From Bacilli bacterium (GTDB taxonomy: Bacteria > Bacillota_I > Bacilli_A > ML615J-28 > CAG-313): a stretch of DNA of 64,000 nt. Where the stretch lies: NCBI GenBank assembly GCA_017501465.1, contig JAFVWY010000002.1, positions 1 to 64,000 of the forward strand, in the 5' to 3' direction. A model generated the notes under the pieces. That model did no database searches, had not been told where the DNA came from, and was given only the letters and a program-made list of their open reading frames with translations. The translations under genes were made by a program, and so were the position numbers. Of this stretch, positions 1 through 64,000 are shown piece after piece. Within the stretch, counting starts at the first letter, position 1; every line of letters starts with the position of its first letter.

Positions 1-363
1 ATCATCAAACTCAAGAACTTTCAAATGCTTAGTTTCATATTGTGTTTCTACTTTAGCCTCATAATAACTCCAAGCAGGTTCAATTTCTACTTCGACTGGA
101 GTATATTCACAAAATTGCCATTCCCAACCATTTGAATAGTAGCCGTATTTGTCGTCTATTAAATATAATTCATTTTTAATCCAACTACCTTTAATCGTTC
201 CTTGTTTAAATAATTTTGAAATAGCACTAATTTTTTGTTTTAGCGTAAAATCATTAACAAAACCCCGCGAATGTATATTATTTACTCTTGTTTTATCATC
301 ATTATCAAAATGAATATCTTGTTTATTTCCATTTGTAAATTCATATTTTAAAGTTAATCCCAT
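1..363 (-). CDS. Hypothetical protein, 3' part beyond window
   Basis: An open frame runs from an ATG at 363 leftwards to the window edge with no stop, 121 codons visible. It starts MGLTLKYEFTNGNKQDIHFD, and an AGAGGTG ribosome binding site lies 7 nt upstream. The visible part is rich in aromatic and acidic residues, and I recognise no domain. It is the last visible gene of the leftward early operon, 2 bp after the YopX gene. Confidence 0.85.
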   Translation of the reverse strand, partial: MGLTLKYEFTNGNKQDIHFDNDDKTRVNNIHSRGFVNDFTLKQKISAISKLFKQGTIKGSWIKNELYLIDDKYGYYSNGWEWQFCEYTPVEVEIEPAWSYYEAKVETQYETKHLKVLEFDD

Positions 364-365
364 AT

Positions 366-758
366 TTACACCTCTTGATTTTCATATATATTACCTATAA
401 TTTTCATTTGACTTAAATGCTTCATTGAAGAACTAGGTATATGTCCTTTAATTTGAAAGCTAGCATTATCTTTGTTCCACTGAATAATTCCAGTTTCGTT
501 AGGCTTAGTCCATTCATAATCGAACATAACAATATCACCCTCAAAAACATTTCTACCATTTTTATCAATTAATCCAGTGTCTTGAGAAAGAATAAATCTT
601 GTTGGCATAATCATCATACTTGTTAAAAACCTATATCTAGGACTTAAAGTTAAAGTACCATCATTCTCTATTTCAACAGCACCTAATTTTTGATAATCAT
701 CTAAAGAAATAAATTTTTTATCAACATTATCCCATACTCTAAAATTAATTTCTCTCAT
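366..758 (-). CDS. yopX-like: YopX family protein
   Basis: This 130-aa protein has the YopX layout: N-terminal R.W......F, a central DKNGRNVFEGDIV block, GIIQW, and C-terminal IIGNIYEN. YopX proteins are common in temperate phages of Bacillota; their function is not established. The start has a strong GGAGGAG site, and the ATG overlaps the stop of a 25-aa peptide gene upstream (TAATG), which suggests translational coupling. Length is normal for the family. Confidence 0.92.
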   Translation of the reverse strand: MREINFRVWDNVDKKFISLDDYQKLGAVEIENDGTLTLSPRYRFLTSMMIMPTRFILSQDTGLIDKNGRNVFEGDIVMFDYEWTKPNETGIIQWNKDNASFQIKGHIPSSSMKHLSQMKIIGNIYENQEV

Positions 759-835
759 TAATCGTCTCCTCCTCCTACTTTACAACAACACCATATAAAG
801 AATAATAGTAATAATATAATTAATTTCCAAACCAT
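758..835 (-). CDS. 25-aa hydrophobic peptide
   Basis: A short frame starts at ATG 835 behind GAAGGAGGAATAAT and stops at TAA 758-760, overlapping the YopX start. The peptide begins MVWKLIILLLLFFIWCCC and ends KVGGGDD, so it is one membrane segment with three cysteines and an acidic tail. It overlaps nothing on its strand except the junctions, and the ribosome site is among the best in the area. Similar tiny membrane peptides occur in many phage early regions; function unknown. Confidence 0.6.
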   Translation of the reverse strand: MVWKLIILLLLFFIWCCCKVGGGDD

Positions 836-836
836 A

Positions 837-1040
837 TTATTCCTCCTTCTTTTCAACTTCCTCTTTTTTATTTTCAGCCATTTTTATTAGAACATTTAAG
901 TCCCATTGTGCTTTACTTAATTTTTCTAAAATATAATTGCAATGTGTTTCTCCATTAGTAGCAAAATCATTTTTTATAATTTGAACTTGCTCTAAAATAT
1001 TTGAACACATACTTTGTATTCTTTCATTATTCTCTATCAT
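837..1040 (-). CDS. Small hypothetical protein
   Basis: 67 aa, highly charged with a lysine/glutamate-rich C-terminus (KKEEVEKKEE), probably helical. An AGAGGT site precedes the ATG. The start overlaps the 3' end of the next gene upstream by 14 bp, as expected within one polycistronic message. No family recognised. Confidence 0.75.
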   Translation of the reverse strand: MIENNERIQSMCSNILEQVQIIKNDFATNGETHCNYILEKLSKAQWDLNVLIKMAENKKEEVEKKEE

Positions 1041-1314
1041 AATTTTTTACCTCTTCTCTTAAACGTATTATGTCTGAGTCTGTTATGAAATAATAATGTG
1101 AAAATCTACGACCAATTAAACAATTAGGATATAATAAATCACTTAATGAAACAAATATTTTATTTTCGATATCATCTTCTTTTTTTAATAACATATTTTT
1201 ATATTCATCAGCTAATATATTTGTATCAAATATTAATAAAATATTATCACTCGAACTTGTCATACAATATTGTAAGTAATTTAAAGCAACTTTTAAACCA
1301 TCATTTATATACAT
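1027..1314 (-). CDS. Small hypothetical protein
   Basis: 95 aa from ATG 1314. An in-frame GTG at 1323 lies inside the GGAGTG ribosome site, so I prefer the ATG. The sequence has alternating hydrophobic stretches (NILLIFDTNILADEY, YYFITDSDIIRLREE) suggestive of a small alpha/beta fold. No motif recognised. Confidence 0.78.
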   Translation of the reverse strand: MYINDGLKVALNYLQYCMTSSSDNILLIFDTNILADEYKNMLLKKEDDIENKIFVSLSDLLYPNCLIGRRFSHYYFITDSDIIRLREEVKNYDRE

Positions 1315-1319
1315 AATTA

Positions 1320-1565
1320 TCACTCCATAATTCTTATTTCTACAACGTAATCTTTTGCACCAAGTCTAAAATATTTTACTTTGCCTTCATCGGCTTTCAT
1401 ATTTGCTAAATAAGTACCAACTTGATATTTATATTGTTTAAGATATTTAGAAACTTCTTCAACAACCTTGCCGTACTTTTTAACTTCATTTAAATTTAAT
1501 ACTTCTGGATTACTTTCCAAATCTTTTATAGTAGCCATTCTTTTTAATTTAGACCTTCCAAACAT
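1320..1565 (-). CDS. Small basic hypothetical protein
   Basis: 81 aa, starting MFGRSKLKRM with a basic N-terminus, otherwise lysine-rich with tyrosines. AGGAGG lies 7 nt upstream of the ATG. A nucleic-acid-binding role would fit the basic charge but nothing shows it directly. Confidence 0.78.
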   Translation of the reverse strand: MFGRSKLKRMATIKDLESNPEVLNLNEVKKYGKVVEEVSKYLKQYKYQVGTYLANMKADEGKVKYFRLGAKDYVVEIRIME

Positions 1566-1566
1566 A

Positions 1567-1854
1567 TTATATTCCTCCTAATATAAACCAAATAATTTCT
1601 TTCCATTTAGGTATATTTTCTTCTAAATCAACGTGTTTTGTATGACTTTTAAATAAACCTAAACGATATAATCTATTATGTCCTATCCATTCTCTAACAT
1701 ATGAATCAATATTTCTAGTAACTTGATAATCTTTTAATCTTCTTTCAATAATAATATCATTAACTTTTTCAATAATAACTTTTCTAGTAATTAATAAATA
1801 ACTATTTTGAATGTGTGTGTTGTCATTTGTATAAGATATTTTTAGTGTTTCCAT
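1567..1854 (-). CDS. Small hypothetical protein
   Basis: 95 aa, with central tandem basic and aromatic residues (RRLKDYQVTRN, YVREWIGHNRLYRLG) and a C-terminus ending in a hydrophobic patch (WKEIIWFILGGI). The ribosome site is weak; translation may be coupled to the gene upstream, which ends 8 bp away. No family recognised. Confidence 0.7.
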   Translation of the reverse strand: METLKISYTNDNTHIQNSYLLITRKVIIEKVNDIIIERRLKDYQVTRNIDSYVREWIGHNRLYRLGLFKSHTKHVDLEENIPKWKEIIWFILGGI

Positions 1855-1862
1855 ATAAATTT

Positions 1863-2180
1863 CTAAAACGGTATATCGTCATATGATTGCAATTCTTCTT
1901 CGTAAGCACAATCGCAATAATCACAATAATCTAAATCTATTCTTTTTGGGGCGCCACAATGAATGCAGTTCCCTTTATAGATAATCTTTTTATTTTGCTC
2001 ACTTTTTGTGTTTTGTTGTTGTATTTGATTTTCTAGTGTCATTACTTTACATAAATATTTTTCTGTGAGTTGACGATTTAGACGATTACCTTCTTCTCTC
2101 TCCTTTTTATTATTAATAATAGTTAAAATTATATAAAAAATTAAAATAAAATTTGTAATCAAACTTAAAATAAATCCCAT
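1863..2180 (-). CDS. Membrane-anchored zinc-ribbon protein
   Basis: 105 aa from ATG 2180, chosen because GGAAAG lies 7 nt upstream and the start sits just after the preceding stop; upstream in-frame starts overlap that gene. Residues 1-25 form one transmembrane segment (MGFILSLITNFILIFYIILT). A charged glutamine-rich linker follows, then a C-terminal zinc ribbon with CIHC and CDYC knuckles. Likely a single-pass inner membrane protein with a cytoplasmic zinc-binding tail; function unknown. Confidence 0.75.
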   Translation of the reverse strand: MGFILSLITNFILIFYIILTIINNKKEREEGNRLNRQLTEKYLCKVMTLENQIQQQNTKSEQNKKIIYKGNCIHCGAPKRIDLDYCDYCDCAYEEELQSYDDIPF

Positions 2181-2184
2181 AATT

Positions 2185-2400
2185 TTACTTTCCATCACTT
2201 TCAGATTTACTTTCCATTGTAGCCACAATATTATTAAGTAAAATAATATCATTATTAAATGCTCTTGTCATAGTATCTACAAACTTATTAATATTTTCTT
2301 CATTAAGTTCTTCGTATTGTAGACTTGGCAAAGTCATCTTTTCAAGTTCAATACTATTTTTTAATGTTTTTAAATTAGCAATAATTTCTTCGTTATTCAT
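2185..2400 (-). CDS. Small hypothetical protein
   Basis: 71 aa, mostly helical in character (MNNEEIIANLKTLKNSIELEK). The ATG overlaps the stop of the upstream zinc-ribbon gene by one base, and a GGAAAA stretch serves as a weak ribosome site. No family recognised. Confidence 0.75.
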   Translation of the reverse strand: MNNEEIIANLKTLKNSIELEKMTLPSLQYEELNEENINKFVDTMTRAFNNDIILLNNIVATMESKSESDGK

Positions 2401-2594
2401 TAATTTTCCACCTCTATTTCTACAATATTACCACAATTACAGCATTTATATAATTCTGTTTGATTATTTAAGCTCCAACCTCTTGTGCATACCATTTTAG
2501 CACCATCAACAAAATTCTTTATCAAACTGAAATTTCTTTTATGTTCAGTTTCTTTGTTACAATGTTCGCAATATAATTTAATTATTTTTTCCAT
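2400..2594 (-). CDS. Small zinc-ribbon protein
   Basis: 64 aa with two cysteine knuckles, YCEHC near residue 10 and KCCNCGN near residue 53, that would bind one zinc. GAGGA lies upstream of the ATG, which overlaps the 3' end of the preceding gene. Such stand-alone zinc ribbons are frequent in phage early regions and may contact host proteins; no specific role can be read. Confidence 0.78.
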   Translation of the reverse strand: MEKIIKLYCEHCNKETEHKRNFSLIKNFVDGAKMVCTRGWSLNNQTELYKCCNCGNIVEIEVEN

Positions 2595-2913
2595 TATTTA
2601 ATTCCTCAACTTTCTTTGGAATAATACTTATTAAAGTAATGTTTTCTGCTTTTACTATATCATTTTGATATATATACTCTTCATCTTTATGAAAACGCTC
2701 GTGTGCTTCTTTTCTTCTATCATTAATTAATTTAGATACACTTTTTGCTATCATAGATTTTATTTCATTATAATCGCTAACTTCAAAATCTTTTAATTCA
2801 AATTCATAATTGATAAAAGCATTGCCAAATACATTTTTACTTGTCGAACCAAATATATCAGCAAAGCTAAAACCTTCTTCAGAATAAACATAACTTATAA
2901 AATAACCATACAT
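2578..2913 (-). CDS. Hypothetical protein
   Basis: 111 aa. The N-terminal half is aromatic and glycine-rich (MYGYFISYVYSEEGFSFADIFG), and the middle is a basic helix (SKLINDRRKEAHERFHKDEEY). GGAGG lies 8 nt before the ATG. No family recognised. Confidence 0.77.
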   Translation of the reverse strand: MYGYFISYVYSEEGFSFADIFGSTSKNVFGNAFINYEFELKDFEVSDYNEIKSMIAKSVSKLINDRRKEAHERFHKDEEYIYQNDIVKAENITLISIIPKKVEELNNGKNN

Positions 2914-2915
2914 AA

Positions 2916-3458
2916 TTATACCTCCACAATTTCTTTGTTATCATTTAATGAATTTTCTTCAATATTTTCATTATTTGATAACATAATTTCATTTTCTATT
3001 TCAGAACTGCCCACAAAATTCTCATCTGCATTTATGGATTTTCTTCCGCGTTTTCCAGTAATCATTTCTCTTAATTCAACAACAGATATTTTTCTAGGAT
3101 TATATTCAGACATTAATTCTTTTTCTTTCCTAAAAAATTGTGTCATTGCAATTTTTCTTTGGTCGTAAAATGAAAATTTATTTCTAATATTATCAAAATT
3201 TGATTTAATTACAATATCTTGTTTTATTTTTCTTCTTTCCAACCTTTTCTTTTTCAGTAAATTTAAAAATTTAACGGCTTGTTGAGGAGTGAAGTTATTA
3301 TTTTCTACATAATGTAGTAAATCACTAATATATAACTCCACTTCACTCAAACTTCCATTTAAATTATCAAAATATTCATCAATTTCATTTAATTCTTCAT
3401 TTATTTTGGCAATTTTTTGTACCATTTCAAAGTGTTTTTGATTTTCTTCGTTATTCAT
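2916..3458 (-). CDS. Coiled-coil hypothetical protein next to integrase
   Basis: 180 aa from ATG 3458; an in-frame TTG at 3476 lies within the GGAG site of this gene. The protein is strongly charged and helical with likely coiled-coil stretches in its first 110 residues. It then has a basic segment and a disordered acidic tail ending EIVEV. It overlaps the end of the tyrosine recombinase gene by 8 bp, so the two are cotranslated. It could be a recombinase accessory protein, but this is inferred from position only. Confidence 0.75.
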   Translation of the reverse strand: MNNEENQKHFEMVQKIAKINEELNEIDEYFDNLNGSLSEVELYISDLLHYVENNNFTPQQAVKFLNLLKKKRLERRKIKQDIVIKSNFDNIRNKFSFYDQRKIAMTQFFRKEKELMSEYNPRKISVVELREMITGKRGRKSINADENFVGSSEIENEIMLSNNENIEENSLNDNKEIVEV

Positions 3459-4458
3459 CTTTATTATCTTCTCCAATCATCTCTTTTACTTTGCTTAAAA
3501 GGTCTTTATCTGCCAATAATTTTTTAATAAGTTCCATATCTTCGTGATTTTCCTTTGCTTTTTGACCCAACATAGCCATTTTAACCCTATTTTGTGTAGA
3601 GTGTGAATAGTTATTTGTAGTAGCCAAATTTGAGTGTCCCATTGAATCACGAACAGTTGCGGCATCGACACCTTGCTCAAATTGATATGAGGCAAAACTA
3701 TGTCTTAACTTGTGAGGACTAAAATGTTCCCACCACTCTAATCTTCCTTTTGTTAGAGGGTATTCGTTAAAATCTTTAGCCCATTTCTTCATACTTTTTT
3801 CAAGATTTTCTCTTAAAATAACATTACCCCAATCACTTATCATCAAAATATCTGTATTTACTTTCTGTTTTTCTACAATTTTTCTACGCTTTCCATTTAT
3901 GTACTTTCTAGCAATTTCTTGCACCCATAAATCAAACCAAATCGTTCTCTCTTTATTTCCTTTTCCAATAATATCGGCATAACCTCTTTCAATATCAGTG
4001 CAAGTAATTTGTATTAGTTCACAAAATCTTACACCAGTTTGAAATATAATTGCTACTGCCGTTCTAGTTCTACTATCTCTAATGAAATCAATTAAATCTT
4101 TAACATCTTCACTAGAAAGACATTTACTTTCTCTTTTTGGTACTTTAGCAAAAGGTATTCTTTGAATATCGTTATCAACTTTCATTTTTAAATCTTCATC
4201 AAGATACTTATATATTTCTTTGACTGCTGTTAATTTAGTATTTCTACTTCTTTCTGCATTACCATTATCTGCTAATGATGATAACCATAATTTAACATTA
4301 TTTGAAGTCATAGATATTAAATCATCAACATTTTTTATATTATTATATTTTATAAAATCTTGAATACGATAAATATATTGATTAACACTATTTTCACTTT
4401 TACCTTCTATTTTACATTTATAATCTTTGTATGATTTATATAATTGTTCTAATTCCAT
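3451..4458 (-). CDS. int: Tyrosine recombinase / phage integrase
   Basis: 335 aa with both parts of a phage integrase: an N-terminal SAM-like core-binding domain (about residues 1-95) and a C-terminal catalytic domain. Catalytic residues are visible: R144 in TGVRFCEL, K166 in GKGNKER, H249-x-x-R252 in PHKLRHSFAS, H275 in MGHSN, and nucleophile Y284 in NNYSH. It would cut and rejoin DNA at attachment sites for integration, excision or dimer resolution. The length is typical of XerC/D-like enzymes and it lacks the extra arm-binding domain of lambda-type integrases. GGAGG precedes the ATG. It sits inside the small-gene operon with no attP-like repeats that I could spot beside it. Confidence 0.95.
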   Translation of the reverse strand: MELEQLYKSYKDYKCKIEGKSENSVNQYIYRIQDFIKYNNIKNVDDLISMTSNNVKLWLSSLADNGNAERSRNTKLTAVKEIYKYLDEDLKMKVDNDIQRIPFAKVPKRESKCLSSEDVKDLIDFIRDSRTRTAVAIIFQTGVRFCELIQITCTDIERGYADIIGKGNKERTIWFDLWVQEIARKYINGKRRKIVEKQKVNTDILMISDWGNVILRENLEKSMKKWAKDFNEYPLTKGRLEWWEHFSPHKLRHSFASYQFEQGVDAATVRDSMGHSNLATTNNYSHSTQNRVKMAMLGQKAKENHEDMELIKKLLADKDLLSKVKEMIGEDNKDE

Positions 4459-4480
4459 TTCCTTACACCTCCTTTATTAT

Positions 4481-4687
4481 TTAAATAATAGCATATTGTT
4501 TTATGTCTGTCAAGTAGAAGATACCATCTTTTTCTTCTATTTTTAGCTCTTTTTGGTATGCCTTAACTATTTCATCAACTTGTTCTTGATAAAATGCGTA
4601 AGCCTGTCCATTATTTTTAAGGTCATCTAATGCGTCTTTAACAACACTTTTGAAATAACCATTTTCATCTTCTAAAAAATTCTCCAT
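4481..4687 (-). CDS. Small acidic hypothetical protein
   Basis: 68 aa, acidic and helical (MENFLEDENGYFKSVVKDAL). AAAGGAG precedes the ATG. It lies directly upstream of the recombinase gene (22-bp gap) and could be cotranscribed with it. Small excisionase-like proteins occupy this position in many phages, but this one is acidic and shows no winged-helix signature, so I do not call it one. Confidence 0.72.
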   Translation of the reverse strand: MENFLEDENGYFKSVVKDALDDLKNNGQAYAFYQEQVDEIVKAYQKELKIEEKDGIFYLTDIKQYAII

Positions 4688-4743
4688 AAATTATTTGTCT
4701 CCTTTCAATAATTTCCAAAACCCCACATTTTAAGAACTGCCAT

Positions 4744-4956
4744 TTAATTAATTTTTTCTATTTTTCCATAGTCCCAATAAGACATATATCTTTGAACTTC
4801 CTTATCATTTTGCTCTATTGATTTTCGGCTATCATCTAATAAATTGCTACTTAATTCCATAATTTTTCTTTTTGCCGATATTTCATCTTCTGCAATAACT
4901 TCAACATCTTTATAAAGATTTATTTTAACCTTTAATCTTACCTTATATTTATTCAT
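4744..4956 (-). CDS. Small hypothetical protein
   Basis: 70 aa with a beta-rich start (KVRLKVKINLYKDVEVIAEDE) followed by helices (ISAKRKIMELSS). The strand-strand-helix pattern resembles the short DpnD/PcfM-like fold seen in phage proteins, but the match is weak. AGGAG lies upstream at a slightly long spacing; the start overlaps the HNH gene end by 8 bp. Confidence 0.7.
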   Translation of the reverse strand: MNKYKVRLKVKINLYKDVEVIAEDEISAKRKIMELSSNLLDDSRKSIEQNDKEVQRYMSYWDYGKIEKIN

Positions 4957-5428
4957 TAACTCTACACTCTCCTTTAACGATAGCCTTTATTAAACTATGA
5001 CTAACACCAAATTTTTCTGCTAATTTTCTATAACTATACTTTCTTGTAGGGTTATTAAGACCATTTCCTTTATTATCTTCTTCTCCAATAAAGTATAATT
5101 TTCTTATTTCTTCAACTTCTTCATCTGTTAATTTTGCTTTTTTATGTTTCTTTCCCCATAAATACTCTTTTTCATCACTAATATATAAATTATCTAGTGC
5201 ATTATTTTTAGGGTTATTATCTTTATGCTTTACACAAAAACTATGATTATTGAAATCAAAAGTATCTTGATTGAAAGCATAATAAATAACTCTAGCATAT
5301 GATACACTCTTTAATTCATTATCTATAACCATTTGTATAGTTTTATGAAAAGCCATAGGTTTTCCATTTAACTTTAAAATAGTTCCATTTTCTAATACTT
5401 TATAACCATATAAATCTACTTGTTTCAT
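4949..5428 (-). CDS. HNH endonuclease with C-terminal helix-turn-helix
   Basis: 159 aa. Residues 1-50 resemble the NUMOD4-type lead of HNH homing enzymes. The centre holds the HNH_3-type core VKHKDNNPKNNALDNL, with H as metal ligand and the N-x-x-x-N-L ending. Residues 100-155 form a helix-turn-helix (KLTDEEVEEIRKLY, then YRKLAEKFGVSHSLIKAIV). This is the layout of free-standing phage homing endonucleases, which nick or cut DNA and promote their own spread. A GGGAGAG site precedes the ATG. It may be a selfish insertion in the operon. Confidence 0.88.
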   Translation of the reverse strand: MKQVDLYGYKVLENGTILKLNGKPMAFHKTIQMVIDNELKSVSYARVIYYAFNQDTFDFNNHSFCVKHKDNNPKNNALDNLYISDEKEYLWGKKHKKAKLTDEEVEEIRKLYFIGEEDNKGNGLNNPTRKYSYRKLAEKFGVSHSLIKAIVKGECRVNE

Positions 5429-5445
5429 ATTTTTGTCATCTCTCC

Positions 5446-5685
5446 CTATATTGTTTCTAAATAATCTGCTAATTTATCACAACCTATATGATATATAGTA
5501 GCAAATTCCAAGTTCACACTCTCTTTATTCTTTCTGTAAAATTTAACATATTTCTTTGAATTATTGACCTTAAAACCCCCAATTTTTCTTTGTGCTTTGG
5601 CTATAGAGAGTTGCATAGGTACGAATTTACACATATCTATAAACTCTCTTTTGCCATATTGTTTTATAAAATCAATATTCTTCAT
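5446..5685 (-). CDS. Small basic hypothetical protein
   Basis: 79 aa from ATG 5685; the adjacent in-frame GTG at 5688 is closer to the AAGGAG site and less likely. The protein is lysine-rich (QRKIGGFKVNNSKKYVKFYRKNKE). No family recognised. Confidence 0.7.
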   Translation of the reverse strand: MKNIDFIKQYGKREFIDMCKFVPMQLSIAKAQRKIGGFKVNNSKKYVKFYRKNKESVNLEFATIYHIGCDKLADYLETI

Positions 5686-5697
5686 CACTAAATCTCC

Positions 5698-5796
5698 TTA
5701 ATCATCATCTTTATCTGCCATATTATTTTCCATTACATTGACCACATTGTCCATAACATTTTTCCCAAGCCACATTATTAGTAAGTTTATAATCAT
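5698..5796 (-). CDS. 32-aa peptide
   Basis: A short frame from ATG 5796 to TAA 5698 behind GGAGAGATAGAAT. It begins MIINLLIMWLGKNVMDNVV and ends with an acidic MADKDDD tail, so it is amphipathic or membrane-seeking with a charged tail. It fits exactly between its neighbours (3 bp after the gene upstream; its stop abuts the next ribosome site), which supports it as a real gene. Confidence 0.55.
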   Translation of the reverse strand: MIINLLIMWLGKNVMDNVVNVMENNMADKDDD

Positions 5797-5799
5797 ATT

Positions 5800-6048
5800 C
5801 TATCTCTCCTTATCTAATAATTCACTAATATAATAATTTCTTTCAATATTAAACTTATCTATATCTTCTATAGCATTTAAAACTTCATTATTGTATAATT
5901 CTGTTGCTAATCTAGTTAATATTTCATCATCATTTTGAATTTTTCTAAATTTTTCTTCGTTCATTTCAGTAAATTCATCATCATTTTCTAAATAACTATT
6001 TATATATATACTAATATCTTTTTTATATTCATCTATAGTTTTTCTCAT
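5800..6048 (-). CDS. Small acidic hypothetical protein
   Basis: 82 aa from ATG 6048; an in-frame GTG at 6057 lies in the AAGGAGAG ribosome site. Acidic and helical (MRKTIDEYKKDISIYINSYL). No family recognised. Confidence 0.75.
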   Translation of the reverse strand: MRKTIDEYKKDISIYINSYLENDDEFTEMNEEKFRKIQNDDEILTRLATELYNNEVLNAIEDIDKFNIERNYYISELLDKER

Positions 6049-6049
6049 A

Positions 6050-6742
6050 CTAAACACTCTCCTTTTTAGATAATTCTTCTAAATCTTTAGGTTTTATACA
6101 ATCTTCCCATTTATATTCAGTATTAAAAATTTCTTTATATTCTTCATCTGTTAATAATGTAAAGTTATTATCAATATAATCTATTTGTTTCATAACTTCA
6201 TTATATAATTCTTCATCTTTGTTTTTTAGTTTATATTTATCTTCATAATCTTTTTCACTTAATCTAAAGTATTCTTTAGCACTAATCATACTAAAATCAT
6301 TAAAATCTCCTACTTCTTCATAACCACCACCAAGACCATATTTAACTTCTCCATTTTCTTGAATATCAATAACTAATATTCCATTATTATTGTCTTGAAA
6401 CATAGGGTTCATCTTAAAAGTTTCTTTAAATTCTTCTTTATTACTTCCCCACTCATAATCTTCTTTAACTAAATCAATTCCTTTAACATAACTTCCAATA
6501 GTAGTATTCATTTGAATTAAATTTTGTAGCATTTCAATATCTTCTCTTCTACTCTCACTATTTGCTATATTAAAATTTTCTTCTTTAAAATTACTATAAC
6601 TTGCTTTTACATTTTTCCCAATAAAATCTAATAATTGATAAGTTCTATTTATCATATAGTAGCCATAATTCCATTGTAAGTGCATAGCCACTAAATTCTT
6701 TTTATTTTTATATCTAATATATAATTGACTTCTTTGTCCCAT
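6050..6742 (-). CDS. Hypothetical protein, GQR family (paralogue at 14.4-15.1 kb)
   Basis: 230 aa beginning MGQRSQLYIRYKNKKNLVAM, followed by HLQWNYGYYMINRT. The gene at 14439-15071 starts MGQRLNIEIKRRKDNKVLAN, then YYHWSAYTSS: the same MGQR start, a basic strand, and an aromatic W-x-Y patch at similar distance. The rest is acidic (GGGYEEVGDFNDFS, EEYKEIFNTEYKWED). I infer two paralogues of an unrecognised phage family. AAAGGAG lies before the ATG. Confidence 0.8.
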   Translation of the reverse strand: MGQRSQLYIRYKNKKNLVAMHLQWNYGYYMINRTYQLLDFIGKNVKASYSNFKEENFNIANSESRREDIEMLQNLIQMNTTIGSYVKGIDLVKEDYEWGSNKEEFKETFKMNPMFQDNNNGILVIDIQENGEVKYGLGGGYEEVGDFNDFSMISAKEYFRLSEKDYEDKYKLKNKDEELYNEVMKQIDYIDNNFTLLTDEEYKEIFNTEYKWEDCIKPKDLEELSKKESV

Positions 6743-6743
6743 A

Positions 6744-6950
6744 TTATTTACTCTCCTTTTCTATTTCAACTAAATTATTCCATACTGCATTAGTTAATTC
6801 TTGCCAAAATTCATCATCTTCCATTAAATTATCTATTGTTTTATCAAAATCATATTCTTTATTTTCATTTGTTCTATAATCTTCTGTAATATCATATATT
6901 AAATCTTTAAAAAAATTGTATGTATTTGTTTCTTTAAATTTCTCTTCCAT
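6744..6950 (-). CDS. Small acidic hypothetical protein
   Basis: 68 aa from ATG 6950 (GTG at 6959 overlaps the GGAGAG site). Strongly acidic: EDYRTNENKEYDFDK, EDDEFWQEL. Its DDEFWQELTNAVWNNL segment resembles the stretch EILTRLATELYNNEVLN of the 82-aa gene just downstream, so the two may be diverged duplicates. Confidence 0.74.
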   Translation of the reverse strand: MEEKFKETNTYNFFKDLIYDITEDYRTNENKEYDFDKTIDNLMEDDEFWQELTNAVWNNLVEIEKESK

Positions 6951-6951
6951 A

Positions 6952-7239
6952 TTAAACACTCTCCTTAAATTTAAAAGTTAATTGACTAGGGCAACTATCA
7001 TCAGTTTCCCAAAAATAACCATATTCAATTTCACTATATTTTTCTTTATATCTTTCTATTAGTTTCTTAAAAACATTTCTTTTAGTATCTATTTGTATTT
7101 CAACTTTTCTACTTCTTTCCCATATTGTAATAGGGTACACATTTGTACTACTTCCACTTAACCAAGTTCCTTTATGTATATATTTTTGTATCAATTTATC
7201 ATTATAAATTTCATCTGCAAATTTTCTCATAATTTCCAT
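6952..7239 (-). CDS. Small hypothetical protein
   Basis: 95 aa, starting MEIMRKFADEIYNDKLIQKY. The centre is strand-like (NVYPITIWERSRKVEIQIDT). GGAGAT lies upstream. No family recognised; it overlaps nothing and abuts the next gene. Confidence 0.76.
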   Translation of the reverse strand: MEIMRKFADEIYNDKLIQKYIHKGTWLSGSSTNVYPITIWERSRKVEIQIDTKRNVFKKLIERYKEKYSEIEYGYFWETDDSCPSQLTFKFKESV

Positions 7240-7241
7240 AA

Positions 7242-7655
7242 TTAAATCTCCTTATCTAAAAACCTTTTAAATACCTTTTTAAGCCCATTTAATATCTCTG
7301 TAGGGTATTCTTCTATATTATCTGTAATACTCTCATATACCACTTCTAAACCATTTTTAAGGCTAATTTTCTTTCCATTTTCTTCTTCATCTATAAAATA
7401 ATCTCTTCCAAATTCATCTTGTTGTATATAAAGCCCACTATCATATAATTTACTATCTTCTAAATAATAATCTAAAGCATTATATTCATCTTCATCTAAA
7501 ATATATAATCTTTTAGATAATTCTGCACCAACTTGTGATAAATCATATTCACTACTATCACTAATTCCATTTTCTCTATTATAATCTATTTCCCAATTTA
7601 TTTCTTTCCATAATTTAAATAATTCTTCATCTGTATAATTACTATATTTATTCAT
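7242..7655 (-). CDS. Acidic hypothetical protein
   Basis: 137 aa, strongly acidic and tyrosine-rich (MNKYSNYTDEELFKLWKEIN, ALDYYLEDSKLYDSG). AAAGGAAGTG precedes the ATG. Acidic, DNA-mimic-like composition is typical of proteins that inhibit host DNA-binding enzymes, but this is only a suggestion from composition. Confidence 0.77.
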   Translation of the reverse strand: MNKYSNYTDEELFKLWKEINWEIDYNRENGISDSSEYDLSQVGAELSKRLYILDEDEYNALDYYLEDSKLYDSGLYIQQDEFGRDYFIDEEENGKKISLKNGLEVVYESITDNIEEYPTEILNGLKKVFKRFLDKEI

Positions 7656-7674
7656 TGTTTACACTTCCTTTACA

Positions 7675-7959
7675 TTAAAATTCAACATAATCTTCACACT
7701 CATAACAACTAACTTCAATATAATCAAAATCAGTTAATTCTTCACTTATAAAAGACCAATCATCTCCATATTCATAAATTTCATCTGCTCTTTTTTCTTT
7801 TGCTTTATTTATTGCATTTTGAAAATCTTGAATACTATGTTTATTATTCAAATAAACAACCCCATATATCGTATCTTCATTATAACAATCTCTTAAAGCA
7901 ATAAGTGTATAATTATTTTCTAATTCTTCTAAAGCCTTTATTAAATCTTTTCTTTTCAT
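7675..7959 (-). CDS. Acidic hypothetical protein
   Basis: 94 aa. A segment AINKAKEKRADEIYEYGDDW is followed by SFISEELTDFDYIEVSCYEC. The pattern of a helix, then YGDDW.xI.EEL, recurs in small proteins of Bacillota phages and plasmids as I remember it, but I cannot name the family. GGAGATG lies 5 nt before the ATG. Confidence 0.77.
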   Translation of the reverse strand: MKRKDLIKALEELENNYTLIALRDCYNEDTIYGVVYLNNKHSIQDFQNAINKAKEKRADEIYEYGDDWSFISEELTDFDYIEVSCYECEDYVEF

Positions 7960-7971
7960 AATTTCATCTCC

Positions 7972-8430
7972 TTAATTTAAATTTGTATTACTGCAAACTT
8001 CTTCTAAATCTGCTTTTCCAAAAGACCAAACATTATCTGTGTCTTTATATATATTTGCTTTAATATAATCTTCTAAACAAGCCAATTTACTACGAGTATT
8101 TACATTAAAATCACTAATTTCAAAATCTTTTGCTAGATTAATACACCACTCATAAGCAATATCGTTTTCATAAGGGAGAATATCTTTTAAATAATCTCTT
8201 CCTAGTAAAAACACCACATAATTATCATATTCATTTAATTCAATTCCAAATTTGCCCCCATTTTTATAGTGTTCTTCAATTTCTTCTATGCTATCTGCTT
8301 GACTTTCGGTATTATCTTCATATAGCATATACACTGCAACATTACATTTAAATGTATTAATTGCCGTATCATAATCTATTCCTTTCATACCTAGCCATTT
8401 ATAGCCATATTTAATTAATTCATTTCTCAT
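7972..8430 (-). CDS. Hypothetical protein
   Basis: 152 aa, acidic, with alternating strand and helix stretches (CNVAVYMLYEDNTESQADSI, YVVFLLGRDYLKDIL). GGAGTTG precedes the ATG. No family recognised. Confidence 0.77.
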   Translation of the reverse strand: MRNELIKYGYKWLGMKGIDYDTAINTFKCNVAVYMLYEDNTESQADSIEEIEEHYKNGGKFGIELNEYDNYVVFLLGRDYLKDILPYENDIAYEWCINLAKDFEISDFNVNTRSKLACLEDYIKANIYKDTDNVWSFGKADLEEVCSNTNLN

Positions 8431-8431
8431 C

Positions 8432-8674
8432 TTAATTCAACTCCTCAAACCATTCTATTTCATCTTTTTCAGTCAAATCTCCAAGATAATCTCCACCTAA
8501 TATAATTACTTGTTCTTTTTCCTTTGCTTTATTAAACACTTTAACTGCAATTCTTAAAGAACCCTCTAAATCATAATAAGTTTTAACTGCATTAATATTA
8601 TAGTCTGCTTTTGCATTTTGAACTTTCAAATTACTTCTTAATTGCTCTGCAATATCTAATAATAAACTATTCAT
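8432..8674 (-). CDS. Small hypothetical protein
   Basis: 80 aa beginning MNSLLLDIAEQLRSNLKVQN and ending with an acidic LTEKDEIEWFEELN tail. A GGAGATG ribosome site precedes the start, which overlaps the next gene's stop by one base. Confidence 0.76.
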   Translation of the reverse strand: MNSLLLDIAEQLRSNLKVQNAKADYNINAVKTYYDLEGSLRIAVKVFNKAKEKEQVIILGGDYLGDLTEKDEIEWFEELN

Positions 8675-8946
8675 TATTTATCATCTCCTACTTTTCTATA
8701 AAATAGACTTCCCATAGGATTATAATAAATCTCTATTTCATCATCTTTATTTACTACACCAGTAATATAATCTTGATATATACCATTGATACACTCTAAA
8801 TATAAACTAGCATTATCTTGTATGTTTTCAATTCCGTTATAATCTAAATCATCACTATCAAACTTAATCATATATAATTGATTAATAAGTTCATCTTTCA
8901 TACACTCAACAACTTCTAATACTTTTCCTTTATATTCATTTTCCAT
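8674..8946 (-). CDS. Small acidic hypothetical protein
   Basis: 90 aa, acidic (KFDSDDLDYNGIENIQDNAS) with a C-terminal IEIYYNPMGSLFYRKVGDDK. GGAGAG precedes the ATG. The stop overlaps the following start, so the pair is probably translationally coupled. Confidence 0.76.
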   Translation of the reverse strand: MENEYKGKVLEVVECMKDELINQLYMIKFDSDDLDYNGIENIQDNASLYLECINGIYQDYITGVVNKDDEIEIYYNPMGSLFYRKVGDDK

Positions 8947-8960
8947 TATTTACACTCTCC

Positions 8961-9260
8961 TTATACTAATTCACTTAATCTTTGTAGATATTCAGTTTCT
9001 TCAACAATTCTATCTTCTAAATCTTTTTCATTATCATAACCAAAGAAGTCATTATCATCTACTAAACTGCTTTCAATATCTACTCTAATATTTTCTGCAC
9101 TTTCTAAAAGTGCTTGTTTTAAATCTTTTCCATTAAGGTCTATAACTCTTTCCGTATCACGAACACTATATAAACCATATCTTATAGTTAATTCATCATC
9201 TTTTAAATCATAGTCCCATAACCACTCATCTTTTACTAATTTATCTAATTTTTCTTTCAT
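8961..9260 (-). CDS. Small acidic hypothetical protein
   Basis: 99 aa, acidic throughout (KLVKDEWLWDYDLKDDELTI, SSLVDDNDFFGYDNEKDLED). GGAGG precedes the ATG. A glutamate/aspartate-rich protein of this size fits the general pattern of the surrounding cassette; no family recognised. Confidence 0.76.
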   Translation of the reverse strand: MKEKLDKLVKDEWLWDYDLKDDELTIRYGLYSVRDTERVIDLNGKDLKQALLESAENIRVDIESSLVDDNDFFGYDNEKDLEDRIVEETEYLQRLSELV

Positions 9261-9261
9261 A

Positions 9262-9573
9262 TTATTCTACCTCCATTTCTTTTAGAATAATATCATATTG
9301 CCACTCATCACAATATCTTACTTCAACACTAATTTTATTTTCTTCTTCTTTTACTTTTGCTAACCATAAATCATCTTGATTAATTTCTGCTTTTTCAAAT
9401 TCAACTTTTCCGTTTATTTCAATTTCATCACATTGAAATTCTAATTCACTCATTAGCCAAGCCTTTGCTTTTAATTCATTATCAAATACCTTAACACAAT
9501 CAAAATCAACTTGTAAATTATTTAAAGCAACATAATCTTTTTCTCTAACCTCATAAGCTACATATACTTTCAT
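9262..9573 (-). CDS. Small acidic hypothetical protein
   Basis: 103 aa beginning MKVYVAYEVREKDYVALNNL. The strand-rich N-terminus, a helix (NELKAKAWLMSELEFQ) and more strands suggest an alpha/beta fold. It resembles in layout the gene at 12491-12796 (same size, similar AKAWLM/AINELQ helix after a first hairpin), so the two may be distant paralogues. GGAGATG precedes the ATG. Confidence 0.76.
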   Translation of the reverse strand: MKVYVAYEVREKDYVALNNLQVDFDCVKVFDNELKAKAWLMSELEFQCDEIEINGKVEFEKAEINQDDLWLAKVKEEENKISVEVRYCDEWQYDIILKEMEVE

Positions 9574-9576
9574 ATA

Positions 9577-10179
9577 TTATTCATCTCCTCTAATAACATA
9601 TTCATCAATATCATTTAAAGCCCTAATAAAATCACTCATAAAAGATACCATATCGTAAAAACTTTGAAAATCTAAACTATTCATATCAAATCTTGTATTA
9701 ATATCACTTTCTTCAATTTTATCAAAAGAACTTTCAATAAAACTGCTATGAATATTAAATACTTCTTCAAAATCTTTATATCTATTTTCATCTAAATGCC
9801 AACCATACTCTATCATTTTATTAAAGATTTTTTCTTTTATAACTCCAACTTTACTTTTTGGAATAACTAATTCTGCCTCAGTTACTTTTCTAGTTTCTTT
9901 ATTTTCCCACTCTAAACCATATAAATCAAGAATACTACTTAATGTTTCAAGACAAACTTCCCAAATATTACTATTTAATCTTAATTCTCCTTTATAGCCA
10001 TTATTTGCATAATCAATAACTTTATCAATATTATCTAACAATATTTTAAAATCTGTCATACCACATTGCAAATCATATCTCATATCAAACTCATCATCTG
10101 CAACTGCTCTAACTAAACATTTTTTTAATTCTTTGTTTATTCTTTCATCTTCATAAGTTTTTAATATAATATTATTCAT
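9577..10179 (-). CDS. Acidic hypothetical protein
   Basis: 200 aa, acidic and helical, with no recognised motif. It contains VTEAELVIPKSKVGVIKEKI in the middle and many D/E clusters. GGAAGTG precedes the ATG, which overlaps the 3' end of the gene upstream by 8 bp. Confidence 0.76.
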   Translation of the reverse strand: MNNIILKTYEDERINKELKKCLVRAVADDEFDMRYDLQCGMTDFKILLDNIDKVIDYANNGYKGELRLNSNIWEVCLETLSSILDLYGLEWENKETRKVTEAELVIPKSKVGVIKEKIFNKMIEYGWHLDENRYKDFEEVFNIHSSFIESSFDKIEESDINTRFDMNSLDFQSFYDMVSFMSDFIRALNDIDEYVIRGDE

Positions 10180-10609
10180 TTTTTAACACTTCCTTTATAT
10201 CTTCTTCAAACTCTTTCATAATCTCTTCATCTTTAATATATTCTTTAAAAGCCATTAAACACTCTGTAATACTTCCAAATATATCATCAGTTAAGCAAAC
10301 ATATTCTCCATTGTCTTTGGTATAAAATTCTATTTCAAACCAGTTATTTAAGTCAAATACAAGTTTTCCCTCATCAACTGCTTTTTCATAATCTGCATTA
10401 TTCTTTATATGATATCTAATAATATCAATATAATCTTCTCTATAAATATCGTTTTCTTTGTCAATATAAGCACATCTCATATCTCCACGACTAGCAATAT
10501 AAAATGTTCCATATTCACACTCTGCAAGTTTATAACTTTCTTGATAATGGAAGAAGTCATAATCTTTATCATCTAATAACTTTTCATCTAAAACAATTTT
10601 AATATTCAT
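10172..10609 (-). CDS. Acidic hypothetical protein, first gene of the leftmost long operon
   Basis: 145 aa from ATG 10609. An ATG at 10639 is also in frame but is part of the promoter -10 box (TATAATG) and lies upstream of the expected transcript start, so it cannot be used. AAAGGAAA serves as the ribosome site. The protein is acidic and tyrosine-rich (LLDDKDYDFFHYQESYKLAE). It is the first gene behind the 10.64-kb element and may lead a message running to the left edge, since I see no further copy of the element below 10.6 kb. Confidence 0.76.
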   Translation of the reverse strand: MNIKIVLDEKLLDDKDYDFFHYQESYKLAECEYGTFYIASRGDMRCAYIDKENDIYREDYIDIIRYHIKNNADYEKAVDEGKLVFDLNNWFEIEFYTKDNGEYVCLTDDIFGSITECLMAFKEYIKDEEIMKEFEEDIKEVLKNE

Positions 10610-10637
10610 AACTTTATTTCCTTTCTTAACTATATTC

Positions 10638-10677
10638 ATTATACCATAATTTTCTTATTGTATACACTATAAGCCAT
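10638..10677 (-). promoter_or_regulatory. Repeated 40-bp early promoter element, copy 1
   Basis: On the minus strand: ATGGCT, 4 nt, GTGTATA, 17 nt, TATAAT, with TGG forming an extended -10. The stop of the gene behind it lies 6 bp away. It drives the gene at 10172-10609 and probably everything further left. Confidence 0.85.
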
Positions 10678-10683
10678 ATTTTT

Positions 10684-11040
10684 TTAAATAAAATATGTTT
10701 TACAATTTTCATCTAATCTGCTAACTTTAAAATCTGCAATAACTTCTCCAACTGCTAACTCAAGTTCAACACTAGATTTTTTCCAAAATTCATCATTTTC
10801 TTCATATACTTCATAATCGTTTTCCATTTGTTGTCTTAAATAAGCACCATTTCTATAAACTAAATCATATAAAGTTTCTTCTCTAATAACTTTTTCAAAC
10901 TCTGCCCAAGTAATATGTTCGTTTCTTCTATCATCACTTTTTCTAATACACTCAATATTCCAGTACCACTCTGTCTCTGTAATAGACCAAGTTTTTGTAT
11001 ATTGAATTATCTTTTCAACTAATTCTTTTAAATTATTCAT
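10684..11040 (-). CDS. Hypothetical protein
   Basis: 118 aa from ATG 11040. A second ATG at 11043 is adjacent; the spacing from GGAAGTG matches other genes better for 11040. Aromatic and acidic (TETEWYWNIECIRKSDDRRN). It is the last gene of its cassette, just behind promoter copy 1. Confidence 0.76.
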   Translation of the reverse strand: MNNLKELVEKIIQYTKTWSITETEWYWNIECIRKSDDRRNEHITWAEFEKVIREETLYDLVYRNGAYLRQQMENDYEVYEENDEFWKKSSVELELAVGEVIADFKVSRLDENCKTYFI

Positions 11041-11587
11041 CATTATCACTTCCGTATTCATCTAATAATTCTAAACTATCAAAGTTTCTTAATTCAGTTA
11101 ATTCACAAGTTTTATCATAATAATCAAAATCTTTTCCTACTTGTTTACTTAATTCATTAATTTCATCTAGTGCTTTCATAAACCCATTTGCCAACCTATC
11201 ATACTCATAATTAGTATGTTTATAACCTAGTTCATCAAAATACCAATTATAACCAATATCTTCACAAGTAGTATATTCACTTTCATTATACTTATCTTTT
11301 TCTATTTCAAAAGTTCCTTTTTTAACAAAATTATAATCAGTATAAACATTATTTGCAATTATAATATCACTATCAAATTCTTGTTTTGTTTTAATCTTTA
11401 ATTCATCTTTATATTCACTATTTATAGCATTTCTATAAACTTTTGAATATAAATCATCAATTTGTTCTCCCATTTTCCATAAGATAGTATCTTCTTCATC
11501 ATCAAATCTACCCTCGTTGTTCTCTCTTATATCGTTTAATAATTCATAACAAATCTTTAATTCTGCTAAAACTTCTTTATCAGTCAT
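11033..11587 (-). CDS. Acidic hypothetical protein
   Basis: 184 aa, very acidic (NNEGRFDDEEDTILWKMGEQ; tail LELLDEYGSDNDE). AGAGGTG precedes the ATG. It overlaps the following gene by 8 bp. No family recognised. Confidence 0.77.
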   Translation of the reverse strand: MTDKEVLAELKICYELLNDIRENNEGRFDDEEDTILWKMGEQIDDLYSKVYRNAINSEYKDELKIKTKQEFDSDIIIANNVYTDYNFVKKGTFEIEKDKYNESEYTTCEDIGYNWYFDELGYKHTNYEYDRLANGFMKALDEINELSKQVGKDFDYYDKTCELTELRNFDSLELLDEYGSDNDE

Positions 11588-11845
11588 TTAAAACACCTCT
11601 TTCAACTTATTTTCTATTTTTAAATAATTCTCCTTTGTAGTATAATCTTGTAAATTCATACACTCAATAATATCTTTTATTTCATCTTTACTTCTACTAA
11701 CTTCTCTAAAGTCATAATCATACAAATAATATCTGTTTCTAGTGTCTTGTCTTAATTCAAACCTATCTTTACTTGCTCTTGCAAGTATTTTATTTAATAA
11801 ATCTAAATCATTATTTAAATCATAATTTTTAAATACAATTTCCAT
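11588..11845 (-). CDS. Small hypothetical protein
   Basis: 85 aa, mixed charge, containing RASKDRFELRQDTRNRYYLY. GAGGTGG precedes the ATG, which overlaps the stop of the gene upstream by one base. No family recognised. Confidence 0.76.
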   Translation of the reverse strand: MEIVFKNYDLNNDLDLLNKILARASKDRFELRQDTRNRYYLYDYDFREVSRSKDEIKDIIECMNLQDYTTKENYLKIENKLKEVF

Positions 11846-12135
11846 TATTCTTCCACCTCAACTACAACAATAGTATATCTTGTTAGCATATCTTCATAAT
11901 CTTCTGTTTCAATATGTATTTCTCTTTCATATCTTTCTTCATTGCTTTCATCATAATCTTGAATATAATAATCTCCACCATTTGATTTTAAATCTTCAAA
12001 CTCTTGATTAACTAATTCATCAAGCACTTCTTTTGCCTTTTCAAAAGTACGATAGCCAACTCTAAAATTATCATTGTATATAGTATTATCAGTATCTTTG
12101 CATAAAATCTCTATCATATAAAACTTATTCTTCAT
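11845..12135 (-). CDS. Small acidic hypothetical protein
   Basis: 96 aa, starting MKNKFYMIEILCKDTDNTIY. It is strand-rich and acidic with a C-terminal TIVVVEVEE strand. The ribosome site is poor (GGTGTTGGG) and the start lies inside the previous gene's end, so translation is probably coupled. A second in-frame ATG at 12117 is an alternative start. Confidence 0.72.
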   Translation of the reverse strand: MKNKFYMIEILCKDTDNTIYNDNFRVGYRTFEKAKEVLDELVNQEFEDLKSNGGDYYIQDYDESNEERYEREIHIETEDYEDMLTRYTIVVVEVEE

Positions 12136-12490
12136 AGCCCAACACCAACTTTTCTAATTCATCAAAATCTATTGTATTAATATATGTTGTTTCTTTATCG
12201 TTCCATAATTCAATACTTTCTGCTAACTTGCAAACATTTCTATAATTATTTTTAGAAATTGTTAAGCACATATCTTTATAATTAAAATCAAAATACTCAC
12301 ATATATCTAAATCTACATTTGTCATACTAATAGTATTATCATTTCCCTTTAATTCTAAAATATAATCATAAACTTTTTTAATATTATCTGTATCTCCAAT
12401 ATTTATACTTAATTTTCTTTCTAATTGTTTATAATCAATATATGCTCTTTTTAAAATTTTCATATCTTCTTCATTATAACCATAATTCAT
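12125..12490 (-). CDS. Hypothetical protein
   Basis: 121 aa, acidic (MNYGYNEEDMKILKRAYIDY). GGAGATG precedes the ATG. No family recognised; it is the second gene of the cassette led by the gene at 12491-12796. Confidence 0.76.
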   Translation of the reverse strand: MNYGYNEEDMKILKRAYIDYKQLERKLSINIGDTDNIKKVYDYILELKGNDNTISMTNVDLDICEYFDFNYKDMCLTISKNNYRNVCKLAESIELWNDKETTYINTIDFDELEKLVLGYEE

Positions 12491-12796
12491 TTAAATCATC
12501 TCCACTTTTTCTAATATTACATAGAAAACTTCTCCACAATTATCAATTTCTTCATTAAATACTTCATAAACTGCAACTATGTTTTGATTTTCTTCTTTAG
12601 CAAGTTTAATATCAAACTCCTTAATATACCAATTATGCTCATCTGTTAAGTTTAACATAATATCATCAACATATTTTTGGAGTTCATTTATTGCAAGTTT
12701 CTTTTCATCATATAGACCAATTATTTTAGTATTAAATCTTAAGTTTTTCATAATTCTAGTTTCATCTATATGACTTTCATATAAGATATATTTCAT
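12491..12796 (-). CDS. Small hypothetical protein, first gene of a cassette
   Basis: 101 aa, starting MKYILYESHIDETRIMKNLR, with strands flanking a helix and a C-terminal EVFYVILEKVEMI strand. It is the first gene behind promoter copy 2, with AAAGGAGAG before the ATG and a leader of about 20 nt. Layout resembles the protein at 9262-9573. Confidence 0.77.
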   Translation of the reverse strand: MKYILYESHIDETRIMKNLRFNTKIIGLYDEKKLAINELQKYVDDIMLNLTDEHNWYIKEFDIKLAKEENQNIVAVYEVFNEEIDNCGEVFYVILEKVEMI

Positions 12797-12822
12797 AATC
12801 TCATCTCTCCTTTGTTATATAT

Positions 12823-12862
12823 ATTATAACATACATTTACTATTATATACACTAATAGCCAT
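12823..12862 (-). promoter_or_regulatory. Repeated 40-bp early promoter element, copy 2
   Basis: ATGGCT-N4-GTGTATA-N17-TATAAT on the minus strand, extended -10 TGT. It begins 2 bp after the stop of the gene at 12865 and drives the cassette 12796 to 10684. Confidence 0.87.
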
Positions 12863-12864
12863 AT

Positions 12865-13314
12865 TTATTGTAGTTTTTCTAAAACTTTTTCTAAACTTTC
12901 TAGTTCCTTTTCATAATCTCCAATAGTATAATTATTTTCCTTTGCATAATCTAATAAACGACCTATTCTATCTTCAATAGCACCTTTGTTGTTTATATAT
13001 AGATTATCTTCTCCATAACTATAACTAATCATATCAACTTCTCCACTAATATACCAGTCTTTTTCTTCTGTATCAGTATCAAAGTTTTTATCTATTACAT
13101 ATAAAGTAATATTATAAGCACTAGCCACAATAGGAATATAACCATTACTAGCCCATTGTTCTATACTGCCAATATAATCTACTCCACCACCACTTATGTC
13201 AAAATCTGCACTATTTACAAGTTCTTCAAGACCACCTTTATCAAAAAGTTCTTTTGCTTTTAAATAGCCCTCATAAGCAAGTTCATAATCAAAATATTTT
13301 CTAGTATCTTCCAT
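12865..13314 (-). CDS. Acidic hypothetical protein
   Basis: 149 aa from ATG 13314; an ATG nine bases upstream overlaps the GGAGATG site. Contains a glycine-rich turn (DFDISGGGVDYIGSIEQW) and an acidic surface. No family recognised; last gene of its cassette. Confidence 0.76.
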   Translation of the reverse strand: MEDTRKYFDYELAYEGYLKAKELFDKGGLEELVNSADFDISGGGVDYIGSIEQWASNGYIPIVASAYNITLYVIDKNFDTDTEEKDWYISGEVDMISYSYGEDNLYINNKGAIEDRIGRLLDYAKENNYTIGDYEKELESLEKVLEKLQ

Positions 13315-13315
13315 A

Positions 13316-13489
13316 CTATTCATCTCCTAACTCTATAACATAATCATTATAATATCTAAAGCTATCAAAAGTACCACCATATTTTTCACTATAATTAAAT
13401 ACACTCATATACTTTTTATCTGCTTTACAATTTTGGAAATAAACTATTCTATCTCCATTTTCTTTTACTAATTCTTGTAGTGATTTCAT
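13316..13489 (-). CDS. Small hypothetical protein
   Basis: 57 aa from ATG 13489, behind a GAGTGAGTG stretch. Contains KENGDRIVYFQNCKADKKYM and ends in an acidic NDYVIELGDE. One base separates it from the following start region. No family recognised. Confidence 0.65.
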   Translation of the reverse strand: MKSLQELVKENGDRIVYFQNCKADKKYMSVFNYSEKYGGTFDSFRYYNDYVIELGDE

Positions 13490-13490
13490 A

Positions 13491-13664
13491 TTATTCACTC
13501 ACTCTTTCTATATATCTAATATCTTCTTCATTTATTCTTTTATCTTCTATTGCTTTTAAAACTTCTTTAATAGCATTTGTAAAAGAGGAGAAAGTCCAAT
13601 AAATAGTTTCGTTTTTTGGGTATCTTATTTTGCAAATACAAACTTCAATATTTTCTTTTTTCAT
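13491..13664 (-). CDS. 57-aa hypothetical protein
   Basis: A frame from ATG 13664 to TAA 13491 that fills the gap between two larger genes. It begins MKKENIEVCICKIRYPKNET and ends INEEDIRYIERVSE. The ribosome site GGAGTTGA lies inside the last codons of the gene upstream, whose stop abuts this ATG. Exact tiling between neighbours makes it a likely real gene. Confidence 0.68.
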   Translation of the reverse strand: MKKENIEVCICKIRYPKNETIYWTFSSFTNAIKEVLKAIEDKRINEEDIRYIERVSE

Positions 13665-14426
13665 TTAATCTTCAACTCCTATTCTTTCTTTCTCTTCTTC
13701 CCAACATTTATCACAATAAGCACTTTGATAATCTTCTTTTTCTTTCCCACAAACTAGACAAATCTTTTTATCTTTTGCAACTTCTTTAAAGTCATCAATA
13801 AATTGTCTAAATTGTTTTAACCACAAATCATAATCTCCAATAGTATATTTTTTTGCAATATCATATAAGTTTTCAAAATATTCAAATGTTTCATCATCAA
13901 TATATTCATCATATTCACTTTCATTTGTTTCATAATCAACTGCACGACCTACAACTCTATCAATTACTTCATCTAATGTCTTATTTCCATTGTTTTCATC
14001 ATAATCTTTGATTTCATTTGTTTGTAAGTCATAAATCATATACATATTTTCTTTATCATCACTTTTTAGAATACACCACTCATAGAAGTTCAAAAAGTCA
14101 TCAAGAGATTTCATTTTATTATCTTTAGTTAAGTCATAAAGACTTATACTTTTATCTAAAATGTCCCTAGTTCTTTCAAACTCCATTTCCCTATATGCTT
14201 TTTGTTTACCATAATCTGTTATTCCAAAAACTTCTTCATCTGTAAATTGTTTTGTATAATTATGATATTCTTCAAAAATTGCATTTCTTTTTTCATCATC
14301 TTTGATATCAATTTCATCTAACTTATCAATTATCTTGCCTAATTCTTCCCATAATTGCCAAGCAAGTTTTAAATCTTTATCTGCATAAGCCTTTTTGCAT
14401 TTATAAACTAATTCTTGATAATTCAT
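13665..14426 (-). CDS. Hypothetical protein with C-terminal zinc knuckles
   Basis: 253 aa. Residues 1-220 are helical and acidic without recognised domain. The C-terminus carries CLVCGKEKEDYQSAYCDKCW, two CxxC pairs that should bind one zinc. GGAGATGAG precedes the ATG. One of the larger proteins of the arm; function unknown. Confidence 0.78.
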   Translation of the reverse strand: MNYQELVYKCKKAYADKDLKLAWQLWEELGKIIDKLDEIDIKDDEKRNAIFEEYHNYTKQFTDEEVFGITDYGKQKAYREMEFERTRDILDKSISLYDLTKDNKMKSLDDFLNFYEWCILKSDDKENMYMIYDLQTNEIKDYDENNGNKTLDEVIDRVVGRAVDYETNESEYDEYIDDETFEYFENLYDIAKKYTIGDYDLWLKQFRQFIDDFKEVAKDKKICLVCGKEKEDYQSAYCDKCWEEEKERIGVED

Positions 14427-14438
14427 AATCTCATCTCC

Positions 14439-15071
14439 TTAATAAATAATTTGATATATTAAATCTGTTCCTTTCACTCTAAATAAACCATTATTGTTTT
14501 CAATTTCATCTAATTTACTCATAAATAATCTAATATCATTTAATGTCATTTCTTCTAAACTAAACTCAAACTCTGTAAGATTATTTAAATCGAGTTTACC
14601 ACTCTTTATTTCTTCCTCATAACTTTCATTGATTTCTTCTTCATCAACTTGAAAGTATACTTCAAAATCAACCAAGTTTTTATTACCATAGAAGTCATAG
14701 TCTTTATCATCAAAATCAATATCTATTGTTAATCTTCCCTCTTCCCATTTTCTTGTTTCTTCCATACCCTCATCTGTGAAAGATATTAAACCAAGATTTC
14801 TATTTGTTGCAAGACTACAATATTTTTTATCTTCTTCATTTAATTTATTATATTCATTTTCCATAAGACCTGCTCCAGTTGTTTGTAATAATTGAATAGC
14901 CTTAATTTCATCACTAACTTTTTCTTTTCTAATAACTTCATAAATGTTTTCAATAATTTCTTCTGCTAAATGTAAACTTGAACTTGTATAAGCACTCCAA
15001 TGATAATAACTATTTGCCAATACTTTATTGTCTTTTCTTCTTTTAATTTCAATATTTAATCTTTGTCCCAT
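14439..15071 (-). CDS. Hypothetical protein, GQR family (paralogue at 6.0-6.7 kb)
   Basis: 210 aa beginning MGQRLNIEIKRRKDNKVLAN, then YYHWSAYTSSSLHLAEEIIE. It shares the MGQR start, basic strand and aromatic patch with the protein at 6050-6742. The remainder is acidic, with a VYFQVDEEEINESYEEEI segment. GGAGTG precedes the ATG. Function unknown. Confidence 0.79.
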   Translation of the reverse strand: MGQRLNIEIKRRKDNKVLANSYYHWSAYTSSSLHLAEEIIENIYEVIRKEKVSDEIKAIQLLQTTGAGLMENEYNKLNEEDKKYCSLATNRNLGLISFTDEGMEETRKWEEGRLTIDIDFDDKDYDFYGNKNLVDFEVYFQVDEEEINESYEEEIKSGKLDLNNLTEFEFSLEEMTLNDIRLFMSKLDEIENNNGLFRVKGTDLIYQIIY

Positions 15072-15083
15072 TTAAATCACTCC

Positions 15084-15359
15084 TTATAAACTAAACTCAT
15101 CTAATTCTAATAACTCTTTAGAAGTCAATTCTAAAAAATCTTCATTTTCATATTCTTCATATACTGCATATAAGTTATCACTTAATTGTGATATACAACG
15201 ACAAGCCGTATCATCTAGCCATAAATCTCTTAATAATGGTATTAGTTTTTGCCCTAACTCATCATTAAACCCACTTGCTTTTAAGCAACTAAACATATAT
15301 AACTCTTCAATTCTTTTATCTCCAAGTTCATTGTAAATCTCTAAAAACTTCTTTTCCAT
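15084..15359 (-). CDS. Acidic hypothetical protein, first gene of a cassette
   Basis: 91 aa from ATG 15359. A longer frame reaching 15416 runs through the promoter and cannot be transcribed in full. GAGGAGAG lies directly upstream. The protein is helical and acidic (YEEYENEDFLELTSKELLEL). It leads the cassette 15359 to 12865. Confidence 0.77.
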   Translation of the reverse strand: MEKKFLEIYNELGDKRIEELYMFSCLKASGFNDELGQKLIPLLRDLWLDDTACRCISQLSDNLYAVYEEYENEDFLELTSKELLELDEFSL

Positions 15360-15386
15360 AGTCTCTCCTCTTTTCTTTACAATTAT

Positions 15387-15426
15387 ATTATAGCATAAGT
15401 TTTCTATTCTATACACTTTTAGCCAT
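15387..15426 (-). promoter_or_regulatory. Repeated 40-bp early promoter element, copy 3
   Basis: ATGGCT-AAAA-GTGTATA-N17-TATAAT, extended -10 TGC. The last codons (MAKSV) and TAG stop of the gene at 15409 are encoded inside the element. Confidence 0.87.
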
Positions 15427-15639
15427 ATTTTTCTTTTCTTTTTTCTTTGGTATTTTTAATTTAGTTTCCCAATAATCAAGAAAACCTTTTAAATTGTTGC
15501 CATACTCAACAAACTTTAAATCATAAGTTGTAAGCAATTTATTGTCTCTTGATATAGTTATTTTATTATCTTGTAATTTAACAACCTTAACCCCACTGCC
15601 TTTTTCTAATGATTTCTTAATCTTATTATAGCAACTCAT
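15409..15639 (-). CDS. Small basic hypothetical protein
   Basis: 76 aa from ATG 15639; an in-frame GTG at 15648 lies in the GGAGTG site. Lysine-rich (MSCYNKIKKSLEKGSGVKVV). The C-terminal residues are read through promoter copy 3, so its 3' end is constrained by that element. Confidence 0.73.
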   Translation of the reverse strand: MSCYNKIKKSLEKGSGVKVVKLQDNKITISRDNKLLTTYDLKFVEYGNNLKGFLDYWETKLKIPKKKEKKNMAKSV

Positions 15640-15651
15640 AATATACACTCC

Positions 15652-16161
15652 TTAATATATTTTAATAGGTAGTAAATAACCAATTTCATTTGTTTTTGTA
15701 TTCTTAATCTCTATCACATACATATAACTATTAAAACCGAACTTTGTATGGATTTCAATTTTATCTGCTTTAATCATCTTTTTGATAGTTTCTAATTTCT
15801 TTAAATCTATTCCAAAATTAATGATTTCTTTTTCTTCTTTAATATCACAAGCATATTCTTTTTTGAACTTAAAATCTTTCTCTTCTTCATCTTCACTTGC
15901 ATTAAAATTATTGATTTCATCAGTTATATCAACTACATTTAAACAAAATCTATCTCTAAAATCTTCATAGATATTTTTAATTGTATCTTTTATCTTTCCA
16001 TTATTTTCTATAAGCACTCCATAATCACTATTTAATAGCACCACAGAACAATTATTACTAATCAAATATCTATCATCATATTTAATATATTTATTCTCTT
16101 GTTCTGCTTTTTTATCATTGTGAATATCTTTCATAAATCTTTTTAAATATACTTTATTCAT
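15652..16161 (-). CDS. Hypothetical protein
   Basis: 169 aa from ATG 16161, chosen for the GGAGAAAAAGAAGT site; a further upstream in-frame start overlaps the neighbouring gene. Contains SEDEEEKDFKFKKEYACDIK and a C-terminal strand-rich part (YVIEIKNTKTNEIGYLLPIK). No family recognised. Confidence 0.75.
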   Translation of the reverse strand: MNKVYLKRFMKDIHNDKKAEQENKYIKYDDRYLISNNCSVVLLNSDYGVLIENNGKIKDTIKNIYEDFRDRFCLNVVDITDEINNFNASEDEEEKDFKFKKEYACDIKEEKEIINFGIDLKKLETIKKMIKADKIEIHTKFGFNSYMYVIEIKNTKTNEIGYLLPIKIY

Positions 16162-16162
16162 A

Positions 16163-16405
16163 TTACTTCTTTTTCTCCTTTTCAATTTCAATTATTGCAT
16201 TTTCAAACATATCATCAATAAAATCTAAACAACTAATCATATCATCATAAGTATTAAACTTATATGTTTTATCTTTCATCACTAAACAATAGTTATTAGC
16301 ACCATTGTTTTTAAACTCTGCTTTAAAACTTCTGTTTTTTAATCTCTTATTTAATCTTTCATTTAATTGTCTATCAATATATTCCAATTTTTCTTTAGTT
16401 TTCAT
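16163..16405 (-). CDS. Small basic hypothetical protein
   Basis: 80 aa: basic N-terminal half (DRQLNERLNKRLKNRSFKAE), acidic C-terminal helix. GAGGTAA precedes the ATG. It lies just behind the SprT-like gene in the same cassette. No family recognised. Confidence 0.74.
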   Translation of the reverse strand: MKTKEKLEYIDRQLNERLNKRLKNRSFKAEFKNNGANNYCLVMKDKTYKFNTYDDMISCLDFIDDMFENAIIEIEKEKKK

Positions 16406-16406
16406 A

Positions 16407-16955
16407 TTACCAAATTACCTCACAATTATCTAAATCTACTATTCTAAAATCTGTTCCACCACATTTTCTATGTATTCTATTACCCTCTGTAAAGCCATTT
16501 AATACCTTTGTAGTCATCTTTTGTTTCTTCCATACTGCACCACATTTAGTACAAGTTATTTCCCATTTGTAGTGAATATGTTTTGTTGGTCTTTGAATGT
16601 TAGCCCTAGCATAGATATTATTAATACTTGTTGTTCTAGTAATATTATATTCTGTTCTATTATTTACATATCTAGCATAGTATTGCCATTTTGCTTTATG
16701 TCCTATTGTATCTTTGAAAGTATGTAATATTTCGTGAATTATAGTGTTTTTGATATCTTTATCACTTCCAACTTCTAATAGCCAACTTGAGATATTAATA
16801 TCACACTTATTGCAACATTGACCTAATCTTTGTTTTGCACGATAATTAATTTCAAAAGTCATATTTGTGTTTAGATTATCTCCTAACCCTATCTCCTTTA
16901 ATTCTTTAACACTTTCATTGACAAGTCTATTTAGTTTTTCTTGTAATGTTTCCAA
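16407..16955 (-). CDS. SprT-like zinc metalloprotease
   Basis: 182 aa from TTG 16955. This start has AGAGGAGATG 6 nt upstream; the longer frame to 17051 passes through promoter copy 4 and lies upstream of the transcript start. The active site is plain: HEILH at residues 74-78 and the third zinc ligand H86 in GHKAKW, as in the SprT/Spartan family. A C-terminal zinc ribbon follows (TCTKCG near 130, RKCGG near 158). SprT-like proteins act on DNA-associated or DNA-crosslinked proteins. In a phage early cassette it could remove host proteins from DNA or defend against a protein block; that is inference. First gene of its cassette. Confidence 0.9.
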   Translation of the reverse strand: METLQEKLNRLVNESVKELKEIGLGDNLNTNMTFEINYRAKQRLGQCCNKCDINISSWLLEVGSDKDIKNTIIHEILHTFKDTIGHKAKWQYYARYVNNRTEYNITRTTSINNIYARANIQRPTKHIHYKWEITCTKCGAVWKKQKMTTKVLNGFTEGNRIHRKCGGTDFRIVDLDNCEVIW

Positions 16956-16988
16956 AATATCATCTCCTCTTCTTTTGTTTACATATAC

Positions 16989-17028
16989 ATTATAACATAG
17001 ATTTCTTATTCTATACACAACTAGCCAT
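16989..17028 (-). promoter_or_regulatory. Repeated 40-bp early promoter element, copy 4
   Basis: ATGGCT-N4-GTGTATA-N17-TATAAT, extended -10 TGT. It starts 3 bp after the stop of the small gene at 17032 and drives the SprT-like gene. Confidence 0.88.
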
Positions 17029-17031
17029 ATT

Positions 17032-17190
17032 TTAATACATTTTTTCTTCACATAATATTTTTATTTTTTTGGAATATCTGCATTTATTTCTAAACTTTCT
17101 CAAGAAGTATTCATTTTTGATATACTTCTCAAAAATAATATTCTTATCAATATTAAGTAAAGTAAGTTTATAATCTCCTAAATACTCCAT
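17032..17190 (-). CDS. 52-aa basic hypothetical protein
   Basis: A frame from ATG 17190 to TAA 17032 between the acidic coiled-coil gene and promoter copy 4. It begins MEYLGDYKLTLLNIDKNIIF and becomes strongly basic (LRKFRNKCRYSKKIKIL). There is no good ribosome site next to the ATG, but it begins one base after the preceding stop, so coupled translation is possible. The stop-to-promoter spacing of 3 bp matches the other cassettes. Confidence 0.58.
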   Translation of the reverse strand: MEYLGDYKLTLLNIDKNIIFEKYIKNEYFLRKFRNKCRYSKKIKILCEEKMY

Positions 17191-17191
17191 A

Positions 17192-17677
17192 TTAATCTAA
17201 ATCTAACTCCACAAAGCCAATTTCATCATTTTCTTTGCTTATTTCATCTGCAAGCAATTCTTTGTATATAGCCCTTATATCATCATCTAAAACCCATATT
17301 TGCGTATCTAAATAATTTGTATTATATTCAATATCATCAAATGGAGATAATTCTTCTAGTTTTTCTAAATCTTTTTGATTATCTAAAAGTTCCATTTCAT
17401 CATATTTATCACTAGCACAACAACTCATCTTATTTTCTAAATATTTAATATTTTCTTCTAGTGATTTCTTTTTCTCTTCAATTTTTTCTTCAATATTACT
17501 TCTATATAAATCAATAGCACCCAATAAAATATCATTGAACTCCATTTCATCAACTGAAGTAAAACCTTTGATATAATCAAGTATATCTTCAAAAGCATAA
17601 TTACATTTTTCTAGCATTTCATAATCTGCCGTTCCACCACCGAATAAAGTCTGTAATATTTCATCTTTAAAAGTCAT
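17192..17677 (-). CDS. Acidic coiled-coil protein, first gene of a cassette
   Basis: 161 aa. A glycine triplet near residue 14 (QTLFGGGTADYEMLEKCNYA) is followed by a long charged helix around residues 60-115 (EEKIEEKKKSLEENIKYLEN) typical of a coiled coil. The tail is acidic, ending FVELDLD. GGAGATG precedes the ATG by a usual distance. Function unknown. Confidence 0.77.
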   Translation of the reverse strand: MTFKDEILQTLFGGGTADYEMLEKCNYAFEDILDYIKGFTSVDEMEFNDILLGAIDLYRSNIEEKIEEKKKSLEENIKYLENKMSCCASDKYDEMELLDNQKDLEKLEELSPFDDIEYNTNYLDTQIWVLDDDIRAIYKELLADEISKENDEIGFVELDLD

Positions 17678-17707
17678 AATATCAATTCATCTCCTTTAAC
17701 TATATAC

Positions 17708-17747
17708 ATTATATCATATATATACAACTATATACACGATTAGCCAT
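17708..17747 (-). promoter_or_regulatory. Repeated 40-bp early promoter element, copy 5
   Basis: ATGGCT-AATC-GTGTATA-N17-TATAAT, extended -10 TGA. The stop codon of the gene at 17740 lies within its upstream half. It drives 17677 to 17032. Confidence 0.87.
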
Positions 17748-18192
17748 ATATTTCATATTTTTCTTGTAAGATTTTTGTTATAAACTCCAAACATTTTTGT
17801 TTTTTGTTTTTAGAGTAATAACTATTATTGAATATCTTAAAATTACCATTTTGTTCTACAATATAACCAACTTGATTTTCAATTCCGTGTTTATATGTAT
17901 AAAACTTATATAGAACACAACTTTGATTAGTAGTTATGCTTTCAACATATTTTCTAACTTCATAATCTAAACCACTAAACATTGATAAATCATAATTTCT
18001 TAAATGTCCTTTTTCAAAAGTCTTTCCATTGCAAGTGATTTCATTATATGGACGAATATAAAAACTTGTTTGTCCTCCACCTACTACATTTCCTCTACTG
18101 ATACAAACAATATAATTATCAAAAGTCTTATAACCACTATCAATAATTATTCTACTTCCTCTCTTATTCCATTTATAATATTTACTCTCCAT
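17740..18192 (-). CDS. Hypothetical protein
   Basis: 150 aa from ATG 18192; a TTG at 18201 is in frame but lies against the AGGAGTTGAG site. Basic and aromatic, strand-rich (WNKRGSRIIIDSGYKTFDNY, GNVVGGGQTSFYIRPYNEIT). Less acidic than its neighbours. No family recognised. Confidence 0.75.
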   Translation of the reverse strand: MESKYYKWNKRGSRIIIDSGYKTFDNYIVCISRGNVVGGGQTSFYIRPYNEITCNGKTFEKGHLRNYDLSMFSGLDYEVRKYVESITTNQSCVLYKFYTYKHGIENQVGYIVEQNGNFKIFNNSYYSKNKKQKCLEFITKILQEKYEIYG

Positions 18193-18204
18193 AAATCTCA
18201 ACTC

Positions 18205-18435
18205 CTATGCTAATTCATTTCTAAATAATGTTTTAACAAGTTTTCCCTTTTCTTTGATTTCTAAATAATCACTATCTGTGATATCTGCTTTTCCCTCAAT
18301 ACTTAATTTAATAATATCTCCATTGAAGAACTCAATTTCAACATATTTTTTCATAACATAACTTGCATTATGATTTTTATTAAACACAACTGCATTTTTA
18401 TATAATCTTATTTCCTTTGTTTTCTTATCTAACAT
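18205..18435 (-). CDS. Small hypothetical protein behind a structured leader
   Basis: 76 aa, mixed charge with two beta-rich stretches (YVEIEFFNGDIIKLSIEGKA). TAGGAGAG precedes the ATG. Its message starts near 18562 and carries the 35-bp leader hairpin, about 25 nt upstream of the start codon. No family recognised. Confidence 0.76.
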   Translation of the reverse strand: MLDKKTKEIRLYKNAVVFNKNHNASYVMKKYVEIEFFNGDIIKLSIEGKADITDSDYLEIKEKGKLVKTLFRNELA

Positions 18436-18459
18436 TTTAATCTCTCCTAACTTTATTTT

Positions 18460-18556
18460 CCCTTTATAGACCTTATAGAGAATATCAAATAGGTAGTGAT
18501 ATAATCAACTTTTTGGAGATGACCTACTTAATACCCTCTATAAAGCCTATAAAAGA
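18460..18556 (-). ncRNA. Long leader hairpin (35-bp stem, 27-nt loop)
   Basis: The arms are 18522-18556 and 18460-18494 with a loop at 18495-18521. Read as minus-strand RNA all 35 positions pair: 27 Watson-Crick and 8 G-U. On the plus strand those eight positions would be A-C mismatches, so the pairing appears kept for the leftward RNA. The stem begins about 6 nt from the expected transcript start. The loop shows CATCTCC, complementary to the GGAGATG ribosome sites used by many genes of this arm. Role unknown: an mRNA-stabilising 5' structure, an RNase III substrate or a regulatory RNA are all possible. Confidence 0.75.
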
Positions 18557-18568
18557 CTTTATATAAAT

Positions 18569-18608
18569 ATTATATCACGAATATTCAAAGCTATACACAA
18601 TTAGCCAT
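18569..18608 (-). promoter_or_regulatory. Repeated 40-bp early promoter element, copy 6
   Basis: ATGGCT-AATT-GTGTATA-N17-TATAAT, extended -10 TGA. It starts 1 bp after the stop of the gene at 18610. The predicted transcript opens with the long leader hairpin. Confidence 0.87.
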
Positions 18609-18609
18609 A

Positions 18610-18837
18610 TTAATATTCTAAATTTTCAACTTCTTCATCTGTTAGTAATATTCTGTTTATATCTTCATCATCAAGTTTTTCAAACATAACTTCCATTAGA
18701 GCAACAAAATTAATATTTATACTTTGTTTAGTATCATAATACTTTCTAATATTCATTATTTCATCAGTTTCAAACTTGAACTCTTTACTAGAGCCTATAA
18801 TCTCTTGTAATAACTCAACTTTATTCAAATCTTCCAT
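18610..18837 (-). CDS. Small acidic hypothetical protein
   Basis: 75 aa, acidic (VMFEKLDDEDINRILLTDEE). GAGGTGG precedes the ATG, which overlaps the stop of the upstream zinc-ribbon gene by one base. No family recognised. Confidence 0.75.
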   Translation of the reverse strand: MEDLNKVELLQEIIGSSKEFKFETDEIMNIRKYYDTKQSININFVALMEVMFEKLDDEDINRILLTDEEVENLEY

Positions 18838-19088
18838 TATTCCACCTCAATTAAGTTTCCCTCTTTATCATAAACATTATGCCCTGTAAATTCCATATAA
18901 TACCACTCTTCTCCCTCTAAACCACAATTACAACATTTATAAGGGAAGTAAGCATTTTCTCCCTCTGATTGTATAGAACCATATTCTAATTCTTGTTCTT
19001 TACAATGAGGACAAACTCCCATACTATTTTTTAAATCTTTTATATCAATTTTTGGGTAGTTTCTCTCTTCTTCATCTGTATATAACAT
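18837..19088 (-). CDS. Small zinc-ribbon protein
   Basis: 83 aa with CPHC near residue 27 and YKCCNCGLEGEEWYYM near residue 52. Similar ribbon proteins with a CPxC...CxxCG..GxEWY pattern are common in phage genomes. GGAGTTG precedes the ATG. Zinc binding is inferred from the cysteines; the partner is unknown. Confidence 0.78.
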   Translation of the reverse strand: MLYTDEEERNYPKIDIKDLKNSMGVCPHCKEQELEYGSIQSEGENAYFPYKCCNCGLEGEEWYYMEFTGHNVYDKEGNLIEVE

Positions 19089-19105
19089 ATATTATTCAAC
19101 TCCTT

Positions 19106-19639
19106 TTAAATATATTCAATATCATAGTTTTCCATATACCAACTATTTCTTTTAACTTTTTCTGCATTGAACTTCTTTGCTTTTTCTTTATCAACATAAT
19201 TCATTGATACACTTGTTTTATTTAATCTAACAATGTATAAACTTTTACTTCCTTTTCTTCTTAACACACAATTTTTAACTGCATATTTATTGATTTCATC
19301 TTCATATTTTTTAAATACATTGTATAGTTCATAATCTTGTCTATTTTCTTTTGAATAAACTTGTCTAAACTCTTCTGTAAAGTTTCCATTTCCAATATAA
19401 TCAAAACTACAAACTAAATCTTCATATTTTCCATTGCTTGTATGAATATTTCCACAAATAATGTCATAGTATAGATTAGCAATTTTATCTTCAATTACAT
19501 TTAATTTTGGGTATAAATCTTCTATGCTTTCATAGATAAACTTATCTTCAAAATCTCTCCAGTTGCTATCTGCTAAAACTCCACTAATTTTATTATTTTT
19601 TCTATCAATTTTTATGTTTTTTGCTTTATAATAACCCAT
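19106..19639 (-). CDS. Hypothetical protein, first gene of a cassette
   Basis: 177 aa, basic overall, starting MGYYKAKNIKIDRKNNKISG. The N-terminal strand-turn-strand (KIDRKNNKISGVLADSNWRD) is followed by helices, then a basic C-terminus (EKAKKFNAEKVKRNSWYMEN). GGAGAAATG precedes the ATG, with a short leader from promoter copy 7. Confidence 0.76.
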   Translation of the reverse strand: MGYYKAKNIKIDRKNNKISGVLADSNWRDFEDKFIYESIEDLYPKLNVIEDKIANLYYDIICGNIHTSNGKYEDLVCSFDYIGNGNFTEEFRQVYSKENRQDYELYNVFKKYEDEINKYAVKNCVLRRKGSKSLYIVRLNKTSVSMNYVDKEKAKKFNAEKVKRNSWYMENYDIEYI

Positions 19640-19671
19640 AAATCATTTCTCCTTTTCTCATTTACAAATAT

Positions 19672-19711
19672 ATTATAACACATATTTTGTATTCTATACA
19701 CTTTTAGCCAT
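19672..19711 (-). promoter_or_regulatory. Repeated 40-bp early promoter element, copy 7
   Basis: ATGGCT-AAAA-GTGTATA-N17-TATAAT, extended -10 TGT. It begins 7 bp after the stop of the gene at 19719 and drives 19639 to 18610. Confidence 0.88.
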
Positions 19712-19718
19712 AAAAACT

Positions 19719-19979
19719 TTATAAAGTTTCATCTCCATAATAACTATCTATAAATTGACTATATAAAGTTCTTGCCATACCATAATCATCATTGATTTCA
19801 AAAGAGCAACCCTCTTTTCTATCAATTACATTGATATATTTATATTTAAACATATCATCATTTTCTTTGTTTAGTTGTCTTTCTATTAAACTACAAATTG
19901 TATCAAAACTCCCAACGCATAAATCGGTAGAATAATCAATATAAGTACAACTATAAACAAATCTATCTGTTTTGTCCAT
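19719..19979 (-). CDS. Small hypothetical protein
   Basis: 86 aa from ATG 19979; an in-frame upstream GTG overlaps the GGAGTG site. Contains three cysteines and aromatic residues (RFVYSCTYIDYSTDLCVGSF). No family recognised. Confidence 0.75.
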   Translation of the reverse strand: MDKTDRFVYSCTYIDYSTDLCVGSFDTICSLIERQLNKENDDMFKYKYINVIDRKEGCSFEINDDYGMARTLYSQFIDSYYGDETL

Positions 19980-19991
19980 TATAATCACTCC

Positions 19992-20633
19992 TTAATAACA
20001 ATATGAGACAATTTTACCACTACTTAATTGTAAATAGTTTCCAGTTTCAAGCAAATCATTTCCAAACTCTTCATCATTAAAATATGGTACTTTGTCATAA
20101 CCTAAACTGAACTTTTCTTCTTCAACCATTTCATCAAAATCTCTAAAAACATAGCCAACAATAGCCCTATCTTGATATTCAAGTCCATAGTTTTCAAAAA
20201 TAGTTTCAACTTCATCATCTGTCAAATCATATTCATTTTTAACATATTCTTTTTCATCTGCAATTACTTTTTCAAATAGTTTTTTATTTTCATCACTTAA
20301 TAATCTTTTTTCAATAGTGTTTTTATATTCTTCAATGATTTCTAGTCCTCTTTTATATTTATCACTATCTTTTTCTATTCCATAGCCTAATTCATTTAAT
20401 TCATCATCAAGTTCAAATATTTTCATAAACTCTTCTTTAGTTAGAATAGTCTCTAAATCATCAAAATTGTTTTCTACAATATCTCTTAATTCTTTTTCAA
20501 AGCCACAGAAACAAGCCCCGTGAATATGTAGTCCACCAAAATAATGATTACACTCAAAACCACTAAACTCAATATATTTTACGATATCTCTATCATCATC
20601 ATTTTTTATTTTTGCTAAAAATAATTTTTCCAT
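19992..20633 (-). CDS. Acidic hypothetical protein
   Basis: 213 aa from ATG 20633; GTG at 20642 lies in the GGAGTG site. An N-terminal HYFGGLHIHGACFCGFEKEL segment has clustered H and C that could bind metal. The remainder is strongly acidic and helical. No family recognised. Confidence 0.76.
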   Translation of the reverse strand: MEKLFLAKIKNDDDRDIVKYIEFSGFECNHYFGGLHIHGACFCGFEKELRDIVENNFDDLETILTKEEFMKIFELDDELNELGYGIEKDSDKYKRGLEIIEEYKNTIEKRLLSDENKKLFEKVIADEKEYVKNEYDLTDDEVETIFENYGLEYQDRAIVGYVFRDFDEMVEEEKFSLGYDKVPYFNDEEFGNDLLETGNYLQLSSGKIVSYCY

Positions 20634-20648
20634 AATTTTCACTCCTAA

Positions 20649-20879
20649 TTAATTATAATTTATTATATCTTGTAAAGTTTCCATTGCCGATACAAGACTT
20701 TCCAAATCTTCATTTTTAATGATATAGTTATTTCCTAAATCATAATTTTCTTTTTCATCTGTTAAGTCGTTCATATATTCAATATCATTGATAACAACTC
20801 CAATTAAATACTTAACTGCATTTAATATCTCTAAATTATCATAATTGTTTTCAATTTTTTCAATATCTTTATTAATCAT
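20649..20879 (-). CDS. Small acidic hypothetical protein
   Basis: 76 aa from ATG 20879 behind GGAGATTTG. Acidic and helical (NDIEYMNDLTDEKENYDLGN). No family recognised. Confidence 0.74.
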   Translation of the reverse strand: MINKDIEKIENNYDNLEILNAVKYLIGVVINDIEYMNDLTDEKENYDLGNNYIIKNEDLESLVSAMETLQDIINYN

Positions 20880-20893
20880 AATCAAATCTCCTC

Positions 20894-21058
20894 TTAATAG
20901 TCCATTAAGTCTCCATTTTCTGCTAAATATATGCCAAGTGGTATCAACCTATTGTGAGCCTCTAACCACTCTATATTGCCATTTAAATAGTCTTTAATAA
21001 TGTCTAAATGTTGTTCTTCTAGTTGTCTAAATCTTAACTTATATTGTAAAGTTCTCAT
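20894..21058 (-). CDS. 54-aa hypothetical protein
   Basis: A frame from ATG 21058 to TAA 20894 filling the gap between two larger genes, with GGAGTGATTTTG before the start. It begins MRTLQYKLRFRQLEEQHLDI and ends LAENGDLMDY. Good ribosome site and exact tiling support a real gene; function unknown. Confidence 0.7.
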   Translation of the reverse strand: MRTLQYKLRFRQLEEQHLDIIKDYLNGNIEWLEAHNRLIPLGIYLAENGDLMDY

Positions 21059-21070
21059 CAAAATCACTCC

Positions 21071-21439
21071 TTAACTGAATTGTCTAGTTTCTATTGCTTT
21101 ATATAATTTATTTAAATCTCTAGCAATTTCTGTCTTTTCAAAATCTTTGATAACTTGTTCTTTTTCTCCCTTTTTAAATCTATCAACATTGTTTTTATAT
21201 TTATAGCTTTCAATAAATCTGTTAAGTTCATCTGCTTTTATGTTATTTACTGCTTTAAACATATTACTTTGGTATGTATAACTTTCCCAAGTTCTATTTA
21301 AGTATTTTGTTTTTGTTTCTCCAAAATCAAAGCCGTTTCTTATAACATTTGTTTTATGTCCCCAACCACTTGAATTACTCCAACTTTCATTGACTAATTG
21401 CCAAACTCTTTTTCCAATTTTTAATGTTCTAATTTCCAT
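21071..21439 (-). CDS. Basic hypothetical protein, first gene of a cassette
   Basis: 122 aa, basic, with tryptophan/serine-rich N-terminal part (LVNESWSNSSGWGHKTNVIR) and lysine-rich C-terminal helices. One of the few basic proteins of the arm. GGAGATG precedes the ATG. No family recognised. Confidence 0.77.
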   Translation of the reverse strand: MEIRTLKIGKRVWQLVNESWSNSSGWGHKTNVIRNGFDFGETKTKYLNRTWESYTYQSNMFKAVNNIKADELNRFIESYKYKNNVDRFKKGEKEQVIKDFEKTEIARDLNKLYKAIETRQFS

Positions 21440-21463
21440 AATATCATCTCCCTTTACATATTA

Positions 21464-21503
21464 ATTATAACATAACTTTTTTATTCTATACACATTTAAC
21501 CAT
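21464..21503 (-). promoter_or_regulatory. Repeated 40-bp early promoter element, copy 8 (variant)
   Basis: ATGGTT-N4-GTGTATA-N17-TATAAT, extended -10 TGT. The upstream hexamer differs by one base from the consensus. It starts 7 bp after the stop of the gene at 21511 and drives 21439 to 19719. Confidence 0.85.
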
Positions 21504-21510
21504 ATTTTTA

Positions 21511-21705
21511 TTAAAAATCTAGTAAACAATGTAATTTCCATTGTAAATGGTCTTTGTCTCTTTCATCTACAATTTTAATAACTACATACATTATTCCTTT
21601 GTTTTCAAGTTCTTTTACAATATAGTCCAATGTATCTTTATCTTCTAATTTTAGTGTTTTTATATAATGTTCTTCTTCAAATCTCACTTCATATCTGCAT
21701 TTCAT
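21511..21705 (-). CDS. Small hypothetical protein
   Basis: 64 aa, beta-rich start (MKCRYEVRFEEEHYIKTLKL), then a helix and a second strand. The strand-helix-strand layout resembles the gene at 4744-4956. GGAAAGAGAG lies upstream. A single-gene cassette between promoter copies 8 and 9. Confidence 0.72.
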   Translation of the reverse strand: MKCRYEVRFEEEHYIKTLKLEDKDTLDYIVKELENKGIMYVVIKIVDERDKDHLQWKLHCLLDF

Positions 21706-21741
21706 AAGATTTCATCTCTCTTTCCTTTTCTTTACAATTAT

Positions 21742-21781
21742 ATTATATCATTTATTTTCCATTATATACACATTAAGCCAT
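21742..21781 (-). promoter_or_regulatory. Repeated 40-bp early promoter element, copy 9
   Basis: ATGGCT-TAAT-GTGTATA-N17-TATAAT, extended -10 TGA. The Met-Ala-stop end of the gene at 21773 lies inside it. It drives only the 64-aa gene. Confidence 0.87.
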
Positions 21782-22105
21782 ATTTTCTTTGCAATTTAAT
21801 ATTCTTTTTGATATAATTTCCAATTCCTTATCATTGAATAATTTTTCAATTTTTTCATTTTCTATAATTAATGAATTAAACTCTTTTTTGATATTTTCAA
21901 AATCTCCTCTTATATCAAAAACCCAATTACTATAACCAAGTTCAAAACCAATATTAGCAAGTTCAAAACTATAATTTAAGCCGATATAAGCAAGTGTCCC
22001 ACAATTTCCCTCTAAAAAATCATAATCTTCTTCAATAGTCTTTTCTGTTTCAACTAAATCTTTTTTAAACTGCATTATATAATCTAAAAATCTATTTTTT
22101 TCCAT
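21773..22105 (-). CDS. Hypothetical protein
   Basis: 110 aa from ATG 22105, chosen for GGAAGATG at the usual spacing; upstream in-frame starts overlap the neighbour. Helical and acidic with a central EGNCGTLAYIGLNYSFELAN. The last two codons are read through promoter copy 9. Confidence 0.74.
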   Translation of the reverse strand: MEKNRFLDYIMQFKKDLVETEKTIEEDYDFLEGNCGTLAYIGLNYSFELANIGFELGYSNWVFDIRGDFENIKKEFNSLIIENEKIEKLFNDKELEIISKRILNCKENMA

Positions 22106-22349
22106 TTTCTTCATCTTCCTTTGCTTTTTCATTGTCAAAATTATAGTTTTTATGTCTTAATTCAACCATATCTGCATAAATATTCATTTGATAGCCAATT
22201 CTCAATAAATAAGCCAAAGTGTCATATTTAATCAAATTATTATCATCTACTAAAATATATTCATAATTATTTTCTGCATTGTATTTTACTGCTTTTTCAA
22301 CTTCATCTCTATGTTGTAAACTTATTTCCAAAATCTTTTTAATTTTCAT
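22092..22349 (-). CDS. Small hypothetical protein
   Basis: 85 aa from ATG 22349 behind GGAGTTG. Helical with lysine-rich start (MKIKKILEISLQHRDEVEKA). Overlaps its downstream neighbour by 14 bp. No family recognised. Confidence 0.73.
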   Translation of the reverse strand: MKIKKILEISLQHRDEVEKAVKYNAENNYEYILVDDNNLIKYDTLAYLLRIGYQMNIYADMVELRHKNYNFDNEKAKEDEENGKK

Positions 22350-22638
22350 TATTTTCAACTCCTATCTTTTTATATTCATCTTCAATATATTTCATATAAT
22401 CAATATACCATTTTTCATTTTTAAATACTTCATCACAACCAACTTCAATATAATCTTCTTCAATTAATATTCTCTTGCAATAAAGTTCTTTCTCTTGTTT
22501 TTCCTTTTCTGTTTGTTTTTCAACATTTACCATTAAACTTGCAATTATTCCAAGAATAACGATTACTCCACAAAATATTAATAAGCCTTTAATAATTTCA
22601 TCTGTTCTTTCATAACTGCCTTTTTGGTATATACTCAT
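22339..22638 (-). CDS. Single-pass membrane protein
   Basis: 99 aa. Residues about 18-38 form one transmembrane helix (GLLIFCGVIVILGIIASLMV), followed by a charged helix (EKQTEKEKQEKELY) and an acidic C-terminus. GAGGGAAA precedes the ATG. Topology suggests a short N-terminus and a cytoplasmic or external charged tail; function unknown. Confidence 0.76.
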   Translation of the reverse strand: MSIYQKGSYERTDEIIKGLLIFCGVIVILGIIASLMVNVEKQTEKEKQEKELYCKRILIEEDYIEVGCDEVFKNEKWYIDYMKYIEDEYKKIGVENNEN

Positions 22639-22662
22639 TTTATTTTCCCTCTACTTTCCATT

Positions 22663-22953
22663 TTAAGCCAAATCTATAATATCTGCTAGTCTTATTCTTT
22701 TAAAGTCATTTTTTCCGTTTTCATCTTTAAAATGTAGCATTGCACTCATTGTATTATTTTCTAAATCTTTTTCAATTTCAAACATAATATTTGTTTTTGG
22801 TCTTGTATAATATTCATATACATAATTTAAGTGCATTGTTCCAATATATCTGTTAGTTCTACTCATAGATACATTATAGCCTTTATTCTTTAATTCTTTT
22901 CTTATTTCCTTTAAAAAGTCGTTTGTTTCTTTGCATATATTTAAATCAAACAT
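22663..22953 (-). CDS. Small basic hypothetical protein, first gene of a cassette
   Basis: 96 aa from ATG 22953; the longer frame to 22980 enters the promoter. GGGAGATG lies upstream. Mixed charge: KEIRKELKNKGYNVSMSRTN, then strands (HLNYVYEYYTRPKTNIMFEI). No family recognised. Confidence 0.76.
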   Translation of the reverse strand: MFDLNICKETNDFLKEIRKELKNKGYNVSMSRTNRYIGTMHLNYVYEYYTRPKTNIMFEIEKDLENNTMSAMLHFKDENGKNDFKRIRLADIIDLA

Positions 22954-22978
22954 AGTCTCATCTCCCTTAACTAATAAC

Positions 22979-23018
22979 ATTATATCATTGTTTTTCTATT
23001 CTATACACTCATAGCCAT
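22979..23018 (-). promoter_or_regulatory. Repeated 40-bp early promoter element, copy 10
   Basis: ATGGCT-ATGA-GTGTATA-N17-TATAAT, extended -10 TGA. The final MAMSV codons and TAG stop of the gene at 23001 are inside it. It drives 22953 to 21773. Confidence 0.87.
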
Positions 23019-23402
23019 AATTTTTTGATATTTTTGTTTATGTTTACAATTTCTACAAAATACATTTGCTTTCCTTATTTCAAAATAATTATGATATAGT
23101 ATTTTTCCGTTTTTAGTGATTATATCTCCCACTTGTCTATGATTTCCCTTTAATACTTGTAAAACTTCCATTTTAAAAGTATGATTACATAAGTTTCCAA
23201 AATACTTGTTTTTGATAACCTTAATAAAATAATATTCATATCTATAACTTTTTTCCGTTGTATTATATACATAAAGCCTTAATATGCCTTTAGAATTGTT
23301 AGCAATATCATTTGAATTATTATAGTCCAGTTCATCAAAATTGCTTTCCATTAGAGCCGTATCTAATAAGCCACGACTATTTACTTTCCATTTATTTTCC
23401 AT
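23001..23402 (-). CDS. Hypothetical protein with C-terminal cysteine motif
   Basis: 133 aa from ATG 23402, behind GGAAGTGTAGG at the spacing typical here; earlier in-frame starts have no ribosome site. Strand-rich middle (SYRYEYYFIKVIKNKYFGNL) and a C-terminal ANVFCRNCKHKQKYQKIMAM stretch that could hold a metal. The 3' end overlaps promoter copy 10. Confidence 0.7.
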   Translation of the reverse strand: MENKWKVNSRGLLDTALMESNFDELDYNNSNDIANNSKGILRLYVYNTTEKSYRYEYYFIKVIKNKYFGNLCNHTFKMEVLQVLKGNHRQVGDIITKNGKILYHNYFEIRKANVFCRNCKHKQKYQKIMAMSV

Positions 23403-23522
23403 TTTCCTACACTTCCAATTTTTTTCCATCTTTTTTGGAGTTTTAAACTCCCACAAAATCAAGTTAAGCATTTATGGAGAACTTGACTTTTATTTTAAGC
23501 CAAGAACTCCACAAAACTCTTT
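23403..23522. other. Short gene-free stretch with degenerate repeats
   Basis: No convincing gene. The 12-mer GCATTTATGGAG (23468-23479) recurs at 24259-24270, and CTCC(C)ACAAAA words occur here twice and again near 24208. In minus-strand translation both places give broken FCG..L-like and LHKC-like stretches. I read these as remnants of one decayed small gene; evidence is thin. Confidence 0.35.
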
Positions 23523-23789
23523 TTATTCTTCATCTTCTTTTGGTAGTTCTCCATTTTCATCTAGTCCAAGAGCCTCATATATTTCATCTCTTTCAAACCA
23601 AATATAATCATTTAAAGTTGTATCTTCAACTTCTTCATCTCCAAATAAACCCTCTAAATAGTCCATAAATTCTTCTTCTAAATCTGCATTTTTAATATCA
23701 TCTAGTGTATCTCTAGCACCACTCCAAGAATTATCATATAAGTTATAAAAATCATTTTTACTATATTCATTTCTAGTTATAATTGTCAT
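23523..23789 (-). CDS. Acidic hypothetical protein, first gene of a cassette
   Basis: 88 aa, very acidic (LEEEFMDYLEGLFGDEEVED; tail NGELPKEDEE). GGAGATG precedes the ATG, with a short leader from promoter copy 11. A DNA-mimic-like charge pattern, but no family recognised. Confidence 0.77.
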   Translation of the reverse strand: MTIITRNEYSKNDFYNLYDNSWSGARDTLDDIKNADLEEEFMDYLEGLFGDEEVEDTTLNDYIWFERDEIYEALGLDENGELPKEDEE

Positions 23790-23819
23790 AATATCATCTC
23801 CTCTTTCATTGACAATTTT

Positions 23820-23859
23820 ATTATATCATATATTTTTTATTTTATACACTTCTAGCCAT
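23820..23859 (-). promoter_or_regulatory. Repeated 40-bp early promoter element, copy 11
   Basis: ATGGCT-AGAA-GTGTATA-N17-TATAAT, extended -10 TGA. It starts 1 bp after the stop of the gene at 23861 and drives 23789 to 23001. Confidence 0.87.
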
Positions 23860-23860
23860 A

Positions 23861-24076
23861 TTATTTTAATTTTTCTTTTGTAAAATCTGCATTAAAATCT
23901 TTGAACTTCTTAAACTCAATACCTATATTATCAAGTAATTTATAAAAGTCTTTTGTATCAAGTCCTAACTTCTCCAAATTATGAATAGCAATTTTAATAT
24001 TTACTAATTCATTGTCAACATTTTTAATATCTTTATAGATATTCATTAATTCAGTTTTTACTTCTTTATTATACAT
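23861..24076 (-). CDS. Small hypothetical protein, single-gene cassette
   Basis: 71 aa, helical, probably coiled coil (KTELMNIYKDIKNVDNELVN). GGGAGAAG precedes the ATG. Lies between promoter copies 11 and 12. No family recognised. Confidence 0.74.
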   Translation of the reverse strand: MYNKEVKTELMNIYKDIKNVDNELVNIKIAIHNLEKLGLDTKDFYKLLDNIGIEFKKFKDFNADFTKEKLK

Positions 24077-24104
24077 TTTTCTTCTTCTCCCTTCATTTGC
24101 TTTA

Positions 24105-24144
24105 ATTATATCATATATTTATGATACTATACACGATTAGCCAT
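24105..24144 (-). promoter_or_regulatory. Repeated 40-bp early promoter element, copy 12
   Basis: ATGGCT-AATC-GTGTATA-N17-TATAAT, extended -10 TGA. It drives the 71-aa gene. Confidence 0.86.
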
Positions 24145-24380
24145 TTTTTTGTTGCTTTTTTTGAAAAGTCCACCACAATTTTAGAAAAGCCATTTAATTC
24201 TAGCCACTCCCCACAAAACAAGCCGTGCCGTTTTAATTCTCCCACATTTTTAGCCGTTGCATTTATGGAGTTTTTGGAGTTGGTAGCATTTAATAATATC
24301 AAACATTTGTTTTATAATACTTTTGTTTGTGTTTTCTTCTTCTGCTTGTCTTGTTTGTTTTATGGTCTCATCTCCTAACT
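24111..24380 (-). pseudogene. Possible decayed small gene behind promoter copy 13
   Basis: The region follows a promoter and a good TAGGAGATG ribosome site near 24368-24376, but no ATG stands at the right distance; an ATA is there instead. From that ATA a 37-codon frame runs (IKQTRQAEEENTNKS...). In a second frame, from a TTG at 24302, 63 codons are open (NVGELKRHGLFCGEW), ending inside promoter copy 12. The two frames look like a gene broken by a start-codon change and a frameshift, or one read by frameshifting. Low certainty. Confidence 0.35.
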
Positions 24381-24388
24381 ACAAAAAC

Positions 24389-24428
24389 ATTATACCACCA
24401 AAAACAAGAACTATACACAAACAGACAC
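24389..24428 (-). promoter_or_regulatory. Repeated 40-bp early promoter element, copy 13 (degenerate upstream box)
   Basis: GTGTATA-N17-TATAAT with extended -10 TGG is intact, but the upstream hexamer reads GTGTCT instead of ATGGCT. It is the rightmost copy and faces leftwards from the divergent boundary with the plus-strand island. Confidence 0.7.
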
Positions 24429-24480
24429 AAAAAAATCAACTTTACAATATAATGTAAAATAATAAAATAAAATGTAAATA

Positions 24481-24522
24481 TTAACAAAAAGTACTTGTAT
24501 TTTATCTTATAAGTGGTATAAT
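24481..24522 (+). promoter_or_regulatory. Island promoter 1
   Basis: The 17-mer TTAACAAAAAGTACTTG ends within the -35 (TTGTAT, 24495-24500); after 16 nt comes TATAAT (24517-24522) with an extended -10 TGG. A near-identical sequence stands at 24929-24970. It is placed to drive the first plus-strand island gene. Confidence 0.8.
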
Positions 24523-24582
24523 AATATTAGATAGAGACAAAAAGGGCTTTTCACTCTATCAATTAAAAGGGAGATGATACAA

Positions 24583-24648
24583 ATGAAAAGACAAAAAAAA
24601 ATGGAGATTAAAAAAGGAAATCAAAAACAACTTGAAAAAGGCTTGTAA
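24583..24648 (+). CDS. 21-codon frame preceding the membrane protein (A9 run)
   Basis: ATG 24583 has an excellent site (GGGAGATGATACAA) yet the frame stops after 21 codons. It contains nine consecutive A at 24593-24601. Losing one A in the message would join this start to the membrane-protein frame at 24632, giving an N-terminus MKRQKKWRLKKEIKNNLKKA. So this is either a leader peptide, a slippage-controlled start, or a frameshifted gene. Confidence 0.5.
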   Translation: MKRQKKMEIKKGNQKQLEKGL

Positions 24649-24913
24649 AATTGCTTGTATATTGTTTGTTGTTTGTTCTTGTATAATATTATATAAGGAA
24701 ATAAAAAACACACAAGCAGAGAACCAAAAAAGACAACAAGAGACAATACAACAATATAAACAATGTATATACAACCAACACAAACAACAAGGCTATATCA
24801 TTAGAAGTTATTGTTCTAATAACTGGAGAACACTAGACACACAAGCAAAAATACAATACAAACAAAAGGGCTTTGATATTTACTTAATAAGTATTGACAA
24901 TTTAGAAATATAA
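24632..24913 (+). CDS. Small membrane-anchored protein of the island
   Basis: 93 aa from a TTG without a clear ribosome site; the true N-terminus may come from the upstream frame through the A9 run. Residues 5-24 are a cysteine-containing transmembrane helix (CKIACILFVVCSCIILYKEI), followed by a glutamine/asparagine-rich, cysteine-containing outer part. Its C-terminus (YKQKGFDIYLI) resembles that of the third island gene (AQQNGFEIVQT). Codons favour ACA, CAA and AAC, unlike the rest of the window. Confidence 0.62.
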   Translation: MKKACKIACILFVVCSCIILYKEIKNTQAENQKRQQETIQQYKQCIYNQHKQQGYIIRSYCSNNWRTLDTQAKIQYKQKGFDIYLISIDNLEI

Positions 24914-24928
24914 AAAAACTTTCACAAA

Positions 24929-24970
24929 TTAACAAAAAGTACTTGAAATTATTTTTCAAAGTGGTATAAT
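24929..24970 (+). promoter_or_regulatory. Island promoter 2
   Basis: Repeat of island promoter 1: TTAACAAAAAGTACTTG, -35 TTGAAA (24943-24948), 16-nt spacer, TATAAT (24965-24970) with extended -10 TGG, followed by a shared ATTAGAT. It drives the second and third island genes. Confidence 0.82.
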
Positions 24971-25035
24971 ATTATTAGATGAAGAGAAAAAAGACTTCAT
25001 CAAAGTGTAAACAATAAGAAAGGGAGATGATACAA

Positions 25036-25557
25036 ATGTTTACAGAATTACAAAAAGAAATATTAAGAAATGGAGGGGCAACACTAGACAAGAACTATAA
25101 ACAAACAAACTTAACAACTGGCTTTATGGTCTCATTGTTTGGCTATGAGTACACAACAAACAATATTCAAGACGCAATACAAAAAGGGCTTGAATATAAA
25201 GAACTTATACAAGACAAAAACGGCTTGTATCTCGGCTTTTGGATAGACACAGAGGACAACAACAAAATATATGTGGATATATCAAAACAGATTAACAATT
25301 TAAGAGATGCAACAAAAACAGCAAAAAAGAACCTACAAAAAGGAATATACAACAACAAAACACAAAAAACAATATATCTTGATTATAAAATAAGTTATTA
25401 TACACTATATAAGATTATAAGAGACAATACAAATAAAATACTAGATTATAAGTTTATAAAACAAACAGACACAAAAAGAGAAATAGAAAGCAATTACAGA
25501 AACGACAAAAATAATTATTTTATTTCTTGCGATTATATAAACATACAAGAACTATAA
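25036..25557 (+). CDS. Island hypothetical protein
   Basis: 173 aa from ATG 25036 behind GGGAGATGATACAA (the same string as before the first island gene). Rich in N, K, Q, T and Y (YKQTNLTTGFMVSLFGYEYT, KKNLQKGIYNNKTQKTIYLD). No family recognised. The compositional bias sets it apart from the rest of the phage and suggests a separate origin. Confidence 0.78.
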   Translation: MFTELQKEILRNGGATLDKNYKQTNLTTGFMVSLFGYEYTTNNIQDAIQKGLEYKELIQDKNGLYLGFWIDTEDNNKIYVDISKQINNLRDATKTAKKNLQKGIYNNKTQKTIYLDYKISYYTLYKIIRDNTNKILDYKFIKQTDTKREIESNYRNDKNNYFISCDYINIQEL

Positions 25558-25584
25558 AAAAGAAATATTAAGGAGATGAAAAAA

Positions 25585-25881
25585 ATGAAAAGATTAACAA
25601 ATGATGAAATATTAAAATACTTTGTAAATAATACATACATAAGCAATAAAACAGATTTAACAAACAACAACAATACTATATATTGTTATTATAAAGATAA
25701 TATAAGATATTTAATAAATTATAATACAATAATAAGTAAAGTAAACACAAAAGAAAACTACAAAAAAATATATATAAACAACAAGAAATATTCACACACA
25801 ACAAGCAAGATTCAAAACAAACTTTTGAGACTAGCACAACAAAACGGCTTTGAAATAGTACAAACAGAAAAAGACTTGTAA
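25585..25881 (+). CDS. Island hypothetical protein
   Basis: 98 aa from ATG 25585; an ATG at 25576 is part of the AGGAGATG site. Starts MKRLTNDEILKYFVNNTYIS, with asparagine/lysine-rich middle and a C-terminal LLRLAQQNGFEIVQTEKDL similar to the first island gene's end. The terminator stem overlaps its last codons. Confidence 0.77.
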   Translation: MKRLTNDEILKYFVNNTYISNKTDLTNNNNTIYCYYKDNIRYLINYNTIISKVNTKENYKKIYINNKKYSHTTSKIQNKLLRLAQQNGFEIVQTEKDL

Positions 25882-25895
25882 AAGGTCTTTTTTTT
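25868..25895 (+). terminator. Intrinsic terminator of the island
   Basis: AAAAAGAC (25868-25875), 9-nt loop, GTCTTTTT, then a T run to 25895. It overlaps the final codons of the third island gene. Confidence 0.8.
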
Positions 25896-26178
25896 GTGGC
25901 TTTGTTAGTGTATCGGCTTTGTTGTTGTTTTTGTTTGTTGCCTTTTGGGGCTTTCTTCTTTTATAAGAGAAAAAGAGAAAAGAGCAAAAGAGGGGACTAA
26001 TGCATTTTATTGTATAATATAATGTAAATATAGGGGTATTTTACAAAGAAAAACCAAAGAGCCAAGCATTTATAAAGGTAGCACATCACCTTCCGTGCCT
26101 ATAAATCAACATAATAACATCATCCTACAGAACACTTTAAAATCAATGTTTCCCTGTGGTTACATTTTCACAACGCTT

Positions 26179-26329
26179 TCACGTTACATACTAAATTACC
26201 AAACGTATACACTACAAATCACCGAATTGTCGTTTGCGAGCCATCAAAAGCGAAGCAAAACGACTTCCACATAAAAACGCTCATAACGCTTATGCCTTTT
26301 GGAGAGGCAACGCTATGAGCTTAACGTGA
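26179..26329. ncRNA. Possible three-way-junction RNA structure
   Basis: An outer 8-bp stem pairs TCACGTTA (26179-26186) with TAACGTGA (26322-26329). Inside are two hairpins: 26229-26264 (GTCGTTT-GC with GC-A-AAACGAC) and 26279-26320 (GCTCATA with TATGAGC, inner GCC with GGC). Perfect outer pairing around two stems is unlikely by chance, but strand and transcription are unknown. Confidence 0.42.
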
Positions 26330-26337
26330 CCATAAAA

Positions 26338-26368
26338 CTTTACACAATTTTACACTTTAACTTTACAC
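26338..26368. repeat. Three TTTACAC iteron-like repeats
   Basis: (C/T)TTTACAC occurs at 26338-26345, 26348-26355 and 26361-26368, all in the same direction, with an inverted CTTTACAC at 26514-26521. Such direct repeats are typical of initiator binding sites; no initiator gene is recognised in the window. Confidence 0.4.
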
Positions 26369-26665
26369 GTTTTTTCAGTTGGGTTTTTCCTAAATGGGGT
26401 ATTTTAGCACCACTAAGGTTCTAAAATTTTAAAAAAGTCCTTATTTTATGCGGTTTTCCGGAGGTCTCCCTTAAGAATATATAGGACACATTTTAATTTT
26501 TTTTAGAATAAGTGTAAAGGAACTAAAATCTGCACCCAGACGGCCAAGCCGAACAACCAACCCTTTTTTTGGTAAGTATGCATTATATTACAAAAATATA
26601 CATTATATTATAATGAACACTATTTAAACCCTTATTTTATAAGGAAATAAAAAAAAAGATGATAA

Positions 26666-26794
26666 CTAATACCATCTTCTATTACCTTTTCTGGAAAACG
26701 ATTGAGATAAATATATTGCTCTCTTTGTTCCAGGTTTATTATAATTTTTTGTCGTATTAATTGCAAATAATGCAAATGCTAATAATATAGCCAT
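26666..26794 (-). CDS. 42-aa hydrophobic-headed peptide
   Basis: From ATG 26794 behind AAAAGGAGGAACG to TAG 26666. It begins MAILLAFALFAINTTKNYNK and ends basic (SQSFSRKGNRRWY), so one short hydrophobic segment plus a positive tail. A consensus promoter (TTGACA, 17 nt, TATTAT) lies directly upstream. A membrane-active peptide or small regulator is possible; nothing more can be read. Confidence 0.65.
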   Translation of the reverse strand: MAILLAFALFAINTTKNYNKPGTKRAIYLSQSFSRKGNRRWY

Positions 26795-26823
26795 AATTAT
26801 TCGTTCCTCCTTTTTATGAATAT

Positions 26824-26888
26824 ATAATAACATATATTTAGAATCTTGTCAAGTTTTTCTTGACAAATTAATTAATTTATGATAGTAT
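26824..26888. promoter_or_regulatory. Divergent promoter pair with palindromic operator
   Basis: Leftward: TTGACA (26847-26852), 17 nt, TATTAT (26824-26829), for the 42-aa gene. Rightward: TTGACA (26860-26865), 17 nt, TAGTAT (26883-26888), for the operon from 26932. The two -35 boxes form a perfect inverted repeat, TTGTCAAG-TTTTT-CTTGACAA (26846-26866), so one bound dimer could block both. Confidence 0.82.
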
Positions 26889-26931
26889 TTAATTATGATA
26901 AGGTGGCACACCAAAATGGAAGGAGGACAAA

Positions 26932-27282
26932 GTGAACGATTATCACAAGTTAACAACTCTTAAAAGATTAGAATCATATAAGAGAACTGGAGATAGGGAT
27001 ATATTTAAATTATTTGAAGAATTAAATAATATGAAGGATAAAAACTCTAAAAATATAGTAATAGTATGTGAAACAGTTAAAGGAGCTAAAGAAGCAATGA
27101 AATTAGTAGCTCTTGATTATATGGATAAATGCACCATACATAAATTTGCTATGTATTTAGAATTTGAAGATAGAAACATATATTTTATACCAATGTCAAG
27201 AATAAGTGAATTGGTAGAAATTAAATATAAAGAATATTATATGGAGGGTATGTTAAATGAAACTAAAGGTAAAGTTTTTTAA
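26932..27282 (+). CDS. Hypothetical protein, first gene of rightward operon
   Basis: 116 aa from GTG 26932 with GGAGG 6 nt upstream. Contains NIVIVCETVKGAKEAMKLVA, a strand-helix pattern like an alpha/beta fold, and RNIYFIPMSRISELVEIKYK. No nucleotide-binding motif is complete. First gene after the divergent promoter. Confidence 0.76.
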   Translation: MNDYHKLTTLKRLESYKRTGDRDIFKLFEELNNMKDKNSKNIVIVCETVKGAKEAMKLVALDYMDKCTIHKFAMYLEFEDRNIYFIPMSRISELVEIKYKEYYMEGMLNETKGKVF

Positions 27283-27475
27283 AGAAAGAGAATTAAATGA
27301 ATTAGAAGCTAAAATTAATGAGTTTATTCAAAGTGACGAATGCAAGATGGTTGTTAATATTCAATATGGGACTGATGGCACTATGGTTGTATATAGTGAC
27401 CAAGAACCAGAAGAACCAACAATTATAATTAATAATGATGCACAAAATACGTCAACATCAAAAGAAGGAGAATAA
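27257..27475 (+). CDS. Small hypothetical protein
   Basis: 72 aa, starting MKLKVKFFKERELNELEAKI. It has strands and an acidic C-terminus (QEPEEPTIIINNDAQNTSTS). Overlaps the previous gene by 26 bp; GGAGGG precedes the ATG. Confidence 0.75.
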   Translation: MKLKVKFFKERELNELEAKINEFIQSDECKMVVNIQYGTDGTMVVYSDQEPEEPTIIINNDAQNTSTSKEGE

Positions 27476-27476
27476 T

Positions 27477-27734
27477 ATGACTAGAAAAGATTTAGAGAAT
27501 GCTTTTAAAGAAGCAAAAGAAAATAAAAGTGCTATATGTGCGGAAATAGAGATGCCGGGTCAATTAACAAACGAACTTATTATAAACTCATATGAAGCAC
27601 TTGATAATAAATTAAATTATTATCTTAAAACATACGATGAAAATTTAGTACATTGTATGAATGATAGAATTAAAATAGTGGATATATATCCTTGTGATTA
27701 TTATCATCCAAAATTCAGCAAAGGAGACAAATAA
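27477..27734 (+). CDS. Small hypothetical protein
   Basis: 85 aa from ATG 27477, one base after the preceding stop, with AAGGAG upstream. Mixed charge (MTRKDLENAFKEAKENKSAI, NDRIKIVDIYPCDYYHPKFS). No family recognised. Confidence 0.75.
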   Translation: MTRKDLENAFKEAKENKSAICAEIEMPGQLTNELIINSYEALDNKLNYYLKTYDENLVHCMNDRIKIVDIYPCDYYHPKFSKGDK

Positions 27735-27736
27735 TT

Positions 27737-27943
27737 ATGATGAAAAGAGAATATTTAGTAGAAGTAACTAAGAAGACAAGATTGTGGGTAGAAGCAGCAG
27801 ATGAAGATGCAGCTAAAGAACTTGCCGAAAATATGGAAGAATCCGATGATACTGATATTGAATATGTTGAAGTATTAGATGAAAGAGAAATAGAAGATAA
27901 CGATTATTTTGATGACGAAGATTTAGAAGAAGAGGAGTGGTAA
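27737..27943 (+). CDS. Small acidic protein
   Basis: 68 aa: strand-helix start (MMKREYLVEVTKKTRLWVEA, then DEDAAKELAENMEE), then a very acidic tail (EREIEDNDYFDDEDLEEEEW). The strand-helix start resembles DpnD/PcfM-like small phage proteins. The second ATG at 27740 is an equal start candidate. Confidence 0.75.
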   Translation: MMKREYLVEVTKKTRLWVEAADEDAAKELAENMEESDDTDIEYVEVLDEREIEDNDYFDDEDLEEEEW

Positions 27944-27946
27944 TTA

Positions 27947-28327
27947 ATGAAAACAATTAGATATAAAGAAATGGTTACTGGCAGTCATAACCAAATCGCA
28001 TCAATTGAAATATCTAATTATGGTGACTGCCTTGAATGCTCCACTTATAGATTGAGTGAAATTATGAAGAATAAAGCCAATGCTTGGATTATTGATGGAG
28101 AACCATTTCATCAAATTGGTGCTTTGTATGAATTATTAAAATATTTGAGAGAAGAAAAAATATTTATACATATCAAAAGTAAAGATTATGATTATGGTAT
28201 TTTAAGAGGAACATCTGTAACCGATGAAATATTAGATATGTGTGATGTATTTACCGGAAAAGATGGTAGAACTATTGATTTAAGAATTGGCAATGGAATC
28301 TTTTATTTGGAGGTGGATAATGAATAA
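27947..28327 (+). CDS. Hypothetical protein
   Basis: 126 aa beginning MKTIRYKEMVTGSHNQIASI. Strand-rich, ending in TIDLRIGNGIFYLEVDNE. GAGGAGTGG precedes the ATG. No family recognised. Confidence 0.75.
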   Translation: MKTIRYKEMVTGSHNQIASIEISNYGDCLECSTYRLSEIMKNKANAWIIDGEPFHQIGALYELLKYLREEKIFIHIKSKDYDYGILRGTSVTDEILDMCDVFTGKDGRTIDLRIGNGIFYLEVDNE

Positions 28328-28538
28328 AGAAGAATTACAAAAGGAAATCATTGAGACATTCAGTCCAATATTTAGAATAGCTGAAAGAAATGAAGTGGCT
28401 ATGTTTCAATTAATAGAATTATTGAATAGCAAAGGTATTATAACCAAAGAGGATTATGAAAAATATCTAAGCAATAATGCTATTAATAATAAAATTAAAG
28501 AAATGGAGGTTGTTCTTGGTGATGAATATAAAATTTAA
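28320..28538 (+). CDS. Small hypothetical protein
   Basis: 72 aa from ATG 28320 behind GGAGGTGG; an earlier in-frame ATG lies in the preceding gene without a ribosome site. Helical and acidic (MNKEELQKEIIETFSPIFRI). The -ITKEDYEKYL- segment is typical of small phage proteins of unknown role. Confidence 0.75.
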   Translation: MNKEELQKEIIETFSPIFRIAERNEVAMFQLIELLNSKGIITKEDYEKYLSNNAINNKIKEMEVVLGDEYKI

Positions 28539-28926
28539 TTATAATAAAAATGATTTTAAAGATTGTAGTGGCGCTGTTAAAGTAAGCGACGAGGAAATTC
28601 AAAAGAGAATTGATAAAATATGTAGAGATTTATCTTTAGAAATTGGTAAAGCAGAAGAACCAGGATATTATTTTATTTGTAGTGGAAACACTTATGTAAT
28701 TGGATTTATAGATGATGAAGATGGTGACGGTGCTCTTGATAATGTTAGAATACTTGTATGTAAAGATTTTGAAGAAGCTGAGGGATGGATTAATAAAGAT
28801 GGTGTTTTTGAAAAAATGGATTGGCTAGAAGCCGAAGAAGAAGATAAATTATATGATTTAAGCAAAGAGGAGTTAATTGAAATAATTAGGAGAGATATTC
28901 CTTATAATCCTCGTAGGGAGGTATAA
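28522..28926 (+). CDS. Acidic hypothetical protein
   Basis: 134 aa from ATG 28522; a GTG at 28519 is equally placed behind GGAGG. Acidic (GFIDDEDGDGALDNVRILVC, DWLEAEEEDKLYDLSKEEL). The DEDGDGALD stretch looks like a calcium-loop sequence but is isolated. No family recognised. Confidence 0.73.
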   Translation: MNIKFNYNKNDFKDCSGAVKVSDEEIQKRIDKICRDLSLEIGKAEEPGYYFICSGNTYVIGFIDDEDGDGALDNVRILVCKDFEEAEGWINKDGVFEKMDWLEAEEEDKLYDLSKEELIEIIRRDIPYNPRREV

Positions 28927-28929
28927 AAT

Positions 28930-29445
28930 ATGAATAATTATTATCAGGTTATTGAAGAACCAAAAATTATTGATATATTAAAAGAAATATCTGAAGGAAC
29001 TTTAGGAGAAGGAACTAGCTTTGATTATAACGGATATCGATGGATATATGATAAAAAAGATGAATGCATTAGAACTGATGAATTAAATTATTATGATGCT
29101 GATGTAAAAACATATTTATATTTAGAAGACCAAATAGATTTATCGAATTTAAACGATAAAGTATCAAATTTTCAAAGAGTATATAATGTAAAATTAACAT
29201 CTACATCTACATCAACTTGCTCATCATTAGATTCCAAATGTAAATGCAATACGATTGTAACTAAAATTAAACCAATGATATGGCACTTTACAACAACAAG
29301 AGAAGTAAGGTGCTGTCCTGTTTGTGGTGGTAATGGAATAGTTTCTAATGGATTTTATAATCATACCGGTAATACTTGGGTTACATCTACAACTGCACCT
29401 GAGCAATGTAGAAGTTGTGGCGGAAAAGGTTATGTAGAAATATGA
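28930..29445 (+). CDS. Protein with DnaJ-type zinc finger
   Basis: 171 aa. The first 120 residues match nothing I recognise. The C-terminus carries two CxxCxGxG-like knuckles: CCPVCGGNGIV and CRSCGGKGYV, as in the DnaJ central domain. It also holds CSSLDSKCKCN further upstream. Probably a zinc-binding protein that contacts unfolded or partner proteins. GGGAGG precedes the ATG. Confidence 0.8.
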   Translation: MNNYYQVIEEPKIIDILKEISEGTLGEGTSFDYNGYRWIYDKKDECIRTDELNYYDADVKTYLYLEDQIDLSNLNDKVSNFQRVYNVKLTSTSTSTCSSLDSKCKCNTIVTKIKPMIWHFTTTREVRCCPVCGGNGIVSNGFYNHTGNTWVTSTTAPEQCRSCGGKGYVEI

Positions 29446-29882
29446 TATATTTAACAGATATAAAATATGGATGGGCTAGTTTAAATGTTGGATATTGTAA
29501 TTTTCAAGTCAGTTATTTAACTGATTTAGTTGGAGAGATAGATTATTTGTTAGACCTTGATGAAAATAAAGATGAAATTGATTGTAAAAAATCTTATTTT
29601 GAAGGAGAGGGGCAAGGAGATTTAACTTTAATATCATATTTAACTTATGAAGATATAAGTGATGATAAAGAAAGACAATTTGGATATGTTATAAATATTG
29701 TGTGGCAAAGATTATTTTGTGGAGAACAAGAAGGTAATAGTTTTGCCTTATTAAAATTCCCTTATCAAAAATTAAAAGAAGAATGGAAGAACCACAAAAA
29801 AGAAATTAAAGATAATTATATAAAAAATTTTATATGTCCTCAGGATGAGGAAGAATATAAAGAAGCTTTAGAAAATTATTAG
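29442..29882 (+). CDS. Hypothetical protein
   Basis: 146 aa from ATG 29442, which overlaps the stop of the zinc-finger gene (ATGA), a classical coupling arrangement. Sequence: MIYLTDIKYGWASLNVGYCN, acidic middle, helical C-terminus. No family recognised. Confidence 0.75.
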   Translation: MIYLTDIKYGWASLNVGYCNFQVSYLTDLVGEIDYLLDLDENKDEIDCKKSYFEGEGQGDLTLISYLTYEDISDDKERQFGYVINIVWQRLFCGEQEGNSFALLKFPYQKLKEEWKNHKKEIKDNYIKNFICPQDEEEYKEALENY

Positions 29883-29895
29883 GAGGATAAAATAT

Positions 29896-30090
29896 ATGTT
29901 AAAAAGATTTATTTCGATAACTTTTATTTTTTTAGTATTAGCTCTTTTTGCTTCTCCGTTTTGTATAATGTATCTTATTTGGATAGGTTATCCTGAATCC
30001 GCCGTTGATTTATATTATTGGAGTAGAATTTCTATATTGTGGTTGATTGTAGAAATGTTTGGATATTTAGAATGGTGTATCCACAAATAA
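29896..30090 (+). CDS. Small two-helix membrane protein
   Basis: 64 aa with two hydrophobic segments, residues 5-32 (ISITFIFLVLALFASPFCIM) and 43-60 (WSRISILWLIVEMFGYL). A holin-like topology, but it lies far from lysis genes and I see no endolysin. Last gene of the rightward operon; its stop codon lies in the bidirectional terminator. Confidence 0.72.
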   Translation: MLKRFISITFIFLVLALFASPFCIMYLIWIGYPESAVDLYYWSRISILWLIVEMFGYLEWCIHK

Positions 30091-30127
30091 ACGAAAAAGA
30101 CGAATAATTATTCGTCTTTTTCGTTTA
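30088..30127. terminator. 40-bp perfect palindrome, bidirectional terminator
   Basis: Two 20-bp arms without spacer meet between 30107 and 30108, with A runs on one side and T runs on the other, so it terminates transcription from both directions. It contains the stop codons of both convergent genes (30088-30090 plus strand, 30108-30110 minus strand). Confidence 0.92.
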
Positions 30128-31310
30128 TCCAATTTTTTAATAAGTTTCTCATTCTTTTAGATGGTACATATATTGTTATCGGTTTGCCATCTCTAATAGC
30201 ACTACGATATATGAATTGTATCATTTCAGATAAAGCATATCCATCTTCGTCTACATTAATATTTTCAGATTCAAAGAAATGCTTAAGCGTTGGTTTCATA
30301 TAACGATTGGCTATATATGCTACAGCTATCGTATCTTTATAATCGTTTGTAGCCCTTATATTAATAGGAACAAAGGCATTGGTATATCCTTTACCTTTTA
30401 TAATATCTTTATATTCTTTGAATGTTGTCCATATCTTTTGATTAATTGGAGTTCCGTTCATAATGTTCTTAAAAAAATTATTGATATTATTTTGAAGTTG
30501 CTTAATTAATACTGACTTTGAATTTCTATAAAACCAAGACATTGACAATGAACCATTCGGTTCACCAATAGAATTAAGTTTATCATCTTCTATAATTGTT
30601 ATTAATTTTTTCTGCTCATTATAATTATATTTTTGTGGTATATTTGTTATTTGATAATCGCTATCTACATATAATTTATTAATGGATATATTATGATAAT
30701 CATAATACGCTTTTTGGCCATTAAACATATAAGTTAAAATATATACTTTTTTAAATGCTTCAAATATAAATGAAGGAAAAGTCCATACTAAAGAAATTAT
30801 TTCACCAGAATCAGAACGATGAGCTTTGACCCCTCCCATATCTATCATATGTTTATAATCGTCAAATCTTCCTTCATAATCTTTTTTTTCTTCGTTCCAC
30901 ACAACACTCATATCATCTTTAATAGTTATATATTCTTTAACTATGGTTTTTAAATCATTTTTTGTAATATCTATTTCTTCTATTACATCCGCCGCCTCAT
31001 CAACAATTAAAATGTAATCATTAAATTGTGTTAAATCTAAAACTCTATCTGTTAATTTTTGGAATAGGGCGTGTGTTGAAACGACATTATATCCTTTTTC
31101 TATCAACCTAATTAAATCCTCGGTTTTAGTTGGCTTTTCTATTGGCTCTTGAAAATTTTTATTTTTACAACTTTTTTTTATTCTTTCAACTTCTGTTAAA
31201 AAAGGAGTTATATATAAAAATCTTTCATTGTCTTCACTTTGATTAATTAAATTAATCATTGCTGTTGTTTTACCAACTCCACATCCCGCATCTATTACAT
31301 TTATCTCCAT
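30108..31310 (-). CDS. DEAD-like helicase / P-loop NTPase
   Basis: 400 aa. Walker A is GCGVGKTT (residues 9-16), motif Ia-like FLYITPFLTEVERIKKSC follows, and Walker B is LIVDEAAD (104-107 DEAA). The layout is that of superfamily 2 helicases found in phages of Bacillota, although only the N-terminal motor lobe is clear. It would use ATP to act on DNA or RNA in replication or expression. It is the second gene of the leftward pair from the 32.06-kb promoter; AAGGAG precedes the ATG. Confidence 0.82.
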   Translation of the reverse strand: MEINVIDAGCGVGKTTAMINLINQSEDNERFLYITPFLTEVERIKKSCKNKNFQEPIEKPTKTEDLIRLIEKGYNVVSTHALFQKLTDRVLDLTQFNDYILIVDEAADVIEEIDITKNDLKTIVKEYITIKDDMSVVWNEEKKDYEGRFDDYKHMIDMGGVKAHRSDSGEIISLVWTFPSFIFEAFKKVYILTYMFNGQKAYYDYHNISINKLYVDSDYQITNIPQKYNYNEQKKLITIIEDDKLNSIGEPNGSLSMSWFYRNSKSVLIKQLQNNINNFFKNIMNGTPINQKIWTTFKEYKDIIKGKGYTNAFVPINIRATNDYKDTIAVAYIANRYMKPTLKHFFESENINVDEDGYALSEMIQFIYRSAIRDGKPITIYVPSKRMRNLLKNWINEKDE

Positions 31311-31325
31311 TGCTATTCTCCTTTT

Positions 31326-32036
31326 CTATCCCAACCATTTTTTTAATTCTTCAACTATTTCTTCCGGGGGATTATTTTGGTATAGTTTATAAATTAAATC
31401 ATATCCATTTCTTTGATAAATATATTGATATCTCGCATTGGGGCATCTAAAGCCAGTACCAAAACATTGTCTACATTTATCATTTAAGTGTTTTTGAGAT
31501 AATCTACTAAAATATTTTATTGTATTTGGATAATAAAATCCACAGATTTCACATCTTTTCCATAATGTTTTTTGCGTTATGCTTTTGTCATTTGTCAAAC
31601 ATATTATGCTCCATACATCGTAATTTGATAAATCCGGTTGAAATCCTATAAATTTAGGAGGCGTAGAACTATTTAAGGTTGTGACTCCTAATAATGATTT
31701 TGCTGCCGCCTCATATTTTTCTCTTATTTGATTTTTTCTAATTGTGTCGTTTAGAGGTTTAAGATTAGAAAGTATCAAATAAAGTCCTTCTTCATTAATA
31801 AACCAAGTCTTTATTTGCAATCCTTTAACCGCTTGATTTGGATGCTCTGAACTTATAACTCTCATATATTTATTATAAAATTCATTATCTCTATAAGATG
31901 TTATATTTACTTTTCTGAATAATGCTTTTTTAAAGAAATCTCTTAGTGGGTACCAATATATCCCGGTATCTTTTTCTTTTAATCGATATAATTCAGAATC
32001 TAATATTTGATAATAATCAATTGAATATTTATCCAT
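31326..32036 (-). CDS. BRO-N-like protein with zinc knuckles
   Basis: 236 aa from ATG 32036 (GGTGAT upstream; earlier in-frame starts precede the transcript start or lack sites). Residues 20-95 (YWYPLRDFF ... TWFINEEGLYLIL) recall the BRO-N domain of phage antirepressors: a W..L.D start and a WF(I/L)(N/T)EEGLY end. The C-terminal half has CEICGFYYPNT and CRQCFGTGFRCPNA, probably two zinc knuckles. A DNA-binding regulator is a reasonable guess. It lies divergently next to the HAD gene under a palindromic control region. Confidence 0.6.
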   Translation of the reverse strand: MDKYSIDYYQILDSELYRLKEKDTGIYWYPLRDFFKKALFRKVNITSYRDNEFYNKYMRVISSEHPNQAVKGLQIKTWFINEEGLYLILSNLKPLNDTIRKNQIREKYEAAAKSLLGVTTLNSSTPPKFIGFQPDLSNYDVWSIICLTNDKSITQKTLWKRCEICGFYYPNTIKYFSRLSQKHLNDKCRQCFGTGFRCPNARYQYIYQRNGYDLIYKLYQNNPPEEIVEELKKWLG

Positions 32037-32052
32037 AACATCACCCATTGTT

Positions 32053-32119
32053 ATTTTAACATATATTTTTTTTATTGTCAACAAAATACATTGACAAACG
32101 GAATATTTTTTGATATAAT
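32053..32119. promoter_or_regulatory. Second divergent promoter pair with inverted repeat
   Basis: Leftward: TTGACA (32076-32081), 17 nt, TAAAAT (32053-32058). Rightward: TTGACA (32091-32096), 17 nt, TATAAT (32114-32119). The -35 boxes lie in an inverted repeat TTGTCAA-N9-TTGACAA (32075-32097). The plan matches the control region at 26.85 kb but with a longer spacer. Confidence 0.83.
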
Positions 32120-32153
32120 GTTGTTAGTAAAAATAGAGAAGGGAGGAGCTAAT

Positions 32154-32738
32154 TTGAAGACGCTTTATTTAGATTTTGATAACACGATAGTTGAGAGCAA
32201 CAAGAGAATTATAGAAATTTTAAATAAGAGATATAATCTTTCTAAAACAGAAGAAGATTTAAAAGATTATGGTTATTCGTCTATTTACCCTATTTCTGAA
32301 GAAGAAAAAATAAAGATGTTTGAGAGTGACGAATTTTATAATGGATTAAATTTTAAAAGTGGCGTTTTAGAAGTTTTAGATAAATATAAAAATATTTACA
32401 ATATTGTGATAATAAGTAATGGCACTGATAATAATTTATCAAAAAAAGAAATTTGGATAAAAAATAATCTTCCTTTTGATTGTAAGTTTATCAAAGCTGG
32501 TAAGAATCTTTTAAATAAAAACAAAGTAAATATGAAAAATTCTATACAAATAGATGATAATTTAAAATGTTTAGAAACAAATGCGTCATTAAAAATATTA
32601 TATAAAAGTTTTAATGAATTTCCTTGGCAAAAATTTTATAACAATCAGGAGTGTATTGTTGTTAACACCTGGAAAGAAATAGACGATATATTAAATTTTT
32701 ATAAAGATTACAATTGCGAGACATTAGAGAAGGAGTGA
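32154..32738 (+). CDS. HAD-family 5'(3')-deoxyribonucleotidase-like protein
   Basis: 194 aa from TTG 32154, with GGGAGGAG 8 nt upstream; the frame extends further up but without a ribosome site and into the promoter. The N-terminus has the HAD catalytic motif D7-F-D9-N-T, followed by IIISNG-like motif II (IVIISNGTDNN) and motif IV (IQIDDNL). This arrangement is typical of the phage and bacterial NT5C-type nucleotidases that remove phosphate from dNMPs and shape the nucleotide pool. First gene of the late-side operon. Confidence 0.82.
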   Translation: MKTLYLDFDNTIVESNKRIIEILNKRYNLSKTEEDLKDYGYSSIYPISEEEKIKMFESDEFYNGLNFKSGVLEVLDKYKNIYNIVIISNGTDNNLSKKEIWIKNNLPFDCKFIKAGKNLLNKNKVNMKNSIQIDDNLKCLETNASLKILYKSFNEFPWQKFYNNQECIVVNTWKEIDDILNFYKDYNCETLEKE

Positions 32739-32743
32739 TTTTT

Positions 32744-35506
32744 TTGAAAGTACTTCAAAATTTATATTACGTATATAAAATCCCATCAAATAAAATTAAA
32801 AAGATAAAGAAATATACTTTCAAGGAAGCTTCAAGAGATGGTAATGTTGTTTCAATAGGAGATAATCTAGTATTTGCAAAAATAAGAGAATATTATGGGG
32901 AGACAAGTGACCACATTTCTTTATATAACAAAGTGCAGGATATTAGAAAAGAAATGAAATTAATAAAGAAAATGCCCACCACTCAGGAAAATATCAACAA
33001 AATTAAAAATTTACAACAACAATTAGATAATATGTTATTTATTGATGATATTGTCAATATAAAGGTTATAACTAAAAAAGAATATCGAGAAATCGCTAGA
33101 ACTGGTTTTGATTTAAATGGAAAACATTATGTTAGGTTTATGGTTGGGTCTGGACAAATGAGAAGAAACACTGTAAGTTTTATAAATGAAGAATTATATG
33201 ATTATATGCAAGAACATTTAATGTGTGGTCTTGATAAAAAAATTAGAAATATAAATTTGGCAAAACTTAGTGCCTATTTTGCATTGTCTTTTTCTTCTGT
33301 ATTATGGGTTAGGGAACCAAGAGTTTGTGTTATTAAAGATTTTGATACAATTGTGCCTAATCAAAAATTAAGTTTTATTTATAAAGATGAAAATAAAAAG
33401 AATCAAATTAAAGAAATTTATAAAGACTTAAAATTAAATAGCTGTGATGGTCAGGGTTTAATTAGCCCACAAATGGCAAAAAACTGGGCTGAAGATATGC
33501 ACTTAAATTATACGCCTTGTTCTTTTGTTGTAAGAACGGCTTTTGTTAAAGGGAATCTTGTGACTTTTGATTTTCAGGAATATGCGAGAGAAAATGGTGT
33601 TTCAAAAATAAAAGATAGATATGGCACAGAGTATAATATAGATGATATAGATATATTATTATCAGAAAGTCAATTTAAAATGGCTAAATATTATTCTTCT
33701 TGGGAAGGATATTTAAGTTATCATCATTCTTATCATTTAAAATGGGGCGTTGCGAGATATAATAAAGAATTTGATGATGAATATGTTCTAACGAATTATC
33801 AATATATTCAAGTTCTTAACTTAGATAAAGAAGACATAAAAGGATTAGTTTCAGAAACTACAAATTGGTTTAAAAAAATTTGTAATGGAGATAAAATATA
33901 TTCTTTGGCTTACAATATTGGAATTAAAAATCAAAATGATTCACTCGATGATATGATTAGTTCTTGTGGTAGTTCTTTTACAAAAGCAATAGTAAAAAAT
34001 TCTAATATGCTTAACGATGGATATGTGCAAAAGAAAATATATAATTCAATAAAAGAATCTGTTAGACAAGCTAAAATTGGGAGAATATGGATTAAAGGTA
34101 ATTATCAATTTATGATAAGTGACCCTATTGCGCAAGTAAGGAGTGCTCTTGGATTGGAGATTGAGGGTGAGTTGAAAGCTAATCAGGTATATTCCAACTT
34201 TTGGAATACGAGAAAAATTGATGGGGAAGTTTGTTTGATGAGAAGTCCTTTAACGCATTATTCAGAAATTAATGTTGAAAATTTGGCAAACACTGAAGAA
34301 ATGAGAAAATGGTACAAGTATATTTATAGTGGTATCATATATAGTATTTATGATATAGCAACCGTTAAACACGCTGATTCTGATTTTGATGGAGATATAG
34401 TATGTTCAACAAATAATCCTTATTTTTTAAAAGGGGCTATGAGGGATGAAATACCTATTACATATGAAAAAGAAATGGTTCCAACTCAAAAAATAACTCT
34501 TCCAAATTTTATTAGATGTGATGTTAAAGGATTAGATACAAAAGTCGGTCAAATAACAAACTATTCAACAAGTATGATAGCAATGTTACCTTTATTTAAA
34601 GGAGAGGGCCAACAAGAACAACTACAAGAAATGCAAAAAAGAATTAAATTATTAAGGGAAATTCAGGGTGCGGAAATTGACAAAATAAAAGGAACCACTC
34701 CGCCGCAATTTCCTAAAGAATGGCGTTATTGGGTTAAAATAGATAAAGATGATGATGATATCACCAAAGCAGAAAAGTATAAGTATAATTCAATGGTTGT
34801 TAAGAAGAAACCTTATTTCTTTATATATTTATATTCTACTCTAATGAAAGATTATAAGGCATATTCAAAGAATTTTAATAGCATAAGTTATAAATATTTT
34901 GGAATATCTATAAAGGATTTATTAAGAAAAGAAAATAAGAGCGATGGAGAAAATAAATTAGTAAAAAAATATAGGAAATATTCGCCTGTCCTAGAAACAG
35001 ATTGTGTTATGAATAATTTATGTAGAGAAATAGAAAATTCTGATAACGATATAAAATATCATCCTAATAAAAATAGTTTATTAGATGATTATGCTGATTT
35101 TTCTAATATAAATCAAGAAAAATTAAATAAAATTATGGATATTTGCAAAAATTATAAATCGGAAAAACAATATAAGGGATTTTATACAATGATAGAAAAT
35201 GAAGGAATAGCCGATGATGATATGCAAGAACTTATGAATCAAGTATTATATGGACATAAAGATAAATATAGGGATGAAGTTCAAAATATTTTTAGTAATT
35301 CAAAGGAATTATTCAATCATTTGATGATGATGTGCCAAATTAAGCATATAAGTCACGATATTATTTGGGATATTATGGGGGATGATATTGTCGATATTAT
35401 TCCAATTCAAAATCCGATTATGTTGATAGATGACGAAACCAATGGCTTAGAATATTTAGGGCACAAATTCAGTATACAGGAGGTTAACTACAATGTTAGT
35501 GTTTGA
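32744..35506 (+). CDS. YonO-like single-subunit RNA polymerase (double-psi barrel)
   Basis: 921 codons from TTG 32744, chosen for AAGGAG 8 nt upstream, which overlaps the stop of the HAD gene. Around residue 547 stands KHADSDFDGDIV, matching the metal-binding NADFDGD signature of the largest subunit of cellular RNA polymerase and its single-chain relatives (YonO of SPbeta, QDE-1). About 45 residues before it, CLMRSPLTHYSE fits the RxPxLH motif that precedes the signature in those enzymes. Length agrees with single-chain polymerases. It would transcribe phage genes independently of the host enzyme, plausibly the late genes that follow. No AAA or primase motif argues otherwise. Confidence 0.82.
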   Translation: MKVLQNLYYVYKIPSNKIKKIKKYTFKEASRDGNVVSIGDNLVFAKIREYYGETSDHISLYNKVQDIRKEMKLIKKMPTTQENINKIKNLQQQLDNMLFIDDIVNIKVITKKEYREIARTGFDLNGKHYVRFMVGSGQMRRNTVSFINEELYDYMQEHLMCGLDKKIRNINLAKLSAYFALSFSSVLWVREPRVCVIKDFDTIVPNQKLSFIYKDENKKNQIKEIYKDLKLNSCDGQGLISPQMAKNWAEDMHLNYTPCSFVVRTAFVKGNLVTFDFQEYARENGVSKIKDRYGTEYNIDDIDILLSESQFKMAKYYSSWEGYLSYHHSYHLKWGVARYNKEFDDEYVLTNYQYIQVLNLDKEDIKGLVSETTNWFKKICNGDKIYSLAYNIGIKNQNDSLDDMISSCGSSFTKAIVKNSNMLNDGYVQKKIYNSIKESVRQAKIGRIWIKGNYQFMISDPIAQVRSALGLEIEGELKANQVYSNFWNTRKIDGEVCLMRSPLTHYSEINVENLANTEEMRKWYKYIYSGIIYSIYDIATVKHADSDFDGDIVCSTNNPYFLKGAMRDEIPITYEKEMVPTQKITLPNFIRCDVKGLDTKVGQITNYSTSMIAMLPLFKGEGQQEQLQEMQKRIKLLREIQGAEIDKIKGTTPPQFPKEWRYWVKIDKDDDDITKAEKYKYNSMVVKKKPYFFIYLYSTLMKDYKAYSKNFNSISYKYFGISIKDLLRKENKSDGENKLVKKYRKYSPVLETDCVMNNLCREIENSDNDIKYHPNKNSLLDDYADFSNINQEKLNKIMDICKNYKSEKQYKGFYTMIENEGIADDDMQELMNQVLYGHKDKYRDEVQNIFSNSKELFNHLMMMCQIKHISHDIIWDIMGDDIVDIIPIQNPIMLIDDETNGLEYLGHKFSIQEVNYNVSV

Positions 35507-36266
35507 TGAAAAAAAATATGCTGAAAAGTTATTAAAGGATAAAAAATTTCAAACTTATAGGCAAAAGGATATAGAAAGATACATTTTAATCAGATATTTA
35601 CACGAAAAAGGATTAAATAATGATGAAATTAGGCAAAAATTAGACAAATTCCCACTAATTGGATGTGAATATTTAGATAAAAAGGATGTAGATTTAATAT
35701 ACGAAAGAATTTTTCAAAGAGCATTATCTTGTCCTCTTGTTACAAACGTTGAAATAAAAATATATAAAGAAGAAATTGATGCCATCAATTCTTTAGATGA
35801 TAATTTCGCCCAAGATTTATTATTTGTATTATTGGTTTATTATAAGTGGGCTATAAATCAAAATTATTTATATTTTTTTAGCAAGCATAATAATGTTAAA
35901 ATGGTGATGACAAATGATATAGATATTTGGAAATATGCAAATATTATGAAACTGAGAGTTAGTGAAAGACATCAATTAAGTAATAAATTAATACTAAATA
36001 ATTTATATATTGAAGATAATTTTAAATCTTACAATTATTTTTATTTGCCTTTCATTAAAAATGATGGTGATATCGCATTTACTATTAATAATTATGATAA
36101 TATTTTAGGAGAATTACATATTTATAATAATCCAGATGATTATAAGAGATGTTCGAATTGTAAAGTCGTCATAAAAAAGACTCGTTCACCAAAGAAATAT
36201 TGTAACAATTGTGCTAAATTAATTAAGAATAAACAAAATAAAAAATATTATAAAAATAAAATTTAG
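35493..36266 (+). CDS. Hypothetical protein with C-terminal zinc ribbon
   Basis: 257 aa, starting MLVFDEKKYAEKLLKDKKFQ. It has helical N-terminal half and a C-terminal zinc ribbon (KRCSNCKVVIKK...KKYCNNCAKLIK) followed by a basic tail. Overlaps the RNA polymerase gene by 14 bp with AGGAGG upstream, so it is tightly coupled to it. A polymerase-associated or DNA-binding accessory protein is possible, from position only. Confidence 0.75.
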   Translation: MLVFDEKKYAEKLLKDKKFQTYRQKDIERYILIRYLHEKGLNNDEIRQKLDKFPLIGCEYLDKKDVDLIYERIFQRALSCPLVTNVEIKIYKEEIDAINSLDDNFAQDLLFVLLVYYKWAINQNYLYFFSKHNNVKMVMTNDIDIWKYANIMKLRVSERHQLSNKLILNNLYIEDNFKSYNYFYLPFIKNDGDIAFTINNYDNILGELHIYNNPDDYKRCSNCKVVIKKTRSPKKYCNNCAKLIKNKQNKKYYKNKI

Positions 36267-36305
36267 GAAAAACCCAAGTTGCTAAAATCCTTTTAAAATA
36301 AGGGT

Positions 36306-36334
36306 TTGTTAACATATTAAAAAAATATTATATA
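36306..36334 (+). promoter_or_regulatory. Weak candidate promoter before packaging genes
   Basis: TTGTTA (36306-36311), 17 nt, TATATA (36329-36334), about 40 nt upstream of the metallophosphoesterase gene. Just before it AAACCC (36270-36275) could pair with GGGTTT (36302-36307) as a weak terminator. Confidence 0.4.
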
Positions 36335-36380
36335 TATGAGAAAGAAAAACAAGTTTTAACAATTAAAAGGAGTTTTGAGA

Positions 36381-37586
36381 ATGAATTTAGAAAGAAAAGA
36401 AGGAGAAACTGAGAATCAATATATTTGGCGAATTGGTCAAATGATAGATGCTGGTCAAATTGATAATTGGAAAACTATAGCGCCAATTTTGAATAAGCAG
36501 TTAAGAAATGACGAAACTGAATATAGAGATGAAAGTGCATATAGAAAAAAATATCAATATGCAAAGATGTTCTATGAAGATGTATTCTCAAAAAGAGAAA
36601 GTGATGAATATTTACAAGAACTTGAAGAGCAAAAAATAGAATTAAAAAAAGAGAGAGTTCGATTACAAGATGAAAGAACTAATAAAAACAAAAATATTAG
36701 AATTGAAGCGCGTGTCGAACAAAAACTTGATTATTTAGAAAAAATTATTGCTAATCAAGGTAAGATAGATTATAAACCTTTAAGACCAGAGCAAAGGAAG
36801 GAAATTCAAATTAAATCTGATAACGACTTAATAGTTATGTTAAGCGATTTACATATTGGGCAAAATTTTGCTTCTGCTTGGGGAAGATATAATTTAGAAG
36901 TTGCTAAAGATAGAATGGAAGAATATCTTAATAAAATTATTGAAATTAAAGATAGACATCGTTCTGAAAATTGTTTTATATCATTGCAGGGCGATATGAT
37001 AAGTAATTCAATTCATAAATCTATAGCTATTACAAATAGAGAGAATGTAATAGAGCAAGTTATAGAGGCTAGTGAAATGGTAACTTCATTCATTGCTGAA
37101 TTAAGTAAACATTTTAATCACATTACTGTTGCTAGTGTGGCAGGAAATCATTCAAGAATAGATAAAAAAGAAGATGCGTTAAAAGATGAACGTTTAGATA
37201 CTATTATAGAATGGTATGCAAAAAGAAAATTAGAAGCATTTGATAATATTGAATTTATAGATGCTTTTGATAATACAATTACATCATTTGTTGTTAGAGG
37301 GAAACATTATGTTAGTTGTCACGGAGATTATGATTCAATGAATCAAAATGGACTAGCTAAATTAAGTATGATGATAGGGTATTTTCCTTATTGTGTTTTA
37401 CTTGGACATAAACATTTTCCAGCAACAACAGAAATTAACGGAATTAAAATGGTTCAGTCAGGAAGTATGCCTGGTTCAGGAGACGACCATACTATTGAAT
37501 TAAGACTTAGTGGTAAACCATCTCAAACAGTATTAGTTTGTAATAAAGATGGAATAGAATGTAATTATACAGTAGAACTCGAATAG
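36381..37586 (+). CDS. Metallophosphoesterase (calcineurin-like)
   Basis: 401 aa from ATG 36381 (TTG at 36375 is too near AAAAGGAG). The N-terminal 140 residues are a charged helical extension with an IEARVEQKLDYLEKIIANQG coiled coil. The catalytic part follows: SDLHIGQ (156-161), QGDMISN (203-209), AGNHSR (254-259), H314 in CHGD, and GHKH (342-345), the five metal-binding motifs of the family. Likely a DNA- or nucleotide-directed phosphodiesterase, such as a phage nuclease. It lies immediately before the packaging genes. Confidence 0.9.
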   Translation: MNLERKEGETENQYIWRIGQMIDAGQIDNWKTIAPILNKQLRNDETEYRDESAYRKKYQYAKMFYEDVFSKRESDEYLQELEEQKIELKKERVRLQDERTNKNKNIRIEARVEQKLDYLEKIIANQGKIDYKPLRPEQRKEIQIKSDNDLIVMLSDLHIGQNFASAWGRYNLEVAKDRMEEYLNKIIEIKDRHRSENCFISLQGDMISNSIHKSIAITNRENVIEQVIEASEMVTSFIAELSKHFNHITVASVAGNHSRIDKKEDALKDERLDTIIEWYAKRKLEAFDNIEFIDAFDNTITSFVVRGKHYVSCHGDYDSMNQNGLAKLSMMIGYFPYCVLLGHKHFPATTEINGIKMVQSGSMPGSGDDHTIELRLSGKPSQTVLVCNKDGIECNYTVELE

Positions 37587-37598
37587 GGTTCTTTTTTT
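37574..37598 (+). terminator. Intrinsic terminator after metallophosphoesterase
   Basis: AGAACTC (37574-37580) pairs with GGGTTCT (37586-37592) with one G-U; a T run extends to 37598. The stem overlaps the last codons of the gene. Confidence 0.78.
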
Positions 37599-37732
37599 AT
37601 GACGGGAGATAGCAGCCCCAGCCTAGCTTCGGCGACCTGTATGGTAAAACACAAAATGGAAGGAGTTGCTTTGCAACACACTTGCCGACTTTTGTCGGCT
37701 GCTGCTTAAAATTAAGAAAGAAAGGTGTTTAA
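37599..37732 (+). ncRNA. Structured leader upstream of the terminase genes
   Basis: A 134-nt non-coding, comparatively GC-rich stretch. It holds hairpins GTTGC-TTT-GCAAC (37665-37677) and GCCGAC-TTTT-GTCGGC (37684-37699), and GCC..GGC at 37621-37633. A 7-bp pairing of AGCAGCC (37611-37617) with GGCTGCT (37697-37703) closes the whole but competes with the GCCGAC stem for shared bases. It lies between a terminator and the terminase genes, as antitermination RNAs do. Function not shown. Confidence 0.5.
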
Positions 37733-38560
37733 ATGGCGACTAAAAACAAAACTGTTACAAATAGTCTGCCAAAAGAGCCAAAAAAGATTTGTCAAAACAA
37801 AGATTGTAATGCTATGGGTAGATATCAACCAACAAGTAATTTTTATAAATCAAGAAATGCTTATATTGGATATCATCCATATTGTAAAGATTGTATAAAA
37901 AAAGTTATTAATATTGACAATATGGAAACTATTTATGAAATCTTACAAACCTTAGATACACCATTTATTCAAGATATTTGGAGAGAGGCTCTTGCAAGCG
38001 TAGATGGCGACTATATTGAAACATATTTAAATTTAATAAATTCCACTTATAAAACCAGATATGAAAATGCTCGATTTAAAGATAGCATATATGAAGATTC
38101 AACTCACATAGAAAGAGATGAAGACGGTAAAGAAATAAAAGAGTGGAATGATGAATGGCAAGGATATTATTCAAAAAGAGAAATTGATTATCTAAACAAA
38201 TATTATCAAGATTTAAATAACGATTTCAAAATAATTACGACAAATCATAAGGATTATGCTAGAAGAATTGCACAAGCATCATTAATAATGAATGATACTT
38301 ATAATTTTATGAGAGATAATCCTGAAGATAAAGATGCGGTAAGTGCATATAATACTGCTGTATCAAATTTTGATAGATTATCAAAATCTGCACAATTTGC
38401 AGAAAGTCAAAGAAGTGCAAGTGATGTTTCACTTGGATGCTTTGGTAGAGTTTTTGATGCTGTAGAAAAACATAATTTCGTTCCTCAACATATACCAGAA
38501 GATAAAGATATGTTTGATAAGATTATAGACCAATTTATGAATATTAATAAGAGTTTGTAA
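37733..38560 (+). CDS. terS: Putative terminase small subunit
   Basis: 275 aa located directly upstream of the large terminase gene. The N-terminus has a treble-clef-like zinc site (CQNKDCN, CKDC around residues 15-60), known from some small terminases of Bacillota phages. The rest is helical, ending in an oligomerisation-like segment. Role, from position: binds phage DNA and loads it on the motor. AAAGGTG precedes the ATG. Confidence 0.7.
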   Translation: MATKNKTVTNSLPKEPKKICQNKDCNAMGRYQPTSNFYKSRNAYIGYHPYCKDCIKKVINIDNMETIYEILQTLDTPFIQDIWREALASVDGDYIETYLNLINSTYKTRYENARFKDSIYEDSTHIERDEDGKEIKEWNDEWQGYYSKREIDYLNKYYQDLNNDFKIITTNHKDYARRIAQASLIMNDTYNFMRDNPEDKDAVSAYNTAVSNFDRLSKSAQFAESQRSASDVSLGCFGRVFDAVEKHNFVPQHIPEDKDMFDKIIDQFMNINKSL

Positions 38561-38561
38561 T

Positions 38562-40328
38562 ATGGCTGTAAATGTAAAAAAAGTTCGTAAAGGAGTTGAG
38601 GCTCAAAAAACGTGGGGATATGATAATACAGATTCTCCATTGAGTTACGACCCTATTAACGCAGAAAAAATTGATTATGAAGAATGGACTAAATTCTTAT
38701 CATATTATAGATATTATGTTGATGAATTTGCAGTAGATATTTTAGGGATGACAAATTTATTCCCATTTCAAAGATTATTGTTGAGAGCAATGGGAAGGTT
38801 CCCTAACATAATGTTTATTATGTGTAGAGGTTTAACTAAATCATATATTGCTGCAATATTTATTACTTGTATGGCTATTTTATATCCTGGAATTAAAATA
38901 GGCATAGTATCTGGTAATGGTAATCAGGCAAGAATGGTTATAAAACAAAAAATTGAGGGAGAATTAATAAAAAACGAAAACATAAAAAGAGAAATTTCAA
39001 ATATTAATACTGGGCAGGACAACTGCATTGTAGAATTTAAAAACGGAAGTTCAATTAGAGCTTTTACCCTAGGTAATAATCAAAAAGGGGATTCGAGTAG
39101 AGGATGGCGTTTTCAATTAATTTTAGTTGATGAAGCTAGATTGGTAAAAACGGAAGCATTAAAAGAGGTTTTAATTCCTATGACAAAAACGCCAAGAGAA
39201 AATGCAGTAGAATTAAGAAAGAAATTCCCAGAAGCACCATATGAAGATGGGAGAATGGTTTATATATCTTCTGCTTGGTTAAAAACTTGTGACCTATATC
39301 AAAGATTTTTAAATTTTTATAGTAATATGGTTTCTGGTGATAAAAATTATTTTGTTGCAAGTCTTGATTATACGGTCGGTATTGACGCTGGTTTATTTAC
39401 AGAAGAAAGTATGATGCTCGAAAAAAATGACCCTGAAATGACATTGGACAAATGGGCTTATGAATACGAAGGTCGATTTGTTGGTAGTGCAAATGATAGT
39501 TATTATCCATATGATATAACTTCTAAATGTAGAGTTATCGATAGGTGTGAATTAGAGCAACCAAAAAAATGCCAATATTCATATATTGTCACACACGACG
39601 TTGCCGTGTCTGGTAAATCTGGCTCTGATAATGCCTGTACGCACGTTATCAAATTAATACCAAGAAAAAATGGTACATTTACTAAACAAATTGTTTTTAC
39701 AAAAACAATGAATGGTGCAACATTAAAAGAGCAAAGAGATTTTTTAAGAGAATTAATACATATTAGATTCCCAAATACAGAAAAATTGGTAATAGACGCT
39801 CAGTCTGCTGGACAAGGTTTATTATCATTGTTGGAAGAACCTTGGAGTGCAAGAAATACAAGGGGAGAAATGGAAGAGTTTCCACCATTAATTTGCGATG
39901 ATGATGAAGAAGCACAATTATTGCTTCCTGATGCATCTCCAGTGATTAGAGGAATCACCGCAACACAAGAATTTAATAGTACTTTTTATCCTTATATGAA
40001 AACTGGATTTGAAGATGGAAGTCTTCAATTGTTAGTTGATAGTAGTGAAACGGATGAGGAATACAAAAATGGTAAATATAGACCAGAAGAACAGGTTATT
40101 CACATTGAACACGATAATCTCGTTCAGGAATTAAGTAATATAAAACAATCTTATTCCGAAGGTGGGAAGATTATTTATACAAGAATAGTAAAAAGTAAAA
40201 AAAGAGACCGTGCTACCAGTTTAATGTATGGATTATCCGTAGTATGGGAATATGAAAAACAAGGTAAGGCAGATATGTATAAAAAGGACATTGATGCTTT
40301 GTCTTATTTAAAAAAATATATTTATTAG
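38562..40328 (+). CDS. terL: Terminase large subunit
   Basis: 588 aa. ATPase: FQRLLLRAMGRF adenine-binding region, a Walker A variant CRGLTKS (88-94) and Walker B LILVDEAR (186-193). The nuclease half has VTHDVAVSGKSGSDNACTHV (first acidic ligand), LVIDAQSAGQG and a final DRATSLMYGLSVVWEYE, as in the RNase H-like nuclease of terminases. It cuts concatemeric DNA and pumps it into the prohead. Starts 1 bp after the small subunit gene. Confidence 0.95.
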   Translation: MAVNVKKVRKGVEAQKTWGYDNTDSPLSYDPINAEKIDYEEWTKFLSYYRYYVDEFAVDILGMTNLFPFQRLLLRAMGRFPNIMFIMCRGLTKSYIAAIFITCMAILYPGIKIGIVSGNGNQARMVIKQKIEGELIKNENIKREISNINTGQDNCIVEFKNGSSIRAFTLGNNQKGDSSRGWRFQLILVDEARLVKTEALKEVLIPMTKTPRENAVELRKKFPEAPYEDGRMVYISSAWLKTCDLYQRFLNFYSNMVSGDKNYFVASLDYTVGIDAGLFTEESMMLEKNDPEMTLDKWAYEYEGRFVGSANDSYYPYDITSKCRVIDRCELEQPKKCQYSYIVTHDVAVSGKSGSDNACTHVIKLIPRKNGTFTKQIVFTKTMNGATLKEQRDFLRELIHIRFPNTEKLVIDAQSAGQGLLSLLEEPWSARNTRGEMEEFPPLICDDDEEAQLLLPDASPVIRGITATQEFNSTFYPYMKTGFEDGSLQLLVDSSETDEEYKNGKYRPEEQVIHIEHDNLVQELSNIKQSYSEGGKIIYTRIVKSKKRDRATSLMYGLSVVWEYEKQGKADMYKKDIDALSYLKKYIY

Positions 40329-40346
40329 AAAGGTAGGTGAATAAGA

Positions 40347-41999
40347 TTGAGCAATAATAAAGTTAAATTAACCGAAAAACAAGTCAATGAAGTTCTGCAA
40401 GCATTAGATAATGCATTAAGTATTAGAGACGAACAAATAATGAACGGAACTTTTGATATACAAAGTTTTTCAAAAGGTATGGCTGATGCTGGAGCTTTTA
40501 CTCCATATACACAAAATGAAATAATGAAGAGAATGAATATTGCAACAAATAGTACACCTGATGGAAAGAAAATAGACGAAGCATTATCAAACCCTATTGA
40601 AAATGAAGGTAATATAGTTAATTATGGACAATCTTATTATTTTAGCAGCTTAATGTATAAAAGGAATCAAGAATATTTAGCTAACCTACCAGCATTTGAT
40701 TTGGAAATTTCTTGTAAAAACGCAAAACCAGAAGATTATAAAACAAATAAATATAAAAATGATTATGAAGAAATTAAAAAATTTATAAATGCATTTAATT
40801 ATAGAGAACAATTCAAAAATATAACTTGGAACATTGTAATGAATGAAACATATTATGCAATGTTTAGAGAATTAGGAGATAAATCTGTCATACAAGAATT
40901 CCCATCTCAATATGCTTTAATTACTGGGAAATGGGAATATGGATTATTGTATGACATTGATATGAATTGGTTTCTTCAGGGGGAAGTTGATATAAATTGT
41001 TATCCTGATTGGATAAAGAAAAGATATTTGGAAATGTTTGATGGGAAACAAGTAAAACCATATATACCAAGTAACAAAATAAATAAAAGAACTGGTAGTT
41101 TTGCATTGTGGACACAAACAGACCCGGCAGATGGATGTTGGGTGTTTAAATTTAATCCAAATCATAATTTACAAATTCCATTTTTCTCAGGAATGTTACC
41201 AGAAATGGCCGCAATTCCTGTAATGAGAAATCTTCAAATTAATCAAAGTATGGCTGCAGCAAGAAAATTATTAGTTTCTTCTATTCCATATTTAAACGAA
41301 AAGAAGGCCGCTAGTGTTGCTAATCAGTTGGCTATTGACGCCGATACTTTAGGTAAGTTTATTGGTTTGGCAACTCAAGGATTAGAAGCTGCAATTAAAG
41401 TTTTAGCATTACCAACCGAAGACATTAAAGGAGTAGAATTTAAAAATACTGATAATGATACATATGAAACATTTATGAGTATAACAAGTTCTTTACTAAG
41501 TGGTGGTAAAGTTATATTTTCTACAAAAGAAAATCAGAATGCAATAGAAAGCCAATTTTCTATAGATATTGATAGAATGTTGGTTAAATCAATATATCCA
41601 CAATTTGAAAATTTTTTAGAATATTATGCAAATAAACATACTAAAAAATTTAAATGGAGTTTTAGATTTGTTGGAACAAACGATAAATTTGACAGAGAAG
41701 CTAGACAAGATGAAGCTTTTAAATATGCTGATAAGGGTGTAGTATTACCAAATAAGATTGCTTCTTCATTAGGTATGAATAAAATAGAGCTTGAAAGAGA
41801 ACTTGAAGAAATGAATGCTAGTGATTTTATTGAAAAATTAAGACCAATGATTAACATTTATACACAAGGTAATGTTACGCAGGGTTCTACTCCAAATAAT
41901 GGAGCTGGTAGGCCAGCCTCTAAAGATAGCGACTTGACAGATAGTGGTGAAGAAACTAGAAGTAGAGGGTCAAATATAGAAAAGGGCGGAAATCAATAA
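40347..41999 (+). CDS. Portal protein
   Basis: 550 aa from TTG 40347 behind AAAGGTAGG. Size, position after terminase and the order portal, protease/scaffold, capsid identify it. Visible features include an N-terminal helical part, a central wing/stem region, and a C-terminal disordered acidic tail with PNNGAGRPASKDSDLTDSGE, common in portals. It forms the dodecameric DNA gate of the head. Confidence 0.86.
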   Translation: MSNNKVKLTEKQVNEVLQALDNALSIRDEQIMNGTFDIQSFSKGMADAGAFTPYTQNEIMKRMNIATNSTPDGKKIDEALSNPIENEGNIVNYGQSYYFSSLMYKRNQEYLANLPAFDLEISCKNAKPEDYKTNKYKNDYEEIKKFINAFNYREQFKNITWNIVMNETYYAMFRELGDKSVIQEFPSQYALITGKWEYGLLYDIDMNWFLQGEVDINCYPDWIKKRYLEMFDGKQVKPYIPSNKINKRTGSFALWTQTDPADGCWVFKFNPNHNLQIPFFSGMLPEMAAIPVMRNLQINQSMAAARKLLVSSIPYLNEKKAASVANQLAIDADTLGKFIGLATQGLEAAIKVLALPTEDIKGVEFKNTDNDTYETFMSITSSLLSGGKVIFSTKENQNAIESQFSIDIDRMLVKSIYPQFENFLEYYANKHTKKFKWSFRFVGTNDKFDREARQDEAFKYADKGVVLPNKIASSLGMNKIELERELEEMNASDFIEKLRPMINIYTQGNVTQGSTPNNGAGRPASKDSDLTDSGEETRSRGSNIEKGGNQ

Positions 42000-42014
42000 A
42001 AGGAGGAGTTATAT

Positions 42015-42227
42015 ATGTTCATAAGTAATATTAAAGATATGAATTTTTCTAATGTATATACTTGTGGTAAAACACTTGGCAACTTCTTATTAAAAAAAGG
42101 ATTTCCTTTATTAGGTAGAGATGGAGATAAGATGAAATTCTCTAATACCAAAGAATTACAAGATACCTTATCTCATTTACCTGTCAGATTTGAAATATTA
42201 AGAAAGGCAGGGGTTATAAATGGATAA
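42015..42227 (+). CDS. Small protein between portal and protease
   Basis: 70 aa (MFISNIKDMNFSNVYTCGKT), GGAGG upstream. It overlaps the protease gene start by 8 bp. A minor head component or assembly factor by position; no family recognised. Confidence 0.75.
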   Translation: MFISNIKDMNFSNVYTCGKTLGNFLLKKGFPLLGRDGDKMKFSNTKELQDTLSHLPVRFEILRKAGVING

Positions 42228-43569
42228 GGAATTAGAAAAATTCTCTATTGATGTAGCTAGTTTTGAAATAGTTCCAGAAGAATATTCTGACAGTCAATTA
42301 GCTGTTGTAGAAATTTATGTGTGCCACGATGGCAATAATAGACATAATGTTCCTATAACAAGAGAAGCTCTAGTAAGAGCTAAAGACACATTAAAAAATA
42401 AATTTTTAGTTGCTGGTTTTGATGGCAACGATTTTGAAGGTCACGAACCTGATGAACAAATAGTTGGATTTTTCCCTGAAAGTTCAAAAATGAAATTTGA
42501 AAAAAGAAAAGGGAGAACATATTTAGTTGCTCAAGCTATAATGTCTAAAGTATATGCAAATTGGGCTTATGAGATATTTAAAGAGAAGGGTAACCATAGA
42601 GATGTATCTATGGAAATTACAGTTCTTGCTGGGCAAGTAGATGAAAATGATAACTTATTAACTATTGAAGAATTTGTCTTTAATGGGGTTACCATTTTAG
42701 GATTAAACCACGTACCTGCCTGTGAAGGCAGTAGTGCATCTATAATCAAATTCGACTGCGAAAATGCACTAAAAGTATATAATGAACACCGTGATAATAC
42801 AATTGTTACGGAATTTTCAGGAAAGGAGGAAAAAGGTACAATGGATGAAACTAAAGAAGTAGAAGTAGTAGAAGAAGTTAAAGTTGAAGCAGAAACAAAA
42901 GAAGAAGTTGTTGAAGAAGAAACTAAAACTACTGATGCTCAAGAAGAATCATCTAAAGAAGACGACGAAACTATGTATTCTGAAGATGATAAAGAATCTG
43001 AAGATGATAAATCAGAAGATGATGACGATGATGATTCAGATGATTCAGATGACGAAGATGAATCTAAGGAAGATGTAGAGAAAGTTGAAAAAGAATGCAA
43101 AAATGAATGCAAAGATGTCGAAGAGGAATGTAAAAATGAAACAGAAACATCTGAGGCTGAAACTGAGGAAAATCTTCCTACTGAAAATTGTGAAGTTGAT
43201 GAACCTGAAAAAGAAGAAGACTTTGAGACTGTTAAAGCCGAAAGAGATTCTTTAAAACAAGAATGTGGGGTTTTAAAAGAAAAGGTTGAAAAGTATGAAG
43301 AACAAGAAAAGTCACTTCAAGTAGAAAGTATAATTTCTGGTGTACGTAGCGTGTTTGATGATAATGAAATTTCAGAATTAAGAGAAGAAGCAAAGAAATA
43401 TTCATTAGATGAATTAAACATTTTTAGCAACGAAATTAAAGCAAAAGCATTTGATAAAATGGAAAGCGGAAAGAATTTCGAAGTTAAAGAAAATAAAATT
43501 ACAAGAATGGCTGTTAACGATGTATTAGTTAATGAACAAAGTACATCAAGTAAATATACGTGGAAATAA
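42220..43569 (+). CDS. Prohead protease-scaffold fusion
   Basis: 449 aa. Residues 1-190 look like a prohead maturation protease (strand-rich, with GNHRDVSMEITVLAG, where H and S may be catalytic, and an EFVFNGVTILGLNHVPACEG end). Residues 205-330 are an extremely acidic linker with repeated D/E/K, and residues 330-449 a coiled-coil scaffold. This protease-plus-scaffold order is known in tailed phages. It shapes the prohead and then degrades the scaffold. An internal ribosome site suggests a separate scaffold product. Confidence 0.75.
   Translation: MDKELEKFSIDVASFEIVPEEYSDSQLAVVEIYVCHDGNNRHNVPITREALVRAKDTLKNKFLVAGFDGNDFEGHEPDEQIVGFFPESSKMKFEKRKGRTYLVAQAIMSKVYANWAYEIFKEKGNHRDVSMEITVLAGQVDENDNLLTIEEFVFNGVTILGLNHVPACEGSSASIIKFDCENALKVYNEHRDNTIVTEFSGKEEKGTMDETKEVEVVEEVKVEAETKEEVVEEETKTTDAQEESSKEDDETMYSEDDKESEDDKSEDDDDDDSDDSDDEDESKEDVEKVEKECKNECKDVEEECKNETETSEAETEENLPTENCEVDEPEKEEDFETVKAERDSLKQECGVLKEKVEKYEEQEKSLQVESIISGVRSVFDDNEISELREEAKKYSLDELNIFSNEIKAKAFDKMESGKNFEVKENKITRMAVNDVLVNEQSTSSKYTWK
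42841..43569 (+). CDS. Nested in-frame scaffold product (candidate)
   Basis: An in-frame ATG at 42841 within the protease-scaffold gene has AAAGGAGG 11 nt upstream (with AAGG closer), located exactly between the two domains. It would give a 242-aa scaffold protein alone, as lambda Nu3 is made inside C. The upstream spacing is slightly long, so certainty is moderate. Confidence 0.5.
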   Translation: MDETKEVEVVEEVKVEAETKEEVVEEETKTTDAQEESSKEDDETMYSEDDKESEDDKSEDDDDDDSDDSDDEDESKEDVEKVEKECKNECKDVEEECKNETETSEAETEENLPTENCEVDEPEKEEDFETVKAERDSLKQECGVLKEKVEKYEEQEKSLQVESIISGVRSVFDDNEISELREEAKKYSLDELNIFSNEIKAKAFDKMESGKNFEVKENKITRMAVNDVLVNEQSTSSKYTWK

Positions 43570-43597
43570 TTAAAAAATTAAGAAGGAGGAAATTAAA

Positions 43598-44131
43598 ATG
43601 GCAAAAATTGTTTTAATACCAAGTTTAGTAGCTGCTAAAAACATTGATTCATTAAATCAAAGTTTCTTAGATAGCGCTAATGATTATGATAATGGTATGG
43701 TATTTAAGGCTGGAGCTTATGACTCTGCAAAACAAACTTATACACCTGCTGCTATCGGAAGTGGTGAATTACACGATGTATATATGGCATTTAGTCCAGA
43801 AGATTCAATTATGACAGACGAAATGGGAAATCAATATAAAATTGGTTTAAATGACCCAAGAAACTTTACTAACTCAAAAGGATTAGTATTTAGTGCTTAT
43901 AGACCACAAGTTGGAGATAAAATTTTAATCTCTGCTGACGGTATTGAAGGAACTGCTGATGATTATGCTGTAGTAGCTGCTGGAGAAAATAAATTACAAT
44001 ATGCTAGTGCTGCTGTATCTGGTTTAAGCTACAAAGTATTAGATGATTCAGCATACATTTCAATTGGTGGAGCAAGCGCAATCGGAACTCAAAGAGTTGC
44101 TGCTGTTTTACTTGAATGTGTTGCTATTTAA
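43598..44131 (+). CDS. Putative head decoration protein
   Basis: 177 aa, glycine/alanine-rich and neutral, located directly before the major capsid gene, the usual place of a decoration or stabilising protein. Starts MAKIVLIPSLVAAKNIDSLN. A strong AAGAAGGAGG site shared with the capsid gene signals high expression. Confidence 0.7.
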   Translation: MAKIVLIPSLVAAKNIDSLNQSFLDSANDYDNGMVFKAGAYDSAKQTYTPAAIGSGELHDVYMAFSPEDSIMTDEMGNQYKIGLNDPRNFTNSKGLVFSAYRPQVGDKILISADGIEGTADDYAVVAAGENKLQYASAAVSGLSYKVLDDSAYISIGGASAIGTQRVAAVLLECVAI

Positions 44132-44180
44132 TTTAGCAAATAAATTATAATATATAAAAATTAAGAAGGAGGAATATAAA

Positions 44181-45269
44181 ATGAGATTACCAAATAGTGT
44201 TTTAAATTTCACAGCAAATGATGAAGAAAGAAAAAATGCTTATTCTAAATTTGTTGAATACTATGAATCATATATCAATGGTAAGAAAAGTAGCGCCGCT
44301 GGTACTACATTCGAAGAAATGAATAGCAAAATGTTAAAATTCTATACTGACGAAATCGAAAGAATGTCTGGAAAAAAAGTTTCTGATTACAATGATTTAG
44401 CAGTTTTCTGCAATTTCTCAGACGTTAAAGAATCTGCATTTGCTATCATCGGTATGATTACTGACTTAATTATACCTGATACATTAATCAAAGACTTAGG
44501 AGTTATCGCAGAAGTTAAAAATGGTGCTTGGGGAGATACTCTAAAAGTTGAAATTGAACCAAGAGATTTATTTATTGTTGCTAAAGGTGGAAGAGCTAAA
44601 AGAGATTTCGACATTACTAGACAATTTAGAGGAGAAAAGACTGTAGTTCCAGAAGTTCACGCAATTTCTGTAGGTATTTCTTTATATGATGTATTAAGAG
44701 GTGCTTATACATTAGCTGAATTTGTAAGAAAAGCTGTATTATCTATCGAAACTGAAATGAGATATGATATCTACGATGCTTTTGCAACTATGATGAATAA
44801 CTTACCAACTTCAGGTAGTGCTGCATTAAAAATCAGTGGATTCTCTCAAGATTCTGCTATTGCATTAGCTCAAAAAGTTAGTGCTTGGAATGGTGGAAGA
44901 AAACCTATTTTCTTAGGAACTAAATTAGCTTTATCTAAAATTTTACCTGCATCAACAAACACAAGAATCTTATTAGGTGATGAATATGTTAAGGTTGGAT
45001 ACTTAAGAGATTTCTTCGGAGTATCTTGCGTTGAATTAGAACAAGTTGCTGATTACAAAACTGAATTTGCAGTTAAATTAGACGACGAAAAAATTTATGT
45101 TTTATGCCCAGGAACTGATAAATTAGTTAAAGTATTTGTTGAAGGTTCTACATTAGCAAATAACGAAACTAATTTCTATAATGCTAACTTACAACAAGTT
45201 GCTACATTATACAAATCTTATGGTGTAGGTGCATTTACTTCAGCTTTAGCTGGTGAAATAGCTCTATAA
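44181..45269 (+). CDS. Major capsid protein
   Basis: 362 aa, of HK97-type size and position, with A-domain-like KPIFLGTKLALSKILPASTN and a long N-terminal helix (NSKMLKFYTDEIERMSGKKV). Codons differ from neighbours (more C-ending and GGA/ACT), typical of a highly expressed gene, as is AAGAAGGAGG before the ATG. Followed by a strong terminator. Confidence 0.88.
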   Translation: MRLPNSVLNFTANDEERKNAYSKFVEYYESYINGKKSSAAGTTFEEMNSKMLKFYTDEIERMSGKKVSDYNDLAVFCNFSDVKESAFAIIGMITDLIIPDTLIKDLGVIAEVKNGAWGDTLKVEIEPRDLFIVAKGGRAKRDFDITRQFRGEKTVVPEVHAISVGISLYDVLRGAYTLAEFVRKAVLSIETEMRYDIYDAFATMMNNLPTSGSAALKISGFSQDSAIALAQKVSAWNGGRKPIFLGTKLALSKILPASTNTRILLGDEYVKVGYLRDFFGVSCVELEQVADYKTEFAVKLDDEKIYVLCPGTDKLVKVFVEGSTLANNETNFYNANLQQVATLYKSYGVGAFTSALAGEIAL

Positions 45270-45290
45270 TTTTAAGAGAGTATATTATTT

Positions 45291-45318
45291 GAGGGGTATA
45301 AAAGCCCCTCTTATTTTT
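45291..45318 (+). terminator. Intrinsic terminator after major capsid gene
   Basis: GAGGGG (45291-45296) pairs with CCCCTC (45305-45310), followed by TTATTTTT. Confidence 0.85.
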
Positions 45319-45341
45319 AGTAAAAAAGGAGAGATATAGTT

Positions 45342-45989
45342 ATGGCAAATACGAAGTCAAATACAAAAAAAACAACAACTAAAGAAACTATTAGTAAAAA
45401 AGATTATGAAGATATGCAAAAGCATATGAAAGAAATGGAAGAAATGATTAAAAATCTAACTGCCAATTCTCAACCAAGTAATATACAATATATTACAAAT
45501 GTCAATGAAAACAATAAAGATGTCACCCTTACATCGTTAACAGTCGGTGAATTAAATCTTTCAACAGAAGGATATGGTCAGGGGGTTATTTATACTTTTC
45601 ATAATTATGGAGAAGAACAAACAGTACCATATGATGATTTGAAAAAAATTATTAGAAATAATAAAAAGTTCATTGAGGGTGGAAACGTTTTTATTAATGA
45701 CGAGGACGTTATTCAAAGTCAAAGATTGGCGAACGTATATAAGAAACTATTAAGTTATGAAGAAATGAATAAAATTTTTGAAGAAGATAGAAATACTTTT
45801 GAAAAAATTTTTAAAAATATGACCAAAAATCAAAAAGAAACTTTAAGAGGAATTATATTCGAAAAGTTAGAGAAAGATGCTAAAAGTGTAGATATGAATA
45901 TTGTTCAAATTTTAAATGATGATATGAATATAGACATTGTGGCGGATGTAAAAAATAAACAAGAAATATTTAAAGATATAAACAAATAG
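45342..45989 (+). CDS. Hypothetical protein between capsid and connector
   Basis: 215 aa, lysine/threonine-rich N-terminus, coiled-coil segment (KKDYEDMQKHMKEMEEMIKN), then strands (TLTSLTVGELNLSTEGYGQG) and an acidic C-terminus. A head-associated or spacer protein by position; no family recognised. Confidence 0.76.
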   Translation: MANTKSNTKKTTTKETISKKDYEDMQKHMKEMEEMIKNLTANSQPSNIQYITNVNENNKDVTLTSLTVGELNLSTEGYGQGVIYTFHNYGEEQTVPYDDLKKIIRNNKKFIEGGNVFINDEDVIQSQRLANVYKKLLSYEEMNKIFEEDRNTFEKIFKNMTKNQKETLRGIIFEKLEKDAKSVDMNIVQILNDDMNIDIVADVKNKQEIFKDINK

Positions 45990-46003
45990 AAGGAGGCATA
46001 TAT

Positions 46004-46450
46004 ATGACATCATATGACGATATATTAGACCTCGCTTTAGTTTCCATTGAAGATTATCATTTGAATAGATTATCAGTGGATTCCCCAAAAGATTTTAATA
46101 TAGTGTTAGAGGGTTTTATGGTAAGAGGATTAGCCAATTTTGAAAATTGTAAACACGACTTATCTAATAGAAATGATGAGGAAAGAGTTTTTAATTTTGA
46201 ATTATCAGAAATTGAAAAAAGCATTCTTGCTGATTATACTGTGATAGCGTGGTTAGACAAAGAAATTAACGATGTTAGACAAATTACAGGTATGATGCAA
46301 AATAATAAAGAGGCTCATAGATATTCTGAGGCTAATAATTTAAATGCTAAAATAAATAGGAGAAATCAGTTAATCGAGGAAGTTGCTACGAAGAAAACTA
46401 CATATAGTTTCAGCAAATCTAATTGGTTAAATGAGCACGCTTTAACATAA
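46004..46450 (+). CDS. Head-tail connector-like protein
   Basis: 148 aa, helical and acidic (MTSYDDILDLALVSIEDYHL). The position between capsid and tail genes fits a gp6-like adaptor. The next ATG overlaps its stop (TAATG). Assignment is from order and size. Confidence 0.6.
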   Translation: MTSYDDILDLALVSIEDYHLNRLSVDSPKDFNIVLEGFMVRGLANFENCKHDLSNRNDEERVFNFELSEIEKSILADYTVIAWLDKEINDVRQITGMMQNNKEAHRYSEANNLNAKINRRNQLIEEVATKKTTYSFSKSNWLNEHALT

Positions 46451-46821
46451 TGAAATATGATTTTAATTTAGATGAAAAATCTACTATAGAATCATTAACT
46501 ATATTAATTAATCAATGTTGGAAAACACTACCAATATTTGAGGGGAAAAATAAAAATGGCGAAATCGCATATTCCCGCGATGAGGCTTATGAAAATTATC
46601 AAAAACATCTTTTATTTTTAAGTACTAAATTACTTGGTGCTAGTGAATTATGGAAAGACAATCAATATTATGTTGAACTTGTTTATATGATTGAAGGTAT
46701 GAAAAAATTTAATGCCGATGAGCACGATAGGGTTAAATATATTGTCAATCATTGTACTAATTTGATTAATAGTATGAAGGACGAGGTAGCAAAAAATGTC
46801 GATGAAGTATTACAAAGCTAG
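46450..46821 (+). CDS. Head-tail joining protein candidate
   Basis: 123 aa, aromatic and acidic (TILINQCWKTLPIFEGKNKN). Coupled to the preceding gene by the TAATG overlap. A head completion or stopper protein by position only. Confidence 0.55.
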   Translation: MKYDFNLDEKSTIESLTILINQCWKTLPIFEGKNKNGEIAYSRDEAYENYQKHLLFLSTKLLGASELWKDNQYYVELVYMIEGMKKFNADEHDRVKYIVNHCTNLINSMKDEVAKNVDEVLQS

Positions 46822-48085
46822 TCAATCTATAAGAAACACAAATCCTACAAAGGCTTATTATGATGATTTTGTTGCTATTAGTAACCAAACATTTGATAAT
46901 GCACCAAATGTTAAATATAATGAAATAGAATATGAAGTTCATTATGGAACAAGAGATTTTAAACCAATACCTATGGTTAGGGTAGAGCCCGTTGTAAATT
47001 ATAATACTGGTGTTCAAGTCGGAGATGACTTTCAGGTATTTATTTTTACTCCAGATTTCCCAGAACCATATTATGGTATGAAATTTAAATGGGGTAAAAA
47101 TTATTATTTAGTTATTAATGTTGATAAGGGTTCTGGTTTATCTACAAGTGCCGAAGTTCGTAGGTGTAATAATACATTAAGATTTTTTGATGAAAATGGG
47201 AATAAAATTTATGAACCTTGCATTTTAGACCAAGTGTTAAGATTTACAAATAATAATGATACTATGACCATTGTTACTGGTAAAGCGGAACAATACATAT
47301 GGTGTCAACGTAATAGTAGAACCGTAAAATTAAAGCCTAATGATAGATTCTTATTTGGTGTTCCAGAGCAACGAATTGGGTTTAGGCTATATGCCGGAGG
47401 TTTTGGTAACTCGTTAAATACTATTACGGGAGATGATAATTCTCCAACTTTAACACAATTTTATGTTGAAGAATATGAAATCAATTATCAAGAAGATGAT
47501 ATTGAAAATGGTTTTGCTAATGCTGAAAGATTTAATTATAGTATAGATATTAGTGAAAATAATACATATTTAAATGTTGGAACTTCTATGAATTTAAATG
47601 CTGTCGTATATAATGGTAAAAATATTGTTGACAAGAAAGTTATATGGGAATCTACGGATGAAAATATTGCAACTATTAGTAACAATCAAATTACCGGAAT
47701 ATCTCCTGGAGAGGTTGGCATAATTGTTAAAATGGTAGATAATGAAAGTGTACGTGGAGAAATAGTTATTAACATTTTAGATAGCCAAGCAGGCGATAAT
47801 TATGATATTTTAATCAGTCCAGATATTGATTATGTTTTAGAAAAAGAAGAAATAACAATAAATGCTTCTTTATATAAGAACGGAATTATTCAAGGAAATT
47901 CTTTAAATATAGTTGATGTTAGTGAGGGTGTTCCAAAGGATAATTATTCTATAGTTATTGATGGCAATAGTTTCACAATTAAAAACAAATTTAAATATTT
48001 AAAGAATAAAGTGAAAGTTCAATGTTCTTATGATGATGAAAATATTGTTAAAGTATTTGAGTTCACATTAAGGGGGTTATATTAA
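46796..48085 (+). CDS. Head/tail structural protein with BIG2 domain
   Basis: 429 aa. The first 250 residues are strand-rich without recognised family. Residues about 255-335 form a BIG2 Ig-like domain (NVGTSMNLNAVVYNGKNIVD, then KKVIWESTDENIATISNNQI, TGISPGEVGIIVKM). A second beta-rich segment follows. BIG2 domains occur on outer surfaces of phage particles and often bind sugars. Overlaps the preceding gene by 26 bp. Confidence 0.72.
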   Translation: MSMKYYKASQSIRNTNPTKAYYDDFVAISNQTFDNAPNVKYNEIEYEVHYGTRDFKPIPMVRVEPVVNYNTGVQVGDDFQVFIFTPDFPEPYYGMKFKWGKNYYLVINVDKGSGLSTSAEVRRCNNTLRFFDENGNKIYEPCILDQVLRFTNNNDTMTIVTGKAEQYIWCQRNSRTVKLKPNDRFLFGVPEQRIGFRLYAGGFGNSLNTITGDDNSPTLTQFYVEEYEINYQEDDIENGFANAERFNYSIDISENNTYLNVGTSMNLNAVVYNGKNIVDKKVIWESTDENIATISNNQITGISPGEVGIIVKMVDNESVRGEIVINILDSQAGDNYDILISPDIDYVLEKEEITINASLYKNGIIQGNSLNIVDVSEGVPKDNYSIVIDGNSFTIKNKFKYLKNKVKVQCSYDDENIVKVFEFTLRGLY

Positions 48086-48645
48086 TGGCATATGATATGA
48101 AAATGGTCAAAGATGCTTATGCAACATATGATGTTATGCCAACTTTGAGTTATAATATTATAGAACATTTAATGACCAATCCTGATGCAGAAATTATTTG
48201 GAAATTATTGAAATATAACGATTCAGATGCTTGGGAGAAGCCAAACTTAACAAGAGATGAAAAGGCTAAAATGATTTATAATGGAATGGATGGACAAGAT
48301 AATTTTAATGTTTATCTTGATTATTTTATGGATGAAGCAACAAATAAAGAAAAAAGCTTTTTAAGAATTTATCCTGCAGCTGTATATCCAACAACAAGGA
48401 CATATGGAATTTGTTGTGTGAATTTAGAGGTTTTAGTTCATTCTCAAATTAATCATTTATCTGATTATACGACAAGACTTGATACTATCATTCAAGCTTT
48501 AATAAAAGTATTAAATGGTGTTGAGGTTAATGGTGTTGGAGTTTTATATTTTGATATGGGAGCTAATAGATATAGCAGAATAGCAACTATAGGTGAAAAG
48601 CCTTATAAAGGTAAAGTTATAACAATGGGAGTTAATTTATCATAA
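48085..48645 (+). CDS. Tail terminator-like protein candidate
   Basis: 186 aa (MAYDMKMVKDAYATYDVMPT) with helix and strand content, including RLDTIIQALIKVLNGVEVNG. Position just before the tail tube genes fits tail terminator or completion proteins. Its start and stop each overlap the adjoining genes by one base. Confidence 0.55.
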   Translation: MAYDMKMVKDAYATYDVMPTLSYNIIEHLMTNPDAEIIWKLLKYNDSDAWEKPNLTRDEKAKMIYNGMDGQDNFNVYLDYFMDEATNKEKSFLRIYPAAVYPTTRTYGICCVNLEVLVHSQINHLSDYTTRLDTIIQALIKVLNGVEVNGVGVLYFDMGANRYSRIATIGEKPYKGKVITMGVNLS

Positions 48646-49415
48646 TGAATATATCTGATAGTTTAGAATATTGTTTATTTTATGATAAACCAGTTAAATA
48701 TAAAGGGTTGGAAATATATCCAGTTTTAATGAACGATTATTTACCATTTCATTTATATGTTCAAAGTTTATTATTAGATAAAAATAGTACACCAAATGTT
48801 AAGGTAATTAGTATGACATATCTTGAATTTCTTTATTATTTAGTAAATGAAACACCAAATTTACCTTATTTATATATGCTTAAAGAATTACTTAAAATGG
48901 TTCTTCATAATAATGATGATAATGATTATTATTTTGGTACTGATGAAAAAGGTAAGGCGTTATTAAAAATAAAAGGGGAAACCTATACATCAACCGATTT
49001 TGATAATATAGTAGATATTATATTTAAACAAAACGGAATTGAACATATAGATGACTCTATTCAAAAAGAAGTTAGAGACGCAATGGATAAAGCAATGGAT
49101 TACAAAATGCAACAGAATGCTTATAAAATGTGTTCTTTAGAAGAACAAATGATTTGCGTTTTAATATCTACATCTATGAAATTAGAAGATATATATAATT
49201 TAACGATTAGAAAGTTTTCTAAAATATTAGAGCGTGTAGATTATAAATTACATTATCAAATTTATAAGAGTGCCGAGATGTCTGGAATGGTATCTTTTAA
49301 AGACGGAAATCCATTCAAACATTGGATGGCTGATTTAACCAAATCTGATAAATACGAAGAAGTTAAAGTTGATGCCGAAGAAATGCATAATAAAATTGAT
49401 AATATTAATAAGTAA
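48645..49415 (+). CDS. Hypothetical tail protein
   Basis: 256 aa, helical C-terminal half (MICVLISTSMKLEDIYNLTI, then FSKILERVDYKLHYQIYKSA). The phrase MSGMVSFKDGNPFKHW is typical of tail-module proteins of clostridial and bacillar phages that I recall, perhaps an assembly chaperone, but I cannot name the family. ATG overlaps the previous stop. Confidence 0.6.
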   Translation: MNISDSLEYCLFYDKPVKYKGLEIYPVLMNDYLPFHLYVQSLLLDKNSTPNVKVISMTYLEFLYYLVNETPNLPYLYMLKELLKMVLHNNDDNDYYFGTDEKGKALLKIKGETYTSTDFDNIVDIIFKQNGIEHIDDSIQKEVRDAMDKAMDYKMQQNAYKMCSLEEQMICVLISTSMKLEDIYNLTIRKFSKILERVDYKLHYQIYKSAEMSGMVSFKDGNPFKHWMADLTKSDKYEEVKVDAEEMHNKIDNINK

Positions 49416-49427
49416 AACAATTATAAT

Positions 49428-49494
49428 CATCAATTCTTTGAATTATGGTTATAATTTGGAATAGTGATTATAATTATAATCCAAGGAATTGATG
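49428..49494. repeat. Large inverted repeat before the major tail gene
   Basis: CATCAATTCTTTG (49428-49440) pairs with CAAGGAATTGATG (49482-49494), one G-U, with TATAATT/AATTATA inside. On the plus strand it is followed by A, not T, so it is not a simple terminator in that direction. Confidence 0.6.
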
Positions 49495-49507
49495 AAAAAA
49501 AATAATT

Positions 49508-49536
49508 AAAGAGACTACTAAAAGGTTTCTTTTTTT
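49508..49536 (+). terminator. Intrinsic terminator before major tail gene
   Basis: AAAGAGACT (49508-49516) pairs with GGTTTCTTT (49524-49532), two G-U pairs, followed by a T run to 49536. Confidence 0.7.
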
Positions 49537-49564
49537 ATAAAAATAATTTAAAGGAGGAATAACA

Positions 49565-50599
49565 ATGAAAAAGTTCTTAGTTTCAACTGCCAATGTTTTT
49601 GGATATGATTCAAATGACAATTTATTATTTACTGGTACTACATTAATGGACAGCTCTATTGAAACAACTTTAGCTAATACTGATGTAAGAGCTGGACAAG
49701 GAAACCAATTACAATATATTTATTATCATACAGCTGAAATGAATATAACAATCAATGAAGCTCAATTTTCATTACCATACTTAGCATTAAACGTTGGTTC
49801 TGCTATCACTACTGGAGCAAATGTTTGGACTACTGAAACTGTAACAGTAACTGCTGGTGCTGGTTCTGTAAGTAAAACTCCATTAGGAATTTCTGGAACA
49901 ACTTTATATGGTTGGGTAACAGACAAAGATGATAATGTTCAAAGAGTTGAATTTACTGGAAGTTCATTTAATATGGCTGATAATACTTATAACGGTGATG
50001 TATGTGTAAGATATTATGCTACTGATGCTGCTGCTCAAAAAGTAACAGTTTATGCAGATATGTTACCATCAACAATTAGATTAGTTATGGAGGCACAATT
50101 ATGTAGCTCTGATTCTACAACAAATAGAATTGGTACATTACAAATTAATGTTCCAAAAGCTTCAATGACTGGTGCATTTACATTATCAATGACTCCAGAT
50201 TCAGTTGCACAAACTCCATTATCAGTAAGAGCATTATCTTATACTCCAACTAACAATGGCGGATGTACAGCTAATAGACCAATATATGCTGAAATTATTG
50301 AAATCCTAGATGGTAGAAATTGGTATGACAATGTTGTAGCATTAGCTATCGAAGGAGGAGACTTCTCATTATCAGTATCTGGTACAAAACAATTAAAAGT
50401 ATTCGCAATACCTAATGATGGAACTGCCGCATTCTTAGTTGATTCATCAAATATCACATTTGCTTCAAGCGCAACTGGAAAAGCGACTGTTAGTGCGAGT
50501 GGTTTAGTTACTGGTGTAACATCTGGAGATGCAACAATTAAGGCTACTGTTACAGGTAAAACTGACATTGACGCTAACGTTGTTGTAACTGTTGCCTAA
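49565..50599 (+). CDS. Major tail protein with C-terminal BIG2 domain
   Basis: 344 aa. The N-terminal 250 residues have the strand-rich, glycine/threonine-rich look of a tube protein; the C-terminal 80 (VSGTKQLKVFAIPNDGTAAF ... TGKATVSASGLVTGVTSGD) are a BIG2 Ig-like domain. Such decorating Ig domains are common on tail tubes. Codon choice resembles that of the major capsid gene, in keeping with abundance. AAAGGAGG precedes the ATG. Confidence 0.82.
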   Translation: MKKFLVSTANVFGYDSNDNLLFTGTTLMDSSIETTLANTDVRAGQGNQLQYIYYHTAEMNITINEAQFSLPYLALNVGSAITTGANVWTTETVTVTAGAGSVSKTPLGISGTTLYGWVTDKDDNVQRVEFTGSSFNMADNTYNGDVCVRYYATDAAAQKVTVYADMLPSTIRLVMEAQLCSSDSTTNRIGTLQINVPKASMTGAFTLSMTPDSVAQTPLSVRALSYTPTNNGGCTANRPIYAEIIEILDGRNWYDNVVALAIEGGDFSLSVSGTKQLKVFAIPNDGTAAFLVDSSNITFASSATGKATVSASGLVTGVTSGDATIKATVTGKTDIDANVVVTVA

Positions 50600-50605
50600 T
50601 AAAAT

Positions 50606-51034
50606 ATGAAGGAAGAATGTCCTTATAGCCAATTAAAAAAGTCTGGTTTGGAACAAAGTCTTCTTTGTTCCAAAACCGGACTTTTTTGTATGAAACAACG
50701 TTATTGTAATACTAAAAGGGAACTTGTTAATACAGAAGATTGGCGCTCTTGTACTCATTTGAAGAAGGAGGAAGTACAAATGGCAAAGAAAAATTCTAAA
50801 CTAGCCAATGATAACGAAAGAGCATTCGTTGAGTCTTTCGATGAATCATACAACATTAATGAAGTCGAAGAAATAAGCGAAGGCGATATTAATGTTGAAA
50901 TTCCTAATGATTCCGAGTCTGAATACGAGATTGTCTTGGCAACCCCATCATACTTTATTATTAATAGAAATGGAGAAAATGAGGTTATCAACGAAATAAA
51001 TACTTATAAGAAAGGGGATATAATTAAATTATAA
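50606..51034 (+). CDS. Cysteine-rich protein; alternative start at 50780
   Basis: 142 aa from ATG 50606, just after the tail gene stop. The first 55 residues carry six cysteines (CPYSQLKKSG, LLCSKTGLFC, RYC, SCTHLKK), a pattern I recall from small proteins in phage tail modules. No ribosome site precedes 50606, and a strong terminator hairpin is embedded at 50635-50687. A second in-frame ATG at 50780 has an excellent GAAGGAGG and would give an 84-aa acidic protein. So two products, or a leader followed by the short protein, are possible. Confidence 0.6.
   Translation: MKEECPYSQLKKSGLEQSLLCSKTGLFCMKQRYCNTKRELVNTEDWRSCTHLKKEEVQMAKKNSKLANDNERAFVESFDESYNINEVEEISEGDINVEIPNDSESEYEIVLATPSYFIINRNGENEVINEINTYKKGDIIKL
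50635..50687 (+). terminator. Terminator inside a reading frame
   Basis: A long stem: GGAACAAAG (50650-50658) with CTTTGTTCC (50663-50671), loop TCTT, extended by GGTTT/AAACC and AAAAAAGTC/GACTTTTTT with one bulge; T run 50682-50687. It follows the major tail gene by 36 bp and lies in the cysteine-rich frame. Confidence 0.82.
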
Positions 51035-51057
51035 TTATCCCTTTCTTTTTTATTTTT
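51009..51057 (+). terminator. Intrinsic terminator
   Basis: AGAAAGGG-ATA (51009-51020, one bulge) pairs with TATCCCTTTCT (51036-51046), followed by T-rich sequence. It overlaps the 3' end of the acidic protein gene. Confidence 0.75.
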
Positions 51058-51082
51058 TAGAAAAATCAAAAGGAGCTGAATT

Positions 51083-51523
51083 ATGGGACAAATAACTTTA
51101 GAACAAATAGCCATAGCTTTAGCTGCCATAGCTGGTGTAATAGGTTCTATTACAGTAATTGCGAAGTTCATAATTTACTTTATAAATTTAATCAAGAAGA
51201 ATAGAACTGAGAAAGAAATTAATCCTATTTTGGAAGAAATTAAAAAAGTTAACGATAATGTTAATAGTGTTCGAAAAGAAATGACAACAAAAATGGAAGA
51301 AAACTATAAAAAACTTAATAATAAAATTGATTCTTTAGAAATAAATCAATGTAAAGATGTAATTATAGATTTTATATCAGATGTTAAGTCTGGTAAAAAT
51401 GTTTCTTCGAAAGAAGAACGTGCTTACGAAGCTTATGATAAATATACAAATGTTTATCATCAAAATTCTTACATCCATAAATTATGGGAAGAGAATATCG
51501 ACGTAGACACAAAAAAGGAGTAG
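51083..51523 (+). CDS. Membrane-anchored coiled-coil protein
   Basis: 146 aa. Residues 5-37 form a hydrophobic segment (IALAAIAGVIGSITVIAKFI), followed by a charged coiled coil (residues 45-90) and an acidic C-terminus. It recalls XhlA/holin-like phage membrane proteins but lies in the tail module. AAAGGAG precedes the ATG. Confidence 0.68.
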   Translation: MGQITLEQIAIALAAIAGVIGSITVIAKFIIYFINLIKKNRTEKEINPILEEIKKVNDNVNSVRKEMTTKMEENYKKLNNKIDSLEINQCKDVIIDFISDVKSGKNVSSKEERAYEAYDKYTNVYHQNSYIHKLWEENIDVDTKKE

Positions 51524-51531
51524 ATGAATAT

Positions 51532-51696
51532 TTGGAAACCATATTGATTATAATAACATTATTATTTATTGGATTTATAATAATGCCTGTTTCTGTTAGA
51601 GTTTGTAAACAACAGATTTGGGAATTTGTTAAAGAAAATATAGAGAAAGATGCGAAATATAAGAAGATGGTGAGAGATATGTTGAAAGGAAAATAA
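51532..51696 (+). CDS. Small membrane protein
   Basis: 54 aa from TTG 51532 behind AAGGAG; an earlier in-frame ATG overlaps the previous gene without ribosome site. Residues 3-21 form a transmembrane helix (TILIIITLLFIGFIIMPVSV), followed by a basic tail. Directly next to another membrane protein, so the two could act together. Confidence 0.62.
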   Translation: METILIIITLLFIGFIIMPVSVRVCKQQIWEFVKENIEKDAKYKKMVRDMLKGK

Positions 51697-51702
51697 GGAG
51701 TT

Positions 51703-52227
51703 ATGAATATTTTAGGAATTGACGCTGCAACTAAAAAAACAGGTTATAGTATTATAGATTATAGAGATGGGAGTTTAGTTGAATACGGGTTAATTAAAAC
51801 TGACTCTGATGACATAAGGGATAGAATGAAAGAAATTTATTCTAATCTTAAAAATATTTGTCAAAAAAAAGATATTAAGGTAGTTATTGTTGAGGACGTA
51901 CCAGTCAATAATCATTCAAATTTAAAAACGGGTAAAGATTTATCGATACTACACGGAGTCATATTAGGATTATGTTTTGAACAATGTCTACCTTTTGTCG
52001 CGTTTTCTCCGTCTTCTTGGCGTTCAGTTGTTGGAACATATAACGGTACCAGAGAAGGGATGAAAAGAGAAACGCAAAAACGTTTAGCGGTAGACAAGGT
52101 TAATGAATTATATAAATTAAATTTTAATTATTATACCAGAGACACTAAAGCTAAACAAAGTGATGATGATATTGCAGAGGCAATATTAATTGCTAGAGCT
52201 TATTATTTAGAAAAAAAGGAGGATTAA
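51703..52227 (+). CDS. RuvC-like Holliday junction resolvase
   Basis: 174 aa with the RuvC/RNase H-like active site: D7 in GIDAATKKTGYS, E64 in VIVEDV, and D154-D156 in KQSDDDIAEA. It also has SSWRS near 104. It resolves branched DNA before packaging. Position inside the tail module is unusual. AAGGAG precedes the ATG. Confidence 0.88.
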   Translation: MNILGIDAATKKTGYSIIDYRDGSLVEYGLIKTDSDDIRDRMKEIYSNLKNICQKKDIKVVIVEDVPVNNHSNLKTGKDLSILHGVILGLCFEQCLPFVAFSPSSWRSVVGTYNGTREGMKRETQKRLAVDKVNELYKLNFNYYTRDTKAKQSDDDIAEAILIARAYYLEKKED

Positions 52228-52229
52228 TT

Positions 52230-52721
52230 ATGGGAAAAGTGAATTACAATGGATATGATTATACTACAAAAAGAGATTATTTAACTGGAGGTCAAGTATC
52301 AAATTTAGTATCTGAAGCTATTAAAATTTATATGGGTGGAGGATTAATAGATGATTATGCTTTTAATCCAGTTGATATGGAAATTAACTTTTATGCTGGA
52401 TTGTTTTATTTAACAATTGAAAATTATGAAATTGATAATAATGAACAATTTGAAGAATTATTTAGCCACGGGGTTCACGAAAATTTGTTACACGATATCA
52501 AAAACGCACAACTTGCTTATGATTTGATGTGGAAAACTGCTAACGAGGTAAGCAATTCTATAGGTTCTATATTATATAAAATTAAAAGATTCCTTGATAA
52601 TTTACCAGAACAAGAAGATTTAAATAAACTTATGGAAAAACTACCAGAAGAATGGAAAGAAGTTAAAGAAAAATATGACGATATCGTTGGACATAATAAA
52701 TTAGAGGGGGATAATGAATAA
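52230..52721 (+). CDS. Putative tail assembly chaperone
   Basis: 163 aa, helical (YKIKRFLDNLPEQEDLNKLM). It lies two genes before the tape measure gene, where assembly chaperones usually sit. I found no slippery sequence linking it to the following gene, so a frameshifted chaperone pair is not supported. Confidence 0.5.
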   Translation: MGKVNYNGYDYTTKRDYLTGGQVSNLVSEAIKIYMGGGLIDDYAFNPVDMEINFYAGLFYLTIENYEIDNNEQFEELFSHGVHENLLHDIKNAQLAYDLMWKTANEVSNSIGSILYKIKRFLDNLPEQEDLNKLMEKLPEEWKEVKEKYDDIVGHNKLEGDNE

Positions 52722-52743
52722 TATTCTACGCCCTCTTTTTTTT
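52703..52743 (+). terminator. Intrinsic terminator
   Basis: AGAGGG (52703-52708) pairs with CCCTCT (52731-52736), followed by a T run to 52743. It overlaps the last codons of the gene at 52230. Confidence 0.78.
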
Positions 52744-52776
52744 AGAAAATAACAAAATTTGAAAGGAGATGGCTTA

Positions 52777-53289
52777 ATGGCTACACAAATTTTTAATAAT
52801 GAACAAGAATTAAAAACTTATTTTGATAGTATTATGCAGCAAGTCATAGAAGCCGTTTCTAGTGATTTGTTAAAAGATTTTTTAGGTCATTTAGACAATA
52901 CTATTTATGCTGCTCCAAAAGGAGAATATGATAGATATTATAAACAGGGTGGTTTTTATTCTGGTTGGAAAATATCAGAAGATGTTTCTAAAGCAACGCA
53001 ACAATATGTTAGGTCTTTAATATTTGATGGAAGTCAATTGGTTGCTCCTCAAGATGATATGAAAAATAGTCAAATGTCACACGGTGGGGATACTGGTGCT
53101 GATTTTAGAAATGTAATGATGCAAATTTTAAATGACCCTGATTTAAACTTTTCTTATTCTTATAATGGTGGTGCAAAATATTTTGAATCAACAAATCAAG
53201 GATATTGGGACTCTTATATTATTGATATAAAAGATAAATGTGAAAAATGGTTTAATAAATATTTAAAGCAATACGGGATAAGGGGGTGA
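52777..53289 (+). CDS. Tail protein before the tape measure
   Basis: 170 aa from ATG 52777 behind GAAAGGAG; the earlier in-frame ATG overlaps that site. Contains PKGEYDRYYKQGGFYSGWKI, a pattern of tail-module proteins known as HK97 gp10-like in layout, but the match is weak. Confidence 0.6.
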   Translation: MATQIFNNEQELKTYFDSIMQQVIEAVSSDLLKDFLGHLDNTIYAAPKGEYDRYYKQGGFYSGWKISEDVSKATQQYVRSLIFDGSQLVAPQDDMKNSQMSHGGDTGADFRNVMMQILNDPDLNFSYSYNGGAKYFESTNQGYWDSYIIDIKDKCEKWFNKYLKQYGIRG

Positions 53290-53296
53290 AAAATAA

Positions 53297-56200
53297 ATGG
53301 ATAAAAATTATAGTGTTAAGATTGGTATTACATTAGATGATAAATCTGTTTCCAATATAAAAAAAGAAATAGAAAATAAACTATCTAATGAAAAAATTGA
53401 AATTAAAATTGACACATCTAATTTAAGTGATTTATCAACTAAACTTAATAATGTTAATACACAACTAACTAGCATTTCTAAACAAGATAGTTTCAAACAA
53501 ACAAGTAGCAGTGCGAAGAAAGCAAAAGAGGATACGAATAAATTAAATGCAAGTTTGGAGCAAACTCAAAAACATATAAAAAATGCTACTTTTGCAACAG
53601 GTAATTGGGCCTATAGTTGGTCAAAAGCTATGCAGTCGTTTTTAACATATATGTCTGTAACGCAATTATTCAACACATTTATGAATGGAGTTAGAGATAT
53701 GATATCTCAGGTTAAAGAACTTGATGATGCATTAGTTGAGTTACAAAAAGTTACTGATTTAGAAGGCGAGTCGCTAGATAGATTTGTAGATAAGGCATAT
53801 GAAGCAGGAAAAACTGTAGCAAAAACAGGGACAGAAATGATTGAAGCCGCAACAGCATTTGCTAAAGCAGGTTTTAAAGATGATGCTTTAGAATTAGGTA
53901 CGGTTGCCGCGATGTATACTAATATTGCGGACGAAGCAATAAGCGCAGCCGATGCTGCTGATATGATTATTTCTCAAATGAAGGCTTTTAACATAGAAGC
54001 TGGCGACACAATGCATATTATTGATGCTATAAATGAAGTATCAAATAATTTTGCCGTGTCAAGTGCTGATATCTCTCGTAATTTAGGAAAAGCTTCTGCT
54101 GTAATGGCCAATGCCGGAAATTCAATGGAGCAATATATTGGTTTAATGACGGCAGCTACAGAGGTTACAAGAAATGCCAGTAAAGCGGCTAATGGTCTTA
54201 AAACTTTAACTTTGCGTTTGCAAGGAATGAACGATGAAGGAGAAAAAGACATTGAGTTAACGGCTCAGATGGAAGGTTTATTTAAAAAACTTGGTATATC
54301 TGTTTATGACACCAACGGGGAATTAAAAAATACCTATGATATATTAGCGACTTTAGCCCCAGTATATCAAACTTTAAGCAATGCCGAGAAGGCATTTGTT
54401 ACAGAGACGATTGCAGGTAAATATCAAGCACAGAATGCGGCCGCTATTCTTTCTAATTGGCAAACGGCAGTTGATGCTACAACCACCGCGTTAAATAGTA
54501 ACGGTAGTGCTGCAAGAGAAAATGAAAAGGTTTTAGATTCTATTCAAGGTCATTTACAAAAATTGAATAGTGCTTGGGAAGAATTATCAAAAAATATATT
54601 TAATAGTGATGCATTAAAATTTATCGTTGATTTAGGAACGGGATTTTTAGACTTTGCAAATTCAGGTGTTGGCCAAGCAATAATTAAATTAACAGCTTTA
54701 TTGGTTATTTTTAAAACAGCATCTGGTTTATTAAGTACGGCACAAACAAAAGTTTTATTATTAACCAATAGCGTCTTAAGAAATACCATTGCTGTTGTTG
54801 CTAATAAAAAAGCAATACAAGGAGTAAATCAACAGACTAGAGATTATATTACTAAATTATTATTAGAAAAAGGAGCTATAGATAAAACAACTGGAAGTAT
54901 AAACACTCAAACTTTAGCTAAAATAAAAGCAAAATTAGCATCTGAAGGTTTATCAAAAGCTGAGCAGGCAGAAATTTTAAAGACAATTACTATGACGGCT
55001 ACTCAACAAGCCGCCGCTAAAGCGACTATTACATTTTCTGGTGCTATGAAAGGTTTGGCTGCAGCTATGGCAGCAAATCCTATAGGCGCTATTTTAGTTG
55101 CTGTAACCGCTCTTGTTTCTGGTTTAAAATATTTATGTGAGGAAGCTGATAGGGCCCAAGAAAGATTTGAAAATTTACAACAGGAATTTCAAGATGCGAA
55201 GCAAAAAGTTGAAGAAACTAATGATGAATTAAAAACGACAAAAGATAGAATTAAAGAGCTAAAGACAAAAGGAAGTTTAACTTTTACAGAACAAGCAGAA
55301 TTAGATAAGCTTGAAAATGCCAATAAAAAATTAGAAACGCAAGCAAAATTATATGAAAGAATTGCTGAGGCAAAAGAAAAAGCCACTAAACAAGCGGCTA
55401 ATGATGCCTTTAATGCTGAATACAATAGTTCTTGGAGTTATAGAAAAATAAATAATAAAGGCGAAATAGAGGATACAGACTGGACTGATTATGTTCTACC
55501 TTGGAAAAATATTCCTCAAATATATCACGCTATAAATGGTGACTTATCCGATTATGGTTATGATGAAGATATTATAAATAAAGCTGTTGATGCTTATTTA
55601 GATTTAGCAAATGCCGAAAGTTTAACGGCCGAAGAAGCAGAAAAGATGACTAATTTAGAGAATTCTTTAGCTAAAGAACTTGAGTCTTTAGAAGAAAGAA
55701 TTCCTAATTTAACAGGAACGGCTTTAACAGAGGCACAAGAATTAAGAGATTATATTGTTCATATGCTATACCCTGCTATATATCAAGAAGAACAAACAAA
55801 TAAGTTTTTTGGTATAGACCCAGATGATAAAGAAGCCCAAAAAATAAAAGAACAATTTAAAGATATTCAAGAGCAAATGGATTCTTTATATCAAAAAGGG
55901 GAATTAACATCAAAGAAAATTTGGGAACTTAGAAAAGATGCTGATGGGCAATGGAATGATTTAGATAAATATATGCGAGATAATTTTCTTGATAATGAAT
56001 CTATTATTAAATATTATGAAGGAATTTATAAATCCGCAGAAGAAAGTTCTGAGAAAGAGATAGATGCATATAGAAAAGCGGCGGAAGCAAGAGAAGCTGC
56101 CGGAACCGCTTCAATGACAGATAAGTCTTTTTTAGGATATTTATCCGGAGAATATCAAACTAATGCCACTACAGTTTTAGAATGGTATGATGCATTAAAA

Positions 56201-57637
56201 AGATTAGCAGATGGCGGAGAATTATCTGCAGATTCTATTAGAAAATTAGATGAAGAATTTAAATTCTTGGCTAATGATGAATATGCGTTAGAAGATATAG
56301 CGGGAATTTTAGATTATTTTTCTTCTGATGCACAGGATACATTATCAAATTATTCAACGGAGCTAGATAATATAACTAAACAATATAATATGTTAACGGC
56401 TGCCGTTGATGAATATAATGAGGCAGGATATTTAAGTTCAGAAACGTTAGCAAATATTATTAATAATGGTTTATTGGATTATTTGTCATATGAAAATGGA
56501 CAATTAATAGCTAATACTGGGGAATTATATAATAGCGCTGAAGCCAGTAGAATATATGCTTCCCAACAATTAACTGCTGCTATGACTGCCGATATGCTAC
56601 ATATTGCGATGGGAGAAGAAGCAGAAGTTTCCGGATTAGCGGCTTCTGCTATTGCTAATTTAGGTAATAGCTCAGAGGTGGCTGGTAATCAAGCAGCTAA
56701 TTCGGTAGGGAAATTTATAAGTTTTGCAGAAGCTGTTGACCAGGCAAATAAAGCATTAGCAGGAAAAGAATTAACTTCTGATATACAAAACAAAATTAGC
56801 GCTGTTCAAGGTGCATATAAACCGTATTATGATTTATTATCAAAACCAATACAAATTAATTCTAAAAAATATACCGGTTCTGGAAGTGGTTCGGGTAAAA
56901 AATCCAATTCCGGTTCATCTGCCAAATCACAAAAAGAATGGTGGGAAACTGCTCTTAGTGACCTTAAAGACCAATTTGATAATAACGAAATTACGGTAGA
57001 CCAATATATTAATAGTTTACAAAATTTATTAGGAAAAGTTGGTCAAGGAACAGAAGCTTGGAGAAAAATAAATAAAGAACTACAAAAACAAAAATTAGAT
57101 AAGGTTAAAGATGATTATGATGCTGGTCGTATATCTCTTAATCAATATATTATATCGCTTCAAAATTTACAAAAAGCATATGCGGCCGGTACGGATGCTT
57201 GGAATGATTTAGCAAAAGCAATTAAAAAGGCAAAACTTGATAAATTAAAAGAGCAACAAAGCGACCTTAAAAGTGCTCTTTCTGCCGTTACAGACACTTT
57301 AGATAAACAAATAGACAAATATGAAGAATTAAAAGATGCGGCAGATGAAAAATATGATAGCGAAATTGATAAATTAAATGAAGTGAAAGACCAACTTGAT
57401 GACGATGTTGATGATTACGAAAGAGCACAAAAAGCTGTTGTTAAGTTTTTAAATGAGCAGCTTGATGCAATTAATAATCAAAAAGATAATGTTGAAAATT
57501 ATTATACAAATGTCATCGAAGCATTAGAGAAACAAAATGAGGAACAACAAGAGGCTATAGATTTAGCAGAGGCTTATGATGCATTAATTAATGCTATGAC
57601 ACAAAAAACTAAAAAAGTCTATCGTGAAGGACTCGGT
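53297..57637 (+). CDS. Tape measure protein, exon 1
   Basis: 1447 codons ending with QKTKKVYREGLG. Long helices, coiled coils, a DDALVELQKVTDLEGESLDR tape-measure signature, and two hydrophobic segments (TALLVIFKTASGLLS, ANPIGAILVAVTALVSG) are typical. At 57637 the reading frame enters the group I intron; without splicing it would stop at 57736 after 32 foreign residues. With exon 2 the protein is 1744 aa and sets tail length. GGGGGTG precedes the ATG. Confidence 0.9.
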
Positions 57638-58819
57638 AAAAAATTAGCCGAGTATAAAGATAACTATATCGGTCAAATGCTAGGAGTAGTAAAGACCGAG
57701 GTAAGATTGAATTTAAGGTGGTGTGTTTATGGGTAAAACAATAAAGAAAACACATCAAGAATTTATAGAGGAAATGAAAATAAAACATCCAAATTTAGAA
57801 ATTACAGGAATTTATTATAATTCTTCGAGTAGGATTTCTTATATTTGTAAAAATTGTGGCTTACATTGGAGTGCTAAGGCTGCTAAACTAAGTTTAGGTA
57901 GAGGGTGTCCTCAATGTGCTGGCAATAAAAAGAAAACTACTCAAGAATTTATTAGAGAAGTGAATAAAATAAATCCAAATATTAAAGTTTTAAGCGAATA
58001 TAAAAGTACCTCAAAAAAGGTGCTTTTTGAATGTAAAAAGTGTGGATATAAATGGGAGACTTTCCCTGGTAGTATATTACAAGGTAAAGGATGTATGATT
58101 TGTGGGAAGAAGAGTATGGGGAATAAATTAAGGAAATCCCATAAAGATTTTGAAAAAGATATTTCACTTATTAATAACAATATAGAATTAATAAGTGAAT
58201 ATGAAGGACAAAGAAATAAAATATGGTGTAAATGTAAAAAATGTTTATATGAATGGAATACATTTCCAACTGTGCTATTAGAAGGTCACGGATGCCCAAA
58301 TTGTTCTTTATCAAAAGGGGAAGAACAAATTTCTTTCTATTTAAAACAGCACAACATACAATATGAAACTCAAAAAAGATTTCGAGATTTAAAAGGAATT
58401 GGTGGAAATTTATTATCATATGATTTTTATATTCCATTTTTAAATCTTTTGATAGAGTATCAAGGGGAGCAACACAAAAAGCCCATAGATTATTTTGGCG
58501 GAGTAGAAACTTTTGAGAGGCAAAAAATTCACGATAAATTAAAAAGAGAATATGCAATTAAAAACAATTATAACTTTTTAGAAATTTGGTATTATGACGA
58601 TTTAAAAGAAAAATTAAAACAAACCTTAAATTCAATAACCGTAACGACTGCAGGGGCTTAATGGTAACATTAAGACTGAAGTTATCGCCTTATTACCCTA
58701 TAAGGTTAATATACAGTCTGGACTGCGAATATAACAAAATGAAATCGTAGAATTAGGTTTAACGACCTAGTCGCCACAAATAAGTGGTCAGTAGCCTATA
58801 TGGTGAAAGTAACAGTTCG
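57638..58819 (+). mobile_element. Group I intron in the tape measure gene
   Basis: The 5' exon end CTCGGT (57632-57637) pairs with an internal guide GCCGAG (57647-57652), giving a P1 helix with the required U-G at the splice site. The P7 strands GACTG (58646-58650) and CAGTC (58714-58718) resemble those of group IA introns such as T4 td. The last intron base is G58819. Joining 57637 to 58820 keeps the frame and restores REGLG-WVWEADQEAI, a standard tape-measure sequence. Length 1182 nt; the endonuclease frame lies in a peripheral loop. Confidence 0.9.
57729..58661 (+). CDS. Vsr-like (EDxHD) homing endonuclease with three zinc ribbons
   Basis: 310 aa from ATG 57729 (GTG 57723 also in frame; AAGGTGGTG upstream). 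Three zinc-ribbon repeats stand at C40-C43/C60-C63, C102-C105/C122-C125 and C167-C172/C189-C192, each with a W-x-x pattern and GxGCP.C. The C-terminal domain has GEEQ, D232 in YDFYIP, E243 and Q245 in LIEYQGEQH, H249, and WYYD, like Vsr-fold homing enzymes such as I-Bth0305I. It would cut intron-less tape measure genes and spread the intron. The stop abuts the P7 region. Confidence 0.9.
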   Translation: MGKTIKKTHQEFIEEMKIKHPNLEITGIYYNSSSRISYICKNCGLHWSAKAAKLSLGRGCPQCAGNKKKTTQEFIREVNKINPNIKVLSEYKSTSKKVLFECKKCGYKWETFPGSILQGKGCMICGKKSMGNKLRKSHKDFEKDISLINNNIELISEYEGQRNKIWCKCKKCLYEWNTFPTVLLEGHGCPNCSLSKGEEQISFYLKQHNIQYETQKRFRDLKGIGGNLLSYDFYIPFLNLLIEYQGEQHKKPIDYFGGVETFERQKIHDKLKREYAIKNNYNFLEIWYYDDLKEKLKQTLNSITVTTAGA

Positions 58820-59713
58820 TGGGTTTGGGAAGCTGACCAAGAAGCTATTAAAACTGCTAAGAAAAACTATGATGACCTTGTTAAAAGCTCTAGTGTAAAA
58901 GAAATTGAAAAACAAAAAGATACCGCCGTAAAATCATTAGAGGAACAAATTGAAGAATTGACTAAGTATATAGATTCTTGGGATAAAGTTTTCGATAAGT
59001 TTGATAATGAAAAAAATACAAATCTTGCTAATTTATTATTAGGTGAGAATTGGACGGAGATGGTATCTCAACTTGACCCACAAGTAGTCGATGATTTTTC
59101 AAATGCTTATTATGATTTACAAGTTAACCTTGAGGAAACACAAAAGCAAATTGAGGAATTAAATAAAAAGAAAGAGGAAGAAGACGAATATTGGGATAAA
59201 TTAATTAAAGATTTACAAGATTATAAAGGCGAATGGTCAGATGTTGCTAATATATATGAAGAAGCCCAAGATAGACTTAAAGCAAGTCAAATTATGGGTG
59301 CAAATTGGGAAAAAGAAATACTTGATAAGAGAATTGACGTGTTAGAGAACTTTAAAAATAAATATAATGCAATTCTTGCTGAGATTGATAAAGTTGATAA
59401 TATGTCAACAAATCAAGCATCTAACTATACTCCTTACGCATTACCTGGTTATGCTGATGGAGGGGAAGTTAATTATACCGGTTTAGCAATGTTACACGGC
59501 ACACCATCAAAACCAGAATATGTATTAAACAATGACCAAATGAGAAATTTATTAAGCAATTTAGTAAATCCACGTGTTGTATCAAATGTTACTAACGGAG
59601 GAACTTCAATATATAATTATAACTTTGACCGTATTGAATTACCAAATGTAAGTAATGCAAATCAATTCTTAAGAGAATTAAAATCTTTAGTTAATACAAC
59701 TCGTAATCAATAG
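58820..59713 (+). CDS. Tape measure protein, exon 2
   Basis: 297 codons beginning WVWEADQEAIKTAKKNYDDL and ending in a SLVNTTRNQ tail. No start codon with ribosome site is available at the exon border; it is read only in the spliced message. Contains a coiled coil (LEEQIEELTKYIDS, NLEETQKQIEELNKKKEEED) and the phage-typical GYADGGEVNYTGLAMLHGTP-like turn that is common near the C-termini of tape measure proteins. Confidence 0.9.
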   Translation, partial: WVWEADQEAIKTAKKNYDDLVKSSSVKEIEKQKDTAVKSLEEQIEELTKYIDSWDKVFDKFDNEKNTNLANLLLGENWTEMVSQLDPQVVDDFSNAYYDLQVNLEETQKQIEELNKKKEEEDEYWDKLIKDLQDYKGEWSDVANIYEEAQDRLKASQIMGANWEKEILDKRIDVLENFKNKYNAILAEIDKVDNMSTNQASNYTPYALPGYADGGEVNYTGLAMLHGTPSKPEYVLNNDQMRNLLSNLVNPRVVSNVTNGGTSIYNYNFDRIELPNVSNANQFLRELKSLVNTTRNQ

Positions 59714-59803
59714 GTAAGGACATTAATATCCTTACCAAAATGGTGGCGACATAAATGTCGGTACCATTAATTATATGTTGTCGCCGACATTTATGTCGGT
59801 GAC
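59713..59803. repeat. Three consecutive hairpins after the tape measure gene
   Basis: Hairpin a: GGTAAGGA/TCCTTACC (59713-59736). Hairpin b: TGGTGGCGACAT/ATGTCGGTACCA (59741-59766, one mismatch, one G-U). Hairpin c: GTCGCCGACAT/ATGTCGGTGAC (59780-59803, one G-U). b and c share CGACAT..ATGTCG. No T run follows a, so classical termination is doubtful. Confidence 0.72.
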
Positions 59804-59828
59804 TTCAAATCAAAAAGGAGGTAAAAGT

Positions 59829-60173
59829 ATGATAAAAATTAAACATATATTCCACGATAATACAAGTACAAGTGGTAACGGAACTGATTATCATATTTCA
59901 AATAAGAGCGGTGATTCTTCAATGGTTATCTCTTGTGGTGATTTAAATGAAACTCCAACAGCAACAACTGCCACATTAACATTCTATGGTAAAGCAACTG
60001 GAAGTAATGTGTTTGTTGCAATTCAAGCAATTCAAGCAAGTGATTATACTTTAGTTAGTACAGGAAGCATTAACGAATCTTATTTGATTGATATGTCGTC
60101 ATATGAAGATATTAGGGTTGCATTAAGCAATGCTGATGGTAATGTTACTGTTATCGGGGAGGTTGTTGAATAA
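59829..60173 (+). CDS. Small tail-associated protein
   Basis: 114 aa from ATG 59829 behind AAAGGAGG; an earlier in-frame start lies in the hairpin zone. Beta-rich (SSMVISCGDLNETPTATTAT, EDIRVALSNADGNVTVIGEV), probably a virion protein near the baseplate. The next gene's ATG overlaps its stop. Confidence 0.74.
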   Translation: MIKIKHIFHDNTSTSGNGTDYHISNKSGDSSMVISCGDLNETPTATTATLTFYGKATGSNVFVAIQAIQASDYTLVSTGSINESYLIDMSSYEDIRVALSNADGNVTVIGEVVE

Positions 60174-60451
60174 TGGCAAAGGATACTATAGCAAGAGCTT
60201 TAGCCATCCACGCTATGAGTGAACCAATAATACCTCTTGCAGGAGATGGTATTGACGTTTCCGGAGGAAAAATTAATGTTAAATATGATAAAGATACAAT
60301 TAATACTAACGGAAGCGGCGAATTAGAGGTTAAACCTGGCAATGTGGCAGCTTCTTTAACAGGATATGATGCAACAAAAAATCAAATTTTAAAAAATAAT
60401 AATGGAACATTAACTTGGGAAGATATAGAAGTTTATATTTCATTAAGTTAA
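60173..60451 (+). CDS. Small tail fibre-like protein
   Basis: 92 aa with a DGIDVSGGKINVKYDKDTIN stretch like the shaft repeats of tail fibres. Start overlaps the preceding stop; GGGGAGG upstream. Assignment from composition and position. Confidence 0.68.
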   Translation: MAKDTIARALAIHAMSEPIIPLAGDGIDVSGGKINVKYDKDTINTNGSGELEVKPGNVAASLTGYDATKNQILKNNNGTLTWEDIEVYISLS

Positions 60452-60472
60452 ATTTAAGGGAGGAGGAATTAT

Positions 60473-62842
60473 ATGATTTACCAACCTAAAAATATACAAC
60501 CAACTCATAGGTCTATAGATGGTCTTAAAAATAATGAAATATCTATGGTAATGAATACGACAGAATATGTTGATGCGTACAAGTTGACTATCTATAATAT
60601 GGATAATACTATTTTTTATGATGGCGCTAAAACTAATTTCTCCGACAATTTATATAACGGAGAAACTGGTTATATTAGTTTACCTAATACATTAAATTTA
60701 GTAAATGGAGAAAATTATAAATGGACTGCAAAACTTTATCAAAGTTCAAGTAATATGCTTATAACTTATGGCAACGTAATTTCTCCAACTACATATACAT
60801 ATACGGTTGGTGGTGGCGGATTAACTGCCAAGAATTATCATTTCATTATTGATAACGACACATATATATTTACCGTTGTAAGTAATTTAGTATCTAGTGA
60901 TGTTATATCTTTTGATACATCTTCCGAAATAACTTCGCTTATTTCTTCATCAAGTCAAAGTTCTTATTATTTACCAACGACAAAAATAACAAATAGTTCT
61001 TTTGGTACTATTACATTAAATTCAAATACATATACGGTCGGTAGCGGAGGATTAAGTGCTGGAAAATATCATTTTAAAGCTAGTGGTATTGATTATTGGT
61101 TTAATACTTTATCAGATTTGGTTTCTGGAGATACGATTGTTTTCAATCCATCAACATTTACAATAACTCAAAATCACTCTGGTATTGCTATTTCATTAAA
61201 TTATGTATCAAGTACTCAATTAACAGCAACTCAATCTCTAAATACTACTACTCAAGTATATTTACAAAGAAATATTAATATAAAATCACAAATGACTCTT
61301 GAAATAAATAATGAAACTAAGACAATTAGTTCTTATGATTCAACAACAGGATTAGCCGTAGTTTCATCGGCATATACAAACGTTCCAACATCTAGTGATA
61401 CTTATAATGTATATTCTGATTTTATAGAAACTATGCCTGAAAATTTATTATATGTAAGAGCAACTCCTGTGATAACCATTACTGGAGCAAGTGCAACATT
61501 AACAAGTAAAAGCGCTAGTTTTACTGGAGGATATGCTCAAAGCGATAATGTTCCATTGGTTTATTATTTATGGAATTTGTATTCAATTGATGGTAATGGT
61601 GAAACCTTAATTAAAAGTTCAAGAAAAACATATAGTGCAAACATTGAATTTGAATATGACGGATTTAAAAATGGAGAAACATATGCTCTTGAATTAATTT
61701 GTGAAAATGAATTTGGTATTATTGCAAATACAAAGTCTATATTTACAGTTAGTTATGATGAAGTAACTTATGATGAGCAACCAGTGGCCGAGCAAACAGA
61801 TGAGCAAGGAATTAGAGTATCTTGGTTAACAACTGTGTTAACAGAACCTTATTCTTTATATATTAAAAATGCATCAGGGTATGTTCAATCTGATGACAAT
61901 ACATTATATAGTTTATGGTTAGAACCAAATCAAGATATTTATCCAAATACAACTATAATTGTTGGTTTAACCGCATCGGAAGGGTTGATTGAAAGTTATG
62001 ATATTAATACTGGTTTCACTATGTTGAGTGAACCATTAAATTATGTACCGACAACAGGGGAATCTTACTATATTTATTCAGAGCCAAATTATAATTTAAA
62101 TGGTATTAATATAGAAACAAATGTTCCATATAGTGGCGTTAATACTGCGGCTATTGGAGATAACCACTTAGTTTATTATAAAAACACTGGTTTGGCAACA
62201 TATCCAACAGATTTTCAATTGACAATGCAATTTTTACTTGATGATAACTTTTTCTATGGAGACAACAATGTTTATCAAGATATGGCTTTAATTGCAAGAT
62301 ATGAGGGGAATGATGCCCTTGGATTAGAAGACTTAATGATTTTTGCTAAAGATTATAATTTTTATGCAATAACTCCAAGTGAAAGTAGTGGTTCATTAGT
62401 TGGTGGAACAATAACTGGAGTAGAACCAGATGGTTCTGCTATTTATGTAAGCACCGGCTATACAATTGATATTACAAAACAAAAATTTGTATGTTTAACT
62501 GAGCAGGAATATATAGCGTATATTATTTCTTATGATTCTTTAACAAATAAATTAACATTAGAAAAAAATATACCTAATGAATATATTCCAGATGTAGGAG
62601 ATACATTCTTTTTATATGATACGATAACAGCGTCTTATTATGATGCTCCAAATAATGTTTTTTGTTTACAGGCAACAAATTTCATAAGTCCATATGCAGA
62701 TTATGTATGGACAGATTCTAGTAACTGGAATGACGCTTATTATTGGCTTGAAGGCGGAACTCCAATTGGTAGAGCAACTGAGAACTGGTGGAAATTACAA
62801 ATTACACCTAGTGGAATGATTATAGCGAGAGGAGGAGTATAA
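60473..62842 (+). CDS. Tail/baseplate protein with internal repeats
   Basis: 789 aa, beta-rich and threonine/serine-rich. Two repeats of about 75 residues each contain TYTVG(G/S)GGL(T/S)A..YHF and a DLVSGD-like end. Three copies of a SYD..TG....(6-8)...VP..GD.Y..Y motif sit near 285, 540 and 685. A FGDNNVYQDMALIARYEG-like lectin stretch is possible. By position this is a distal tail or receptor-binding-associated protein. AGGAGG precedes the ATG. Confidence 0.75.
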   Translation: MIYQPKNIQPTHRSIDGLKNNEISMVMNTTEYVDAYKLTIYNMDNTIFYDGAKTNFSDNLYNGETGYISLPNTLNLVNGENYKWTAKLYQSSSNMLITYGNVISPTTYTYTVGGGGLTAKNYHFIIDNDTYIFTVVSNLVSSDVISFDTSSEITSLISSSSQSSYYLPTTKITNSSFGTITLNSNTYTVGSGGLSAGKYHFKASGIDYWFNTLSDLVSGDTIVFNPSTFTITQNHSGIAISLNYVSSTQLTATQSLNTTTQVYLQRNINIKSQMTLEINNETKTISSYDSTTGLAVVSSAYTNVPTSSDTYNVYSDFIETMPENLLYVRATPVITITGASATLTSKSASFTGGYAQSDNVPLVYYLWNLYSIDGNGETLIKSSRKTYSANIEFEYDGFKNGETYALELICENEFGIIANTKSIFTVSYDEVTYDEQPVAEQTDEQGIRVSWLTTVLTEPYSLYIKNASGYVQSDDNTLYSLWLEPNQDIYPNTTIIVGLTASEGLIESYDINTGFTMLSEPLNYVPTTGESYYIYSEPNYNLNGINIETNVPYSGVNTAAIGDNHLVYYKNTGLATYPTDFQLTMQFLLDDNFFYGDNNVYQDMALIARYEGNDALGLEDLMIFAKDYNFYAITPSESSGSLVGGTITGVEPDGSAIYVSTGYTIDITKQKFVCLTEQEYIAYIISYDSLTNKLTLEKNIPNEYIPDVGDTFFLYDTITASYYDAPNNVFCLQATNFISPYADYVWTDSSNWNDAYYWLEGGTPIGRATENWWKLQITPSGMIIARGGV

Positions 62843-62843
62843 T

Positions 62844-63680
62844 ATGGGAGTATTACAAAAAGTCACTTTTTATAGTCACGTTAATTTAGATTTTGCGCAT
62901 TTAGAAAAAGAAGAGCTTGGACAAAATTCTAATATTTTTGTTGATGCTTATAAGCCTGTTGCAAACAATTATACTCGTTCTTTGGTTAGTTTTGAAAATG
63001 GCGTAAATTCTCAAAGTGTATCAGATGATGCTTTGGGTTATACCTTTTCAATATATAGATTAGATGAAGATGGAACTACTTTGATTCCTATTTCTTCTAA
63101 AAATAACGATAAACTATCTATTGTAGATTATAATGTTAGAAATCAAAAAAAATATCAATATTACATTTTCAAAGAAGATTCAACATCTATTTCTAAAGCA
63201 TTATTATCCAATGAAATAACAACTTGTTGGTGGGATTATTCTATTAGTGGATTAACATTGGAAGATGTTGCAACAAATACTTATAAAATTAATCCTAATG
63301 ATGTTTGGTTATTTGGGTCAAATGTTGAAAGTGATAGCACATCACAAAATTTTGCAAAGACAACATATCAAAATTTAACTAAATATCCACAAATATCAAC
63401 TGGAAAATCAAATTATGCTAGCGGTTCGTTTTCTGCATTAATAGGAAAAGTCGAAAATAATGATTATAAGGAAGATGTTTTATTATTAGATAAGTGGAAT
63501 GAATTTTGTTCAAATAATCAACTTAAATTGTTCAAAGATAGAAAAGGGCACAAATATATTGTTGATGTGACAACATCCAGCAACAATACTCTTGATGAAA
63601 CAAGGCAGCAAGCTACTGTTGTAACAGTCGGATGGACTCAAATAGATAATGCTGATGAATATATTATTATAGGTGATTAA
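62844..63680 (+). CDS. Distal tail hypothetical protein
   Basis: 278 aa (MGVLQKVTFYSHVNLDFAHL), neutral and beta-rich (GYTFSIYRLDEDGTTLIPIS). GAGGAGG precedes the ATG 1 bp after the preceding stop. A virion protein by position; family not recognised. It ends in GWTQIDNADEYIIIGD, typical of baseplate proteins. Confidence 0.72.
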   Translation: MGVLQKVTFYSHVNLDFAHLEKEELGQNSNIFVDAYKPVANNYTRSLVSFENGVNSQSVSDDALGYTFSIYRLDEDGTTLIPISSKNNDKLSIVDYNVRNQKKYQYYIFKEDSTSISKALLSNEITTCWWDYSISGLTLEDVATNTYKINPNDVWLFGSNVESDSTSQNFAKTTYQNLTKYPQISTGKSNYASGSFSALIGKVENNDYKEDVLLLDKWNEFCSNNQLKLFKDRKGHKYIVDVTTSSNNTLDETRQQATVVTVGWTQIDNADEYIIIGD

Positions 63681-63682
63681 TT

Positions 63683-64000
63683 ATGCATAATAGTATGTAT
63701 CAAATTCAAGCATTAGCGGATATTGCTAATGAATATTTAAAAACAATATATGGGGAATTTCTAATTGTTAATAATTCAAATATGTATAATTTTGATATGA
63801 TACAAACGATTTTGAGAAAAGGAAAATATACTTCAAGATATCGTTTATTTTTATTATATCCAGATGAAAAAATTAATTATGAAATTCCTCAATCCGATAT
63901 TATCAATGATGCTGGCAATTATACTGAAAATTATCAAAACGGGCAAAGAAGAAACGCAAACATTTCATTAGTTAATATTAATGGGCAATATACTCCTAAT
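63683..64000 (+). CDS. Tail protein, cut off by the window end
   Basis: From ATG 63683 (AGGTGATTAATT upstream) the frame is open for 106 codons to the edge. It begins MHNSMYQIQALADIANEYLK and continues with INYEIPQSDIINDAGNYTEN, a segment typical of baseplate-associated proteins I have seen but cannot name. Confidence 0.8.
   Translation, partial: MHNSMYQIQALADIANEYLKTIYGEFLIVNNSNMYNFDMIQTILRKGKYTSRYRLFLLYPDEKINYEIPQSDIINDAGNYTENYQNGQRRNANISLVNINGQYTPN

Follow-up and report, generated by a model that had tools for sequence, protein, structure and literature searches.

Thirteen rigidly spaced promoters and the differing boxes of sibling phages point to a fast-changing candidate phage regulator

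A repeated promoter element in a block of small genes

What reads a promoter element that recurs thirteen times, always at one spacing, among the small genes of a gut phage? The window that we analysed covers the opening 64 kb of a contig of 129,311 bp, at whose two ends a 141-bp stretch is repeated. Judged by its sequence, the contig is an SPbeta-like gut phage with a YonO-like RNA polymerase, which matches SPbeta YonO (blastp; E 1.5e-34 over 516 columns) and has the DxDxD motif; we do not think that this polymerase reads the thirteen promoters. A search with 24 kb of the structural region gave no nucleotide match among phage records. The promoters serve a block of 37 minus-strand ORFs (median 101 aa; chosen by length, with the minus strand preferred), in agreement with an earlier sequence-only reading that had counted over 30 small genes. 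Net charge is negative in 24/37, and the block is probably expressed early.

32714..35506, plus strand: YonO-like single-chain RNA polymerase (SPbeta-like), from blastp against SPbeta YonO
10172..24076, minus strand: small-ORF block under the 13 promoters
10638..10677, minus strand: copy 1, with ATGGCT, GTGTATA, TGn and TATAAT; drives the region 10172-10639
12823..12862, minus strand: copy 2, whose first gene is 12491-12796; the sibling phage G150 has the orthologous promoter at 13646
15387..15426, minus strand: copy 3, promoter element
16989..17028, minus strand: copy 4, at a SprT-like gene (ORF 16407-17051); its orthologues carry other boxes and lie at 16657 in G150 and at 100654 in a third phage, G156
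17708..17747, minus strand: copy 5, promoter element
18569..18608, minus strand: copy 6, followed by a leader with a long hairpin
19672..19711, minus strand: copy 7, promoter element
21464..21503, minus strand: copy 8, with ATGGTT as upstream block
21742..21781, minus strand: copy 9, promoter element
22979..23018, minus strand: copy 10, promoter element
23820..23859, minus strand: copy 11, matched by an orthologous promoter at 26776 in G150
24105..24144, minus strand: copy 12, matched by an orthologous promoter at 27062 in G150
24389..24428, minus strand: copy 13, first of the block, with a degenerate upstream block (GTGTCT)

All thirteen copies are 40 bp long and share the layout ATGGCT-N4-GTGTATA-N14-TGn-TATAAT, at the places and with the identical spacing first reported. 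GTGTATA is exact in 13/13, and so is the extended -10 (TG and TATAAT), as had been claimed. The upstream block was said to be exact in eleven copies, one base off in copy 8 and lost in copy 13; the first two statements stand, whereas the last copy retains 4/6 bases and is degenerate rather than lost. When the -10 is counted as -12 to -7, the 17-bp box ATGGCT-N4-GTGTATA spans about -46 to -30. At 17-bp spacing the -35 hexamer is TGTATA in 13/13, a 3/6 match to TTGACA, which bears out its description as invariant and far from consensus. Other promoter-like sites of this phage carry TTGACA (32111, 102870, 109052 and 113876).

The pattern is specific to this block. Base composition predicts 0.0016 occurrences of GTGTATA-N14-TGnTATAAT in 64 kb; in first-order Markov simulations (n = 60) it turned up 0 times, compared with the 13 copies found. 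When the 129-kb contig was scanned end to end with a matrix, the 13 sites scored 33.6-75.1 bits and the next best -3.9. With up to 3 mismatches, the 21-base pattern has exactly 13 sites in the 1,557,629 bases of the assembly (control matches, 0); the concern that host sequence might match equally often is not borne out, the host part of the assembly having no match at this threshold. The exact 21-base pattern is absent from the viral contigs searched. A shorter, 15-base pattern hit 113 stretches, and the 80 listed, with one match each, were read as chance (except L044). Rfam gave no match at gathering thresholds.

A regulator of the host, captured by the phage, would be one way to explain such a box. 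Three 17-bp boxes with a single mismatch lie on other contigs of the assembly, and the hosts of the three phages compared below may differ. However, at this threshold (up to 1 mismatch) the phage contig has 12 boxes against 3 elsewhere (reversed control, 1) in an assembly that may not be the host, and the 40-bp pattern is found on no other contig even at 3 mismatches. We consider a captured host regulator very improbable.

The element is also conserved. In a near relative, G159 (about 95%), 12 aligned copies are kept with 0/252 consensus positions and 1/216 linker or spacer positions changed, against 473/14326 coding positions (3.3%), so both the box and its spacing are constrained. At the place of copy 13, G159 has a thirteenth copy with exact spacing, an intact upstream block and a degenerate GTGTATA block (two changes); the leader and flanks around it do not align with those of the present phage.

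Related phages keep the register and replace the box

Many genes are common to the present phage, G150 and G156, and so are the promoter register and the TGn/-10, but each phage has a different box. G150, whose terminase is 92% identical, has 10 copies of its own box in the same register (one of the 10 came from the scan and was not seeded), and G156 has 5 copies of yet another. In five corresponding promoters of the present phage and G150, TGnTATAAT matches at 39/40 positions and the upstream block at only 9/30. Across the three phages TG is kept in 28/28 promoters and TATAAT in 24/28, while the -35 slot is non-consensus in 28/28: TGTATA here, TGAAAT, TGCAAT or TGTAAT in G150, and AGGCAT or AGGCAC in G156. 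When box matrices were run on another phage type, no site scored as high as the own site that ranks second from the bottom. The weakest site of G150 (27410, 14.0) does fall below the best chance sites of the G150 matrix in the present phage (14.6) and in G156 (16.0). For two partial relatives, G158 and G157, no box family was found in the stretch for the first promoter of the block.

That relatives keep the register and swap the box argues that a phage-specific protein very probably reads it, as far as sequence comparison can tell. The first proposal was that a phage activator or repressor grips ATGGCT/GTGTATA beside the polymerase. Its two-block picture fits, and the box is phage-specific across relatives; GTGTATA, however, overlaps the -35 hexamer itself.

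Could there be no dedicated regulator at all, only a strong early promoter family of host type whose members stay similar through copying and through selection for the host polymerase, with an UP-like or structural upstream part? Other SprT-carrying phages have similar early promoter families with TTGACA or TTGACT and mostly TGnTATAAT (10 in L200, 6 in L202), T4 early promoters share extra consensus (excerpts of PMC2988021), and A and T predominate around the box. The boxes themselves include G/C bases that scarcely vary, are not shared by siblings and come without a -35, and the preferences of host polymerase should not vary so; moreover, N4 and N14 differ among copies and the box does not. 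We therefore regard this explanation as improbable. The repeat-family finder used for such comparisons missed SPBRE, the repeated element of SPbeta, and AT-only elements can escape it.

A phage activator in place of the -35 contact

The reading that we favour, with a probability of about 0.5, is that a phage activator replaces the -35 contact at the 13 promoters in the manner of T4 MotA. The elements would be sigma-A promoters that form a single phage regulon; the 17-bp box would stand where the usual -35 does and be read by a protein of the phage, and the host polymerase would keep the TGn/-10 half. Bound at the -35 and immediately upstream of it, like a class II activator or MotA, this protein would switch on the whole small-gene block together. 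We infer that a protein binds the box, that the phage encodes it and that it activates; activation is favoured by the combination of a non-consensus -35 with a strong TGn and -10. A strong extended -10 can function without a -35, and so the box promoters may be active unaided. TATAAT is kept in just 2/5 of the G156 promoters, which weakens the notion of a perfect -10. If the spacer is taken as 18 bp, TAGGCA in G156 (4/6) and GTGAAA in 5/10 of the G150 promoters (4/6) could also be read as the -35. If the genes of the block are the first to be expressed, the activator must be made earlier still.

In T4 middle promoters the MotA box stands in the -35 place and an excellent -10 is needed; the early promoters of T4, by contrast, retain a strong -35 (excerpts of PMC2988021). 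The present promoters are alike in having a box for the -35, a host -10 (here also TGn), a fixed distance and many copies per phage. The MotA-type trait of a box replacing the -35 with the sigma -10 kept is present, a protein presumably reading the box. They differ in position, the MotA box being centred at -30 (same excerpts) and the present one comprising 17 bp in two blocks from about -46 to -30. No MotA or AsiA family was identified among the Pfam matches listed for three overlapping sets of 64, 80 and 40 proteins (25 of 55 families listed for the 80-protein set).

Lambda CII-type activators have as their sites direct repeats that recur every 10 bp at the -35. In the present phage and in G150, likewise, two blocks close to the -35 are set 10 bp apart: among lags 6-15, a 10-bp direct-repeat relation is best in these two, and it does not hold in G156. 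The sequence is another one, the box is shifted upstream of the CII position, and no CII family is among the listed Pfam matches.

The boxes might instead be operators of a master repressor of a temperate phage, lying over the -35 and silencing the block in lysogeny; differing boxes would then reflect diverging immunity specificity among siblings. This is the alternative that we take most seriously, though we think it somewhat less likely than an activator. In SPbeta, a relative by RNA polymerase and terminase, the MrpR repressor acts at SPBRE in 10 promoter regions (excerpts of PMC10516654), and related cluster A mycobacteriophages have different operator motifs (excerpts of PMC6550527). The present phage encodes a tyrosine recombinase whose residues R-K-H-R-H-Y are in place. 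In a distant relative, L199, the layout is repressor-like: between TTGACA or TTGACT and the -10, 7 promoters have a palindrome of the type CCACCTAATAGGTGG, mostly imperfect (exact in 1/7; right arm AGGTGG in 7/7). On the other hand, operators need not destroy the -35, yet TTGACA is absent there in all three phages. At up to 2 mismatches of the 14 specified bases, the 129 kb of this phage contain no free-standing box, and thus all recognisable boxes belong to promoters. No repressor family of the CI/Cro type is among the Pfam matches listed for the three protein sets. Four related MAG contigs were found, and no instance of integration was noted.

The comparison with SPBRE cuts both ways. It too is a repeated element in about ten promoter regions, with one register in part of them. 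In 5/10 regions TAGACA lies 17 bp before the -10 slot and SPBRE fills the spacer up to the -10, which is TATAAT in 3 of these promoters and TATCAT or TAATAT in 2; in 2/10, yopV and yopM, SPBRE lies by the ribosome-binding site (excerpts of PMC10516654), not tied to a -10, unlike the 13/13 here. The present box lies on and upstream of the -35, and its sequence is unrelated to that of SPBRE (AAATAATATGTATAT). We dropped fixed spacing alone as proof of an activator, since in SPbeta a repressor acts at a repeated element whose place is also fixed in about half of the 10 regions. Cluster A operators and stoperators resemble our boxes in being asymmetric sites in one orientation whose motif differs among related phages; stoperators, however, lie mostly away from promoters (excerpts of PMC6550527), whereas 13/13 boxes here lie in promoters.

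If a protein reads the box, the three phages are a natural specificity swap, which would show how about a dozen scattered sites change in step with their regulator, and they would offer an orthogonal promoter/regulator set for low-GC hosts. Should the activator reading be true and the box have been re-invented in closely related phages, each phage would command a transcription code of its own for genes that are otherwise shared.

Candidate regulators

The regulator may be of a class that current family models miss. Naming the protein is the step of which we are least certain, and three candidates are considered.

31326..32048, minus strand: Bro-N and Cys4 (zinc) protein, leading candidate; start placed by us at ATG 32048
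3451..4458, minus strand: tyrosine recombinase, second candidate; catalytic set complete when the alignment is read by eye
2916..3476, minus strand: 186-aa protein with a low-confidence helical model, third candidate by covariation

The best candidate is the Bro-N/zinc protein. Its Pfam match to Bro-N (E 8.9e-5) has 23.5 bits against a cut-off of 25.6. The AlphaFold model (pLDDT 83.9) is consistent with a Bro-N fold: BFVD structure matches include Bro and Ant-like proteins at E about 2e-3 and weaker, the best being an uncharacterised phage protein (4e-22), and no PDB match reaches E <=0.001. Identity is 98% in G159, 51% in G150 and 30% in G156, and it is from this covariation alone that we pair the protein, as a candidate, with the box. 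That an activator, perhaps this protein, takes over the sigma-A -35 contact at a whole block of takeover genes, with the box re-invented as a unit in closely related phages, is a doubtful extension.

MrpR has lost most catalytic residues (excerpts of PMC10516654), whereas the 335-aa recombinase keeps R, K, H-x-x-R, H and Y and is more likely an integrase than a regulator. It was rejected as a direct MrpR homologue on this ground and because YopP matches better than YopR. Against YopR, blastp of the recombinases gave at best E 2.4 here, 0.57 in G150 and 9e-5 for the G156 homologue (18% over 175). An MrpR-like part could be played by another phage protein. The 186-aa protein has a helical model (pLDDT 66) in which no DNA-binding domain was recognised.

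Two further proteins were set aside. The product of 25027-25557 is 51% identical in G159 despite the same box and was not found in G156. An early protein that matches HTH_38 is, by eye, the HNH-type protein of 4949-5428; it is 78% identical in G159 and so was not preferred, and a genome search for HTH_38 matched another contig.

The promoter elements and their conservation

Thirteen identically spaced promoter copies had been proposed from sequence alone, and all are present and exact (ATGGCT-N4-GTGTATA-N14-TGn-TATAAT, 40 bp, minus strand, 10638-24428). GTGTATA, TG and TATAAT each occur in 13/13 copies, and ATGGCT is exact in 11 of the 13, as stated there. Because GTGTATA-N14-TGnTATAAT (15 bases) is expected 0.0016 times per 64 kb and appeared in none of 60 Markov simulations, a chance origin of the 13 copies is excluded. 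Allowing up to three mismatches to the pattern, the whole assembly (1,557,629 bases) matches at these 13 places and no others.

We compared the phage in the window (c9) with a near relative, G159 (contig C87), whose long aligned pieces are mostly 93-98% identical and which carries 12 exact copies of GTGTATA-N14-TGnTATAAT. Across two aligned stretches of the block, changes fall at 0/252 consensus and 1/216 linker and spacer positions, versus 473/14326 coding and 22/661 other intergenic positions. The alignment ends upstream of the 24105 copy. Beyond that point the first half of the c9 box (ATGGCT) is degenerate and the second (GTGTATA) intact; in G159 ATGGCT is intact and the second half degenerate (AAGTATA), with exact spacing to TGnTATAAT in both phages.

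Different boxes in related phages

A search with SprT gave 11 loci: the sibling phage G150, a third phage, G156, and nine more distant loci. G150 (132,932 bp; terminase 92%) carries the consensus GTGCA-N5-GTGnAATA, in the same register as in c9, in 10 copies, of which nine came from TGnTATAAT seeds and one was added by matrix scan; the proximal part is found in 10/10 and the distal GTGCA in 7/10. G156 (108,674 bp; terminase 72%) has TAGGCA(T/C)A in 5 copies. Markov controls gave a mean of 0.05 (maximum 1) against the 10 observed in G150, and 0 against the 5 in G156. When the threshold was set at a matrix's own second-lowest site, no box matrix picked up a site in either of the other phages. 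With a score of 14.0, the weakest site of G150 falls below the best chance scores of the G150 matrix elsewhere (14.6 and 16.0). In five corresponding c9/G150 promoter pairs, four before orthologous genes and one a leader promoter, identity is 39/40 in the -10 part, 9/30 in the first half of the box and 20/35 in the second. The SprT gene has three different boxes across c9, G150 and G156.

Using a repeat finder, we detected one strand with 6-10 similar promoters in four of the nine distant loci: L199 (7), L200 (10), L202 (6) and L206 (9, at least one of which looks spurious). The opposite strands of these four and the other five loci gave 1-3. Phage-private promoter families may therefore be common in the SprT gene neighbourhood. 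Nearly all copies in the four loci have TTGACA or TTGACT as the -35, and c9, G150 and G156 are set apart from them by the missing TTGACA. In L199 (IMGVR_UViG_3300028805_000065) a mostly imperfect palindrome like CCACCTAATAGGTGG lies between -35 and -10 of the seven promoters (exact in one); these are perhaps a repressor operator family.

Activator or repressor

The idea that a phage activator or repressor grips the box fared well in its general form: a phage-specific regulator of the c9 elements is very likely (probability about 0.83, both modes summed). Between the modes we only lean. The c9 box lies between about -46 and -30, its second half covering the -35 hexamer (17 bp spacing). This slot reads TGTATA in c9, TGhAAT in G150 and AGGCAy in G156, with TTGACA in none, although c9 and G150 do have TTGACA at promoter-like sites elsewhere. 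T4 middle promoters have the same layout, with a phage box in place of the -35 and an excellent -10 required, whereas T4 early promoters are laid out differently (both from sections of PMC2988021). Because of this likeness we put an activator first, as a preference and not a finding: a phage protein would occupy the box in place of the -35.

A repressor acting at the box would instead resemble SPbeta, which uses one at a repeated element (sections of PMC10516654). Among the SPbeta sequences compared here, that element occupies a constant position in 5 of the 10 promoter regions, but adjoins the ribosome-binding site in 2. Extended -10 promoters are able to act alone, and TATAAT occurs in only 2/5 G156 copies; with the SPbeta precedent, these points keep the case for an activator from being strong. 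The repeat score peaks at a lag of 10 bp in c9 and G150, and not in G156.

In a collection that covers a minority of subscription papers, no description of these elements was found among the matches listed for SPBRE (the SPbeta repressor element), YonO, stoperators, MotA, early-promoter families, CII, Bro-N and rumen SPbeta-like phages; the comparison literature comprised parts of PMC10516654, PMC2988021, PMC6550527 and PMC4351075.

Candidate regulators

The regulator would be expected to be near-identical in G159, to have diverged in G150 and G156, and to occur in every one of these phages.

Candidates (tblastn identity in G159/G150/G156)
31326-32048, minus strand: Bro-N protein, 98/51/30%
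3451-4458, minus strand: tyrosine recombinase, 99/66/37%
2916-3476, minus strand: 186-aa protein, 98/50/39%
4481-4687: 68-aa protein, 100/58/43%

Several genes within the block show the same pattern; that of 25027-25557 speaks against it as regulator. The Bro-N protein is the leading candidate, though less likely than not to be the regulator. Its Pfam Bro-N match (E 8.9e-5) scores 23.5 against a cut-off of 25.6; its AlphaFold model (pLDDT 83.9) has Bro and Ant-like proteins among its BFVD matches and no PDB match at E <= 0.001. The gene adjoins the polymerase operon in divergent orientation, and a TTGACA promoter precedes it in relatives. Identity of the Bro-N and C-terminal parts is 53 vs 54% in L165 and 26 vs 33% in G156; the former is not clearly more diverged, so covariation argues for the candidate weakly.

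The tyrosine recombinase, within a minus-strand gene run, has a full catalytic set and, just upstream, a TTGACA promoter-like site (T of TGn at 4493). Its profile matches 9/9 distant SprT phage records, some weakly and partially.

Genes and leaders of the block

The count of over 30 small genes in the proposed regulon agrees with the 37 ORFs at 10172-24076 (median 101 aa; 24/37 with net negative charge), one with a SprT-like domain. Behind 11/13 copies a Shine-Dalgarno-like word plus start codon is complete within 31-42 nt, counted from the first TATAAT base; long leaders follow the two exceptions, 18569 and 24389. Scanned for consensus terminators, the 8-26 kb stretch gave 2 where 1.3 would be expected. 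Both are plus-strand, so the scan showed no intrinsic terminators closing the cassettes, and read-through from one cassette into the next is likely.

The leader behind 18569 contains a long near-perfect hairpin (18434-18562, minus strand; -44.1 kcal/mol, z -6.9), kept in G159 and not found in G150 or G156 by short blastn; it is possibly an RNase III site or a recombinase-related repeat. Genes 11033-11587 and 12125-12490 (minus strand) are 94% and 71% identical to G150 but 55% and 46% to the nearer G159, which makes recent exchange inside the block likely. Two similar plus-strand promoter-like sites at 24514 and 24962 (ATTAACAAAAAGTACTTG...GTGGTATAATA), divergent from the block, precede fast-evolving genes (24632-25881).

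The phage genome

The contig (C9; 129,311 bp, of which the window is bases 1-64000) has an identical 141-bp repeat at both ends and is therefore probably a whole phage genome, either circular or terminally redundant. PHROG matches name terminase, portal and tape measure; the terminase is 28-29% identical to those of SPbeta, phi3T, Geobacillus E3 and Clostridioides LIBA6276. Genes on the minus strand lie mostly in the run that starts at 24.4 kb and passes back over the contig end to reach about 103 kb; those on the plus strand lie mostly at 24.6-102.8 kb, a range that also holds two minus-strand genes, at 30108-32084. Among the plus-strand genes is the polymerase:

32714-35506, plus strand: YonO-like single-chain RNA polymerase homologue, 930 aa, DxDxD motif, SPbeta YonO match E 1.5e-34

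It is 85% identical in G150 and 69% in G156 (tblastn), and late genes may use promoters of its own. To judge by record titles, MAG contigs with relatives come from the guts of goat, sheep and rabbit. One near relative, a 77.6-kb phage contig (JAFRFB010000006.1), is filed under a Methanobrevibacter MAG, probably through a binning error.
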